The notes beneath the pieces were generated by a model. That model was given only the letters and a program-made list of their open reading frames with translations. It had not been told where the DNA came from and did no database searches. This document shows, piece after piece, positions 1-64,000 of a DNA stretch of 64,000 bases; the first letter of the stretch is position 1; each line of letters begins with the position of its first letter. A program made the translations under genes and the position numbers. Source of the DNA: Isoetes taiwanensis (lineage: Eukaryota; Streptophyta; Lycopodiopsida; Isoetales; Isoetaceae); contig JAJEKV010000031.1 in NCBI GenBank assembly GCA_021234155.1, positions 12,758,928 through 12,822,927 on the forward strand, in the 5' to 3' direction.

Positions 1-250
1 AACAGTATCGAATAGCGCAATCCTGTATTAATCAACCGGTAGGATGTGAAAGCCTACCAAACCCGGCCGAAAAATTGCTGTTTTAGCATAGATAACTTAA
101 CCAAACATATCCATATCATAACTATCAAAAAGATCTCGGAGAGAGCTTTCGAACGCAATAAAAATCATCTCAAACAGAGCTCTTGATCAAAAGTTATGAT
201 AAGAAATGCGTTGCCGGCAGGGAAACTGCACTACATGCGCCCTTCAAGCC
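1..250. other. no feature recognised
   Basis: AT-rich sequence without a convincing frame. The phrase around 186-205 (a run reading tcaaaagttatgataagaaa) recalls the wording of the ~180-bp satellite at 20.8-21.9 kb, so this may be the eroded end of a related repeat. Confidence 0.3.
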
Positions 251-430
251 CTTCATGTGCCCATTATGCACCACACACACAAAAAGAGGGCTTTTGTTGT
301 GAGCCATTGGTTAAAAGGCTAAAATCAATGGCCTTCATGTGCCCATTATGCACCACACGCACAAAAAAGGGGCTTTTGTTGTGAGCCATTGGTTGTTGAC
401 CATTGAAAAAAAAAAGGCTAAAATCAATGG
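251..430. repeat. 82-bp tandem duplication
   Basis: Two near-identical units start with CTTCATGTGCCCATTATGCA at 251 and 333. The second has a small insertion near 394-412, with an A run. The short frame over 196-384 is a by-product of this duplication. Confidence 0.85.
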
Positions 431-940
431 CTCAGAAATGGTGCACTCTAGATGTACGCATTAGTACATCCATTTGAATACATCACGAAATCATAGGAAA
501 ACCTTAGTGAAAAGCGTACAAAAATATAAAGAAAACCCCCTGTTATTATGCTACATATTCACTTAGTGCTACTAAAATGACATTTGCTGAAAGTCGTATA
601 CTGCTATGTCTAGAGTGTACCCAACTAATAAGACAACATGCCAAATTTAGAAATTAATTATCTGCTACTAATAAACATCAACTGAGGTATGGATGTCAGT
701 CCGAACATGGTGTGTTCAACCAAGCTTAAGCCAATCATTGAATCCAATCAATGCAGGCCATCACCACCACTACTTGCCTAGATCATTAGATCACCCAATG
801 ATATTTGCTTAAGGCAATATTCTTCTAGAATATGCCTTCCCATTGGCTATTTGGTGCCATTATGAATTTATGAAGTGAAATGTGATGAAATGTAGATATT
901 GCTATGCTAATGTAATCCAACTAAGAAATGTATCCAACTA
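431..940. other. no feature recognised
   Basis: AT-rich sequence with stop codons in all frames. I see no domain, tRNA or terminal repeat. Confidence 0.4.
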
Positions 941-944
941 ATAA

Positions 945-1595
945 AAACCTAATGAAATCTTGGAGAACCTAGTGGAATCTTCAGAGTATATAAGGAAATT
1001 GCATGAAATGTAGTAGAATCTAAGGGAATGTCATAAAATCTAAGCAAATATAGGTGTATTTACAGGAATCTCATAGAATTTGAGGGGGGATTTAAGGGAA
1101 TCTTAATAATGTCATGGAAATCTAAGAGAATCTTGATAGGACCTAAGAGAAACTCATAGAATCTAAGGAACTCTAAGGGAATCTCATAAAATCCAATAAT
1201 ATATACCGGAATCTAGAGCAATCTCATGGAACTTGAGGGGAGTCTAAGGAAATCTTCACAACATCATAGAATATCATAAGATCTAAGGGTATCTGAAGGA
1301 AGCTTGATGCAATCTATAAGACTCTTCATAAAATCTAAAGGAATCTACATAAAATCTCGAAGAATTTGCATGCAATGTAACAGAATCTAAGGGAGATTAG
1401 ATTTTAAGGGGAATTGCATGAAATGTAATAGAACCTCGGAAGATCTCATAAAATCTAAGCAAATTTAAGCGAATCTACGGGAATCTCGTGGAATTTGAGG
1501 GGAATCTAAGAGAATCTTCATAAATCATAGAGAATCTAGAGCAATCTTGATAGGATCTTCATAACATCAAATCCAAGAGAATCTCAACTTGCACC
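945..1595. repeat. degenerate GAATCT-type tandem repeat
   Basis: About 650 bp made of imperfect variants of GGAATCTAAGGGAATCTCAT. The units run as AATCTAAG, GGAATCTCATA and GAATCTT with drifting spacing. Low complexity and strand-asymmetric; it codes for nothing. Confidence 0.8.
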
Positions 1596-1599
1596 GTAG

Positions 1600-3000
1600 G
1601 AACATGCTAAAATTGGGACTTGCACTGTTGGAACATGCACCGTAGGACGTGCTAATTTTCTTGTATATATATGTTTTTATATTGCCCATTGGTGTGCATT
1701 CTTGCCTATGGCATCTAACTCACTGACGGGTTATTTTTCTTTCAGCCTTGACTGCCAGAGTGCGTAGGGTCGTGCTTCAACTATTTGCTTGAGTTTTCCT
1801 CAAAACCGAGAGGGCGTGGTTCTTCTTCCCGATGAGAAGCAATCGGCAGGTCTTCTCACCTTTGCATCGACCAAGTGGCGGATAAAACCATCTTTTATGT
1901 TGTATTCTTTAGTATCATCATGCTCTTGATGATTGTCTAGTTTCGGAGCATTTAACGTTCATATTTCCAAATTTCCCTACCTCTAGTGAGGGATCCATTT
2001 GTACTCAACATTTTACAAAGCTCAATGAGAACACCACTTCACTTCGGCCGATATAGCCTATCATAGGACCCATCCTAGGAATGGATATATGAAGGCAAGT
2101 CATTCATTATGAACTTTTGAGTTGCCATCTTTTACAATTTTGTTCCAGCATGCGAATTAGAAAAGATTTAGTAATCACTGCAGGCCATATTCAGAGTGTT
2201 TCTCCTACCAAAGGATACGGATAGCTGCATGGATCATCGCCTCTAATCGAATTATAACCTTGCTACACATGGATTTAGGTGAAGTAAAAACATATAGGGT
2301 TCTGCTCTTGTAGCTAAATTGGCAAAGGAAGAGCACAAGAAATACTCTCATTAGTAAAACGAAATACAAAACACACGCTGATAAATATAGACAACATCTT
2401 GATCGTCGATCTCAAATCTGGACGGCCCATGTGGCGTCACCCAAATCTCTACTAACAAGGGGGCAACTTGTATAATTGTATCTATATATTAGATATATAT
2501 AGTTAGAGTAGCATATTTTGAGATTTTTTGAAATATGAATTGAATTTTATATAGGGTGAATGATGATGACAACTGAACAAACTGCCAAGAAGTCTGATAA
2601 TTATTGTGCGGGCATCTAATTTGAGGTCTTAAGCATGTTAATATATTGTTAACTCGCCATCAAATTGGGCGGGCATGGAATTTCAGGTCCTTATTTGGTG
2701 AATATAATGTATAGTCACCTTTGCCTATTAATCTTGTAACGTGCAACTTTCATTTATTTAAGTATATTTGTTGGGTGGGTGCGCCTTTCAAATGAGGCTA
2801 TTAAAATTTTATTTGCACTATAATGTTTGTCTTCTTCCACTATATTGGGCGTGAGCCCAATTTTAGGGCAATGCCAAATTACATCTTTTGATATAATAAA
2901 CTCATCCGGTCCCACTTTTTTTTTATTATTTGCAGTATATTATAGACATTATTTACTAATTTGGGATCAAATTGGACAAGTGCAAAGTCCATGTATAATG
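1600..3000. other. mostly unrecognised intergenic sequence
   Basis: 1600-1650 holds a short duplication of an ACTTGCACCGTAGGAACATG-like phrase. 1790-1850 has a CCTC, AAAACC, GAGAGGGC, TTCCCGATGAGAAG pattern. This resembles the conserved 3' segment of the LINE family at 10440-10530 and 60.7 kb, but is too diverged to call. No gene seen. Confidence 0.3.
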
Positions 3001-3009
3001 AAACTGTGC

Positions 3010-4530
3010 TTCATTGTGTACCCCGCATCAATGGCCCATCTACCTCCTCTTATAACTCCAACTTTAGAAACTTTAGCATCTTTGTTTGGGGGTTATGTGT
3101 TCAATTCTTCCTCCTACAAATTCCAACTTGAACATGTCTTTCTACATTATATCGTCAGCCATTGACGTCGTTGTACAATAAGCTTGCTATATCATGGACA
3201 ACATTCTCACCAGATGGCTTCACCATATTACAGTGGCCTCTTTGGTCTAGATTTGGAGCAGCTTGAGATCCAGATAGCTGGTCTCAGTGTGGAATCTCGT
3301 TCGTACATTATACATATGTGCACGTCAAACCTCGATCATCCACTTGCCATACTGCACATATCAATATTTTATTGTATCATGGACCACATTCTTGTGGCCT
3401 TACCTTGTTCATCCTTACCATGTTATCACTTTTGAAGGTCTAACACTTGGCATCTAAGTCTAATCTGATATAGGTATATAATTAGACAATAGATGCATTA
3501 GAGGAAATTTGAGATCTCATTTCATCCCCATAAGAATCCTCCAATGGAATGGCTACCCTCTATTAACTGCAATTAATGCAGCACCAACAACTTCATTGCT
3601 GTTGTTTTTTCCCCCATAACTTTTGATCCACTTGTCAAAATGTTGCGGCGTTTGTTGCATTAGATGCGGAATGAAAAGATCTTTCCAATGATATATGGTT
3701 ATGATGTATTTCAATATGGTCATATGCGTTAACCTTCAAAAAATATGATTTTTTGCGTATTTCTTATATATTTATATTGTAAAAGATGTATGAATGGGTT
3801 ATCACTAGATAGATCTTGTGAAGACGAACCCATTGCTACAAAAAGTTTTTGAATCGGAGTTCTGAATCAAAAGTTATAATGAAAAAATGATACTACAGAA
3901 GTTAGTTGCAGTTGCATTAATTACAGGCTGCCACATAATACTGGAATGAGATATACTGGAGCTCTTCTCTTATTGGACAGTTTAAAAAGCTGACATGGCA
4001 TTTTAAGCATCCCTTAATGGGACAAAATGTGATCTCATTTTTCCTCTAATGTTTGATGATATGAAAAGGATCTCTGCATATGCTCAATTATGGCCCTAGC
4101 CTTTTAGGCTAGATTGTAAGAAATACCTCTCAAATGTCACGCTCAGAAAGAGCGAAAGAGCGGCTATTTTTGTCAAGAATATCATACGGACATTATCATT
4201 TTCGGTGGGGTCATTTAAGGCTGCGACACCACTTACAACAATTAAAAGAATGCTTTTTGCGTATATTGATTCTCTAATAATGGTTAAACAAAGTAAAAAT
4301 TATCAACAAATTATGATGTCGTGCACTTCTCAAACGTGAATGTTGTTCGGGTAAGCAATTTGATTTAGGTTTCTATTGTTTACTCAAGTGGGGTCGGTGT
4401 CCCAAGACAAGAAATCTCATTTTGTCACAGCATCAAGTGTATTGGCAATAACAACCATATGTTCAACCATACCTTTAAGTGTCACATCCCCAAGACACCT
4501 CTCAAGTGTCGCGTTAAAAAAGAATTGATA
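3010..4530 (-). repeat. dispersed repeat R, copy 3 (inverted)
   Basis: This is the reverse-complement relative of 38290-40640 and 61880-64000. Matches include the block around 3030-3260 (against 39640-39870 and 63130-63360), 4060-4260 (against 39330-39500) and 4270-4500 (against 38700-38990 and 62500-62760). It is interrupted by the TIR element at 3496-4051. The small frames here do not match each other between copies, so I treat the repeat as non-coding. Confidence 0.75.
3496..4051. mobile_element. 556-bp non-autonomous TIR element with CATTAGAG ends
   Basis: Left end reads CATTAGAGGAAATTTGAGAT; the reverse complement of the right end reads CATTAGAGGAAAAATGAGAT. The inverted similarity continues imperfectly for about 100 bp, for example around the AATTAATGCA blocks at 3570 and 3910. 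It sits inside an R copy. The R copy at 62.9 kb lacks it and gives the empty site (ATAGATG joined to CTCTATGATATG). No target duplication is obvious. The termini share the pattern CATTAGAG, seven bases, GAGRTC with the ~10-kb elements, so it is probably a small relative of them. Confidence 0.75.
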
Positions 4531-4549
4531 CTCTCATCAAGATGAACAT

Positions 4550-4735
4550 AATTGGGTCGTTATACCCTTACAACAATAAAGATCAACATGATTATAATTG
4601 GGCTGTTATGCCCCTTACAACAATAAAGATAGATCTCAGAAATATGACTATAATTGAGTTGTTATACCCCTTACAACAATAAAGATAAATAGATAGTTGT
4701 TATACCCTTTACAACGATAAAGATAACGTCTAAGG
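4550..4735. repeat. short tandem repeat, about 45-56 bp period
   Basis: Four imperfect copies of a unit containing GTTATACCCCTTACAACAAT and AAAGAT start near 4550, 4596, 4652 and 4694. Confidence 0.75.
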
Positions 4736-5250
4736 GGACCCTGGAGCGGGTCTATACATAATGCAACTCTGGGCAATCTCGAACTTGAGACATACAGAGT
4801 TTCCAACTTAAGACATACATATTATATGACTAGTGTGTTACCACTAGACCAAAAAGTCATGGGGAATGCATACTTTACCATGACCACATCTAAACCAGCA
4901 ATAAATAACAAGAAACTAAGTCCACAAAAACACCATGTATTTTTTCATTTTTTTTATTTTGACATGGCTTTAACATGACAAATATATGGATATACCATAA
5001 ATATACCTAAAACGTTTGCAGAACACTGGACCCAAACAGTCTACAGCCTACCATGTAACAAAATCACCAAACCGTACAAGAAATCTCATTTTGTGCTACT
5101 TAGTGGCAAATTGGGCGAGAATGGAGAACCACAAGCTTATAATTTCATGAATCTGCAATAGACAGTATGTGGAACGCAGAGGTCCGAATTCTACAAAGGT
5201 AGCAAGCCTTCAGAACTCTCATTTACTCCTCAAGAGCAAATCCAGTGCAA
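4736..5250. other. no gene recognised
   Basis: AT-rich sequence upstream of the B-box fragment. A frame is open from 5169 into the B-box motif, but its first residues match nothing I know. Confidence 0.3.
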
Positions 5251-5252
5251 AG

Positions 5253-5413
5253 ATGGCGAAGATCTGGTGCGGCATTTGCAAATCCACTCCAGCCACGATA
5301 ATGTGCTCTTCAGAAGAGCTAGCACTTTGTGAATCTGTGATTCAAAAGTCCATTCTGCCAATAGTCTGCACGAGAGGGCCAGCCTGGTGAAGCAGAAATC
5401 CAATCAAGTGTGA
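5253..5413 (+). pseudogene. B-box (BBX/CONSTANS-like) zinc-finger fragment
   Basis: From the ATG at 5253 the frame reads MAKIWCGICKSTPATIMC followed by SSEELALCES. This is the first half of a plant B-box: Cys-x2-Cys, APAT-like turn, Cys, then LC. A one-base loss just after LCES moves the rest into another frame. There the sequence reads CDSKVHSANSLHERASL, the second half of the B-box with its CD and H ligands. The original product would be a B-box transcription regulator acting in the nucleus. Only one box is present, with no second B-box, VP motif or CCT domain nearby, and a TGA at 5411. The fragment is therefore a captured or dead piece rather than a gene. The motif call is fairly sure; the BBX subgroup cannot be told. 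Confidence 0.75.
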
Positions 5414-5844
5414 CACCGTCGGTCTAAATGAGTAGCGTTTATGAAGTGTTCAGAGAGTGTTTTTTCTTTGCGTTTTTCTGCGAGGTTAGCAAGGGAATGT
5501 TATTCTCACGCCAAGCAATGCATCCCTCTTGTGTGGATCCCGTGATTCCGAACGCATTCGACCGAACCAGCTTCACCCACAAGCAATTCGATCTCAGCCC
5601 ATTAGTCTTTGGGAAGTTGGACGAATCGAGTGTAGTACCCGATGCGTGAATTTCCTTGATGAGAAATTGATTTTGCATCATCGGTGCAATAGAGGAATTG
5701 TTGGTGAAGGTGTGCTTATACTATGGGATCCTATGCACTTCGCTATAATGGGATGTGCTATTGGTGATGACTTTGTGGGAATCTCCATTTCTTCAATACT
5801 GACTTCATAACTTCAGTGTTGAGCTGAAGGACAAACACTGCTAT
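5414..5844. other. spacer before the DUF7869 relic
   Basis: Short overlapping frames on both strands with no recognisable motif. It could hold the eroded N-terminus of the downstream relic. Confidence 0.3.
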
Positions 5845-8475
5845 GCTTGCAATAATATCAACAGTGGTTTAGAGTTGCTACCCTTGTTGCTCTGGCCAGT
5901 GGACTCCATTGAGATAATAGGAAAATGGATGCTTCAAAGAATTGAGCGTGTTGGAGAAAATAATGCGGTGGTGGATGAAAATGACATTCCTTCCATACCT
6001 CCTTTGGATGTATCTATACCAGAAAGAAGAGCCTACAACTTCTTGAAGAGGAAGAAGAGGAAGAAAAAAGGTGCGGATTGGTGGAAAGATACTAACAAAC
6101 CGCGATTGAAGAGACCATGCAAGTCGTCAGAGGGGTGGATTGTGGCTGCCCCAACAACTGCTTTGGTAGATTGACAGTGAAAGAACTCGTGGAAGCCCGA
6201 TCAATCTAGAAGGAGAAAACTCATGACGCTAGAAAAACTTATATTTACAATATCATAGAACATGCATTTGGGCCGTCACCTGATGTCAGGAACAGGGGAT
6301 TTCCTATTGGTGGGAAATGGATATGCAGCAGTGCAGTGACAACCATATTAGGTATTTCAGCCTCTACATGGTGGAGATTAAGGCGGAACCAAAAGAGGGG
6401 GGCTCAAATAGGTTGGCATGGTAATCGGAGAAAGGCGAGGACAACCCCCAGGGTGCTTGCAGCTCAGAGTTTATTCAAGAAGTTTGTTAACTATCATGCT
6501 GAGAGTAGGCCTCACAAAAGTGTGGTTGATGAAGAGGAACGCAGGAAAATATTTCGAATGTTGCCTGCATATTTCACACAAAAAGTGGGTTTACAAATGA
6601 TCAACAATCTTCTAGAGGAAATGGGTGTGGACAAGATTTCACAATCAGCCTTCAACAAGCTCGGGAGTAAGCATTTTTCAGATGTCAAAAGAATGCAATA
6701 TAACAACTGCTCAAAGTGCAATATATGCGTGGATTTGTTAGATAAGCTCGAGAAGTCGAAGCTTGAGGTGGAAAGATCAGGGGTTCAGAAGGAAATGAGA
6801 ATTCACATGATGGAGCAAATGTCATGTCGATCAACATACTGGATGTGGAGATGCTTGTCTACAATAGAACCAGAGAATTTTCTATGCGTCATTCATGACA
6901 AGATGGATCAACAAAAAACCTGTTTGCCCCAGTTTAGGGCTATACCAAAGTCTGTTGCAAGGTCTTTCCCATTGCAAATATCACTAGCTGGATTCATAAC
7001 TCATGGGCAGAGAGCAGTGCATCGCGGTCATTTTACATTAGAATTATAGGATGATGGTCCAAACTTCCATGTTGGTAGCATTGCAAAAGCATTGTGCGAT
7101 TTAGAACATGGTTTTAATGGAGATGTTCATTCTTGTAAGCCATTACAACATCTCTTCAAGGCATTGCATGACACTGGTCCCATGAAACTAGAGGATTTGA
7201 CCATAGGAAGGATGAATGGGCCAGCACCTTCAATTCATGTGAACCCAATATCGGGGAGCCGACTACCCAAGAAGCTACTCTTGCAACTTGACAATTGGCT
7301 TTGGCCGTAATAAAAAAATAGATACTTGTTTACATACTCGTCATATCTTACATGGGATGGAGTGTTTGAAATGGTCTATGTTGTTTACTTGATGCCTGGC
7401 CACACTCACGAAGACATTGATGCAATGTTTGGGCATTATAGGATCAAATTGCAGGAAAGTGTTGCCACCACCTATCTGAGGCTTTTGGAGCTATTTAAGT
7501 AGTGTTCTTCACCTCCTCCTATTGGTTCATTGATACAAGAAATCCCTGAGTGGAAAGAGTTCATAGAGGGTTATGCTCGTGAAGACCTTATTGGGCATAG
7601 TGCTCCATTGCAATTTAGGTTTTGGGTGAAGAATGGAAAGCTAATAATGCAATACAAGATAAGCTGGAGATCATGTGGAGAAACCAGAAGATAAGGATAT
7701 ATTGATTTGAAAAGAGGATGTGACAGGTGAACCAATGGTGCCGACGGGAGAGCGTAAAACTATGAAACCATTAGGAGAAGTGAAGGACTGTGAACGAACT
7801 ATGGAAGGGATAATGGATTATATAAAGTACTAGGAGGAATCCTTAACAGATAAACACATAGCACCAGAGAGAAGAGCGTGCATTGAAGCACTTGTAAATT
7901 ATTGGAATGAAGTTCATATACTTTTCGTGAGTTTGGACACAAGTAGTAGCGTCCTTCGAGAGGGTTGGCTACCTTAAAGTCGATGGATACTCGACCATGG
8001 TCAATTCCAACCTGATCAACAGCCGATCCACTTGATGACAGAGGAGTCTGAAGAGGAGGTGGAAGAGGATGAAGCGCACTATGTTGGACCTAGAAAAGAG
8101 CCTCCCAAGTATTATGGGCTTGGTCCATATGATCCTAAGATGGATTTCAAGGATGGCCAATATTTGATCGTCAGGCCATCACATGAAGATACTTATCCTA
8201 TTTGGTAGCGTATACCATCTCGAGTGTTTGTAGGGAAGCTCATAACCCCTATGAGTAAAACAAGGTGCGTGGCGGGAGTGGTGGCGCCCAAGAAGTGAAA
8301 AAATGAGTCATTAATTGAAAAGAGCACTATAAAGATTGTTTTAATAAGCAATGGAAGTATGATGCAAGCGATCCGGCCCAATGGGTGGAAATAAAATCCG
8401 TGTTGATGTCATGGAACCCCAGAAAGGGCAAGGTGGATCCGAGAAAGGGGTGCATGAAGATTTCAATCTCTGTGA
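5845..8475 (+). pseudogene. DUF7869-type transposon-associated protein, degraded
   Basis: A long relic readable mostly in one frame, broken by stops near 6210, 7047, 7308 and many later ones. There is also a frameshift near 6170 that separates a basic N-terminal piece (FLKRKKRKKKGADWW). Recognisable blocks in order: GFPIGGKWICSSAVTTILGI near 6300, a Cys-rich helix region near 6700 (CSKCNICVDLL), DKMDQQKTCLPQF near 6900, SLAGFITHGQRAVHRGHF near 6980, GSIAKALCDLEHG near 7075, and then a DN-rich strand and GHTHEDIDAMFG near 7400. A later EPPKYYGLGPYD piece near 8100 resembles the C-terminal part. GHTHEDID is the hallmark of the DUF7869 family. To my knowledge these are uncharacterised, multi-copy, transposon-like proteins of lower plants and protists. 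The role is unknown, and the number of stops rules out a working product. Confidence 0.75.
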
Positions 8476-8499
8476 AGTATAAATACATATTTTAAAAAA

Positions 8500-8660
8500 A
8501 AAAAATGTATTTTACGTTAGTCGCTGGCCGGGAAAAAAAAATTCGCGTACGGAAAACCTTCTGTTTTTTTTCCCGCGTACGCGAAACCTTCTGTTTCATG
8601 TACGCGGTTTTCAAATTTCAAATTCATAAAAAAAAAAAAAAAAAAAAAACTTTAAACCTC
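8500..8660. repeat. CGCGTACGCG-containing patch with poly(A)
   Basis: Contains CGCGTACGCGAAA twice in slightly different form, a TTTTCAAATTTCAAATTC phrase and a run of about 22 A at 8628-8649. The same vocabulary recurs at 12140-12480, so both may be copies of one small element. Confidence 0.45.
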
Positions 8661-9690
8661 ACAATCCATGATTTTAACCCATTAGGAACCTTTGCAAGGA
8701 ATCAAAACAGGTTCAATAAGCAGCCTAAGTACTTAATTGGTGCTAAAAAGTACAAAGCCAAGACCTGGTTATATCTATATCAAAAAACAAATGCTTTTTA
8801 TTTATTAAACAGAATTATCATGCCATGATATATTAAAAGAGAATCGAATGTGTTCAAAACATCTTACAATATGTCTGATCAGATCCAGCTTTCTAAAGTT
8901 TGAAAAGGATTAGAAATTTCTAAACAAACCACAGTTTGTATCACATAAGTGTGTGCTTCAATATGCAATTATGTCCAATCCACCATAATAAGACGGTTAT
9001 CATTGTTGATCATCCATTTTTTAAGGAAAACGTAGCAGGGAGTAGAAGATCATGTTACCTGTAGTAGAACCAAAGGACGGTTAGCCAAATATATGGGTAA
9101 GAGCCTAAGCTACTAGCAGGCGTCTTCAGATCCTCTAAGTTTATCACCCCTCACCCTGCTTGTAATCTAACAAACAAGAATAAGGAATCTTAACTCCAGA
9201 TAATACCATAATCTAAGAAAAGTGGCATATAATTCCCTGCCACATTATTTAAACATATAGGAAGATCTAAGCCAATATAGTGTAGACCCCGCTTTTTCAA
9301 GCAACTCCTTACATGTCACAAGTTAATTAAAGTACTTGCTGCCACAAGTCAAACAAAGTTACAATCATTATTGGCGGATTGCATGGTTATGTACGTTAAA
9401 TTTAACATCCGTAACTATATACTACAAAGATCTATCATTCCCAAAGACCAAAGAAAGTGTAATCTTCTTTGCTTGAATAATATGGTCCCCTTTGTATACA
9501 ATACATCAATATTATTCAATTTAAGTTTAACCATCATCTAGATCAATTCCAAATTTAAGGGCCAATTAAGACTATAGATGAGTTAAACTCCATGCCCTAT
9601 ATTACAAGGGTATCAGCTTTTAGAAGTAAACTCTTATAAGCTCTACTCTAAGTTATCCGCCCTCTGTTTTATTTTTGTCATCAGCTATGT
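8661..9690. other. no feature recognised
   Basis: AT-rich, stops in all frames, no terminal repeats or RNA gene seen. Confidence 0.4.
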
Positions 9691-9715
9691 AGTCATTCAT
9701 GTCAATAATCGTGAT

Positions 9716-10235
9716 CGATCCGAGACATCGGATCGCCATTCTAGAATGGGACGAGCATGCATGTCATGTCATGCATGCATGCGGCTGCGATGCCCATTTT
9801 GGTTGGGAGTTCGCTATTTCAAAGCATTTGCATCCACGCCTCATCGGCGCTTCCTCTTCTCTCAGCAGTACCTTATTCTCTTTGAATTGTTTCCAGGGAG
9901 GGGAGGGGCTTCTTCCTGCTTGGTTTAGCCAATTTGCGTATCTTTCTTGCTATCCTTTACCCGCCTTTGGCCTCGCCCCGTGACCTTCGCCCTCGATCCT
10001 AGTTTGTAAGGAAGTTCTCACGGTAGTCGGGCGGTTTGTTGGTTTCTTGCGAGTCCCATTCTAGAATCGCATCGATCCGAGACATCGGATCGCCATTCTA
10101 GAATGGGACGAGCATGCATGTCATGCATGCATGCGGCGATGCCCATTTTTTTTTTTTGGGTGGGAGTTCGCATCCACGCCTCATCTACGCTTCCTCTTTC
10201 TCTCAGATTACCTTATTCTCTTTGAACCCACCCTC
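9716..10235. repeat. duplicated palindrome-rich block
   Basis: About 170 bp starting GATCCGAGACATCGGATCGC occurs at 9716 and again at 10076, spaced by about 360 bp. Each copy stacks palindromes: ATCCGA/TCGGAT with a 4-base loop, the perfect CCATTCTAGAATGG (9736-9749 and 10093-10106), and a GCATGCATG cluster. After that both read towards GCATCCACGCCTCAT and CTTCCTC. A third fragment of the flanking phrase (GGTTTGTTGGTTTC, then CCCATTCTAGAAT) occurs at 10031 and 10700. Confidence 0.75.
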
Positions 10236-10439
10236 CCCCCTTCTTTGTTTATTATATTTTGTACAAGTTACTGTTTATCATGTTTTTCCACCATTTGGGT
10301 GATGCCTTTTTTCCACCCATTTGGGTGATGCTATTCTCCTCGGTTTGTTTCGTTTTATTGTGTTGGTGGTGTGCAGTGCATGGGTTGGCGCGGCCGCATC
10401 CGCTTCGACTTCTCCATGCGATTCTATGCCTTACGCTTG

Positions 10440-10530
10440 TCTAAGCCCCTTGTCAAGGCTTATCACTAGGGTTTTTCCTCGAAAACCCGAAGGGCTGGGT
10501 TTTTTAATCCCGTGATAAGCTTTTGGCAGT
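10440..10530 (+). repeat. LINE 3'-segment relic
   Basis: The stretch with TTTTTCCTCGAAAACCC, GAAGGGCTGGG, TTTTTTAATCCCG matches, on the plus strand, the conserved 3' segment seen in reverse at 43.9, 45.0 and 60.7 kb. The pentanucleotide tail is missing here. Confidence 0.55.
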
Positions 10531-10739
10531 ACATCAGCCACTCATCTATTAGCATTGTATTTGTTTTGGGGTCCAAATGATATAATTGGATTTTCCCTTT
10601 ATTTTTTTCGTGGGTAGTTCGTGATGTGTGCGGCTACCCACCGGCCCACCATTGTAGAAAATCTGCCGAGATGAATGAGAAGCCTATCTATCGGAAGCGG
10701 TTTGTTGGTTTCAAGTAGTCCCATTCTAGAATAAACAAT

Positions 10740-12130
10740 AACCCAACATGGTGAAAAAAAGATATCCTAAATATATGAATCGTTATCGTTGTACTCTCGC
10801 TTATGCGTAATCTAATCGGGTCAGATTCTCGCTAAAACAGATACTAGTCGTTGAATTTCAGATTCGGGATGTACCATGTGTAACATGGTCGTGAAGCTAT
10901 TTATGATCTTTAATATTCTCCTACTTATAAATGCATTGTCTATCAAATAGATCACTATATGTGTCCCCATACCGCAGTATATAAGTAATATCCCTGTTAT
11001 TAAGACATGCATTACATTATGGACACCCTATTTCATAACAGCCTGGGCAGATCTGCAATCTTATGTAAACATCTTAAAAAGCATGAACTCCTATTCAAAA
11101 TATTGTCTAGATAAGATTGCACTTGGAATGTAACAAGACATATCTCAAACCTGATCAGTACGCTCCAGATCATATAGCTTGTTGGAAACATCTTTATGTT
11201 CAAGAAGTTGGAGCTTGTTGATCCAACTTTCAAGCATGTCTTTGCGGTGTCTTTGGCTTCATCGTGGCTATTTGAACAACACTTTTCTCCTATTCATGTC
11301 ATGCCTCCAGCACGCGTTGCTAGATCCATCAATTGCACCCTTCTCCCCGATCTTTGTTGATATCCAAAGACATTGTCACTACCCGAGCAGACTTTTGGAC
11401 CGAGAGGCTACTATAATTTTATGAAATTGAAAGAGTTTTTTTCTTCGCCTTCATTCAGCTTCTCTAAGCAATCCTCTTCCTAGTTGCCATATTTAGATCC
11501 CCTTTCCTACAAGGCATTGTCCGATCTGAGACTTAGCAATCGAGGCGCCCGTTAGCACTAAAACTAGCCTTTTTTTTGCTTTAGACAGGGTATCAAGATA
11601 AATAGCAATGTAGCCCGTGACATACCATCAGTTCCGCGCCTTTGGGGCATATTTCCATCACAAGATTAGGTTCGGCAGACTTGTCTCACGCTTTTAGAAC
11701 CCTAATCCAAATGTGTTCTTATCTGCAGATTAGTTATCTCCAAGATCCCAGAGTGTTTCGTCGACGGTTTCGTTCGCAATATATTTGTCCACGTTCCATT
11801 TTGCCCTATTTTTTAGTTAGTTAGGGGTACCTTCCACAAATAAATCAATTACCTTGTATAGTTATCCCAAGACATAAACCCTTTTACGCTCATGGAATAT
11901 TTGCCATGGCATTTCCAAGTATGAAGAACATTTTCTTAGAACAACTCATTTGTACTTGTAAATTGAAAATATTCATATCCTGATGCATGGTAATTTTCTT
12001 ATTAAGATGTCACTTCGGCAATCCAACCATTGCCACTTGCTAGTTGCAGATATCCCTATCCTGTTGCATGGTATTTTTCATAATATGATCTCATTTAGGC
12101 AATCCAACCAATGCCACTGTGTTCAAGAAT
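10740..12130. other. no convincing gene
   Basis: Short frames on both strands. One minus-strand stretch around 11160-11240 reads MLESWINKLQLLEHKDVSNK and is followed by a GT, so it could be an exon remnant. I recognise no family. Confidence 0.25.
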
Positions 12131-12570
12131 CTAAACTTTGCATATGTAATCCCATAAAAAAAAGGGGGGGAAGAAAAAAATTTGCTACCCGCTTACGCGA
12201 AAAAGTTTTCACAGACGCGGGTTTATAGGATTTTTGCGACGCCGAAATTCAAATTTCAAATTGACTTGACGGAAAAACAAATTTATTTTTTATTTTTTAT
12301 TTTTTTCCACAGACACGTTTTCAACCGCTTCACAGACGTGAAAGTTTTTTTCGCGATACGCCAAATAGTGAAAACCGCTGACGACGCCGTTATTTGTTTT
12401 TCGCGACACGCTGGTTTTATCGCTTTTATGCGACGCTGATTAGATGTTTTCGCGTACGCGAAAATCTTCCGATGCTCGAATTTTTTTTGCCGTGTTTTTT
12501 ACGTTTTATACGGCAAATATGTGCCGTATCATACAATTTATACGTATTCCGTATAAAACGTACAACGTAT
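12130..12570. repeat. CpG-rich patch with perfect inverted repeats
   Basis: Unusually CpG-dense for this AT-rich window. It holds the 18-bp palindrome TTTTCGCGTACGCGAAAA near 12447. It also holds a perfect 14-bp inverted repeat, TACGTTTTATACGG at 12500-12513 against CCGTATAAAACGTA at 12549-12562. The AATTCAAATTTCAAATT phrase is shared with 8600. Confidence 0.65.
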
Positions 12571-13580
12571 TGAACCTATCCCTGCTTGTGATAAGTGTCT
12601 TAACTTGTAATTTAAGACCTGTTAGAATTAAGAGGTATTTACATGCAATTCCACATTGTTGAAATTGGGGTTGTCACTATTTGTAAATTTCAAAATGATG
12701 GAATAATTTTAAAATAATGGAATCGTGGTTTATGGTATTGTTATGATGCTTCTTGTGCAAGTGACGCATTCTTCTTTAGTTTAGCTTAATAGAAAGGTGA
12801 AGATTATGTCACAACTTGAATGCAATTGAGAAAATTCTACATAAATCTTTGGCATCTTTGCAAAATCGTGCATTTTATAGTATAAAGGCATAATCAATAT
12901 CATGCAAACCTTATGGTGTTGCTGCAGCTATTTGACCCTAAATCTCATTGAGATTGAGAAGAGCTACTGTTTTGGCATGCTGGCTACAGGTAGTGCACAA
13001 TGCAATGGAGACATACGTACCAGCTCTAGAAATATTAGAGCATGCATTCGGTAACATCCATACATCTAATATTGGATTGAAGTTCTCAAATATATCTCCA
13101 ATTTTCTTTTTTCGCTGTATCGCAAGTAAGCACAGATGATAACATATGTTTATTATTAAACGTATCTTCATGATGTTTTCTATTACATGCATTCACGCAT
13201 TGAGGTCTGCACAATTTGCACAATATCAACGCCAACTCTTGGACGCAATAGGTGCAAGTAACACTACATATTTGTAAGAAATAATCTTTGGGTCTCAGGT
13301 ATGGAACAAAGTATCTTGAAGCAAATGATCTTTCCAAGTAGCAAGGAGCATTTTTGTTAACCTCTTGTTTCCATTTCTGAATGCTTATTGCAAAGCTGAT
13401 GCAGTCTTTCCAAAGAAACAGGTGGAACATCATCATTATTTCTACTAGAATGCAGGAAGAAAGCAATTTATTGTCAAATCATCTTGACAAGTTTGTAACA
13501 TGCATCCATCTATGGGACCACTTCGACTATTATTTTTCCCATTTTTTATCTATTTCCTTAGTGCCTTTTTGGGTTGCCCA
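12571..13580. other. no convincing gene
   Basis: Contains a 126-residue minus-strand frame (13086-13466) with many Cys but no motif I know. Probably chance. Confidence 0.25.
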
Positions 13581-13586
13581 AACCCT

Positions 13587-13810
13587 TGCTTATGTGGGTT
13601 TGGGCATATCCTAGATATATGCTAGAATATACCTGAGGATATGCTGGAGACTGCTTCAAATCTATGTTCCCTGTAAATCATTGTTCACCTACGTTCTAAC
13701 CCTTGCTTATGGGTTTGTGGTATATCCTAGGTAGATGCTAGAATATATCTAAGATACGCTGTTGATTGCTCCAAACCAATTATTCCCTGTAAACTGGCAG
13801 TCAGCTGCGT
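13587..13810. repeat. diverged tandem duplication, about 112 bp
   Basis: Both halves run from CTTGCTTATG and GGGTTTG through GGCATATCCTAGATATATGC or its variant to a TTCCCTGTAAA phrase. They start near 13587 and 13699. Confidence 0.7.
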
Positions 13811-15487
13811 TATGGATCGTGGATGTTTCAATTTATAATTGGCAAGGTAGACCGAAGCTCCAATTCTAGATTTGGGTCTCCACGTGAACGTATTGTGCTA
13901 AGTAACAAAGGAGGAACAATAATATAATCGGACAAGGAGAATTAGAATGGCTATGCTCTCAAAGTTGGCAAGCATGCCATCTCTTTTGAAATTTCTGTTT
14001 TGAATTTAATAAAACCAACATCTCTTAGTTGCAGCATGGGCACACTTGAGGTGTCTGACGAACAGGTAGCAAACGGTTAGCTATGGGAGCTTTTGTTTAA
14101 AGGAACTTGGAGTAGAGATTCTTTGAGTTCATTTGGGATGTATGTCGGAATGGGAAGTGCTGATGTGTTTTAGAGTAAAGGGGAGTGTGAATACCATAAA
14201 ATAGCATACCATATTTATAGAAATGTCCCTGCTTGTGTCTTCACATGCAACAACAAGAAACATAGCAACTAAGAGGTTGCGCCATGTGGCATGCAGACGA
14301 TTTGCCTATAGGATGGAGAAATCGTATTTGCAAATACTATATTGGGTTCTTGCAAGGGTTTACTGGCACGACGAATACGAAATCTATTGGTGAGAATCCA
14401 TCAAGTTTATAGTTGACTCTAGGGCATTCTTGCAAGAATTTATGGCTAAATCCCTCTTTATCTCTATCTAGGCCTTTGGCCCATAGCATATCATATGCTA
14501 GGAATCATGAAACCATGTCATTGCCTTGGACTTACAATGAAAACACCCTCCAGGAATCGAACCTGGATAAATCTATTAGGTGCAACATATATGACCTCAT
14601 CCATAGAAACATACAAGACTAGGGACCGTGTGAAGGAGATCCTCAACTGATATTCAATTGGAGAGACATCTACCTCTTGATGGTCCTTGGTGGTTCGTAA
14701 ACTCTGACAGTCCTTAATGACTCATCAAGGCCTTAGCTTGGATTTGTCCATCGTCTCCCTTTTTTGAGGGAGAAAACATAACTTGTTACTTTTTAGAAGC
14801 ATGGCTCGTAAGGGGAAGTACTTTTTGTTTAATGAGATAAGGTGGTAACAAGAGGGGTGAGCTAGAGACATAATCTATATAACCAGATTACCTATCTTTT
14901 GGTCCCATATAAACAATACGATAATCAGAGCAGTCAGCTTCGTTATGAGCAGTTTGCTCCAGAGAATTGCGCTTGGACTGGTCAAACAACAAGCAAAGCC
15001 AGTCATCTGAAAAGAATTTTGGTGTTGAATATGCTTCATAATGACGATAATCAAGAAACCAAACGAAAGCCAATACGTTACGCTGAAAACCCAGAGTCCA
15101 TGTGTCCAGCTGGATCCTAGTCCAAGAGGAGCTCAACATCTAAGGAGGAGTTAGTGATGCAAATGTGTACCATCATCTTCACAGAATGTCAATGTTGTAA
15201 AATAGCAATTTTGATTGATTGTAAAAACATGACTTTCAAGTATGATTTAAACCACTTCACCCTCTAGTCATGGAGGGCAACCCTCCGTGTGCAGCACCTT
15301 GTTCCTTTTGAACATAGGTAAGCTCTTTGGCAGGGTAGCCCTTAAGGCCAAATTTGCATAGGTGTAATTTAGAATGGTAGGCGAATCTTAGGTTTTCGAG
15401 ATTAGTTATGTTGGCGAATTTCTCCCAGCTAGAATTTTTAGCTATAGAAACATAGGCGAATCTTGGTCAATATTATTTAGCCTAGAA
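13811..15487. other. mostly unrecognised; one tRNA-like arm
   Basis: Apart from the T-arm-like sequence at 14550 nothing is recognised. The frames at 14888-15139 on both strands lack motifs. Confidence 0.3.
14550..14566 (-). other. tRNA T-arm / Pol III B-box-like sequence
   Basis: Read on the minus strand, CCAGG TTCGATT CCTGG folds as a perfect 5-7-5 T-arm, and GGTTCGATTCC fits the Pol III B-box consensus. The 5' part of a tRNA (D-arm, anticodon stem, pairing acceptor) is not present. This is a fragment, perhaps from a tRNA or a SINE head, or chance. Confidence 0.35.
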
Positions 15488-15778
15488 ATTGGGGTCAAAG
15501 CATGGAGGTGGGGGACACTTTTTGTGTCAGCGACACATGGTGCTTAGGGGGTGCTTTTCGGAGCTATTTTCTTTGTATTTTTAAAAAATATTTTTCTTTT
15601 ATTTTTTTTTTGATATTTTTCTCTGAAACGCATTCATATTACGCCTTGGAATACAAAATTTCAGCTTCATCAGAGTTATAGAAAAAAAATAAAAATAAGT
15701 AAAATTTCTCGCATTAGGTGCTTAGGGGGTGCTTGGCTGGCGCAAAAATGCCCCCCAGCTCCATGCTTTGACCCATTG
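15488..15778. mobile_element. MITE-like element with about 40-bp terminal inverted repeats
   Basis: Left end GGGGTCAAAGCATGGAGGTG at 15491 pairs with the right end, whose reverse complement reads TGGGTCAAAGCATGGAGCTG. Similarity continues through a GGGG, TTTTTG, GCCAGC-like stretch for about 40 bp. A direct repeat TGCTTAGGGGGTGCTT lies just inside each end. The interior is T-rich and non-coding. The possible target duplication is ATT, which is weak. Confidence 0.7.
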
Positions 15779-15779
15779 G

Positions 15780-16860
15780 CAACTATTTGATCTCCCAAAC
15801 CAAATTTAAGTAGGGAATAATGATCACATGTTTGAATACACCAGACATTATGGTGAAAAATAAGTTTATACCACACAACTTAGACAACTACTCCAACCGA
15901 CTTAACATTGCCTTTGCTTATGGGTGCAAATGAAATAAAATTCCACTCAACAAGAGCTTAAAGTCCAATATATAATTAGATGTGCGCACCCGATGGTATT
16001 GATTAAACAAGGGTGATCCCAGGTTTAAGCTTATGTTTAACATAGAAGAGCGCCTCTCTAGATGTGCACATATGAATATAAAATAGGATAAGCTTATGTT
16101 AATATAATTCATTTTATATCTTATCTTAAACCTAAAGACTAACATATAATTAGATTTAAGACTCAATGCCCGAACCCTGTTTTTCTACCCGTAAATTTGC
16201 GGAACTAGTTCACGGATTTGCCGAAATCGTTTCAGATTAGGGTAACTCAATCCCAAGACAAGCTATAAATTCAGAATCCGGCTTCAAAGGCATTAAACAT
16301 CTTTCAGGATTTCATTTTGTTTTCTGTACTTGTCCACAGGCACTGTTCACTAATTTGAGGACCCTATTTGACTCGAAACATGAACCTGAGCAACTCAAAT
16401 TTTTCTGCAAATATTAAGACAGTAATATAACTAAAAGACTTACAGTTCTAGTCTGTGCACAACAACACATCGAATATTATCATTAGGCCTTGTTCATCCA
16501 AGAACTATCATCACTTTTTACTGTAATGACCACTTCTTACTGTCATGACCTTCAAATATGCACATTTGAATGTATCTAGGATTCTAGATGAACTCTCAGT
16601 TCTATGTATAACATATGTCTTCTGTTATAGAAAAAGCAAGCTGCAGGTTTGAACTGGCATGCTATCAAAGATAGCCTGTGCCTCAACAAGAAAACCACCT
16701 TTTGCATGCATGTCCAGCAAAGTAATGCTAGCTCTTCTGTCCAAGTTTAATACCTATTTATCTACAAATGTCTATATAACCTACAATGAAATATAACATC
16801 TTTGACTCACTACAACCCCAACATTTGGTCCACAGCTGAAAACAACAGTAAAAACACAAC
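15780..16860. other. no feature recognised
   Basis: AT-rich, no coherent frame, no repeat boundaries seen. Confidence 0.4.
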
Positions 16861-17125
16861 ACGGTTGTTTTTTTGAAGATTTGAAAAAACCTACATGTAG
16901 GTATACGGACGTGTGGTTTTTCAAGGATATGCTGTAGTTTTTCTTAAGGAGCCATGGTTTTTTTTTTTTGAAGAATGTGTGGTTTCTTAAGAAGGCGTAG
17001 TTTCTCTTTTAAGGATGTGTTGTTTTATCAGGTTGTATGGTTTTTTGAAGGGTTGTTTTTTGTAAGGTGTTGTTTTTTAAGGTATTGTTTTCTTGAGGTG
17101 TGGTTTTTTATGGTTTTCTAAGAAT
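16860..17125. repeat. T/G-rich low-complexity repeat
   Basis: Degenerate series of GTGTGGTTTTTT, TTAAGG and TGTTTTTTAAGG words on the plus strand. Strongly strand-asymmetric. Confidence 0.65.
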
Positions 17126-17577
17126 CCATGTATGACCAAGTTGTCCACATGCCATTATGTGAGAGCTTGTAGAGCGTGAAACTTGAAGACATTCATCACT
17201 TGGCAACTTGTAGCGAAGAACCATGGACACTGGTTTGGCATCATATAGGCATTTCTTGAAGAATATTTGATCACAAGCATCTTGAACACTTGAAGTCAAA
17301 GGTTGAAGACCCCAAGTTGAAAGTTTGGAAGACCACTTGAATTTCAATGGTACTTCGCATGAGCCATGATGTTAGTTCTTAAGGTATGATTTTCTATTTC
17401 CCAAGGTCTTCACTACCATTCCACCCAGAAAAATCATCTCTTTATCCATCATTTTCTCCCTTTTCATACACTATTGCCATTTGTCGAGACCAAAGTTCGC
17501 AAGACCATTTTTCCTAGTCAAAAGTACACCATTTATCCATCACATACAAAAAATTGCTAAAATTCCATCCAATTTAG
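17126..17577. other. spacer before the minisatellite
   Basis: No gene recognised. A 79-residue minus frame at 17108-17347 has no motif. Confidence 0.3.
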
Positions 17578-18535
17578 CTCAGGCTCAAACATGCCAAGGT
17601 GGATCAAACATGCCATGCAGGCTCCAATATGACACCTAGGCTCTAACATGCCACGTGGGCTCCAACATGCCAAGGTGGCTCAAACATGCCATGCGGGCAC
17701 CAACATGCAACCTAGGCTCCAACATGCCAAGGTGGCTCAAACATGTCACGTGGGCTCCAACATGCCACCCAGGCTCCATCATGCCAAGGTGGCTAAAACA
17801 TGCCGCCTAGGCTCCAACGTGCCACCTAGGCTCCAACATGCCAAGATGGCTCAAACATGCCACCTCGACTCCAACATGCCACCTAGAATCAAACATGCCA
17901 AGGTGGTTCAAACATGCCACGTAGGCTCCAACATGCCACCTAGGCTCCATCATGCCAAGGTGGCTCCAACATGCCATGCAAGCTCCAACATTACACCTAG
18001 GTTCCAACATGCCAAGGTGGCTCAAACATGCCACGTGGGCTCCAACATGCCACCTAGGCTCAAACATGCCATGCGCGCTCCAAGATGCCACCTTGGCTCC
18101 AACGATGGCTCAAACATGCCATACGGGCTCCAACATGCCACCTAGGCTCAAGCATGCCAAGGTGGCTCAAAGATGCCACGTGGGCTCCTACATGCCACCT
18201 AGGCTCCAACATCCACCTTGGCTCAAACATGCCAAGGTGGCTCAAACATGCCACGTGAGCTGCAACATGACAACATGCCAGGCAGGCTCTAACATGCCAC
18301 CTAAGCTCCAATATGCCAAGGTGGCTCTAACATGCCACCTAGGCTCCAATGTGCCACCTAGGCTGCAAACATGCCAAGGTGGCTCAAACATGCCACGTAG
18401 GCTCAAACATGCCACTTGGGCTCCAACAACGGTTCAAGCATGCCATGCGGGCTCAAACATGCCAAGGTGGCTCAAACATGCCATGTGACTCCAACATGCC
18501 ACCTAGGTGGCTCAAACATGCCACCTAGGCTCTGA
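17578..18535 (+). repeat. 19-bp minisatellite array
   Basis: About fifty units of roughly 19 bp of the form GGCTCCAACATGCCACCTA. The last positions vary (AAGGTG, ACGTGG, ATGCGG, CCTAGG). Because 19 is not a multiple of 3, all frames run open for long stretches on both strands. The 165- and 178-residue frames here are artefacts. CATG and CCWAGG-like half-palindromes recur in every unit. Confidence 0.9.
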
Positions 18536-18900
18536 GAAGGGGGGCATTGGCATTTGCCCGCCCGAAGGAGCGCTGGACAGAAAGGCTGCCTCGACAACCT
18601 TTCTGAGCTTTGTCCCCTGGGGTCTGGCCTCTTCCCTCTGGTGAGGAAGCCACGCAATGTCCTGGCCTAGTTCGACTTGGGGAAGGGCGTCAGCGCAAGA
18701 TCCCTCTATTCTATCCATTGCCAAACTCCTCTACCAAAAATTCCAAAATAAAGTCCTAGTCATCATGTCCATGTCACCACCATCTAGCCATGTCACCCAA
18801 AATTTGCCAACATCACCCAATGAAAAGACCAAAGCTAGACATATTTTCATTTTTGGCCTAGTCAAAACTTGGCCTTGCTTACTTGGCATGCCATGTCACC
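18536..18900. other. GC-rich spacer between inverted minisatellite arrays
   Basis: 18540-18720 is clearly more GC-rich than its surroundings and is open in more than one frame. The minus frame (ALPQVELGQDIAWLPHQREE) looks coding-like but I recognise no family. It may be a captured exon. Confidence 0.3.
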
Positions 18901-19022
18901 ATTTGGAGTGCCTAGATGGCATGTTGGAGCCTAGGTGGCATGTTGGAGCCTAGGTGGCATGTTGGAGCCCGTGTGGCATGTTGGAGCCACCTTGGCATGT
19001 TTGAGCCTAGGTGGCATGTTTG
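18900..19022 (-). repeat. 19-bp minisatellite, inverted copy
   Basis: Six units of the same minisatellite in reverse orientation (GGCATGTTGGAGCCTAGGT), facing the 17578-18535 array across a 365-bp spacer. Confidence 0.85.
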
Positions 19023-19770
19023 GTCGAATTTGACTAGGATATGCCCTTTGAAACGTAAGCCTTGTGTGTTGCTAGGTTCTTGAAGCGTTTATGTTTTGGA
19101 GGTTGAGTTTTGTTCGTTTGCACTTGGGTTATGGCAGAGAAGTTGCAGTTGAAAATGTGAAGCAATGAGAACTGAGAGAATAGAGTTTGGATCATCCTCC
19201 TTCCAATGTGGCAATTAGAAGTCAAGAATCGCTTTTGCAATAACAAGATATTGTTTGGGATCATTATGGATGGTCGATCGTTTCAAACTCCATTTTCCAT
19301 GGCTCTGCATTCATGTTTAGAATGAGATGGTGCATTGCGTTATTCATGAAAACGACCACGTTTTGGCCTCCAAGACGTAATCCTATAAGAACTAAGTAAC
19401 TCACAGGTTTACGTTTCGGGGTCGAGACGTGGTCGTTTCCATGGATAACTTGGTGCACCATCTCTAGACATACATGCATGGCCACTGAAAAAATGGAATT
19501 TGAATTTACCAGCCATCCCGAATTGTCTCAAACAATATTGCTACTGCAAAAACTGCTATTCAATTCTGAATAACAGATCGGGAGGAGCTTAAATTTAATT
19601 TTGATTCTGTCAGTTCTCATTGCTCCACATTTTTAATTGCGACTTCCCAGCAAAGTCCTCAGTTCAAGCGATAGAAACTTGAGCTTCAAAATGAAAACCT
19701 TCAAGAAGCTAGCTACTCATAAGATTTATGTTAGACGCCATATCTAAGTCAGATTTGACTACGATCTTGC
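19020..19770. repeat. 750-bp foldback (large imperfect inverted repeat)
   Basis: The left arm (about 19020-19360) and the reverse complement of the right arm (about 19428-19770) align along their length with small gaps. The inner 80 bp is the best: GAGATGGTGCA and AACGACCACG occur at corresponding places around a 67-base loop. Further out, CAATGAGAACTGA, TTCTTGAAG and GTCAAAT/ATTTGAC pair. It has no coding capacity. It could be a foldback transposon or a source of a long hairpin RNA. Confidence 0.8.
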
Positions 19771-20234
19771 ACCATGTCATCACGTGAAGGAAGAGTGTTG
19801 ATGCTAGAAGATGGATTCTTGAAACTCCCCAAAAATAGCTAGCCCCAAAAGTCTTTATCCGGAAGACCTGGAGATGGACGGGCAACTCACCCTCTCCAGA
19901 ACTGTGAATGGGCGGTCTGCTAATGGGCTTAGAACATCATACATTACCATGGAGACCAAGTTTTTTGGGTAGAAGACCGCCCGTTTTCCAAGAAATGCCA
20001 AAAGAACTCATGTCTGACGCACTCGTAGTGGTCAATTGGCCTGGGTGGTGGCTGCGGCAGAATTCTGCCACTTAGGGTGTTCGTGTTCCTTCTTTGGCAA
20101 ACTTGACCATATAACTTAGTGCTTAGGGTAATTTTTCCATTCCGGAGGACGCGATGAAGTCGAATTACCATTTTGAAATCGTACTGCCTGAACGACAATA
20201 CACTTTGGTTTCTACACGGTCGAATGCTGGACGC

Positions 20235-20390
20235 TTCAAAGATCAGAGGGAGGTTAAATTCAAAATAATTCCATCAGTTCTCGTTGCTCTGCATTTTCAA
20301 TTGTGACTTAAGCCAGGTCCTCAGTTCAAGCGACATAAACTCAAGCTTCAATCCTTCACGAATGGATAGTAAGAGCTTTTGGCAATATTG
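20235..20390 (+). repeat. third copy of the foldback arm
   Basis: Direct repeat of 19570-19720. Both read through CAGTTCTC, TTGCTC, CATTTT, then GTCCTCAGTTCAAGCGA, and AACTTGAGCTTCAA or AACTCAAGCTTCAA. Spacing is about 660 bp. Confidence 0.75.
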
Positions 20391-20759
20391 AGATGGGGGG
20401 GAATTCAAATTTGAATTTTGAATTTCGACAACCAAGCATGTGGCAACTTTATTTTAAATTTATAATGGTCATGAAAGGCGGGTTTATTTTGCCATGTATT
20501 ATGGGCCCATCCTTTAGAAGACTTTTTTGGAGTGTTTTTGCATGTCCAAGGCTGTGAAAGGTTAGCGCATCTCATTTTTTATTGCTTTTGTTCCTTTTAT
20601 ATAGTTTGTCCTCCCTACATGCTCTGTATGCACACATCAAATGCCGCTAGCTTACTTTTTGGCATGGATGACCCTTCCTTTTCTTGATTTTGGTGGGCAT
20701 GCATGTCCTTGCTTTTCTCCTATCCTACTTTTGGACATGCATGTTTCCCACCAATAGGA

Positions 20760-21925
20760 AATGCTTGCTAACATAGAGCCCCTCATCGCACTTTGAACAA
20801 GCATTCCAATGAGCTAAAGAACGTAAAAAACGGAGTCTGAAACCAAAAATTATGCGGAGAAACTTATATGCTATCCTTGAGCCCCTCAAATTGGGCGGCC
20901 ACCAAATTTGAGCCTAATATAGGAGTTTATTTCTATAAATAGTAGTCTAAGTCTTACTTTTATCAAAGTCCTCTAAATAAGCTTTCCAGCGAGATAAAAA
21001 AATGCCGAAAACATAGTCCAGATGCAAAATTTATGTCGAAAAATATATTCTGCCACCCCGGAGCCCCTCAAAATGGGTTGAGCCAAATTTAGAGCTCAGT
21101 TATAAAAATATTATGCTTGATTATCATTTTTATCAAAATTCTCTGAATAAGCTTCCCAAGGAGCTAAAGAACATCGAAAATAGAGCCTGAATGTAGAAGC
21201 TATGTCAAAGTCTGTTATGCCACTTCAGAACCACTTAAATTGGCCGCCCGTCCAATTTGAGCTAAATTTGGGGAGCATACATAAATGTAATGCCTGATTA
21301 GATATTGTTAGCAAAGCTCTTTGAACAAATTGTCCAATGAGCTAAAGAACATCGAGAACAGAGTCCGAAACCAAAAGTTATGTCGAGAAACTTATACTGC
21401 TACCCTTGAGCCCCTTAAATTGGGCACCTGCCAAATTTGAGCCTAATTTAGGGGTCTATTTTTATAAATGTTATGCTTGATTCTTGCTTTTATCAAAGCC
21501 CTCTAAATAAGCTTTCCACTGAGATAAAAACATCGAAAACGGATTCCAGGTGCAAAAGTTATGCCAAAAAACGTATTCTGCCACTCTGGAGCATCTTAAA
21601 TTGGATGGCTGCCTCATTTGAGCTAAATTTGGAGCCTATTTATATAAATATTATGCTCATTATTGTTTTCATCAAAGGCCTCTGAATAAGCTTTCCAATG
21701 AGGTAAAGAACGCCAAAAATGGAGTTCGGATGCAAAAGTTATGCCAAAACATCTATTCTCGCCAAAAAAAAAACCCTTAAATCGGGTGCTCGCCTAATTT
21801 GAGCCAAATTTATGGACCGTTTGTGTAAATATGATGCCTTATTAGGTGTCTTTATCAAAGCTCCCTGAACAAGCTTTCCAACGAGCTAAAGAACGTTGAA
21901 AAGGATTCCTTAGGAAAATTAGATT
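20760..21925. repeat. ~180-bp satellite, seven units
   Basis: The key phrase GAGCTAAAGAACATCGAAAA (with variants) recurs at 20811, 20991, 21161, 21339, 21521, 21700 and 21883, giving periods of 170-183 bp. Each unit also has CAAAAGTTATG, CTTGAGCCCCT, AAATTGGGC, CAAATTTGAGCC and TTTTTATAAATATTATGC-like phrases. The unit length is about that of one nucleosome. Units are well diverged, so the array is old. Confidence 0.9.
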
Positions 21926-21944
21926 AAATTTATGTAAGACAAAA

Positions 21945-22200
21945 ACCCCCAGGGCAAATTGGGCGCCCGTCCAGTTTGGCCCTTGGGGAAAACGTTTTGC
22001 CATGCAAGGCAACACATCCCCTGGGCAAATTGGGCACTCACCCAGGTTGGCCCTTGGGTGAAAACTTTTATCCATGCAAGGGAACACCCCCCAGGGCAGA
22101 TTGGGTGCCCGCCCAATTTGGCCCTTGGGTGAAAACTTTTATCCATGCAAGGGAACACCCCCCAGAGCAGATTGGGTGCCCGCCCAATTTGGCCACTGAG
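21945..22200. repeat. ~70-bp tandem repeat, 3.5 units
   Basis: Units begin GGGCAAATTGGGC or GGGCAGATTGGGTGCCCGCC at 21952, 22023, 22093 and about 22164. They contain TTTGGCCCTTGGGTGAAAAC and CATGCAAGGGAACACC. The AAATTGGGC phrase is shared with the adjacent 180-bp satellite, so the two arrays may have a common origin. Confidence 0.9.
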
Positions 22201-22480
22201 AGAATTTTTCTTTTGTCTTAGTATGTAGGTAACTAGATGGTTGGGTTTTTTTATTTAGCATAACCTTTTGTTCAAACCGAACTTTTATTACCATGCAGAA
22301 TGAATGGCTACGAGACTCTTGATAGATCGAGAAGTTGGCTCCACATGAGGTAGAAGAGGAGGGAAATAAGTCATTAAGCTCCCAAGAATTCATGGAGAGG
22401 ATGGAAAGTATGAAAGATGTTGCACAGATTGAAGAACCTAAAAAGGTCTGCAGACGAAGAGCGACCCGACCCTTCAGAAT

Positions 22481-22512
22481 CATTAGAGTTTTTTTGAGGT
22501 CAAATAAGGGCC
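22481..22512 (+). repeat. terminal inverted repeat, element 1 end A
   Basis: CATTAGAG, seven T, GAGGTCAAATAAGGGCC. Just inside it, ACGTCAAAAAGCTCGCGGCC is identical to end A of element 2. Confidence 0.85.
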
Positions 22513-22889
22513 CTTACTCGATGCCACGTCAAAAAGCTCGCGGCCAATGGGGAGCCGAGCTTGTACAGAACTTTTTTACCGAGCCTTGGTTTCGCCTTTC
22601 CAGGTGTCAACTGCACGTAGCTTCGGTAATATCCGTGCCTCTAGCTTCGGGTGTCAGATTACACACGTGGCAATTATAACCGTTAGCTCCCGCCCTCAAT
22701 TCCCGCTCAGATGTTTTCCACAACAGAGTTTGCGCCAAGATCGATTGTTCGCCGCCAAGGGAGCTTTCGTTCACTGAACCGCCGGACCTGGCGCTTAAAG
22801 GGAGTTTCACCACGTAAAAACTTCGATCAAGGTAAAATCGCAGAGCCTTTCCTAGTATTTCGATTCCGCCCACATTCTCGATTTGAATT

Positions 22890-23990
22890 CGCGGACTAGA
22901 TGGCTATAAGCTCTATCACGTCGGAAATGAGTTTGAAAGCTTGCGGTGTCGAACGGGAGCTTTGTTACACTCCAACCCGCAATGCGAGGTGAATGGCGAG
23001 TCAAAAGATGCAGGAGAAATGATGTTTTCAAGACATTGGAAGGCTTTGGTGGTCGGATTTCGATCAGGCAAAGAGATATTTGTACAAGTAAGGCATGTAT
23101 ACACTCCAACAGATATGTAAAAAAAAAAAAAAATAAGCAAGTTTAATTTAACTTTCCCACGGTTAGAAGCAAATTGTGAGTATGTAATTCTATGCAATCC
23201 ATATTCAAATTAGTTCCGTTATTTATCCGGTTCATTCCTATTCTCTCGTGTTTGTGTATATCCGATGTGGAGAACACCGCCTCTCTTCACACCGATAAGC
23301 AGTGTTTTCCATTGCTTTCACCAAGATATGGGCTGCTTGTTGTTCAAGGTAGCACACCAAGACATGCTCGGAGAAAGGGGTATATGGTTCTCGAGGTATG
23401 AATACTCTCCACTAAGATCCAAGCTAACTGAAGCTTCCATTGCCCAACCGGTCCAATTTATACCGCAGTCTCGGATGCCACTTCTATTTTATTAGCACGA
23501 GTAAGTTGTCGCAGGAAATGTTCACGGCATTGAAGGAGAAGGAGGAGTCTCATGGGCATGTGAAGATAAATTTAGGAATTGATCCGTTCATTGCCATATT
23601 CAAGAGCCGACAATGTAAAGAAGACCTTGAAGATGTTTACAGCTCAAAATCATGGATAGTTTTTAGATAGTGTATTTTTGAAGGTTGGAGTGCTCGACTT
23701 CAACGATGGAGCTGAATGTAAATGAATGCGTGATAAGTCGAGACACGGTTCGTTCAGATATTGCATTCGAAGCAAACTCAGATATCACTTTTAAGTATAG
23801 GAGATGGCTTAAATGTCCGCGGAAGGAAGAAAGTACGCCCGATTCCTCGCCGAACAAGATGACAATGATGGCACTCATTCCGTTGTCATAGACTTGAACA
23901 TTCATAAGGATAATCACTGTTCAAAAGTCCGAGAGCGAGAGCGAGTGGTCTCTATTCGATGTTCGGCGGCAATTGAGTTTGAGATGTGAC
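22890..23990 (+). pseudogene. gene A of element 1, unknown protein
   Basis: The best frame runs over about 22890-23117. It reads LDGYKLYHVGNEFESL, then CEVNGESKDAGEMM, then HWKALVVGFRSGKEIFVQ, and is followed by GTAAGG, a plausible intron donor. Further pieces are readable at 23260-23400 (PRYGLLVVQGSTP), 23500-23660 (KINLGIDPFIAIFKSRQC) and 23815-23990 (ARFLAEQDDNDGTHSVVIDL), in changing frames. Element 2 has the same protein pieces at 53.7-54.45 kb with different breaks. Conservation of peptide blocks in two diverged copies suggests a real former gene with introns. I do not recognise the family. Confidence 0.5.
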
Positions 23991-24229
23991 TTAAACTTCT
24001 TCCATTTCATGATAGATGGCCGTAAGGTGGGAAAGTGCAGAGAAGAATGCTATAAATTGGGGTCATGCATGCCACCCAAAGTCATATCTCAGATATGAAT
24101 CTATCTAATATAAATATAAGTGATTGTTAACCGAGATCTATTGTATATTAATTGCAAAACATTTGCTTTCATTGGGATATAAGACTTAAAGTAGCCATGT
24201 TATGTACAACTCTGATCATGGATGTGTTT

Positions 24230-24925
24230 TCACACCGCACTTACGGCTAAATTGTGGCTCTCATAAAATATGGAAGGGTTATTTTTGCACCGTAGCCACC
24301 TGTGCTTAAAATGTGCATAGCATAAAAACGAAAGTAGTATATTCCGCACCGTGAGCCACGGTGCGGGTTATACATACAATAAGATATTGAAGGAAGAGCC
24401 AAGACCGTAGCCACCTGCGGCGGAAATGTGCAATGCGTAAAAAAATGGAATGGGTATTTTCAAGACCGTGAGCCTGCGGTGCGAAATTGTGAATAGAATA
24501 AATTATCGGGTCTTGTTTTCGACCGAGCCACCGGCGCGAATTTGTGCATAGCATAAATTAAGGAAGTGTTATTTTCGCATCGCTGTTGCACGCTCTTAGT
24601 CTCTCTTGCAAATCAAGCCGCTACAAAGGCCACATTCTAAGTGTCATAAATCGGTATTTGCCGCTCCACGAATGATAAATAGCGGTCAGATAAAGCATGG
24701 TGGCTGTGATGTGGCTACGATAGTGGCTACGGTGCGTAAAACATGCGGTCGGGCAATTTTGACTGCCCTATTTCAAGATCGCGGGCTACGGCAGGCGATT
24801 TTAAAACAAACAGTCGGCGGCAGTTTTTTGACCGCCCTATTTTCAAGATCGTCGGGTTTTACGGTGCTTAAAACAGATGTCGGGCAGTTTTTGGACCGCC
24901 CGATTTCACACCGCGGGCTACCGTA
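24230..24925. repeat. hairpin array, element 1 end A
   Basis: About eight degenerate copies of a short hairpin whose ideal form has stems TTTCGCACCGT and ACGGTGCGAAA around a GGCT loop. Spacers of TGCATAGCATAAATTAAGGA type are the reverse complement of those in element 2 at 47.2 and 53.4 kb. From 24690 on the units also carry CGGTCGGGCA and GACCGCCC phrases. Several copies are altered (AAGACCG in place of GCACCG). Confidence 0.75.
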
Positions 24926-24989
24926 ACATTTTTCGCCTAGGGGTTTATGGGATCGGGATGCATAATATTGCTTAATTGAATTTCTTCTC

Positions 24990-25459
24990 CTTGCTAAAAT
25001 CCGCCATGTCCATGGAAGGCGCTTAGCTCAAATCCCACAAAAAATGAGGCTTTTGACACCCGCTTTAATATTGATGAGGTCATTACTAGCCAATGGTGAC
25101 TTCTATTCCAATCACAGAGGGCGGCGCTTATTCCCATCACAAGCCGCCAGATGGACGTAGAGGAGGTTGTCCTTAGTAAGACTTCTGGGCAAACCCTTGG
25201 AAATGTCGCCCACACTATTAATAATAGTGTGGATCTAATATTTCAAAACCCGACCGCTTCCTAGTCGGGTCACCTTGCCGAGCGGCCGGTAAGGTTGTTG
25301 GGGAAGGAGTTTTCCGCGGACGCCACCGCCCGCCACAATATTCCAGCCTGGATGATTGTATTGTGGTAGCAAAGGACATAGCTCGATCCAACAGCCTACC
25401 GCCGCTCCCCACCCCCCGAGCGGAGACATTAGAGGAAGCCGCCGGGTCATAATGTCGCG
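24990..25459. other. coding-like region upstream of the H3-like frame
   Basis: GC-rich and partly open on the plus strand. A frame around 25150-25260 reads QMDVEEVVLSKTSGQTLGNV and TINNSVDLIFQNPTAS before a stop. It could be the upstream part of the same broken gene. No family recognised. Confidence 0.3.
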
Positions 25460-26311
25460 GTGGCCTGTGTTGATGTCATCCATGTCCCAAGACGGAGTCA
25501 CGGCCATTCCCAGTTCTTGTGTAATGAGCTGGATTACATGTTGAAACCACCGGGGGTTCTACACACCCGCCAGTGCTTTGGCTGCTTGACCGGGGCCATG
25601 GTGGCCCAATGGCTCATGAATCAGCTATCTCCTCGCCTCGGACGCTGGGACCACTATTGCATTCCCAAACGTTTGGCAGTGGTGGGGGTGAGGAAGAACT
25701 GCAGACTATGGAAGTGCAAAGATGACCAAAGATCACCTGGTCCAAAGATGATCGCCAGGATCGACGGGCCAAGAAGATCGCAAGATCACCGGTCCAAAGA
25801 AGATCGCCAGGATCACCGCCTCTAGCAAGATCATCATCAGGTGGACCAGCATGTTGATCCCGGGAATCCTAGTTCGAGTGGAACAGGTAATAGGAAGCCC
25901 CGGTGAAAGCTGAAATCCAAGCCGAAGAAATCCGAGCCGGCAAAGCCTCCTAGGCTTGTTCCTAGTTGGAGACAAGCTGAGAGAGATGCAGCCAAGAAGA
26001 CTGATAAGCTTGGTAATAAGCGGAAGCCTAAGGAAGGGGAGCCTAGTGTTAGATATGGTGGCCCTGAGAAGATAAAGGGTGCTCCTCCTGGCACTCAGGC
26101 TTTGAGGGAGATTAGGTACTGGCAGGCACACACCCAGCTTGCCTTCGCTAGAATGGTCAGGTTTGAGATGCAGGAAAGTATTGAGAGGAGGAAGGAATCA
26201 AGGAGGAAGAGGAGGGACAGAGCACCAGACTTCGTCCCGATGGTGGAGGAGGAGGCGAAAATGACTATTCCACATTCTGTGGGAAGGTCTATTTCACTTT
26301 TTGTTTGTTAA
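25460..26311 (+). pseudogene. histone H3-like frame with a long basic N-terminus
   Basis: One frame runs from 25460 to 26311 with only two stops (TAG at 25823, TGA near 25904). The C-terminal part has a lysine/arginine/proline-rich stretch (PKKSEPAKPPRLVPSW; KRKPKEGEP) and then APPGTQALREIRYWQ and TQLAFARMVRFEM. In histone H3 and CENH3 the N-helix region has PGT-ALREIR followed by T, L and PFxRLVRE, so this matches the H3 N-helix and first helix. The rest of the histone fold (helices 2 and 3) is absent. A charged ERRKESRRKRRDR tail replaces it. The N-terminal half (ELDYMLKPPGVLHTRQCFGC) is unknown. H3-like, truncated and probably not functional as a histone. Read as cargo of element 1. Confidence 0.6.
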
Positions 26312-26400
26312 AGATGAGCCGCCACTGATGAGTGTTTTATAAAATGACTATTCTATTTATTGGCATTCTTTGGGAAGGTCTATTTCAGACCGCCAAAGAC
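26255..26400. repeat. short duplication after the H3-like frame
   Basis: AAAATGACTATTC, then CATTCT, then GGGAAGGTCTATTTCA occurs at 26258 and again at 26341. The stop codon of the H3-like frame lies in the first copy, so its C-terminus may be duplicated or displaced. Confidence 0.65.
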
Positions 26401-26650
26401 TATTTTTTGAGGGGGGTCTATTTCTCGCCAAAGACCGTGACTCACGTGAGAAACAGACTATTCCACTCACTGCGAAGAGAATGCTGAACTGAATTTAGAA
26501 TCTATTTGTAAGGAAAATGGCCAAGAGCTTTCCAAATTGAAATGTGCGGTAAATAGATGGATCACATGTATCACTTATGGTTACATACTTATAACTCATA
26601 TAAGAGGCATAGCATCATATAAGAGGCATAGCATACATGAATGAAGAAGC

Positions 26651-26902
26651 TTATTCGCGATCGGGATCATCATGAAAAGGTAGTTGAGTGATGCGATTAA
26701 TCTCATAGACGCCACGCTCTGGAACCCTCCAAAGGTGGATAACAACACGATAAAACCCTCCGGAAGAACGATTTCGGCCCTCTGCTACTCCTTCCAGCCA
26801 GGGATCAAGGGGGATACCCCTCTGAGAACATCTATAAAGATCATTATATGTCATAGTGCAAGTAATGGAGTCCATATCTTCGGGACGAGGAGGCCGAGAC
26901 AT
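26651..26902 (-). CDS. small unknown protein, pair 1 member a
   Basis: 83 residues from the ATG at 26902 (MSRPPRPEDMDSITC) to the stop at 26651. I chose this start because the related ORF at 27066 begins at the matching place. Shared features with that ORF: DSITC near residue 11, a Cys near residue 24, IPLDPW against IPMEDW, a hydrophobic strand with W (VVIHLWRVPERGVYEI), and an acidic C-terminus. No family known to me, no signal peptide or membrane segment. Both copies stay open while diverging strongly, which argues for past selection on the protein. Confidence 0.5.
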   Translation of the reverse strand: MSRPPRPEDMDSITCTMTYNDLYRCSQRGIPLDPWLEGVAEGRNRSSGGFYRVVIHLWRVPERGVYEINRITQLPFHDDPDRE

Positions 26903-27065
26903 AGCAAATGGATGCCTTCTGCATTGAGTGGAACCGTACTTATATCGAACAAAATTATTGACATGCAATCGAAGAAAAGATTATTGGTTATACATACGAG
27001 CATAATGTACAAAATACACATGTATATAATGTAACGATATAGCGATATACATTCTGAGTATTGAT

Positions 27066-27314
27066 TTAGGGGGACTCTTCTGAGTCATTGTCACCAGGCA
27101 CCCCAATGATCTTTTCTATCATGTACATTTGATGCTCTCTATTCCATATTAGATAGATGATAACATCGAATGGATCAGGATAATAGCGAGGATTGAGAGC
27201 GGTAGTGGTCATCCAGTCTTCCATGGGTATTTCTCGCTCGCAACACTGCTTGAAATTTTCGTGATTCATCTTGCAGGTAATGGAATCACGTTCAGGACCA
27301 GAATGAGACCACAT
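27066..27314 (-). CDS. small unknown protein, pair 1 member b
   Basis: 82 residues from the ATG at 27314 (MWSHSGPERDSITC) to 27066. Homologous along its whole length to the 26651-26902 ORF (DSITC, IPMEDW, DVIIYLIWNREHQMYMIEKI, acidic end). The longer open frame upstream to 27476 is not shared and I leave it out. It is divergent from the plus-strand ORF at 27439, with 124 bp between them. AT-rich flanks with AAAATTATTG and TATACATAC phrases are also duplicated at 26950-27000. Confidence 0.5.
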   Translation of the reverse strand: MWSHSGPERDSITCKMNHENFKQCCEREIPMEDWMTTTALNPRYYPDPFDVIIYLIWNREHQMYMIEKIIGVPGDNDSEESP

Positions 27315-27438
27315 GGCTAGACGGAGGCCAATGTTGCTGCACTCGGCAATTTGATGTATATTTATACCCACCAAAATTATTGATGGTATATACATAGAAA
27401 TTATTGGATCGTATACATACCTGTATGGTACTCGTATA

Positions 27439-27729
27439 ATGGAACAGTTGAAGGACATGCTTTTCCATGGTTTCATGGCCTACTCTCTGGATCAGCATGT
27501 GCCTCTGGTCATTCCTACTAATGAGAAGAATAGGATTTATATCCTCATTGAACTTTACGACTTCCATTATAAATCTTTTGTGGATATTGGTAAGCTCCTA
27601 TTCCGTTCCCTTGACTTCAACATCCTGTGGTTACTGTCTAGATTCCCCACCTGGGATACAATTCCTTGGGATACACGTGACCTATGGCTACATAGCACAC
27701 AGCACATAATACGTACATATCACAGGTGA
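27439..27729 (+). CDS. unknown protein, pair 2 short member
   Basis: 96 residues. It matches the C-terminal half of the protein at 28621-29215. SLDQ aligns with the same word there, followed by LIELYDFHYKSFVDIGKLLF against LIRAYYNEYNGFVELGPLFF. Next come SRFPTWDT against TRYPIWWE and WDTRDLW against WDTRELW. Relative to the longer copy it lacks about 100 N-terminal residues. Function unknown. The WDTR(D/E)LW block looks like the family signature. Confidence 0.5.
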   Translation: MEQLKDMLFHGFMAYSLDQHVPLVIPTNEKNRIYILIELYDFHYKSFVDIGKLLFRSLDFNILWLLSRFPTWDTIPWDTRDLWLHSTQHIIRTYHR

Positions 27730-27904
27730 AGATACTCCACTGGACTGGTATAAAGATTTTCATAGAAATTAAGCAAGTGATTTCCGTGTAATTAAGTAAC
27801 ATCCTCATATTATCATGTATTATCTTGGCAATCTTACACTTTTAGTGTAATTGAATGATTTCTTCTACCATTTTCCTTGCATTTTTTCATGTGAATGTTT
27901 TATT

Positions 27905-28030
27905 TGTGGTCATATTCGGCACCGTGGCCACGGTGCGAAATTGCCTCAGTTACAAATTATTGAAGGGCCTATTTCGCACCGTGGCTACAGTGCGAAATAC
28001 TGTGGATCTAGTTTAGTTACGGGCCCATCT
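27905..28030. repeat. hairpin pair, second spacer type
   Basis: GCACCGTGGCCACGGTGCGA at 27920 and a close copy (GCACCGTGGCTACAGTGCGA) at 27978 flank a spacer with TTACAAATTATTGAAGGGCC. This spacer type recurs only at 29395-29700. Confidence 0.85.
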
Positions 28031-28139
28031 TTCGCCACCACCAAAGGGTATAATACTTCAGCATTATTGGTATTATTCTTCAACTTTCTTGGTATTATAC
28101 TTCAACAGTATTAGTATTATACTTCAACATTATTGGATT

Positions 28140-28615
28140 CGTAGCTATAAATTCTTTCACCTTGCTTTCACTTCTCACCTTTGTTCCATGTTTTCACATT
28201 GCTTTCACTTCTCGTGTTCTCACCTTGCTTTCACTTCTCACCTTGTGTTCCGTGTTCTTTGCTAATTGATCTTGATCCTTGCTTCTTGCTCCTTCATCTT
28301 CGTGCTACTTCATGCTACTTGGTCTTGTTCCTTGCTCTTGATCTTGCTACTTGATCTTGTTCCTTGCTTCCTTGCCCCATGATCTTCCTTGTTCCTTGCT
28401 TCTTGCTACTTGATCTTGATCCTTGTTCCTTGCTACTTCATCTTCCTGGTCCTTGCTATTTGGTCTTCCTTGTTCCTTGATCTTCTTGCTCCTTGCTTCT
28501 TGCTACTTGATCTTGATACTTGTTCCTTGCTACTTGGTCTTCTTCCTTGCTTCTTGCTCCTTGTTCCTTGCTCTGCTCCTTGTTCCTTGCTCCGTCGGTG
28601 ATCCTTGCTTGCTTG
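28140..28615 (+). repeat. pyrimidine-rich CTTGATC-type repeat
   Basis: Low-complexity tract of TTGCTACTTGATCTTGTTCC-like words directly upstream of the ATG at 28621. It may be a pyrimidine-rich leader or promoter of that ORF, or simple-sequence expansion. Open frames through it on both strands are artefacts. Confidence 0.8.
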
Positions 28616-28620
28616 TGCAA

Positions 28621-29215
28621 ATGATTGGACCCAATCCTCCCTGGGTTACTCCAGAAGGCTTGCAAGCATGCCCCAGGCATTCTGTGCGGCCTGAAACTGA
28701 TGAGCTATTTGACCATTTCTTGGAGTGGAGGTTGCACCACAGTCCCACCAAGGAGCTTGCAATGGAGTTGATCAACTTCATTCTGGAACGATTCGATTGT
28801 GGTCATGAACCACTGATGGAAATTAATCCATCTGAATGTTATAGGAGACTTGCAATGAGGGGAATTCTTGAACCCCCTCCTTATCTGGACGAGATGCTAC
28901 AGCAGTTCAGGCCTCTTCTTCGTGCTGGTTATTTAGCACTCTCTGGATCAATACATATCAGAGTTCATTCATGAAATTTCTAAGGGACAGATGTATGGCC
29001 TTATTAGGGCGTACTACAACGAGTACAACGGTTTTGTGGAGTTGGGTCCGCTCTTCTTCCGTGAGTATCATCATGTGGAATTACTTTTTCTAATGACTAG
29101 GTACCCCATATGGTGGGAAGAATCAGGCTGGGATACGCGTGAGCTCTGGTTTCCTAACCCAGATGCGTGGGTTACCCCTCATGAGGGGAAGGCAAAGGGG
29201 AAGGGAAGGGGTTAG
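28621..29215 (+). pseudogene. unknown protein, pair 2 long member, one frameshift
   Basis: Starts at the ATG at 28621 (MIGPNPPWVTPEGLQACP), just after the pyrimidine tract, not at the earlier in-frame ATG inside that tract. The first frame ends at 28974. Alignment with the 27439 ORF shows the true frame switches near 28940 in a CTCTCT run and then continues to the stop at 29215. About 197 residues in total. Helical N-terminal half (DELFDHFLEWRLHHSPTKEL), WDTRELW block near residue 170, and a Gly/Lys-rich tail (GKAKGKGRG). No known domain. A single slip in a dinucleotide run means the break is recent or a consensus error. Confidence 0.5.
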
Positions 29216-29394
29216 GAATATAGGGAAGGTTACTAGGGACATAACCGCCGTGGTCTCTAGTAACCTTTGCTATCTATCATAAATATTTCATTTGATACCG
29301 TGTTAATATGTTCTATAAATATTCTCTAATATGTTAATATGTTCTCTAATATGTTAATATTCTCTAGTTACTGGCCCATATTTCTTATTCTTGT

Positions 29395-29700
29395 GCGAAA
29401 TTGACTCAGGTACAAATTATTGAAGGGTTTATTTCAAGACCGTAGCTACCTGCATGTAAATCGACCGAAGTTACAAATTATTGAAGGGTTTACCGCACCG
29501 CGGGCTGGCAAATTAAATACGTGGATCCGGCTTTAGTTACAGCCCATATTTTGCACCGCCGCCACGGTGCGTAAATCGACTCGCCACAAATTATTGAAGG
29601 TTTATTTCGCACCGTGCTTAAATTGCTCGCCATAAATTAAATTGACTCGGTATAAATTATTGAAGGGCCTATTTTCAAGACCGCGTGGCTAATTTATGTG
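29395..29700. repeat. hairpin array, element 1 end B side
   Basis: About five units of CAAATTATTGAAGGG plus a degraded GCACCGTGGC hairpin. Several stems are replaced by AAGACCGTAGCTACCTGC-like or CACCGCCGCCACGG-like variants. Confidence 0.75.
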
Positions 29701-29749
29701 CAATACATGCATCCAATTTACTTACAATATAGCATTTCGCACACTGAGC

Positions 29750-32457
29750 ACTATCGAACTGATAAATAAACCAACTCTTTTACAGTAGAGACGTTATCAA
29801 GAGCTCTCAATACGGACATAACCTTTGCCTTGCCTACATCTCATTGATCTCCACTCCCTTGATCGCCAACAACCGCTGGACTTATACCAAGCCGCCCTCT
29901 TTTTTCCCCGCTGGGTTTTTTTGTCTAAACAACTTAGCAAGTGTTGATTCACTGCGTTTCGTGATTTCTTCACCCACTTGCACACGATCCTTCAGTAAAA
30001 CCATTGACACATCCGCTGCAAGGAATTCCCAACCGAACCTCTGTGTTGAGTGAAACGGAAGAATGCATTCTTTGCTTGCTTATGGGACTTCTCCATTCCC
30101 TGTGGTATTCCAAATTCCCGTGCTTCCATATTCCCTAACAAACCACACGCCATAATGCTAGAACAGAATATGGACATAGTGAGTCAAATTGGCCTCACCC
30201 CATGCCGTCAAGAAAGACTTAGTGAAGTTTGGGATCGCCTCCCCGAATTTGGCAACATCATTTTCCCCGCACTACCTTTTTTCTCGCATTTCCTTTACCA
30301 AGACAGAGAAATCCCCGCCATGCCTTGATTTTCTTCAGCGTGATCCGCCACTTATCATTTCGATCATCCTCACCGCAATAAGATCCTTGTAAGCTTCCCA
30401 AACACCGTGATAAGTTCTCTTTCGCGGGAGGCAAAACCTCTTAGCCTTTGGACCACCTATACCGGGTTTCAGGGGAACCTTGCCGGATACCTTTGGATCT
30501 TGAAGTATTTTGTAGTGCCCACCATGAAGTCCCACATTAGATAGCACCTTTTCAACTTCATGCATGGCAGCTTCCCTAGAGCTTTGGGGTGATTTATTCC
30601 AAGCAAACAGATACTCATGTAAACCATCTTGTCTATGATTCTCAAGAAAGCATGAAGGGTGCATATGTGTACTCTTCTTAACGGAATTGGCAATTGGCAT
30701 CAAGGTTGTGTCCTTCTCTTCTCTATTTGGTGGCTCATCCCCGACACAGCCTAATGTACTCTTGTCCAATCCAAATTGAATCTCTTCTTGCATAAAGACA
30801 AGAGGGACAAGCATGAGTAGTCTTACCAAGCACCATGCTTCATTCGTACATGCATTTTATTGTCTTCAAACTGCAAAGAAGATGCCATTCAACCTCATAC
30901 TCACCATATCCAGAACTCGCAAGTTTTTCTCCGATTCCGTGAGAGGCAATCATTGTGGGAATGGGTGTTTGATCAAAACCCATTTCAAGATAATCGTGAT
31001 TTTCCTCCGTACCTGAAATAAACCAACCCACCAAATGTGATCTTCGTGACCGGACGGAAAACTTACCATCTAGATTTGACTCTTCATTCCCCCGTGATTC
31101 AAAGCTCTGTTCATTAGACTCGCTTGAAACCCTCTCGCATTTCTCGCCTTTCACCAATTCCATTTCATCCAGCTTCAAAACAATTCTTAGTTTGCCAAAC
31201 AAGACTCTTCTACCTTCATATCATAAAATCGAACCAAAAGTGAAGCATTCTAGTTAAGTCTATCCAAAGAATTGTTATTTTCATTAAGGCGTAAAGTATC
31301 ACCAAACTTCAACTTCTTCTTACCTTTGGTATAGGATGCCACATGTATCCAAGCCGACATTGTTGGTCACCGATACATATCACCAAGAAGCTCTTTGCAC
31401 TTGTCTCTGTTTCTCGATGACCTACAAGTCCTCACACTAGTCATCCTTGGTAGTAGAATAGTTTTGGTAATGCCTTGTTGTTTAAGGCCATCCCGCAAGC
31501 ATCTGAACAAAGCAATATAAGCTTGCCTACTTATTCCGACATTGTCACACAGTTCTTGCACTGATTCTAAGGTTTGACTATTCCCCAACTCCCCGCAACA
31601 GCTTGATGTACTACAGCCTTTCCTAAGTTGAATGCTACCGTGAAGCTTTTAACATTCTCAATACATCATCTTTAGTAACTAATTTCTTTAATAAACCGCA
31701 ATATTAGCAGGTTTTTCTTATTTTCTTCTCGCAAGATTTGGATCAACAAGCTTTTTAATAGCCATGACCCTTTTTTTGAGCCTCCACCCCGTGGGCTAAT
31801 ATATTTATGGGCTTTAGGTTTTTGCCCTCTCCCCGATACCCGTGGAGTTCTTTTTCAAGCGTTTGACCCGCTTGTGAAGGGAATCATTTTCTTGCTAAAA
31901 CCCTCTTCATTCCTTGTCTGTAGTTGCATTCATCTCAGCCACCAATTTCTGATTTTCTACCTCTAATTCATTGAGCTTGCAAAGATTGTTGAGACAGAAA
32001 GTAGAAAGTAGTTAACATCTATTGGAATTGAATCCATTAACATCGATAAAACTTTGCAATTGAATCCATACAAGTGGTTATACATGGCACACAAATGTGG
32101 ATCAGTATTACCATTAACCAAATTATTACAGTAACCTAGTAACCCTTGCTGTCCCTTACAAGCAAATTCAATAAGACCGGATGCAGAGTGGAAGTTTGGA
32201 TGGGCTCGAGTGAAAGGATCACATGGATACAGTTGGCCTTTAGCCCAAAGGTCTATATTCATGGCTCCAGAAGCTCGCAATGCATCTTCATCTATTGGTT
32301 GCTTCCAAGTGAACTTATTCCTGTAAGGCAGGCATTCTTTTAGCACTTGCACTCTAAATTGACCTTCAGAATTAGTTTGATCCTGAAACAGAAGTATTAG
32401 AAGGAAGAACACTCAAAGGAATGCAATGACGACTCGGAAACCAAATACCTTTGCCAT
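29750..32457 (-). pseudogene. gene B of element 1, transposase-like candidate
   Basis: Reads inward from end B. Exon 1 includes ATGGCAAAG at 32457-32449. A 66-bp intron follows (32448-32383, GT...CAG). Exon 2 starts DQTNSEGQFRVQV and continues CLPYRNKFTW, QPIDEDALRASGAMNIDLW and GLIEFACKGQQGLLGYC, then a coiled-coil (LNELEVENQKL). Further blocks in shifting frames: AYIALFRCLRDGLKQQGI near 31500, YEVEWHLLCSLKTIKCMY plus CPSC near 30830-30900, VHICTLHAFLRIIDKMVY near 30640, HEVEKVLSNVGLHGGHYKIL and KVPLKPGIGGPKAKRF near 30450-30550. From memory, proteins with a WHL-x-LKTIKCMYG-like block and a downstream H-x-LH-x-LRI block are uncharacterised transposon-type proteins in plants and animals. I could not check this. 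Many stops and frameshifts: not functional here. Confidence 0.5.
32383..32448 (-). other. 66-bp intron of gene B
   Basis: GTATTTGG donor and CTTCTGTTTCAG acceptor on the minus strand. Element 2 has an intron of the same length at the same place (45820-45885). The flanking exons are better conserved as protein than the intron. Confidence 0.7.
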
Positions 32458-32759
32458 TGACGTTGCAAAAGACCGAGAACTGGAGCGGAGATTAGAATTA
32501 GGAAGATTCTTGCCAACAAACAGAGCGAAATTGAAACTTTTTGCTCTATTTGCTGGCAAGAATCCGCCATAATTCGAATTCAAAAACTGCCTGGGCGCGA
32601 TGGCAAGATCGTTGGCGCTCGATGGCGCGATGGCAAGGTCCATGGCGCGAGGGCAAGCTCGATCGATGGCGCTAAAGCTCGATGGCATAAGCTCGAAGGT
32701 GGGAAAACGAAAATCCTAGATATAATCATCAAATATTCAGGTCGTTAGGAAATAATGAT

Positions 32760-32830
32760 TGCGGGGTTAGGTTCGGGGGTTAGGTTCGGAGGTTAGGTAG
32801 TTAGGTTAGGGGAGAGTGAAAGTTAGGTAT
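32760..32830 (-). repeat. subterminal TTAGGTT-type repeats of end B
   Basis: Several GGTTAGGTTCGG words lie between gene B and the terminus. The corresponding place in element 2 (45440-45540) has CCTAAC words. Such subterminal repeats often bind a transposase, but that is an inference here. Confidence 0.6.
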
Positions 32831-32889
32831 GGAGGGGGGAAGCTAGGTTCGGGATCCTACGTGGCGGCCCCTTTAATATATTCTTAGGA

Positions 32890-32921
32890 GGCCCTTATTT
32901 GACCTCAAAAAAACTCTAATG
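32890..32921 (-). repeat. terminal inverted repeat, element 1 end B
   Basis: Reverse complement reads CATTAGAG, seven T, GAGGTCAAATAAGGGCC. It is followed inward by an ATATATT, CCACGTAGGATCCCGAACCT block shared with end B of element 2. Confidence 0.85.
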
Positions 32922-33061
32922 TATTTGTTATCTATTCGACTATGTTGGCATCGAAATTGGGCGCCCAACCAATTTCGATGCAGCATTATTACACATTTAG
33001 TCATAATGTTATATATGCTTCATATGTTTGTAAACAATCATATCTAATGAATTAAGTATAG

Positions 33062-33849
33062 ATGTTTGTCTCGCATCCTCAAATTTACAAGAAATGGTAT
33101 TCATATGGTATTAAAACTTTGGGTGATCTTTGGAATAATGATAGATGGATTACTTGGTCAAATCTTAAAGTAAAGATTAGAGGTTCTACTTTAGATAAGA
33201 AAATTTATAATCATATCAGAGGTAAAGTTGGAAACTCGACTCCCTCTTAAACTCAAGATGTTGGCTTGGATTGGCAGTTAAAAAAAAAAAACCTGCTACA
33301 AGGTTATATCAATTTATGACTTCTTGAATCAAAGTATTGGTTTTCCTAAGTCTTCTGTTGTATGGAATATTGATCAAAATGATACTAAAACCTTATTTGT
33401 CAATGTCTGGAATTCTTATGCTTCCAAGAAAGTATCCTTCTTTATTTGGCTCCTTGCCAACAAAAGTATTCCCTGTCTCCAGATTGCTGATAGAAGAAAT
33501 CCTAATTTGTTTGCAAATTGTCCTTTGAATTGTAATGGCATTGAAGATATGGAGCACATTTTCTTCCGTCCAAAGTTGAATTCTCTTTGGTCCTGGTTTG
33601 ATAGGCATTTTGGTCAATATGATAAAACTTCCATCATCAGCTTGTTGCAAGGCAATGATACCTATAAAAATACCATTGCTTTCTTGACTCTTTGGAATAT
33701 TTGGAAGTCGAGAAACGGATGCTTATACGGTCATAAGAGGTTTTCCTTGACTTGTATTAAATTGCACAGCTCATAGAAATGCTTATGCTGATAATTATGA
33801 CAGGTGTTGGGATCAACTTGGTGAATATATTGGGTATCATAATTTATGA
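33062..33849 (+). pseudogene. LINE (L1/Cin4-like) reverse transcriptase C-terminus
   Basis: The first frame (33062-33250) reads YKKWYSYGIKTLGDLW, the region after the RT domain in plant LINEs. After a break around 33250-33330 (with an A run), the zf-RVT region follows: KKVSFFIWLLANKSIPCL, CPLNCNGIEDMEHIFF and then TLWNIWKSRNGCLYGHKR. The reading appears to continue in another frame to the stop near 33849. The product would be the C-terminal part of ORF2, which carries the zinc-binding domain. RT and endonuclease domains are absent: a 5'-truncated, dead copy. Confidence 0.8.
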
Positions 33850-33890
33850 CGAGATATATGATATCGAGATCACCATCTTGATGCTAGACG

Positions 33891-34168
33891 TGATGTATCA
33901 GCACTTACAACACTTATAACACTCAGCACATAAGGTGCTGACTAAGCACTTTATCAGAGTCTAGCAACAACCCACCACTTGTCATAATTAGCTACAGCAT
34001 AATTAGAAGGGGTTGGTAACGGGAGCAATTAATATTGCCTGCCCTTCTATATATCTTGCACTCTCACATACGTTTATTACAATTCCATTTTGCTTTTGTT
34101 TTGGGAGCTTGCGCTCTCAGATATCGGTGTGCATCCCCTTCTCTCCCTTTCTTGGTGCAACCTTGACA
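33891..34168 (+). mobile_element. Copia-type LTR, 5' LTR remnant
   Basis: Likely LTR from TGATGTATCAGC at 33891 to TTGACA at 34168 (TG...CA). It has a TATATAT box near 34048 and sits directly before a tRNA-Met-type primer-binding site. The start is uncertain within about 60 bp. After the PBS a short leader and ATGGAGAAGAATGCAATCGC (possible gag start) are cut off at about 34238. The second LTR is not in this window. Confidence 0.65.
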
Positions 34169-34180
34169 TGGTATCAGAGC
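34169..34180 (+). promoter_or_regulatory. LTR retrotransposon primer-binding site
   Basis: TGGTATCAGAGC, complementary to the 3' end of plant initiator tRNA-Met, the standard Copia PBS. Confidence 0.85.
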
Positions 34181-34238
34181 ACTAGGTGTGCTGAGATTGA
34201 TTCAAGATCAACACAGCAATGGAGAAGAATGCAATCGC

Positions 34239-34580
34239 AGGATTAATACTAAATCCACCAGTAAAAAAATGTGGTTTCGGCTTATCATAGGAGCCTCACT
34301 TTCATGACCGTACCATGTCCAGCAAATGGGTATATCATTATTGTCCCCATTTGTACTCAAGAGTATGTGGACATATGATGATATGAAATACTGCATGAGG
34401 CTATCATTACCTTACATTTTGCCCGGAATGGTTCACCTATTGTTGAGCCAACTTTGTTTCCCATCTAGGATTACTACTAAATGCACCAGCTAAAATGCAA
34501 TTTTTGACTTGCCATAGGGGGTTTAATTTTTCATGACCATGCCATGCCCAAAATATCTCCATCATATAAAATTGTGAGAG
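34239..34580. repeat. diverged direct repeat, about 105-bp units
   Basis: GGATTAATACTAAATCCACC at 34239 and GGATTACTACTAAATGCACC at 34467 start two related units. Both run through a TTTCATGACC, CCATG, ATATC series. Confidence 0.7.
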
Positions 34581-36860
34581 CAGAAAAAAGATGACGTGTA
34601 TAGGGGCAAAAAATTCCACGTCAGCAAGTTAGATTAAAATAGAGGGCCAAGATTTCTTTAGGCAAAATAGAGCAATTTAGTCCCTCCTGATGCACGCGAT
34701 TCTGCCTTCCGCACTTGGTTGTGCAATTCTTAAGCTGCAACAGTCATGCTGGAGTAGTGCCATAGCCGCTTTTATTGATTTGGACAGGGATTTAAAGCGG
34801 GCAAACTACTAAACTTACAGATTTCTAGTTTTGAGCTCAATGCTTTGCTTCAGGAACAGAGAGCATATAGCCAGGAGATCATACAACCAGGAGCGGGGAG
34901 ATGTTCATACAGCCAGAAGCGGGGAGATGTTCTGTATAAGGAAGCAGGCTAAAAGACCCAGGAATTGGTCTTAGAAATCCATAAATTGGACTGGTAAACC
35001 CACCGATTGTGCAGGTTTGGCCTAAAAACCCATCAATTGCACTTTGAGCTAAGGCCTTTTTGCGTTTTTGAGTGATAGATTTGGGCCATTCCGGCAAGAC
35101 GTGGGCTTATCTTTGAGTCCTGGCTACGCCTTCACCCTAAGTCTTTTTGTGGTGATTTAGAGATGTCCATGCTTGCTTTAGTCATGTACAGTATTCTTTC
35201 GGAAATCGCACCCCTTAATCTTTGTTTCAGCGGCTAGTTATTCCGGCTTTGTTTTCTGTGATGATTTGGTCCTTTGTTTCTTTGCACCTATTTCCTGGTA
35301 AATTCTTATTTGTCCTACATTTGCGTTCACGCAGATCTTAGGCAAGGGGCAAATTCAGAGGCCAGGATTCGGCTGTACAGATATTGCTAAAATCGCATTT
35401 GAATTTTGACAATCCTAACAAGGGATTTTTTGCAGGACGTTGGCCAGATCATAAATCCATTTTTGCTTTGTAAGTGCAGCTAAGCATGCTGGAAGAGGTT
35501 AGCATACTGTTGCAAAATTTGTAGAAGCTAATTGTACATGATTGCTTTGTCTCCAGAACCTACATACAATAGGAACGAGAATCATCTTATTTTCTTTTGA
35601 ATTAGCCACATGCTTAAAAAATGAGAAGCTAATGAAGGAGCTTTGATCTCCTCGCACCCATTTGTTTCTTATGTATGTGATGAAACGCCATAGAAGGTGT
35701 GAATAGCTGCAATGAAGGTGGAAATAAATGACACAAGCACCTTTTCAAATCATATATCCAGGACTAAACTGTTATCATAACTCTTAGCGGCCAAGAAATC
35801 TCAGAGACCTCTGTCCTGAAAGTTTTATCTATGGGTTTTTAATCTGCCCTGTTTTTCGTTTCAGCCATTACCTGTTCCCATCCTTCTGTTCGACCTCCAT
35901 TCATGTCCCATGCATGTTAAGAAATCACTCCCTTCTTTGCTGGACCTCCAATTCTATATAGACGAGTGAAACCCTCGAGGGAAATCCCTCTCTAACCTGC
36001 ATTTTTATATGCTGTTTGCATATTCCTGGCTCTAATTAAAATGTCAATAGGCTTCTAGGATTGACCATAAGAGCTCTACGAGCAAATAGATAAGAAAGAA
36101 TTGAGGAAAAAAAATGTACTTATATCTACTTGAGGTCAATTCCTTATAATCTAGTTGAGGTCAATTCCTTATAATCTAGGCTAAAATGTGCTAGTCAAAT
36201 TTAAGTACATCATTCTTGGTTTTATTTGCTTATTAGCTTTATATATTCTGTCCTATATTCTGTCCCCTTTTGTCTTATGATACATGGTCTGTTGCTGTAG
36301 AAGCACAAGATATTAGCCGATACAAGAGTACAATAGGATTGCCCAAAACAAACTTTAGCTTAAAAGCAAACTCTGTCACCAGGGAACTAGAGATTCAACA
36401 ATTATGGGATCATGCATGAAAGGTGCAATATATTAAAATCACCCCCAACAAAAACTAATGGAGAATTGGGCATTGCCCCAAGGGTTGCTCCAAAATGCCC
36501 ATTTCTTTGTGGTTTATGTGATCAAATGAGTTTTGTGCCGAATTTATGTAGCGAGGCACAGACCCAGAAAGAATGATGTATCTAGACCCAGAAAGAATGA
36601 TGTATCTGATGTTTTATATCTGGGAAAGAATGATGTATATGATATTTTATATTTATACTTCATAAATCCGTCACCTCCATGTTTACCTTATTCATCTTTC
36701 TACTCCACTATCAATTAAAATCTAGTTTCCATTCTAAATTTTTCGCTCTCAATACATAGCCTCAATGTTCAAATAAGTAAATAAAAATATAGATCATTAA
36801 CAACATGTTAGTCCCAAGTGCATCCATCGATACATACAGCACACGTTCAGATGATCTCCA
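34581..36860. other. no gene; three small tandem duplications
   Basis: Recognisable only: a ~35-bp duplication at 34875-34945 (GGAGCGGGGAGATGTTC against GAAGCGGGGAGATGTTC), a 27-bp duplication at 36120-36180 (GAGGTCAATTCCTTATAATC), and a 27-bp repeat of CCCAGAAAGAATGATGTATC at 36560-36640. No protein motif or terminal repeat seen in the rest. Confidence 0.5.
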
Positions 36861-36872
36861 TCTCGTTCACAC

Positions 36873-36935
36873 CACTACTTCAAAAACCCTTAGAACTATA
36901 GCGGCGGCAACGCCGCCGCAAAATCGTCTTGTAGT
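36873..36935 (+). mobile_element. possible CACTA-type terminus with GC-rich hairpin
   Basis: CACTACTTCAAAAACCC followed by TATA and the hairpin GCGGCGGC AAC GCCGCCGC (36901-36919). This matches the style of plant CACTA element ends. The opposite end was not found. A similar hairpin (GGCGGCCAAGACCGCCGC) at 40760 might be a subterminal relic. Confidence 0.4.
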
Positions 36936-38289
36936 ATATATATTGTTATCCCCAATACTGCATTGCATGGGCGTGCATGCGTGTGCAGAGGAACGTAAAT
37001 GATTCTTAGATCTTCCTCTGGCATTGTTGGCAATTGGTGATGCAGACTGGTTTGGGTCAATTGTTTGCTGCTACATCATCCTATGATATATGGGCAGGCC
37101 ACATTGTGATCAAGGGGAGGCCTTCTAAGAAGCTTGTGTTTTAGCTTGGGGGAATCTTAAGGAAAATGTCGAAGAATTTAATAGAATCTCTGTAGAATCT
37201 TAGGGAATATTTGTATTGACTTACAAGAAGTTCATATACAATGAAACTGTACTTTGTCCAGTTTTATGTACCTCAAAGTACTTGCACTGAATAGGCATCT
37301 TGTTCCTATGTTGTGTATAAGGAAACGTTGTGAAAGATGTGAAACATTTGAATGTAAGTTTCTTTTGATCATTTAAGTCTAAATTTCTGTTGTAGAGTAC
37401 TCCATTCATAGTTCTCTTTTAAGCAAATTATTGAAATGTTTTTACGAAGGAATTACCACGTTTATTGTTTCACAATACTCAACATCAATTCCACATTTTT
37501 CATAATACAATAAAATAGTCAACTTGCTATTTTGACGTGTTTGCAGACACTATTGGACAATCTAAAACATATTTAAATCTAAGTGAATTGGAGGAAGATG
37601 TAACTATATTTGGACTTATTCTCCTTAGAAAACTACACACTAATAGCTTGTGTTGCATGTTTTGCAGGTTGCCACCCACGAATTGTGGAGCTTTCAAGCC
37701 TACACTGCCACTCATAACATCGAAATGTGCTAGCTTGGGAAAAAAGAGAGATTCTAATTATTTAACTTAGATAGCATGGGTAAAATAATAATGTTCTTTT
37801 ATTTAAATGAGAGCTTGCTTGAAGCTCTTTTAGATTTGCATTGTTGCTTCATTATTTTGTTGAAAGAAGCATAGGAATCATCAAGCTTGTATTACATAAT
37901 GAGTCTATTTGGAGGAGTGCATGCCGCACTGCAAAAAAAGCTATTTAGCAATTAAATCAATATATTGTACAAATGTATTTAGATCATACGCTAAGCTTGG
38001 CCAAGCTAATTATTATGGCATACCTTCCTTCCTGCGAAAGTCAAGTTCCGTGCCCAGGTTCAAACTAACATCACAACTTAGAATAGACTAAAAACTTGTC
38101 ATCGATGATGTCGAGCATAAGAATTAACTGTTATTTATATAAGTTACATTGAAATAAAAATGTATTCAGTGGTGTGGAAAATAGGGGATCTGTGCTCGAT
38201 GCTCTCGATGCAGAAGAATCTGTGCACAAGGTTGGAGGTCCTGCTTTATAAGGCCGATCCGCTCATGGATTTTCGAATCACAGGCATAA
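36936..38289. other. no feature recognised
   Basis: AT-rich. The short frames (37221-37770, 37909-38091) have no motif. Confidence 0.35.
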
Positions 38290-40640
38290 CAGAGGGCCAG
38301 GTCTTCTGAAAGGCGCAGCGGATTCATGAAATGGTCTCCATTCTTGTCCGGTCTGCATTCTCAGACCTGCCCCATAAATTATCTACCGTATATCCGTATA
38401 TCCACGTATTTCTCATTCTAACGCCACTTCCCAAAAATAACCAAAAAAATACGCTGCTGTTTTTGGACTTGTCGGGTTTTTTGGCTGATTTAACCATGTC
38501 CTGTATATCACAGTTAACAAGGGAACAAGCATTGGATCACGCATCGTACCCTACCAATCCCATGGTTGGGAAGTGTGCCACGTATCAATCATGCAAATAG
38601 CATCACCTTTATTGTTGTGAGGGGTGTGGCAGCCCCCACCCATTATTAAAGATAGATATTTTTCGCTCTTTCTGAGGGTGACACTTGAGAGGTGCTTTTG
38701 GGGTACTCCAAAAGGCATGAGCCATGGTTGAACGTATGGTTAAACGTATGCTGCTATTGCCATTGCCAACACATTTGCTGCTGTACCAATGTAACAAAAT
38801 GAGGTTTCTTGTACAATTTGATGATTTTATTACATGGGAGGCTGCTTGGAACAACTTTCCCTTGTTTACCTTAGGGACCCACCAGAGTAAACAAGGGACA
38901 TCTGGATCAAATTGCTTAACAGTATTCCGTGTTTGGGAAGTGCACCGTCATAATTTGTTGATAATTTTTACTTGTTTAGCAGAACAATTATAAAAAAAAA
39001 CCATAGATTCAATAGAGAAAAGCAGCACTTTACTTTGATGGTTGCATTGGTTAAAGCATTTTTATTAGGATATTAAATTATTTTGGTAGAGGCTCGAGTC
39101 TCTGTATCTCAAAATCTAAAACTTAGGCGAACCCGTATAAAGATGAATCCTAGTATTTCATATTCAAAAACCTCAGTCGAACCTGTATTTCATATTTCAA
39201 AACCATAGGCGCCCCCAGTCATAAATGACTATAACCGAAACAAAAGGCTCCCAGAGGTCCCAATATACAATCTAGGCCAAGATAATCAATCCATGCAAAT
39301 AGCATTTCTTTAATTGTCGTAAGTGATGTCGCAGCCTTAAATACCCTATCGAGAATTATAACAACCCGACTATCATATTCTTGATAAGAATGGCTGCTCC
39401 TTCGCTCTTTCTGAGCGTAAAATTTGAGAGGTGTTTCTTACAATTTAGTTCAAAAGGCTAGGGCCATGATTGAGCATATGCAAAGATCATTTCCATCTAT
39501 TGCCTAATTATATACCTACAGGCTACACTTAGACTCTAGGTGTTAGACCTTTGGAAGTGGTAATGTCGCAAGGATGGACAAGCTAGAGCCACAAGAATGT
39601 GGTCTTAAGTTGCTTGAAATCTGGATTAAAGAATATAGGCCACTAATGCAAGTAGCCTGGCTTCTGAGTAATATGGCTAAGCCATTTGGTGAGAATGTAG
39701 TCCATGATATGGCAAGCTTGTTGTACAAACGACGTAGATGGCTAACTCCATAGCGTACGAAGATATGTCCATGTTGAAATTTGCAGGAGGGAGAATTGAT
39801 CACATATAACTCTAACCCTCAAGCAAAGATGCTAAAGTTTGTAAAGCTAGAATGATAGGAGGAGATAGATGGGCCATTAATGGGGGGCACTCTATGAAGC
39901 CATTTGAGGAGAATGCAATCTATGTCTCTATGATATAGCCATCATATAGTAAAGTAGATTGGTTGTTGATCCGTCTTATGTGGTGAAGCCGGTAGATGAG
40001 ATTTTATCTTTATATATGCGATATATCTTCCAATGGTTTAGATATGGTTCATAGGCTATATGAGGAGAAAGCAATTAAACCCTATGCACCAATCTTTCAC
40101 TGATTTAGATTTGCTAGTGAGACCCATGCGGCGAAGGAAATTGACTGAAGTTTTAGTTTTTTTGAATCCTTACTGCCCTTTTTGTTTTTTCCAAGAGGAT
40201 TATATGTCTCTTCTGTTGTTTCCTAGAGGATTCCATTCAAATAACATTCAACAATTTAGGAATATACTAAGTTAAGAATATTCATTAATAAGGCACATCT
40301 CATTACATAAGATTTATTTGATCTTTTATATCAATCTTTCTAGACAACAATTAAAGCATTCCTTGATATAATATGAAGTATACTACAAACATGTATAACT
40401 TACTAGGTATCTTATGGACTTGTGTAATTTCTTACACATATGCATCTGTAAATCACAAACATCTACAACTATAGATTATATACTAATATATAAGGTATGG
40501 TCATATTACTATATCTTTATGCGTAGTATACATACATCTTATCTTACTATAATGAGAGGAAGCGAGCAGCACCTTACTAATGATCTAAAAGTAAGATGCA
40601 TAAGATAGCATTATACATACATTGGTATACCAATATCTTA
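38290..40640 (+). repeat. dispersed repeat R, copy 1
   Basis: Closely related to 61880-64000 in the same orientation and to 3010-4530 in reverse. Shared blocks include the CCACGTATCAATCATGCAAA region, AAAAGGCATGAGCCATGGTT, GCTAGGGCCATGATTGAGCA, and ATATGAAGTATACTACAAAC near 40371. No protein frame is conserved. It contains an extra segment at 38995-39290 absent from the other copies. Confidence 0.8.
38995..39290. repeat. insertion inside R copy 1, repeated at 60.5-60.9 kb
   Basis: This segment (AGAGGCTCGAGTCTC, TTAGGCGAACC, CATAGGCGCCC, CAGTCATAAATGACTATA) is missing from the R copies at 62.78 and 4.26 kb. It recurs in reverse complement at 60550-60640 and 60800-60900, where a LINE end splits it. 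Confidence 0.65.
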
Positions 40641-42120
40641 CTATACATATGTCACCCAACCACCGCTAAAAGAAGGCGCATGAATGGCACCTTCCTATCT
40701 TCCTGGGGATTCACTTGTAATAAGGGAATATGACATCTATGGTGAAGAGAAATTTATCGTGGCGGCCAAGACCGCCGCGAACATAGCTCTTTAACGAATA
40801 ACGCATTTCTTTGAGACATGCCCGATGGGAAGCCTACTTAGCCAAGACTTTGAGCCAAAGAGCTATATTCTCGTGAAGCAATCACCCTACTAGAATATAG
40901 CTTATCCCCCCAAAACCCAAATTTGTATTTGCAAAAATTGAATACACAACAATTGCCAAGCCACTATGGGCAAAGACTTGTACGGAAACACATGTGTGGT
41001 TTTGGGATAAGCATCACCTAGGTTGTAATCTACATTTCTTGCAGGTCTCAAGGATTGTGCAAAAAGACACATGTGGTTTTGGGATAAGCATCACCATAGA
41101 CTAGGTTATACTCTATATTTCTTGAGGAGGCTCAAGGAATACTTAATCCTTCAAAATGCAAAACCTTAGTAAATAAACCCAAATCTTTGTCACCAATATA
41201 CCAATACTTATGGGCCTATGACAAAGCAAGATCTTTTAGCAAGATTTTTGCGGATGCCTTACGTTATTCTACCTATTTATTTAAGTTCGTTAAAGGGGAA
41301 ATGGTGCCACATATTGGTGATCTCAATTTACAGTATATGCATATGTTAAGTAGTTAAAAAATATTCACTCACTAGGCCTTGCCATGCATTATGGCCTCGG
41401 CAAAAACATTATGCCTATATAAAAAACATGGTCACAATTCTTAATATTCCACCTCTTCTATATATTCCATATACTTCCGAGACAACTAGCTAGCCCATAT
41501 ATATGTTTGTTGAAGCTTTGCAAATGCGAAAAGAATACAGAGGAGAGGCGAATGCAGAGTTCATGACAAAGAACGCCAAGAAATACGCAATAACAGCACA
41601 GATGGGGGTCATCAAGGAATGCCACAACTTCCAAATCGATTGCAGCCCATAGTCAGGAATAGTCTTTGGCCAAGAAATTCTCCAAGAGGAGGGAGAAACC
41701 CAGCTGAAATCCGGCCAAATTGGCAAAATGCCACATATAATAATACGTGGAGGTTATGATTGTATCATTATTAACATCAAGTACAAGTATAATGTCACGT
41801 ATTGTTACAAGTCAGATCGTAATTCTATCAAATATAATCTCACGTTTTCCACTACATATAATACAATCTATAAGGCCAATTTTATCTTATGCGTAAATTA
41901 TACCGTAGTATCATAAGTGACACATAATCATCGCATCTAGACCATCCATTCAAGAAATATTCTTGAGGATATACCATATCCTAAAAGCCTAGCCTTCGGC
42001 CCAATGTGTCAAACCAGCTTTTTCACGTCATCCTAAGATTCTAGGGACATGGTACCGAGGCCAACGATGAAATAAAAAAAAAGGGAAAGATAACAACAGC
42101 ACAAAATATTTGCAATATTT
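40641..42120. other. no gene; one tandem duplication
   Basis: 40988-41160 holds two 79-bp units (GGTTTTGGGATAAGCATCAC). A minus frame at 41490-41726 has a hydrophobic stretch (ICAVIAYFLAFFVMNSAF) that could be a membrane-protein exon remnant, but I recognise no family. Confidence 0.4.
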
Positions 42121-42139
42121 ATACCAGATGTGGCATTCC

Positions 42140-42310
42140 ATTCCATAAGAGAGATAACATTACATAAGCTCCATATCGTCTGGAGTTGCAAGATCGAAAG
42201 TAGATGAAGAAACACTAGATGAGACGAGTCCATTACATAAGAGAGATAGCATCGCATAAGCTCCATATAGTCTGGAGTTGCAAGATTGAAAGTAGGTGAA
42301 ACACCATACC
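42140..42310. repeat. tandem duplication, about 93 bp
   Basis: CATAAGAGAGATAACATTAC at 42146 and its variant at 42238 both run on through CATAAGCTCCATAT and GTCTGGAGTTGCAAGAT. The minus frame here repeats accordingly. Confidence 0.8.
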
Positions 42311-42645
42311 AGTCCATAGCCCAATTCATAGTGCCCACATGATAAAAACTACTTCACTTATCTCACACAGGTTATAGATACAGAGGAGAAATTCAAACAC
42401 GTGGACGAGGAAAATTAATAGCACCAGAACAGTTGCCCTTTCCCAGAACAGTTGCCCTTTCCCAACGTTATGTAGGTATCATATGCAGGTAGCTCTGAAG
42501 CTCCATACTAAAAGCTTTAGCAACATTACGCTTGACCATGCAATCTTCTGTCCAGTTACCAAGTGCCCACAAACAAAATAAAGAAACTCTTTGCTAATAA
42601 CTAACACATTGATTTTAAAATATCAATTACTACACGCCCACTTTA

Positions 42646-43194
42646 TTGGCTCCCGAAATTGGATCAAACCGCCAAGCGGGTTCGCATGGATTCGCTCAAG
42701 CGAACCCGATCTGTTGACGTGGCGCTGAGGTGGCGCTACCCACCGGGTTCGCTTGGGCGAACCCGAACCAGGCTTAAGCTGGAGGCGGGTTAGATCGGCG
42801 GTCGCAGGTCGCATCAACAGGTCGCATCAGCAGCGGCCTCCGCCGAGTTCGCCTAAGCGAACCCAAAAGTGGGTGGGTGCAGGTGCACGGCAGGGGCAGG
42901 GCGGCAGGCGCGCTGATGGGGCAGGGCAGCAGGCGCGGCAGGGGTTCGCCCAAGCGAACCCGGTGGGGTTCTGGCAGGCCGTACCTGCGCAATTACGATC
43001 CGCCCCTCGCCAATTCGCACGGTTCGCTTAACCGCGGTTCGGGTTCGCTTAAGCGAACCCGGTGGGTAGTGCCACGGCAGCGCCACGTCGACATGGCGGG
43101 TTCGCCTGGGCAAATCCCTGGGTTCGCTTGGGCGAATTTCCTGGGTTCGCTTGGGCGAACCCGGCTGGCTCCCGAACTCAATTTCGGGAGCCGA
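42646..43194. mobile_element. GC-rich palindromic foldback / MITE-like element
   Basis: 549 bp bounded by inverted TTGGCTCCCGAAATTG and (reverse complement) TCGGCTCCCGAAATTG, with TA on both sides (42644 and 43195). The interior holds about nine copies of GGGTTCGCTTAAGCGAACCC or variants. The 43041 copy is a perfect 20-bp palindrome. The element is much more GC- and CpG-rich than its surroundings. Frames with SPKRTRW-like repeats on both strands are artefacts of the palindromes. The TA flanks suggest a Tc1/mariner-like insertion habit. Confidence 0.8.
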
Positions 43195-43810
43195 TAGAAG
43201 CACCGATTACTACATGTACCACTGGAAGAGCAGTTGCAACTCCTACTATTGCTGCAGGTCTGAGCCCTGCGATCTGGATTGAAAGGACGATAATATTTAC
43301 CGAGGCCAAATAGGCAGCTATAAAGATAAAAGGGAAGATCTGCCACAACCACAAATTTTCTGCATCAAACCTGCCAAAATGCTTGCCAGTGACCCTGCGC
43401 TACTCCCGTAGCTTTTGCCGATTCTGCTTATCCCTATGATGAAATCTCAGATAAGCTTACCACCAATCCCTCGAAGCCGCCATAGCCTACTGTTGCTGAA
43501 TAATTTGTCTGCGTTGCCTTCAGCATCAAATGTCAAGGTAAGGGCACCATCTGAATTGATTGCATTTCAGAAAAACTGAGACCTTGGGCGATGCTTAGAA
43601 AGCAATAAAATGGAAGCAGATCGATGTGCATACATAGAAGGCAAGCACAGAAGGCGGACATTTGTGGAATAATCGGGTACGATTTGGCATTCATGGCTGA
43701 GTGCAGAGTTTATACATGCAGCTGCTGCTGCGGCCATAGCTCTGGTTCTGTGCCTTCTATTCTTGCCCTAACTCTAAAGATTTTTATTTTCCACGAACAT
43801 CGCCCTTTTT
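43195..43810. other. no gene recognised
   Basis: Plus-strand frame to 43313 reads TTGRAVATPTIAAGLSPAIW, coding-like but unknown. It could be an exon remnant beside the foldback. Confidence 0.3.
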
Positions 43811-43811
43811 T

Positions 43812-43990
43812 TTGATGAATGAATGAATCTTTTTTATCATCCACGAAGGCCAATCGGCCCATGGAACCCAATACAAGAGCGTAGTAGGCATACTACCGCC
43901 CGAATTAAAAAACCTTCGCCTCGAAGGGTTTGCGAGGGAAAAATCGTGGCAGCAATAAGATTGCTGACAAACTATACAAATATACATACA
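43812..43990 (-). mobile_element. LINE 3' end with ATTC tail
   Basis: On the minus strand: TTTTTCCCTCGCAAACCC, TTCGAGGCGAAGG, TTTTTTAATTC, then GGGCCGATTGGCCTTCGTGG, ATGATAAAAAA and a short ATTC repeat. This is the same 3' segment as at 44930, 55004 and 60638. Only the 3' end survives. Confidence 0.75.
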
Positions 43991-44928
43991 TACATGATGA
44001 AGTATTTTCTACCTAGCAAGTGGTTGTCTGGGGGCATATGCGAGCCCTCAGATCCAATAAAAAGGGGACTTTAAATTACTCAGTAAAAAGTAGTACAATG
44101 TTTGTCAAAGTAAGGTTACCTTTGACAATATTTGTCCAGGAAGAATAACTACTAAACTTAGAATAATTGAAACCAAGGCCTTTGGCCGATACATCTAAAA
44201 CTATAGCACCTGCAATTGTATTGTGTATTGAAACCACTCTTCCAAAGGTCTCGATAAAGTATTGGAAAACCAACAAACCATACCAAACTGGGATATTATA
44301 TGCATTTTCGATTTCACTCTAGCAATCGTTTTCTCTTCAGTTTAAAACAATACACTCGTGTGCCAAGGCACCATCACCAAGCTCAAGAAGACAAGGCATA
44401 GATAGCCAGGAAGTATTAGTTGAACGGAGATATGCAATAAGACATAGCATATGGAAGTCAAGTTTCGCAAATGCATTAGTCCCTTCTGTCACAAATCTGC
44501 CTAGATGAAGTGGTTGTTCCTGAAGGCACCAAATTGGTCCACAAACATGAAAGCACTGAAGGAGAAAAGGAGGATGTCAAGGATGCAAGCCTGATAACCA
44601 TCCAACATAATGTTATTGGACCTTTCAACCAAGGTCCTAAGTTTGGAGGCAGTCTATGCTGACCAAGAATAGCCAGTTGAACCCAAACCTCATTGTCAGA
44701 GATTACATCAAACTGAGGGTTTCTAGATAAATATAGTTCCTAGAGCTTAGGCATGATAAAATGAAGTTTTGCACCCCAAACCACCTTTATCTTTGTCATG
44801 GGTTAATTTTCTCCAGTTGAGGCAGTGCATACTAGACCAAATGAAGTCTCTTACACATCTTTCGATATGATTATATGATTTTTTATCAGCAATTAGCGCT
44901 GGAAAAAAATAGACGTGAGTGCTAGCAA
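43991..44928. other. no feature recognised
   Basis: AT-rich sequence without motifs. Frames shorter than 85 codons and unsupported. Confidence 0.4.
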
Positions 44929-45370
44929 GAATAGAATAGAATAGAGTTTTTATCGTCCACGGAGACCAATTGGTCTATGGGACCCAAACAAGAGGCGCAA
45001 CAAGCGTATTTACTATCTGGGTTAAAAAACCCCCTCTCCGCCCTAAAGGATTGTTTGGGGGAAAATCGTGATAGGAATAGGTTTACTGTCATACTGTACA
45101 AATATAAATATGGACAGAACTATGTACATGTATTAGGTAAGTGCCCGAGGACCGAGCTGATCACGACGATCCATGATCTCTTGAATGTATGAGCCCAACC
45201 TCTGTACCGAGCTCGTGCTCAGCATCTCATGCAAGGGCTGGCCAGGACGGACCAGCTCAACATAGCGTATCCGAATGGCATCATATGTCGGACAACTCTG
45301 AAGAGTGTGGCATTCGTCTTCCACAGCTCGAACCTGGCAGCGTTGACAAAGCCTGTCCTGACGCAACTCC
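44929..45370 (-). pseudogene. LINE-b 3' part: RT C-terminus, 3' UTR and pentanucleotide tail
   Basis: The minus frame 45366-45133 reads RQDRLCQRC, then EDECHTLQSCPTYDAIR. This is the C-terminal zinc motif of plant LINE ORF2 (C-x2-C, H, C in CQRCQVRAVEDECHTLQSC). After the stop comes a ~190-bp 3' UTR with the conserved segment and the AGACCAATTGGTCTCCGTGG-like end (as read in reverse), then a TTCTA-type repeat at 44929-44946. The upstream continuation of the same ORF is not adjacent. It lies at 54853-54990, beyond element 2. The protein joins in frame across the insertion (IESGRWVG, then ELRQDRLC). Confidence 0.8.
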
Positions 45371-45402
45371 CATTAGAGTTTTTTTGAGGTTAAATAAGGG
45401 CC
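45371..45402 (+). repeat. terminal inverted repeat, element 2 end B
   Basis: CATTAGAG, seven T, GAGGTTAAATAAGGGCC. One base differs from element 1. Confidence 0.85.
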
Positions 45403-45439
45403 TTGTAAGAGTATATTGGGGGGGCTGCCACGTAGGATC

Positions 45440-45540
45440 CCGAACCTACCTTTCCCGCCTCCATACCTAACTTTCACTCTCCCCAACCTAACTTCCCCCC
45501 CTCCAAACCTAACCTCGTACCTAACTTTGCAATCATTATT
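45440..45540 (+). repeat. subterminal CCTAAC-type repeats of end B
   Basis: Words such as CATACCTAACTTTC and CCAAACCTAACC, the counterpart of 32760-32830 in element 1. Confidence 0.6.
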
Positions 45541-45810
45541 TCCTAACGACCACAAAATTTATGATTACATCTAAGATTTTCCTTTTCCCACCATCGAGCT
45601 TCAGCCATCGAGCTTCAGCGCCATCGAGCTTGCTATCGAGCTTGCTATCGAGCGCCAACAACCTTGCCATCACACCCAAGCATTGTTTGAATTCGAATTA
45701 TGGCGGATTCTTACCAGCAAATAGAGCGAAAATTTTCAATTTCACTCTGTTTGGGCAAGAATCTTCCTAATTCTAAGCTCCGCTCCGGTTCTCGATCTTT
45801 TGCAACGTCA

Positions 45811-46468
45811 ATGGCAAAGGTATTTGGTTTCCGAGTTGTCATTGCATTCCTTTGAGTGTTCTTGGTCCTAATACTTCTGTTTCAGGATCAAACTAATTCC
45901 AAGGGTCAATTTAGAGTGCAAGTGCCAAAAGGATGCCTGCCTTACAGGAATAAGTTCACTTGGAAGCAACCAATAGATGAAGATGCATTGCGAGCTTCTA
46001 AGGCCATGAATATAGACCTCTGGGCTAAAGGCCAACTGTATCCTTGTGATCCTTTCACTCGAGCCCATCCAAACTTCCACTCTACATCCGGTCTTATTGA
46101 ATTTGCTTGTAAGGGACAGCAAGGGTTACTAGGTTACTGTAATAATTTGGTTAATGGTAATACTGATCCACATTTGCGTGCTATGTATAACCACTTGTAT
46201 GGATTCAATTGCAAAGTTTTATCAGATGTTAATCAGCTTTAACAGGCGAACTACTTGCTGTCTCAACAATGCTGCAAGCTCAATGAATTGGAGGCAGAAA
46301 ATAAAAAATTGGCGACGGATGAAATCACTGCAGCAATAAGAGGGTTGCACAAGAAAATGATTCCCTCCACAAGCGAGTCAAACGAATGAAAACAACTCCA
46401 CTGGGGTTCAGGAAAAGGGCAAGAAACTTGACGCCCATAAATGGGATATGCTTCTGATAACCCCCAAG
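45811..46468 (+). pseudogene. gene B of element 2, truncated
   Basis: ATGGCAAAG (45811-45819), a 66-bp GT...CAG intron (45820-45885), then exon 2 from DQTNSKGQFRVQV. Exon 2 matches gene B of element 1 through QPIDEDALRASKAMNIDLW and CNNLVNGNTDPHLRAMYNHL. A TAA at about 46240 replaces a probable CAA (Gln). After it the frame continues into a coiled-coil (QANYLLSQQCCKLNELEAEN). Similarity to element 1 stops at about 46468, where the minus-strand ORF begins. The C-terminal two thirds of gene B are missing, so this copy cannot be autonomous. Confidence 0.6.
45820..45885 (+). other. 66-bp intron of gene B, element 2
   Basis: GTATTTGG...CTGTTTCAG; same position and length as in element 1. Confidence 0.7.
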
Positions 46469-47000
46469 TAGACTGTTTCTTCTTAGAGACCTCCTCTTCC
46501 AATACCTCCTCATTCTCCTCGTTTTCCAGTAGGAGCTTCTTTTCTGCAGGATCTATTTGCTCCTCGGCTGGTAAGGCTAGACATTGTATCTGAGAAACCT
46601 CCACACTTGAAGAAGAACCGGCATCTTGGTTTGACTTACTGTAAATCATGTATGTACTAAGCATAATATCTATGCTGTAAAAACTTTCTTTGCCTTTTTC
46701 CCTGCACAGTTCTGCAGGTAGTCTCCTCAAAAACCTCCTAACTCGGTCTTGATCAGCCTTCAGAAATATCTTAATTAAAGCTTGCATGCTCAGTAAAGGC
46801 AAATCAATCACATAATATGGTTTCAGGTCAGGTCCAGCTCTAGCCATGAAGCTATGAAGAATGCCCCCATATGCATTGGTAGACTTGTTACACTCTGCCA
46901 TAACGTCTACTGTCAGGCAAAAATTATTGTATATAGTAGTTGCATCAACTGGCTCCTCTATCTCCTCCTCAAACTCTTCTGGATGCTTCTGACGAAAATT
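46440..47000 (-). CDS. unknown protein fragment
   Basis: Open on the minus strand from about 47000 (NFRQKHPEEFEEEIEEPVD) through the Met at 46901 (MAECNKSTNAYGGILHSFMA) to about 46440. Includes LKPYYVIDLPLLSMQALIKI and an acidic stretch (LLLENEENEEVLEEEV). Past 46468 the frame (to 46263) is only the antisense of gene B and should be ignored. No membrane segment and no family I know. It could be a captured host exon or an element gene missing from element 1. Confidence 0.4.
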
Positions 47001-47149
47001 CTATTCTTTCTCTACTATATTATCATAACATGTGCTAAACAACTCCCATGCCTTATCTGATTTACTCTTTACCATTCTTGTTGAGCAACACCTTGATTTG
47101 TGATAGTTTGAAGGTGAGTGCCTTAGTAGCAGCTTGATATGCAAGAGTG

Positions 47150-47325
47150 ACTAACACCGTATCTACGGTGCGAAAATAACGTTTCCATATTTTTATGTTA
47201 TACACAATTTCGCACCGTGGCTACGGTGCGAAAATAACACTTCCATATTTTATGTTATACACATTTTCGCACCGTGGCTACAGTGCAAAAACAACACTTC
47301 CTTATTTTATAGCTGCCATACAAGA
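47150..47325. repeat. hairpin array, element 2 end B side
   Basis: Three well-preserved hairpins (stems TTTCGCACCGT and ACGGTGCGAAA, loop GGCT) with a period of about 60 bp. Spacers read AATAACACTTCCATATTTTA and TGTTATACAC. Confidence 0.9.
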
Positions 47326-47499
47326 AGAGGTTCAATTGAAGGGAGGAAGTTGATGAGGATGCTTTCAGGATTTTAGAGCAATGAACATTGATATTTAGGC
47401 AATGACAACTCTTTTTGTTTCATTAAATTTTGAATAGTGTTTTCTGAGTTCAAAAGTAGCCTCTCGTTAGTTATTGTCAAATTGACTATGAAAGAGTGG

Positions 47500-47885
<386 letters not shown>

Positions 47886-48920
47886 AAAAAAAAAAAAAAA
47901 AAAAACTAGCAAAAGGCACACCAGAAGGCTTAGGCAAGGTCAAATTGGTTAGGTTTTTAGACTTGGTAGGTACGAAGATAAATGTCTACTTCTTGGTTGA
48001 TCGAGTCATCAATGAAGACACACACAAGACATCCTGAAACAGAGGCAGACAAGAGTGAAAATAAAGATTAACATGGCAAGATATGTTTAATATGGGAATC
48101 CTCTAGAGAAAATCAAGGATCAAAACAAACAATAGTTAAAGTATTAACCTTAATCAGGGTTCAAGTACAAATAACATGTTAAAAAAAAAAAGTTACTAAT
48201 GCTAATAGACCTCAAAATTGATAAGGTAAATGAAGCTCCATAAACACCTAAAGCAACATTAGGCTTCCCTTTATAGAGTTGAAATTAAAGAGAGTAATTA
48301 GAACAAAATTGTTAATGCGAAATGCAAACAAGGAAAGGGGGATGGGCTAAGAACTTCATTGCAACCGAAGTCTAAACCATCTCAATGCCATATGTGGTGC
48401 ATACTTTCCTTTCATATGATTACAAATTGCAAATCACTTGAGACAATATTCAAAGAAGTTTGAGTCTATCAGTACAACGGTGCTAAGTAGGCAATAGTGA
48501 GTGAGTTCCAATTCTATAGGCACAAAGATTAATGAGTTCCAATTCCATAGGCACAAAGATTAAGGTGGCATTAAGCAAGCAAGGAACATAAAAATAAAAA
48601 TAAGAGGTAAGCAAGTTTAAAAAGAAAAGCTGAATAGAAACGCTCAAAGGTTTAGGTAAAAAGATAGGGATGACATTGAGCAAGGTCAAATCCATGGGCA
48701 GGAGTGGTAAAATGACATTTGGAAGGAGAGGAGCCATCATATGGAAGGAACTAAGGTTGTGATTAGCCCGGGGGGTGCACCTCTATATATGGACAGATGG
48801 CATCTACGTTCGAGGGGTCATAGAAAAACCCCTGTATACGGCTTTTTGGAGTGAGTAAAACCCATACCATACGGTTTTTCGAACTAACATACAATATAGA
48901 CCCTATCCGTAGATTTACGA
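47886..48920. other. no gene recognised in element 2 interior
   Basis: A-rich sequence; a duplicated GAGTTCCAATTC...CACAAAGATTAA phrase at 48500-48560. Nothing else. Confidence 0.35.
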
Positions 48921-48924
48921 TTGA

Positions 48925-49075
48925 TTGTGCCAAATTATATAATCCCTTTCCGACTTTGTACCTTTTGTGAAGACCCTTTGTGCCAAATTATATAATCCCT
49001 TTCTGACTTTTGTACCTTTTGTGTACCTTTTGTGCCAAATTATATAATCCCTTTCCGACTTTGTACCTTTTTCCG
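48925..49075. repeat. tandem repeat of TGCCAAATTATATAATCCCT
   Basis: Three imperfect units, at about 48928, 48981 and 49032, each followed by TTTC and GACTTT, TGTACCTTTT. Confidence 0.85.
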
Positions 49076-49261
49076 TCAAATGGATCAGCTCCCCAAATCG
49101 ATCATCTACGGAATCTCTCCTTCCCACCCGTATGAGCTCCCGACCGTATACCTACGACCAAGGCAATAAAAAAACCCTAAAAGTTCACTCAGTTGGTACG
49201 TACGTGACCATTGAGTGAACTCCCCTTGGTGATTAGTTTAGTCTAATTAAGTGAAACTTTG

Positions 49262-49345
49262 AAATATGGATATGGTTTCGGCAGAGCAAGGAGGTGGCAG
49301 AGCAAGGATATGGCTTGGGGCAGAGCAAGGATGTGGTTTGGGGCA
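49262..49345. repeat. short tandem repeat GGCAGAGCAAGGATATGG
   Basis: Three to four units of about 26 bp (TTTCGGCAGAGCAAGG, GGGGCAGAGCAAGGATGTGG). Confidence 0.75.
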
Positions 49346-49611
49346 AAAAAAGGAAATTGTTCCATGACGGTTAGCAATAAAAATAATGCAATTCCTCTCC
49401 ATTTGCGCTGCAATGCTTGTGTTTTCCTATTCATGCATTTGCTTATAAGCAAACAAAGAAATCAACATTCATCTTCATGCAGAAGCAAGCAGTTCAAAAC
49501 TGGGAGATGCAAAATCAGATAGTATTATACAATGTGAAGTTAAAATACAAATTTCTATTGCTCATACAAAATTAAATGCATAAGTTTAAAAATAGAAAAA
49601 AAACTAACAAA

Positions 49612-49973
49612 ATAATGCCTTTGGAGGCTGAGGAACAGGAGTACTCTCCTCTTTAATCTGTTGAACAGGCACAACATTAGGTACTGCAGAAGGGCTATTG
49701 GGCAGAGAAGCAGATTCTAGCTCATTATGAAGATCAGTAATCGTTTGCAGTAGCTCCTTCAGGGAGCATCACCAAGAAAAGAAGATGCGTCCATCCGCAA
49801 AACCCCATCCCCAAATAAAAAATGCTGCCATAAGGATAGCAATGCACAATCTAAGAATAGCCATCTTTGAAAATAAGCTTTTAAAACATGTAAGAGGCAT
49901 CTGCAAAACCATTTTACCATTTTAGCACTTCCTTGAATCTCCAACCGGTTGCTATCTGGACTTTCACACTGCA
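49612..49973 (-). pseudogene. two exon-like fragments of an unknown gene
   Basis: Minus strand. After a CAG at about 49974 an exon-like piece reads CESPDSNRLEIQGSAKM and ends ATG before GTAAAA. A possible intron ends in CCTGAAG. The second piece reads ELLQTITDLHNELESASLPN and continues to VQQIKEESTPVPQPPKALF and a stop at about 49612. Splice signals and reading fit a real 3' gene end. I do not know the gene. It may be captured cargo with introns kept. Confidence 0.4.
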
Positions 49974-49979
49974 AGGACG

Positions 49980-51150
49980 AAATAACTTAGGAGCATGCTT
50001 CAAATGCTAAAAGCTAGCAGTTCTTAGAATAGATTAGCAGCAATATATGTAGTCTATGATTTATAAGATGCTTTCGTAATCATCAAGAGCATTTGAAAGA
50101 GACAAATTGTTGAGGCAATATTTTAAGCGTTGTCTTTTTGGTTGTTCTCCTTTGCAAGAACATGAGATTATATTGAACATAGACAAGGCATTGTAAGGAA
50201 AAAATAAGATAAAGGATCAGCTTATGCTTCAAGTACAAAGAAGAAGGCAGAAGAAAACACAAGTGCATGTGATCAATCAGGTTCCAATCAACATAAAAGG
50301 AACACTTTGATGGGCTTATCATTCTAGAAGAAAAGACAAGCATTTTCATGTTTATATTGCTGTAAATCTCGACTCTAGTGCAAGAAACATGAGGATACAT
50401 TAAAGTCTATCCTTTGTACAAGATCCTATGAAAATTCCAATGCAAGAACACTTGTTTGAGCAGTGGTTTTAAATAGATCCATTGTTTCAATGCTTAAAAG
50501 CAGAAATCTGATTAGGCTCAGCGTGATGTATATTCAGGTTTTTGATAATTAATCTGAGCAAGGAAATGAAAAAAGCAACATGCTTAGATCCAGAATTATG
50601 CTAACATAGTTGCTCAGCTTTGAGTTATAAGTGAAACAAGATCAATGGACTCTTTTGTAAAGCAATGAAAACTAGTGCAAGACAAATTGTTGGTGCAACA
50701 AATTGTTGGTGCAGTAGACTTTTTGTTCAGATATGCTTATGACAAATACCTGTTCTATAGCTATTCAAATTAATATCTATAGCTATTCGGGTTTTTCTTA
50801 TGGTTATTAATCTGAACAAGGACCTGGAAAACGGATTGGTTCTGAATCCTTAACTAAGAGACAAAGTGCTCAGGTCCAGAGTTACTTATATATTCAGGTT
50901 GTGATTACCAACTGAACCAGAAAGCAAGACATGTTTTTACATGATACCAAAACACAAGAACATGTTTAAACAACACAAGAAAAGACAAATTGAAGAAAGT
51001 GTTACAGAAGAAAAAATCTTATATCAGAACAAGAAATCCTCTCTTAGCTACACTGTGCTGCCGGTTTAGGTATAGTAGCATGATTTATATAATGAATTTA
51101 CACCCTAAATGTCTACTCTTTCAAACAGCATAGACAAACTGAACAAGATC
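49980..51150. other. no gene recognised
   Basis: A-rich with scattered small repeats (AAATTGTTGGTGCA twice near 50690-50710; TATAGCTATTC twice near 50760-50790). This could be 3' flank of the EXORDIUM-like gene. Confidence 0.35.
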
Positions 51151-51159
51151 AGAATGAGA

Positions 51160-52163
51160 TCAAGCAAGAGCATTAGGACCTGAACATGCATTCGAAAATG
51201 GGTTCCAAATCCACTGAACAAGATATTTCCAGCCTTTGATACCATGCAGGTTGAAGCTAGCTTCATTTTGGTCAGTAAGGACATCACCCGGGTAGCCACC
51301 ACCTCCACCACTGCCATAGATTCCTTCACAAAGATCTGCTATTTCTGTAGGAGCAGTAGCATCCTGGCCAGCATATCAGACATTGATCAAAGGGTTGGAA
51401 GAAATTCCTGCAAGTTCATGGCCAAGCACACTGATCATCCCATCCACATCAATATTCTTATTGGGTGATTTCATAGGTTTGGTATTCATCACATAAAAAG
51501 AACTGAAAAAGGGTATGCACAGACTTCTGGGCATTGCTTTCCTGAATGACCTATCCAAGCATACGGCAAAGTGTATCTAACTATTAAAGGAAATGTATGA
51601 AATCCACACACTGCCTTGCAAAATTCTTGCATTTCTACATCCTCAAAAGTAAGTACTAGATACAAGCCTCCATGTGATTTTACTGGCACAGTATCACCGT
51701 TTTCTTTTAGTGCAGATGTTATCACTTCTTGAATACTTAACCTTGTCAGACTATGGCCATGTGAGTAGTAGGCTTCGTGCTCCTTGGCCATGATCACACA
51801 TTCTGTGATGTTCTGGCATGTTTGATTTGTGTATAGGCTTAGAGTCTGCCACCATTTTGCCAAAGGTGGTTCTTCCTCTGTTTTTGCAGATATAAAGTGC
51901 AGAAAATCCTTGACAATCTGCTTGTCAGAGGCCTTCCAGTTTCCATACCAGATTATATAGACGTACATTCTCGGCGTCAAAACAGGACCCATGTGGTATT
52001 TTAGATGCACAAACTCAGACGATCCTTCAAAGGCCTTTGATACACCAAACTGATGCTGGGGATCCTTATTCCCTTGGCCATGGCTGGAAAGCAATTCGCT
52101 TCTTGCACCATGGAGTCCGGAAGCAAAATAAATAAAAAATACATTCGAGACAAACAAGTGCAA
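51160..52163 (-). pseudogene. EXORDIUM / PHI-1-like protein copy
   Basis: About 334 codons on the minus strand, near the usual 300-340 length, and intronless like the family. The N-terminus (MHLFVSNVFFIYFASG) fits a signal peptide. It is followed by YHMGPVLT, YIIWYGNW, SHGHSLTRLSIQEVITSA, CKAVCGFHTF, YTLPYAWIGHSGKQCPEVC, and DVDGMISVLGHELAGISSNP. The last blocks are [15 protein letters not shown] and [17 protein letters not shown]. Family members are secreted cell-wall or apoplastic proteins linked to brassinosteroid-controlled growth. Breaks: a frameshift after CAYPFSVLF near 51510, and a TGA where the family has Trp (NAWYAG) near 51390. It therefore appears to be a recently dead or mis-assembled copy. 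It lies in the middle of element 2 and is best read as captured host cargo. Confidence 0.85.
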
Positions 52164-52169
52164 ATCACA

Positions 52170-52970
52170 GTTAACAAAAAAGGATTGCCGGACAGGCAGA
52201 GGTGCTAAAATACAGAGTCTTCAGGTTAGTTTGATGGCCATTCCAACGAAGGAAATCTCCCAAACCTATTTTCCTAGTGTTTTCTAATTTAAGGTTCAGC
52301 ATGTAGCTTCTCGCTACGAGAGAGCAGGGGACCGATGACGAGCTATGACAGAGCAGGGGATCGATGTCCTTTGCTATCCCCGTTCTCCAATTTTTAAGGA
52401 TTTTCAATAGCATGTTTGGATCAGAGCAAAGCGCAAAACTGACAAAGTTTGTCAATGTGGCTTGGCTTAACCTGTAAGCTGCTGAGCATTTTTTGGGGAT
52501 TTTCTGAAAGCTAAAGGCACAAAGAAGCGTCTGTTCAAAAACTACATCCTTTCAGATAAGCCCAATCCTTGCCATGCCCAATGAATCTGTCTAGGTTCGG
52601 TTCCTAGAGCACCATTACATATAATTTGCACTGGCCATAAGAAATAGGGCTACGACGAGATTAGCCGTAGCACGGCGGGAGAAAAAAAAGCAACAAAACT
52701 TAAACACAGCTTGAACAAGGGAGGAAGAACGCAACCACGACAGCAAAACTACAACAATGGAAACGATGTTCTACGACAATGGAAGCGCCTCCTCCCATCT
52801 CCGTTGCTATTTTCTGGGTCTTTTCTAATTTCCCTGGCCTTAGATTTGTGAAAGTAAAGATCTGATGGTCCAAGATAAGGCACATCAGATTTTGATGACA
52901 TGGAAATTGCACGTGGATAGGCTAGAATTTGAGGAAAGGCTGTAGGCCCGGTAGGGCTGGTGTGCTAAAA
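52170..52970. other. upstream flank of the EXORDIUM-like copy
   Basis: No frame of note. 52300-52380 has a short duplication (AGAGCAGGGGACCGATG against AGAGCAGGGGATCGATG). May contain the copied promoter. Confidence 0.35.
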
Positions 52971-52972
52971 AA

Positions 52973-53255
52973 AACCACAGTAGTTACAGTGCAAAATGCA
53001 TGTATCCGTTGGGCTGTGGACATGGCAAATTCGCACTGTAGCTACATCCTAAAAAAAAAAGTACGAAAAAAAGGGGCACAGTGGTTACAATGTGAAATGC
53101 ATGTATTCATTGGGCTGCGGACATGGCAAATTCGCACCGTAGCCACGCCCTAAGAAGAAAGAAATAAAATGTTGCATAATAGCCACAGTACGAAATGCAT
53201 GTAACCATTGATTATGGATATGGCAAATGCGCACTGTAACCACGCTCTTGAGGTT
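52973..53255. repeat. three ~70-bp inverted-repeat units
   Basis: Same unit as at 47500-47885 (AGTTACAGTGCAAAATGCAT ... TTCGCACTGTAGCTAC), near 52978, 53083 and 53170, separated by A-rich tracts. These bracket the EXORDIUM-like cargo with the 47.5-kb group. Confidence 0.85.
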
Positions 53256-53389
53256 GTTATTAAAATACAGATTTGAATCTACAACCTGTTCATTAGAAAC
53301 CTAGAGTCTCAGGCCTCAACCCTAGTGGGTTTTCCATGCTGGCATCGGGGTTGGGCCCTTAAGTGATCCCATCAAACCTCTAATGAATT

Positions 53390-53500
53390 TCGCACCGTAG
53401 CTACCATATTTTATGTTATACATAATTTCGCACCGTGCCTACGGTGAGAAAACAATACTTTCTTATTTTATGATAATCATATTTTCGCATCATAGTTACT
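53390..53500. repeat. hairpin array, element 2 end A side
   Basis: One good hairpin (TTTCGCACCGTGCCTACGGT) and two degraded ones with TTTTATGTTATACA spacers. Counterpart of 24230-24600 in element 1. Confidence 0.8.
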
Positions 53501-53639
53501 TTAAGTTTTTATGTTACACTGAAAGCAAACCTTTCCAATCAATATACAATAGACCTCCAATTAATCGTCACTTATATTTATATTACATAGATTCATATAT
53601 AGATGCAATATCTGAACCGAACCATGTCTTGACTTATCC

Positions 53640-54450
53640 TGCATTCAGTAGATTCAGCTCCATCATGAAGTCGAGCACTCCAACCTTCAAGAAATAGACT
53701 ATCTAAAAAACTATCCACCCGACCGGCCGGACTGTAAACATCTTGAATAAGGCAATGAGCGGATCAATTCCTAAATTTGTCTTCACATGCCCGCGAGAAA
53801 CCTCCCTTCTCCTTCAATGCAGTAAACATTTCCGTGACAACTTACTCCATGCTAGTAAGGCCAGTGGCATCCAGAGGCTGCGCATATAGCTTTCGGACAG
53901 AATTTGGGCAATGGAAGCTCAATAAGCTTGGATCTTTGTGGAGAGTATTCATACCTCGAGAACCATATACCCTTTTTTCGTGAGCTGCCTTTGGTATGCT
54001 ACCTTCGAACAACAAGGAGCCCATATCTTGGTGAAAGCAATGGAATACACTACTTATCGAGTGTGAAGAGCGTGTTCTCCACATCGGATATACACAAACT
54101 GAGAGAATAGGAATGAACTGGATAAATGGCTGAACTAATTTAGATATGGATTGCATAGAAGTACATACTTACAATTAAGCTTCTAACCATGGGAAAGTTC
54201 TTCGCTTGCTTATTTTTTTTTTGCCATATCATTTGGGCGTATACATGACTCATTTGTACAAATATCTCTTTGCCTGGCCGAAACCCGACTACCAAAGCCT
54301 TCAAGTAATGCGAAACATCACTTCTCTGCATCTTTTGATTCGCTATTCACCTCGCATTTCAGGTTGGAGTGTAACAAAGCTCCCGGTCGACACCACAAAG
54401 CTTTCAAAGTCGTTTTAATTTGTGATAGAGCTTATAGCCATCTAAAGTCC
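53640..54450 (-). pseudogene. gene A of element 2, degraded
   Basis: Minus strand. KALVVGFRPGKEIFVQMSHV near 54270 matches HWKALVVGFRSGKEIFVQ in element 1. Pieces corresponding to PRYGLLVV and the GIDPxIAxFK region follow in other frames, with stops. Relative to element 1 a stretch of about 310 bp (23775-24085) is absent. Unknown family. Confidence 0.45.
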
Positions 54451-54820
54451 ACGGAATTCAAATCGAATGTGGAAGGAATCAAAATACTAGGAAAGGCTCG
54501 GTGATTTTACCTTGATCGAAGCTTTTTTACGTGGTGAAACTCAATTTGGCCAGGTCGAAGCTATTCGAGCAAATCGAAGTTCCCTTAGGCGGGCAATCGA
54601 TCTTGGCGCAAACTTTGTTGAAGAAAACTTTGGCGGGAATTGAGGGGCAGGAACTAACGGTCATAATTGCTACGTGTGTAATCTGATACCCGAAGCTAGA
54701 GGCACGGATATTACCAAAGCTACGTGCATTGACATCTGAAATGGCGAAACCAAAGGCTCGGTAAAAAAACTCTGTACAAGCTCGGCTCCCCATTGGCCGC
54801 GAGCTTTTTGACGTGGCAAG

Positions 54821-54852
54821 GGCCCTTAATTGACCTCAAAAAAACTCTAATG
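54821..54852 (-). repeat. terminal inverted repeat, element 2 end A
   Basis: Reverse complement reads CATTAGAG, seven T, GAGGTCAATTAAGGGCC, followed inward by ACGTCAAAAAGCTCGCGGCC as in element 1. Confidence 0.85.
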
Positions 54853-54990
54853 CCAACCCATCTCCCCGACTCAATCCGGAAATAGCACAATGATTCTGCC
54901 AGCTTTGAAAAGAGATTTGTTAATGCCACTTACTTCTTTTTTCTTTTAATTCTATTGACGATAGGATCCTTTAACAGTGTTATTAGTAGT
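54853..54990 (-). pseudogene. LINE-b, upstream part of split ORF2
   Basis: Minus frame VALTNLFSKLAESLCYF followed by RIESGRWVG, the RIExGRW block that precedes the C-terminal zinc motif in plant LINEs. It ends exactly at the element 2 border and continues at 45370. The 5' truncation point abuts the tail of LINE-a. Confidence 0.75.
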
Positions 54991-54999
54991 AATAGGCAG

Positions 55000-56650
55000 A
55001 CTTAGAATAGAATAGAATAGAATAGTTTTTTTAACGTCCACGAAGACCAATAGGTCATGGGACCCATACAATGGGCTAGTACAATCATTACTAGAAGAGT
55101 AATGCTTTCAATTGAAGCTACAATATTGATGCCTCTGATATTTAAAGATAAATCGGGCTTGTCGAGGAGGATACACCACTTTTCAATATTAAGATAGATG
55201 CGGATGCTATCCAGAACAAATTGATGCAATAAAAACTATCTATGACATCATTACAAGCTTTAAGCATGATAAAGGTATCTTTAGCATATTGAAGCCTGAT
55301 AAAGGTGCTTATGAGAATTAGGCATATTTGAAGTCCAATAATTTCTTTGGAGCTTTGCGAGGCAAAAAATAAGCCTAGCAAGAATTTCTGCAATTGTTAA
55401 GAAGATGTAAGGACCCAAGGAGAAACCTTGCCTTACTCCTCTTTTAATAGAAAAGAAATCAGTAGGAGTACTATTGATTGTCAAGGCGGAATAGATACTA
55501 ACACAATCCATAGCATATTCGGGAAGTTCGGTTAATTCACTCATATGCTCTTTTAAAATCCGGTTTAAGAAGAGACAATTCTGGTTAGATATTCTATTCC
55601 AATGAAGAGCCTCATGGAATGTTATATAATTATCGAGAATGAACCTTTTAGGTAAAAAGCGATTAGCGACTTGAAATAGTCTTCGCAGGTGGGTCTTAAT
55701 CCTGTTAGCTTTGATCTTTGCGGGATTTTCTAAGTAGTATCAGGGAGATAGTCCTCCACTCATTTATAGCCATAGGACTACTTTTCTTGGAAATCATGCT
55801 AGAGGTGTATGTTAGTTGCAACTCCATAGAATACTAGTATCTCCTGATAAAAATGATGAGATCCTGTTTTAAGATATCCCAGAATTCAATGTAGAATTCT
55901 GGAGGAAATTCATCAGGCCCAAGAGTTTTTCCATGCTTCATGCTAGCAATAGACCTGAAAATCTCGTTCTCATGAGGACAATTAAGCACCTCATTAGACA
56001 TAGTTTGAGAATGTTGAACAAACCTAAAGAGGAACTGTGCATCTATCATTTGATCATCTTCTAACTCCTCTTTGAAAATATTCTTGTACTTAGAAAAGCT
56101 CTCTAACAAACTGATCATCTGTGATATTAATATTGTCGTTATCATTCATTGCTTGAGTAATTGCGTTGTTTATCACTCTTTGCTTTGCTTTCTTGTAGAA
56201 GAAGGCAGAAGAGGAATTATCTAAATCTTCGTATATGTGATCTTGGCCTTGAGGACAAGGCCTCTAACAGTACTCTTCAACACACTTGATCTCTAATTTT
56301 AAATTGTTTTCCTCCTCTTGCAGATTGGTATTGTTGACGAGAAAGTTTTTATTCATGATTTAGCTTTTTTCAATTTGGCATAAAAGCGGGGCCATAAACG
56401 ATGGGTTGAAATCATGGGAGACTTGAATAGTAGTCTGTATTCTTCTGAGAATTTGGTATTGGATAGAAGAGAAGCTAGACAACTTGAATGAAGTTTTGGC
56501 CTGATGTTTATGCATATAGATCCTTGAGATCAATAATAAGAGGCTGATGGTTAGATAGAGCGGCTCCCTCATCCCCAGTCTCTAAACAATTATCAAAGGT
56601 ATTAGGATATATAGACTGTCCAAATTACAATAAGTTCTATCCTCGCCTTT
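55000..56650 (-). pseudogene. LINE-a: endonuclease end and reverse transcriptase, decayed
   Basis: Minus strand, several frames. Near 56540 LSNHQPLIIDLKDLY is the C-terminal endonuclease block (S-D/N-H-x-P). Near 56200 EDLDNSSSAFFYKKAKQR precedes the RT. Near 55900 comes SMKHGKTLGPDEFPPEFY (RT motif GPDGFP), near 55450 IKRGVRQGFSLGPYIFLTIA (RT motif RQG-P-LSP), and near 55280 LQYAKDTFIML, where the catalytic YADD is changed to YAKD. An internal deletion then joins directly to the 3' segment (55090-55030) and a TTCTA-type tail at 55004-55025. Stops, frameshifts and the catalytic change make it dead. Confidence 0.85.
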
Positions 56651-56923
56651 TCTTTTATTTGCAGCTAAATTTAACACTAGAGCAAAGAACATAAAAGAAG
56701 AGATTCGGGGCTAACAGATTGTTCCAACTATTCCTCTCTATGTTGATCATATTGATTTTGTTACCAAACTTCGTGTTCCACTAAGGAGTGGTGTTGAAGT
56801 CACCATGGTCAATCATGATATACTGCCATCTAGAGGTAGGGCTATTATAAGATGCAAGAACCTTGATGTTGAACCAAATCATGGCAAGACCAACTTTAGT
56901 GCCATTAGCAGGAATGATGGTCG
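56651..56923. other. junction between opposed LINE relics
   Basis: No clear frame; may include the 5' edges of LINE-a and LINE-c. Confidence 0.3.
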
Positions 56924-58070
56924 GTGAGCACACCGATACGGATCAATTGGCTAAATTATTCACCTCAAAGCTGGGAAGATGGGGTTCCTAGAGAAGGATA
57001 TCAGCATTATTCCCTAATATTGGCCACAAATCTTCGCCTTTTGGTAGGGCCTTTAATACCCATAAGATTCTATGAGACAACTTTCATTAGAAATGGGATT
57101 TGGCTACCTGTGGAAAATAATCTTTCACTTTGCGCCTCAGTTCATCCATTAACCCAACGGCGTTGGAGATTAGCAAGAATCTTGACAGTTAGCGACATGG
57201 CAAATCTTTCAAACAAAATTCTTATTATCCCGATGGGACAGGCCTATTTGGCAAAGGGTTGCTAGTAGTCTGCCATTGGTTGCTCCAGAGGCTATTGAAG
57301 GTTGCATGTGGATTTCCCACCAGAGTATTCATGAGCATAGGCTTGTGAACTCTATGTATAGGCTGCTTGTCAATGGTGATATCCTTCCGCCATCTACTAA
57401 GTGGTCCCTTCAGCTCCCACCTCCTAGTTGGAGATGTATGTGGACTTGGGCTTGGGATAAACTACTTCATCCTAAGGTGGCTGTGCTTTGGTGGCAGATT
57501 CTTCACAGATGCCCTCGTGTGAATGTGCTTGTCCACAGATTTGATCCTCGAGTGTGCCCACTGTGCAAGCAAAGGGACGAGACTATTGAGCATTGTTTCT
57601 TTTTATGTGATCATCTCCAGTCTGTTTGGTCTTTCTTATCTTATCTTATCTTATCTTATCTTATCTTTTCATGTGACATTGACAAGTCAGCAAGTGCTCC
57701 TGGCTATTTATCCGGATACTTGGAATAAGTTGCAGCGCCAAGCATTTCATTTAGCATCAGGATGGTTGTTGTGGTCCATCTGGAAGCTCAGGAGATTGTG
57801 TGTCTTTCAGGGTTTGGATATTCCTCCTTCAGTTGTCCTTCAAGATGCACAAGCTAGAATTGCTAAGGTCTGCTATTGCTCTTCCTTGCTTCTACCAAGC
57901 GGCAGTTGATATTTGAGTTCCATTTGAGTGTGTTGTCTTATGCATAGGCTGATGGTTCTACTCAGTGGATCATGATTATCCTCTCAGATTTTATTCCTGC
58001 CTGTGCATTTGTATCTGGCTTTTGGCTTGGAGTTTCAATAAAGTTTGCCATCTATCCCAAAAAAAAAAAG
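56924..58070 (+). pseudogene. LINE-c: RT C-terminus with zf-RVT and poly(A)
   Basis: Plus strand. 57276-57650 reads LHPKVAVLWWQILHRCPR, CPLCKQRDETIEHCFFLC and then HLQSVW, a full zf-RVT domain. After a pentanucleotide expansion the frame changes and LASGWLLWSIWKLRRLCVFQ follows. The sequence ends with AATAAA at 58037 and an A run at 58059-58069, so the 3' end is intact. It is a different LINE type from LINE-a and LINE-b, which end in TTCTA repeats. 5'-truncated and frameshifted. Confidence 0.8.
57634..57668 (+). repeat. TTATC pentanucleotide microsatellite
   Basis: Six to seven units of CTTAT inside the LINE-c ORF; they shift its frame. Confidence 0.9.
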
Positions 58071-59150
58071 GGACAGTCAATAGCATTATCATCCTTACTC
58101 CTAGTGAACTTAGTTGGGCCATTGTAGTCAAGGGGAGGGGAAAAGGAGAGTTGGTGACACTGGAAGAATTAGAAGTCTGAGATTGACCCCTTAAGATGTT
58201 ACTTTTCTTTCTAGCTTTCTTCTTCCACTTAATAGGTTAAGAACTTTAATTGGTATCAAGATCTTGGGTATCTATAGTCCCTGTGCTAGTACAATGTTGT
58301 CTCTGATCAGCTAAGGTCATGTCTTTTGTGAGGTCCCATCCTATATCTCCCAGATGCTTCATTGCATATGTAGATGTTTGAAAAGTAGTAAAGCAATTAT
58401 CTAACTGAAAATTAGAAAGAAGACTGACCAATTCCAAGTCCTTTTATATGGCATACAGACTAGCAGACTCCCAACTAGTAGCCTCCAGAACTGAAAAGCC
58501 AAACTCTCTGTTTTTCCTAACATTCATTTTTTCTTTTTCTTCCTGACGGTAAGTTAGCAAGGCTTTCTCAACAATACTCTTCACAAGTTTCTACCATTGA
58601 CATCATGATGATCGGGCGAAAATCACTGGTTTAGACTGTGGCACAGATAATGATAGTCTGAAAGGAGATTTCAACCCCTTCCAAATACTACAAGAATGTT
58701 CAGAGGCGGAGCATGATGATGTTTTATTGAAAAGGGATAAAAAATTTAATTGCTCAAACTCAAGTAGTACTTCTGTTCATAAGAAAGACACATTTTTTAT
58801 TGAATCATAGATGGAACCAAGGTCAAATGCTGGGTACATTGCCAAAACGAATCATATAAAGATGGAGAAAGTGATTAAGCTATGAGGGATATTTGGCAGA
58901 CTTGATGGAGAAATGCTTTTTGGCTCAAGAAGACTTTGAAACTGCACAAGAGGCCTTCAATTGCTAAGTTGCAAGACCAAGATGTCACCATTACCTCTCT
59001 GCTATATTCTCCCACATTTTCTCATACCCCTGAATGCTCCATAAACCAATTCCACGTTACCTCTACTTCCATTTCACATTTCACATTCTTGGCTCATATC
59101 TTTTCCTTTCGTATTACATAACATGTTTCCCTTTGTTAACCGCCTAAAAC
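58071..59150. other. no feature recognised
   Basis: No conserved motif in the short frames. Confidence 0.4.
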
Positions 59151-59282
59151 TTATCCCTTTGTTAACCGCCTAAAACTTAGAGACTATTTGTCTTTGTAGT
59201 TGTCCTCAGAATTGTCGTCTTTGAGAGAGAGAGAGAGAGGGAGGGGGGGGGAGGGAGGGAGGGAGGGAGGGAGGGGGGGGGC
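59150..59282. repeat. 24-bp duplication and G-rich microsatellite
   Basis: CCCTTTGTTAACCGCCTAAA is duplicated at 59131 and 59155. 59223-59281 is a GA repeat passing into GGGA repeats and G runs, able in principle to form G-quadruplexes. Confidence 0.9.
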
Positions 59283-60085
59283 ATGTTGGAGCCTAGGTAT
59301 GTTTGAGCCACCATGGCATGTCGGAGCCTAGGTGGCATGCTTGAGCCACCTTGGCATGTTGGAGCCTAAGTGGCATCCTGGCATGTTGGAGCCCACGTGG
59401 CATGTTTGGGGCCACCCTGGCATGTCTGAGACACCTTGGCATGTTGGAGCCCGCATGGCATGTTTGAGCCCACTTGGCATTTTGAGCCAACTAGGTGGCA
59501 TGGGGGATCCTAGGGGCACAACATTTGAACCATAAAAAATAGCATATGAAATCAATTAAACCAATGAAAAATATTTCATTACAAATGGCATTTTTAGGCC
59601 ATTAATGTCGGAGCCCACATGGCATGTTGGAGCCTAGGTGGCATATTTGAGGACCCTAGGCATGTTAGAGCCCAGGTGGCATATTGGACCCCACGTGGCA
59701 TGTTTGAGCCACCTTGGCATGTTATAGCGCACATGGCATGTTGGAGCCAACCAGGTGGCATGGTAGACCCTAGGGGCACAATGTTTGAACCATAAAAAAG
59801 AACCCATGACATCAATTAAACCATTAATAAATATTTTTCATTAGAAATGGCATTTCTAGGCCATTAATGTTTGAATTGGAATCTTGGGGCCACCTTGGCA
59901 TGTTGGAGCCTAGAATGCGTGTTTGAGCCATCTTGGCATGTTGGAGCCCACATGGCATGTTTGAGCCACCCTGGCATGTTGGAGCCAACTAGGTAGCGTG
60001 GTGGATTCTAGGGGCACAACATTTGAACCATAAAAAATAACATATAAAATCAATAAAACCATTAATATGTATTTCATTAGAAATG
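59283..60085 (-). repeat. 19-bp minisatellite in higher-order units
   Basis: Three blocks of the same minisatellite as at 17.6 kb, in reverse orientation. Each block ends in CTAGGTGGCATGG-like text and a ~110-bp unique piece (GGGGCACAA, TTTGAACCATAAAAAA, AATCAATTAAACCA, ATTTCATTA, AATGGCATTT, AGGCCATTAATG). Unit starts are near 59283, 59605 and 59885. Confidence 0.85.
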
Positions 60086-60540
60086 TTATATTATGTGTTG
60101 GACTAAGAGGACTGGCCTGCTTATTTTTGGGGCATAATATTGAACCACAAGTGGTTTTTGTAGATCATTGAGATATAATTTGGGCCAATGGTATTAAAAT
60201 AATTATTGAGGCAATGGTTAAAATATTATTATAGGGTATTCTATGGTGGAGATGAAGAAGAATCAAAGGGATTAAGAGGTTATTTTAATGGTCTAGATGA
60301 AGGGATGAAATTCTCCTCTTCTTCCTGCCACATTCTTCGTTGGAGCATGGTGGCAGTGCTCAAGGAGGGGTGTGGGAGCCCCATATTTGATTTGAAGGTC
60401 CCTTGCAAGGGGATGATCCTATACTTGATTTCTGTTATTTTGCCACATATTCTAAACGAGATGCACCCTAGACTACCACAGTCGTCGGATTCGTCGATCC
60501 TACGACCCAGATCATATGTTGGGGCTTCTGGGCACCTCTC
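60086..60540. other. no gene recognised
   Basis: A 115-residue plus frame (60206-60553) has no motif known to me. Confidence 0.3.
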
Positions 60541-60637
60541 ATTTCGCTTATAGTCATTTATGATTGGAGGCGCCTATGATTTTGAAATATGAAATACGAT
60601 TTCGCCTAAGGTTTTGAGGGAATATCGAACCTCTATA

Positions 60638-60805
60638 AGAATAGAATAGAATAGAATATAATAGGTTTTTTAGCGTCCACAGAGACCAATTGGTCTATGG
60701 GACCCAAACAAAAAGAGAGCAGCAAGCGTATTACTGACAGGATTAAAAAACCCCCGCCCCGAAGGGTTTTCGAGGGAAAAACCTTAGCAGTAGGCTTTGC
60801 CTAAG
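60638..60805 (-). mobile_element. LINE 3' end with pentanucleotide tail
   Basis: Same 3' segment as at 44930. Read in reverse: TTTTTCCCTCGAAAACCC, TTCGGGGCGGGGG, TTTTTTAATCC, then TTTGTTTGGGTCCCATAGAC, and a TTCTA-type repeat at 60638-60665. It is inserted in the segment also found at 38995-39290. Confidence 0.8.
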
Positions 60806-60905
60806 ATTTTAGGATATGAAATACGGGGGCTCGAACCTCTACCAAAATAACTCAATGTCGTAATAAGACTACTTTAACCACTAATGTGATTATTTTTTTA
60901 TCTTG

Positions 60906-61879
60906 AATCTACGTTTTTTTTATAACAACCCATTCAATTGTTTTAGGGATATATGGACTATGGTTTCAGTGGTTTCAAGAATTGTTATTTTTACATCCAT
61001 ATCAAATACCCCTGGAACCCCCTGTTATTTTGGTACATATTGAAGATGAAATTTTAGCGCAAGTTTTGATTTTTGGCTATGGTGATATTATATGGGGTTG
61101 GTGTCCTAGATGGGGAAACAAATTCAACACCCTATTATTGTTTTCACCTTCTTCCCATATCAACTTAAGAACTTAGCAACTTATAATATGTATTTAACAA
61201 ATTTCTAAATTTCCATTATTTGTTAAACTTCCTAGATTTTCCTCCTCCTGCTCGTCGAAGGGTGTGAAATTCAGTGAGATGACCATAATGTAGCTCTTGG
61301 TTGTTCAAAGAAGGTATTTTGCAGTTTTACTCCATTCCTCAAAAAACAAAGTTGTAGTTTCTGTTAGTACATTTTGCCATTTCAATATTATTGATTGTTC
61401 TTAATTTTTATGGCAAACATCAATGTGGGCATATAGACAAAAATTTTTAGTCGTGCACATCGATCAAAGCACAGTTACATTTGATGGTGCTATTGCAACA
61501 TGCTTTGAGCAAAAAAGTCAAGCTTCTGCTAGGACAATCAACCATTAGATAGATAGTATTTTTACGTCATTGATAGCGTCCATAAGTGGTCTCAATTATG
61601 TTGATCAAATAACAGATATTGTTGAAGTGAATTTTCACTCCTTTAAAGTCAATCAAGGTAAAGTGGTTCAAAGCATGTTAATGAGAGAGAAACTGCACAA
61701 CGAGACAAACATCTAATGGGTTATTGTGAGGTAAATTCTACTAAATTTTTAAGAGAAATGGATGAGCCGTTTGTTTATCTAGACAAGTTGAGCAGATTTT
61801 CTTCCATAAAAATGATACTAATTGATGGATTGTTCATGCAATACCTAGTTCTCATCGCATTGGAGTAAATTGGAAGGAG
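60906..61879. other. no feature recognised
   Basis: AT-rich with no motif or boundary seen. Confidence 0.4.
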
Positions 61880-64000
61880 TCTTGAAAGCATAGCAGATTC
61901 ATGAAATGGGGCTAGATTATGAGCTTGGGATGCCCCAGCAAGTGGACCTCCATCTTTGTCTAGTCTGCATTCTCAGATATGCTCTTTGCCACTAGCTCCT
62001 AAGACACTTGCTGTTGTGACAGAATGAGATTTCTTGTACGTTTTGGTGATTTTATTACATGACAGACTGTTTGGAAGGGACACCTTTCCTTTGTGGACCA
62101 CTAGCCCCATAAATTTTATCAGTTTCAGTCATGTTTAAACCATGGGCTATCTATGGTATATCCACGTATTTGTCATGTTAAAGCCACGTCAAAATAATAA
62201 ATAAAAAATACACCACATTTTTGTGGACTTATTAGATTTCTTGTTATCGTATGCTTATTTAAACATGACCATGTCCTATATATCAATCAAAGTAAATAAG
62301 GGAACACTGGATCAAACATCGTACCCTAACAATATAATGGTTGGGAAGTGCACCACGTATCAATCATGCAAATAACATTCCCTTTATTGTTGTAAGAGGT
62401 GTGGCCGCACCCACCCAAAATTAAAGGTAGATATTAAAACGATCCAATTATAGTTATGTTGATGAGAATAGCCACTCTTTCTAAATGTGACACTTGAGAG
62501 GTGCTTCTTGGGAATGTGACAATCTACTCCAAAAGGCATGAGCCATGGTTGAACGTATGCTGCTATTGCCAACACACTTGATGCTGTGGAAAAATGAGAT
62601 TTCTTGTACGGTTTGACGATTTTGTTACATGGGAGGCTGCTTGGAACAACTTTCTTTTGTTTACTTAGGGACCCACTAGAGTGTAAACAAGGGAAATATG
62701 GATCAAACTGCTTAACAACATTCATGTTTGGGAAGTGTACCATGTCATAATATGTTGATAATTTTTACTTATTTACCTAGTGTTAGCATTCCTTTAGTTG
62801 TTTAAGTGATGTCGAAGCCTTAATTAACCCTACCGAAATTTAACAACCCAACTATCATATTCTTGACAAGAATAGCCGCTCTTTTGTTTTTTTTGAATTT
62901 AGTCCAAAAGGCTAGGGCCATGATTGAGCATATGCAAAGATCATTTTCATATCATAGAGCATCTATTGCCTAATTATATACCTATATTAGGCTACACTTA
63001 GACACTAGGTGTTAGACCTTCGAAAGTGGTTATGTGGCAAGGATGGACGAGCTAGAGCCACAAGAATGTGGTCTCAAGCTGCTTGAAATTTAGACCAAAG
63101 AATATGGGACACCGATGCGACTAGCCTGGCTTTTGAGTAATATGGCAAAGCCATTTGGTGAGAATGTGGTCCATGATATGGCAAGCTTGTTGTACAAACG
63201 AAGTAGATGGTTGACTCCATAACATAGGAAGATATGTTCAAGTTGGAATTTGTAGGAGGGAGAATTGAACACATAAAATTGAACCCAAAAAAAAAAAAAA
63301 AAGATGCTAAAGTTTGTAAAGCTGGAATTATAGGAGAAGATAGATGGGCCATCAATGGGGGCACTCGATGAAGCCATTTGAGGAGAAGCTAATGTCTCTA
63401 TGATATAGCCATCATATAATAAAGTAGCTAGGTTGTTGATCCGTTTTATGTAGTGAAGCTAGTGGAGGAGATTTTATCTTTATGTATGCGATATATCTTC
63501 CGTGGTTTAGAGATTATATGAGGAGATGGGAATTGAACCTATGCACCAATCTTTCACTGATTTAGATTTGCTAGTGAGGCCCATGGGAGGAAGGAAATTG
63601 ACTGAAGTTTTAGTTCTTTTAAATCCTTGATGCCCCTTTTTGTTTTTTCCAAGAGGATTATACGTCTCTTTTGTTGTTTCCTAGAGGATTCCATTCAAAT
63701 AACATTCAACAATTTAGGAATATACTAAATTAGAACTATTTATTAATGATATCTCATTACATAAGATTTATTTGATATTTTATATTAATCTTTCTGGACA
63801 ACAACTAAAGCATTCCTTGATATAATATGAAGTATACTACAAACATGTATAACTTACTAGGTATCTTATGGAATTTTGTGTAATATCTTACACATATGCA
63901 CCCGTAGATCACAAACGTCTACAACTTTATATAGTAAAAATATATAAGGTATGGTCATATTACTATATGTTTTGTAACTATGCTTAGTTTACATATATCT
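61880..64000 (+). repeat. dispersed repeat R, copy 2 (runs off the window)
   Basis: Parallels 38290-40640 through to the last base. It is uninterrupted at the places where copy 3 holds the 556-bp TIR element and copy 1 holds the 296-bp segment, so it serves as the empty site for both. Confidence 0.8.

What the first reader, a model, noticed from the sequence alone, without database searches (positions are those of the whole stretch)
22481..54852. Two inverted copies of an apparently undescribed ~10-kb TIR element with cargo
Four copies of one 32-bp terminal motif form two inward-facing pairs. End A sequence (gene A) and end B sequence (gene B) are shared between the pairs, but the second pair is in reverse orientation. 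This is the pattern expected of two insertions of one element family. The interiors differ entirely: an H3-like frame and ORF pairs in one, an EXORDIUM-like copy and exon fragments in the other. I know of no described plant superfamily with CATTAGAG termini, hairpin arrays and this gene pair. The alternative is a set of single-end fragments that happen to face each other.
Basis: partly seen in the sequence, partly recalled or inferred. Interest (0 to 1): 0.92.

Follow-up and report, generated by a model that had tools for sequence, protein, structure and literature searches.

The report
RAG1-like plant transposon without target duplication
Two jumping-gene copies in what appears to be a quillwort genome belong to a large, apparently undescribed DNA transposon family whose enzyme resembles the vertebrate antibody-gene cutter RAG1, yet which inserts without duplicating its target site and can carry pieces of other genes.

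Summary
Confirmed and extended. E1 (22481-32921) and E2 (45371-54852) are oppositely oriented insertions of one DNA transposon family in a genome that fits Isoetes taiwanensis. Of 40 scored A ends, 18 (E1 included) face one of 40 scored B ends, 17 within 30 kb (0.014 expected); eight are 12.9-13.3 kb. Empty-site copies show that E1 and E2 inserted without target-site duplication; a third site agrees, a fourth has one extra T in a T run. In 22 usable site pairs, matches of 2 bp or more are near chance level. 'Gene B' is a transposase without significant Pfam or PDB match; its catalytic profile ranks RAG1 first to tenth of 177,635 PDB sequences (E 0.15-0.33), with HX4H and catalytic Glu in register, and a genome-wide RAG1-model search returns the same family (8 of 22 weak matches). 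Relatives about 40% identical keep CATTAGA(G) ends, open frames (dN/dS 0.11-0.16) and a convergent second gene. E2 and another copy carry EXORDIUM-like and histone-deacetylase pieces. Best reading: a new lineage of the CMCT clade (EnSpm/Mirage/Chapaev/Transib/RAG1) that differs by a 0-bp (at most 1-bp) duplication. Weak points: RAG1 similarity below cut-offs, no structure model, one genome.

The parts
22481..32921 (-). E1, whole element (10,441 bp), end A at left and end B at right; degenerate copy of the 13-kb form
   Evidence: empty sites
22481..22512 (+). E1 terminal inverted repeat, A end (CATTAGAG...)
32890..32921 (-). E1 terminal inverted repeat, B end
22920..23819 (+). E1 gene A remnants (first part 22920-23210, second part 23279-23819), frame-broken
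   Evidence: tblastn with the C930 frames
24218..24950 (.). E1 degenerate palindrome (hairpin) array, A side
25016..25567 (+). E1 copy of element ORF o199 (43% to C930)
25826..26257 (+).
26660..27341 (-). E1 paralogous ORF pair o148 (26660-26893) and o121 (27069-27341)
27439..29128 (+). E1 paralogous ORF pair o200 (27439-27663) and o217 (28669-29128)
27911..27998 (.). E1 palindromes of the TTTCGCACCGTGGCTACGGTGCGAAA type, 57 bp apart
29973..32385 (-). E1 gene B: RAG1-like transposase pseudogene, frame-broken
   Evidence: tblastn of P0001, 56% over residues 131-781, 54% over 10-265
45371..54852 (+). E2, whole element (9,482 bp), end B at left and end A at right; interior replaced
   Evidence: empty sites
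45371..45402 (+). E2 terminal inverted repeat, B end
54821..54852 (-). E2 terminal inverted repeat, A end
45883..46442 (+). E2 gene B fragment: transposase N-terminus only (residues 10-198)
   Evidence: 86% and 83% to P0001
46629..46988 (-). E2 copy of element ORF o156 (73%)
47155..47310 (.). E2 palindrome array
47492..47902 (.). E2 second repeat array, related to 52967-53248
51489..52220 (-). E2 cargo: fragment of an EXORDIUM/Phi_1-type gene (host origin inferred, parent not located)
   Evidence: PF04674 E=5.7e-49
53611..54441 (-). E2 gene A remnants (54178-54441 first part, 53611-54069 second part), frame-broken

Best explanation
E1 and E2 are frame-broken copies of a cut-and-paste DNA transposon family that is abundant in this genome (Isoetes taiwanensis by its statistics). 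The element has 32-bp inverted repeats beginning CATTAGAG, a transposase gene reading inward from end B, a conserved second gene (gene A) reading inward from end A, palindrome arrays between, and in some copies extra ORFs or pieces of other genes. The transposase (about 860 aa) has a RAG1/CMC-type active site: D in KLDEMEL, D in DLKT, CxxC, HxCTLH, HX4H and E in GMEKSHKQAK. Shown: mobility (paired ends, empty sites), the tie between the transposase and CATTAG ends, selection on both proteins in the relatives, no regular duplication of 2 bp or more, foreign gene pieces inside two copies. Inferred: the transposase cuts at CATTAG, and the two ends attack target phosphates directly opposite each other (0-bp stagger), so nothing is duplicated; gene A assists it (DNA binding, targeting or regulation); the palindrome arrays act like the subterminal repeats of CACTA elements; E1 and E2 could move only with enzyme supplied by other copies.
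For: Ends pair genome-wide: 18 of 40 (coordinates). Empty sites: E1, 3 of 3 copies read have GAAT|TATT with nothing missing or added; E2, 2 of 2 copies read have no length change at the junction (the third locus of that call, L038, is the window itself); C357 against L015 likewise. Flanks: of 24 site pairs 22 usable; pairs that share k bases: k=1 9 of 22 (5.7 expected), k=2 2 (1.5), k=3 0, k=4 1 (0.1), k=5-7 0. Transposase tied to the ends: in 8 of 8 regions upstream of divergent transposase frames there is a CATTAGA(G), in 6 of them exactly at a border of BLAST homology between copies; the pattern CATTAGAGTTTWTTTGGGATGTCAAC gives 25 places, its reversed control 0. RAG1 relation: profile A3 ranks RAG1 chains 1-10 of 177,635 PDB sequences, E 0.15-0.33, the only other match 1.2; hhalign of A3 with the printed RAG1 piece gives 89% probability, with that piece reversed 0.6%; Pfam RAG1 is the family hit by most A3 members, 6 of 17, best E 0.0076; the RAG1 model run on the whole genome gives 22 weak matches, 8 of which lie at a gene B place (3) or within 5 kb of, and convergent with, a gene A place (5) listed (about 0.08 expected, my arithmetic from 305 listed rows x 20 kb). 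Selection: dN/dS 0.11-0.16 for 6 of 10 gene B pairs, 0.24 and 0.18 for 2 of 6 gene A pairs, the rest saturated. Convergent A and B in C931, C1036, C1033. Cargo: Phi_1 in E2, Hist_deacetyl E=2.4e-26 in the C931 element.
Against: No RAG1 hit reaches a curated cut-off (0 of 22, best E 0.43; PDB E 0.15). In the whole-protein PDB search RAG1 ranked fourth to seventh behind three hits to the N-terminal coil region. In Pfam, zf-Tnp_2 (a transposase zinc finger, 2 of 17 members) has a better best E (0.0014) than RAG1, and a coiled-coil family matched as many members (3 of 20) as RAG1. At the C1025 site the four empty copies read have one T fewer at the junction: a 1-bp duplication or a homopolymer error. 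The C1084 pair shares GCTT, and 1-bp matches are slightly in excess (9 of 22, p 0.07-0.09; 9 of 20 gave p 0.05). For C357, L013 (74% identical) has a 3-bp gap three bases from the junction. The 13-kb copies that I examined have broken frames, apart from the 797-aa frame of C930, so a complete two-gene element is seen only in relatives; the assembly is Nanopore-based (PMC8566536, passages), so some breaks may be sequencing errors. No transcript or structure data.
Confidence: 0.82

Rival explanations
1. An ordinary plant CACTA/EnSpm element with mutated ends: subterminal palindromes and capture of gene pieces are usual there (recalled).
For: CA..TG termini; C2C and H(3-4)H motifs are shared by EnSpm (PMC12730594, passages); palindrome arrays.
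Against: Ends are CATTAG, not CACTA, also in the relatives; no 3-bp duplication; Transposase_21 is not among the families matched by P0001 at E<=10 or by the 17 catalytic regions at E<=1 (in one search only 25 of 38 families were shown), while true Transposase_21 genes abound elsewhere in this genome (167 matches), none of the listed ones inside an element named here (checked by eye).
Confidence: 0.1
2. A RAG-like/Transib transposon proper: a plant branch of Transib with a RAG2-type partner gene.
For: RAG1 is the family that recurs most; convergent two-gene layout as in animal RAGL elements (PMC7204232, passages).
Against: Transib and RAGL give 5-bp duplications, here 0-1; gene A gives no kelch or PHD match; ends lack the CACWATG-type heptamer (recalled).
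Confidence: 0.15
3. Fragments with single ends that happen to face each other, or copies inside longer repeats.
For: 22 of the 40 listed A ends have no partner among the 40 listed B ends (only the best of 534 and 382 candidates were scored).
Against: 17 pairs within 30 kb against 0.014 expected; empty sites break exactly at CATTAG..CTAATG.
Confidence: 0.01

Closest known systems
[quoted passage not shown]
   Same: Two D, C(2)C, H(4)H and E in that order; CA..TG termini; TIRs; extra genes
   Different: Members are said to give 2-5 bp duplications, here 0 (at most 1) bp; ends CATTAGAG; conserved gene A without known family
Animal RAGL/Transib transposons (PMC7204232, passages read)
   Same: RAG1-like transposase and a second, convergent gene between TIRs
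   Different: 5-bp duplications there; RAG2L has kelch and PHD, gene A shows neither by Pfam
CACTA/EnSpm of plants (features recalled)
   Same: Palindromic internal repeats, host-gene capture, CA..TG
   Different: CACTA ends, 3-bp duplication, Transposase_21 domain
Spy (PHIS superfamily; PMC4482050, passages read)
   Same: TIR element without target-site duplication
   Different: Spy inserts in AAATTT and has a PIF/Harbinger-related transposase; here sites are varied and the enzyme is RAG1-like

Membership tests
CMCT clade | D, D, C(2)C, H(3-4)H, E in order | tested here: met
   A1/A3 alignments: D394, D499, C520, C523, H568, H573, HX4H 735-740, E760 in L056; HX4H and E in register with RAG1. 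That these residues are catalytic or bind zinc is inferred.
CMCT clade | 5'-CA..TG-3' termini | tested here: met
   CATTAG..CTAATG in 12 of 12 paired copies and CATTAGA(G) at 8 of 8 relatives' B ends (two of these, L088 and L089, rest on the motif alone); one end of C957 is altered and one end of C1013 was not found
CMCT clade | 2-5 bp target-site duplication | tested here: not met
   single exceptions: C1068b and E2 share 2 bases, C1084 four
Transib / RAGL | 5-bp duplication | tested here: not met
   0 of 22 site pairs share 5 bases
Transib / RAGL | significant match to the RAG1 model | tested here: inconclusive
   best Pfam E 0.0051, PDB E 0.15, none over the cut-off
Transib / RAGL | RAG2L partner with kelch and PHD | tested here: not met
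   no kelch or PHD hit for the gene A frames tested
EnSpm/CACTA | CACTA ends and 3-bp duplication | tested here: not met
EnSpm/CACTA | Transposase_21 domain | tested here: not met
   not among the hits; genome-wide Transposase_21 places lie elsewhere (listed rows by eye)
Spy | no duplication upon insertion | tested here: met
   (one site possibly 1 bp)
Spy | insertion within AAATTT | tested here: not met
   sites such as GAAT|TATT, CTCC|CCAA, ATTG|CAGA
Spy | PIF/Harbinger-related DDE transposase | tested here: not met
   no Harbinger or other DDE catalytic family among the Pfam hits (zf-Tnp_2, a zinc finger, is the nearest)

The most novel reading that the evidence does not exclude
A plant superfamily of two-gene transposons (RAG1-like transposase plus a convergent conserved partner) that integrates with a 0-bp stagger: a RAG1-related enzyme lineage, nearer to RAG1 than the plant CACTA enzymes, that lost or never had the staggered strand transfer, with the RAG-type two-gene plan evolved in parallel.
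Probability: 0.5. Interest if true: 0.88.

Novelty: new variant of a known kind. Interest (0 to 1): 0.78.

Why it matters
RAG1-like transposases have been reported from animals and, as Transib and ESTA, from fungi (passages); a large land-plant lineage with open, selected genes would widen the known reach of the V(D)J recombinase fold. Insertion without duplication by a RAG1/CMC-type enzyme is unusual, since the stagger is a stable trait of most superfamilies (recalled), and makes the geometry of strand transfer testable in a natural set of enzymes. Annotation methods that need a duplication would miss such elements, and here the loose first look counts hundreds to thousands of candidate places (534 A-end, 382 B-end, 4451 transposase, 1302 gene A; only 40 to 150 of each were scored). 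Two copies hold pieces of other genes, so the family may bear on genome evolution in lycophytes.

Tried and rejected
Single-end fragments: rejected. Histone H3 cargo: not supported. Virus or Polinton: the 10 tested frames of the 13-kb form have no Pfam match beyond chance, and transposase searches of IMG/VR and plasmids found no relative. Gene A as a BAH-type chromatin reader: it looked so to me by eye (recalled pattern), but Pfam and PDB profile searches gave nothing; left open. The weak TnsD hit of one gene A (E=0.029) is taken as chance. Codon-position analysis along C930 gave only scattered signal. Literature: 10 searches, 8 of them on transposons or RAG1; none of the rows shown names a plant RAG1-like or CATTAG-ended element, but listings were cut (15 of 363, 10 of 393, with no CATTAG in those 10), most rows were seen only as titles and abstract starts, and Repbase could not be searched. 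So 'apparently undescribed' is all I can say.
Full report
OBSERVATION. The four ends, their pairing and the inverted relation of the second pair are as described. CATTAGAG occurs 8 times in the window against 2.5 expected, so the octamer alone means little; the 32-bp identity and the kilobase-scale homology inside each end carry the observation.

GENOME. The window lies in G000, 1,658,258,908 bases in 1110 contigs, its own contig being 17,402,236 bases. These figures fit the published Isoetes taiwanensis assembly (1658.30 Mb, 204 scaffolds with N50 17.40 Mb, 909 unplaced contigs; PMC8566536, passages). The handle itself is unnamed.

ENDS PAIR. End A (420 bp) gave 534 candidates, 40 scored and matched; end B gave 382 candidates, 40 scored, with 40 long matches and 21 short ones from an internal repeat, which I left out of the pairing. 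18 of 40 A ends face one of the 40 B ends within 50 kb, 17 within 30 kb against 0.014 expected, none wrongly oriented; E1 is one of the 18, E2 is not among the scored ends. Eight lie between 12.87 and 13.33 kb: the standard element. The 14-24 kb ones and the 48-kb one may hold nested insertions; I did not check. C357 is a 2.77-kb deletion form. Against C930, E1 keeps four blocks at 84-91%; E2 keeps the two ends and one displaced block.

NO TARGET DUPLICATION. Joined flanks of E1 and E2 find paralogous empty sites in older repeats. Read base by base, 3 of 3 for E1 (L040-L042) have GAAT|TATT and 2 of 2 for E2 (L037, L039) keep the same length at CTCC|CCAA, i.e. exactly CATTAG..CTAATG was added. 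Of 11 further joined flanks compared with the loci held, one, C357, had relatives across the junction: L015 without a gap there, L013 (74%) with a 3-bp gap three bases away. For C1025 the genome gave 40 empty sites; the four read have one T fewer in a T run at the junction. Of 24 flank pairs I dropped two (C957 altered end, C1013 end not found); in the other 22 the numbers sharing k bases are 9, 2, 0, 1, 0, 0, 0 for k=1-7; the k=1 excess has p 0.07-0.09. The conclusion is 0 bp, at most occasionally 1 bp. Two of the pairs belong to a divergent family: C931, whose transposase (L055) is about 40% identical to the C930 type, and C842, by its end pattern only.

TRANSPOSASE. The C930 copy has a 797-aa open frame near end B. 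It has no significant Pfam, PDB or IMG/VR relative by single-sequence search. The genome holds 4451 candidates (57 scored), and a second query reached frames of 37-43% identity without stops: C1036, C1045, C931, C1033, C941. I aligned 20 rows (A1) and 17 catalytic regions (A3). Nearly invariant residues include D394, D499, C520, C523, H568 and H573; HX4H (735-740) and E760 follow, the last H and the E 20 residues apart as in the RAG1 sequence printed. With A3 the ten best of 177,635 PDB sequences are RAG1 (E 0.15-0.33); with the whole protein (A1) RAG1 came fourth to seventh after hits to the N-terminal coil region. Pfam RAG1 hits 3 of 20 and 6 of 17 members, best E 0.0051 and 0.0076, below its cut-off; zf-Tnp_2 hits 2 members of each set, best E 0.0087 and 0.0014. 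The RAG1 model run over the genome gave 22 matches, none over the cut-off, best E 0.43; 8 of the 22 sit at a listed gene B place (C942, C1078:7189080, C1026) or within 5 kb of, and convergent with, a listed gene A place (C963, C1051, C1078:16144973, C379, C907). The 14 others are not at listed places; the lists hold only the best candidates. dN/dS is 0.11-0.16 in the 6 of 10 pairs where dS is not saturated.

ENDS OF RELATIVES. Upstream of 8 of 8 divergent frames lies CATTAGA(G); for L084-L087, L090 and L091 a BLAST alignment between copies begins at that base; for L088 and L089 the motif stands without a partner alignment, and CATTAG also occurs elsewhere in several of these stretches. A 26-bp family-specific end pattern gave 25 places, its reversed control none; it located the second end of C931 (9,779 bp) and a C842 pair.

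GENE A. The C931 element has, convergent to the transposase, a frame 45% identical to the first gene A frame of C930. 150 matches were scored of 1302 candidates, many in open frames of about 290 aa, among them C1036 and C1033 at the expected convergent place. Four long frames were read. No Pfam or PDB family fits. Its role is unknown; I infer an accessory transposition protein.

OTHER PARTS. The standard element has further frames in C930 (o217/o200 and o121/o148 as paralogous pairs, o199, o220, o137, o156), without family, and palindromes of the type TTTCGCACCGTGGCTACGGTGCGAAA, often 57 bp apart: 6-19 per copy in the 9 copies of 12.9-14.5 kb, 3 in E1, 4 in E2, none in C357, at most 0.1 in mononucleotide shuffles; in the window 8 matches at 5 places against 0.00 in 100 dinucleotide shuffles. 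E2 carries a Phi_1 fragment and C931 a histone-deacetylase fragment; their parent genes were not sought.

KNOWN FAMILIES. [quoted passage not shown] the present family meets the first two and not the third. Spy also lacks duplications but differs in enzyme and target (PMC4482050, passages). Animal RAGL transposons share the convergent two-gene plan but have 5-bp duplications and a kelch-PHD partner (PMC7204232, passages). I therefore file it as a new lineage that works like a CMC/RAG1-type transposon, not as a member of Transib or EnSpm.

LIMITS. One genome; Nanopore assembly, so frame breaks in repeats are uncertain; no fold; RAG1 similarity rests on register, rank and recurrence rather than on a significant E-value.

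Noticed in passing
window 17508-18500, 18879-19058 and 59257-60074: 19-bp tandem arrays (AACATGCCACCTAGGCTCC type); the 59-kb array and the 18.9-kb copies are inverted relative to the 17.5-kb array.
   Followed up: no
window 38396-40539, 62015-64000 and 3008-5094: Repeat segment present twice in direct orientation (84% over 1.27 kb) and once inverted (pieces of 65-94%); retroelement-like by eye.
   Followed up: no
G000:C1074:4403048-4414151: Both E1 flanks (98% and 93%) recur about 11 kb apart, probably a second, duplicated copy of the E1-filled site.
   Followed up: no
G000:C1084, ends near 3951028 (estimated) and 3964469: The only one of 22 site pairs with a longer flank match (GCTT/GCTT, 4 bp).
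   Followed up: no
L095:517-912 (+): Histone-deacetylase fragment inside the C931 element: a second case of gene-piece capture.
   Followed up: partly
window 45181-45370 and 54853-54940: E2 sits in an older repeat with a LINE-like reading (by eye); 39 further genomic matches are listed.
   Followed up: no
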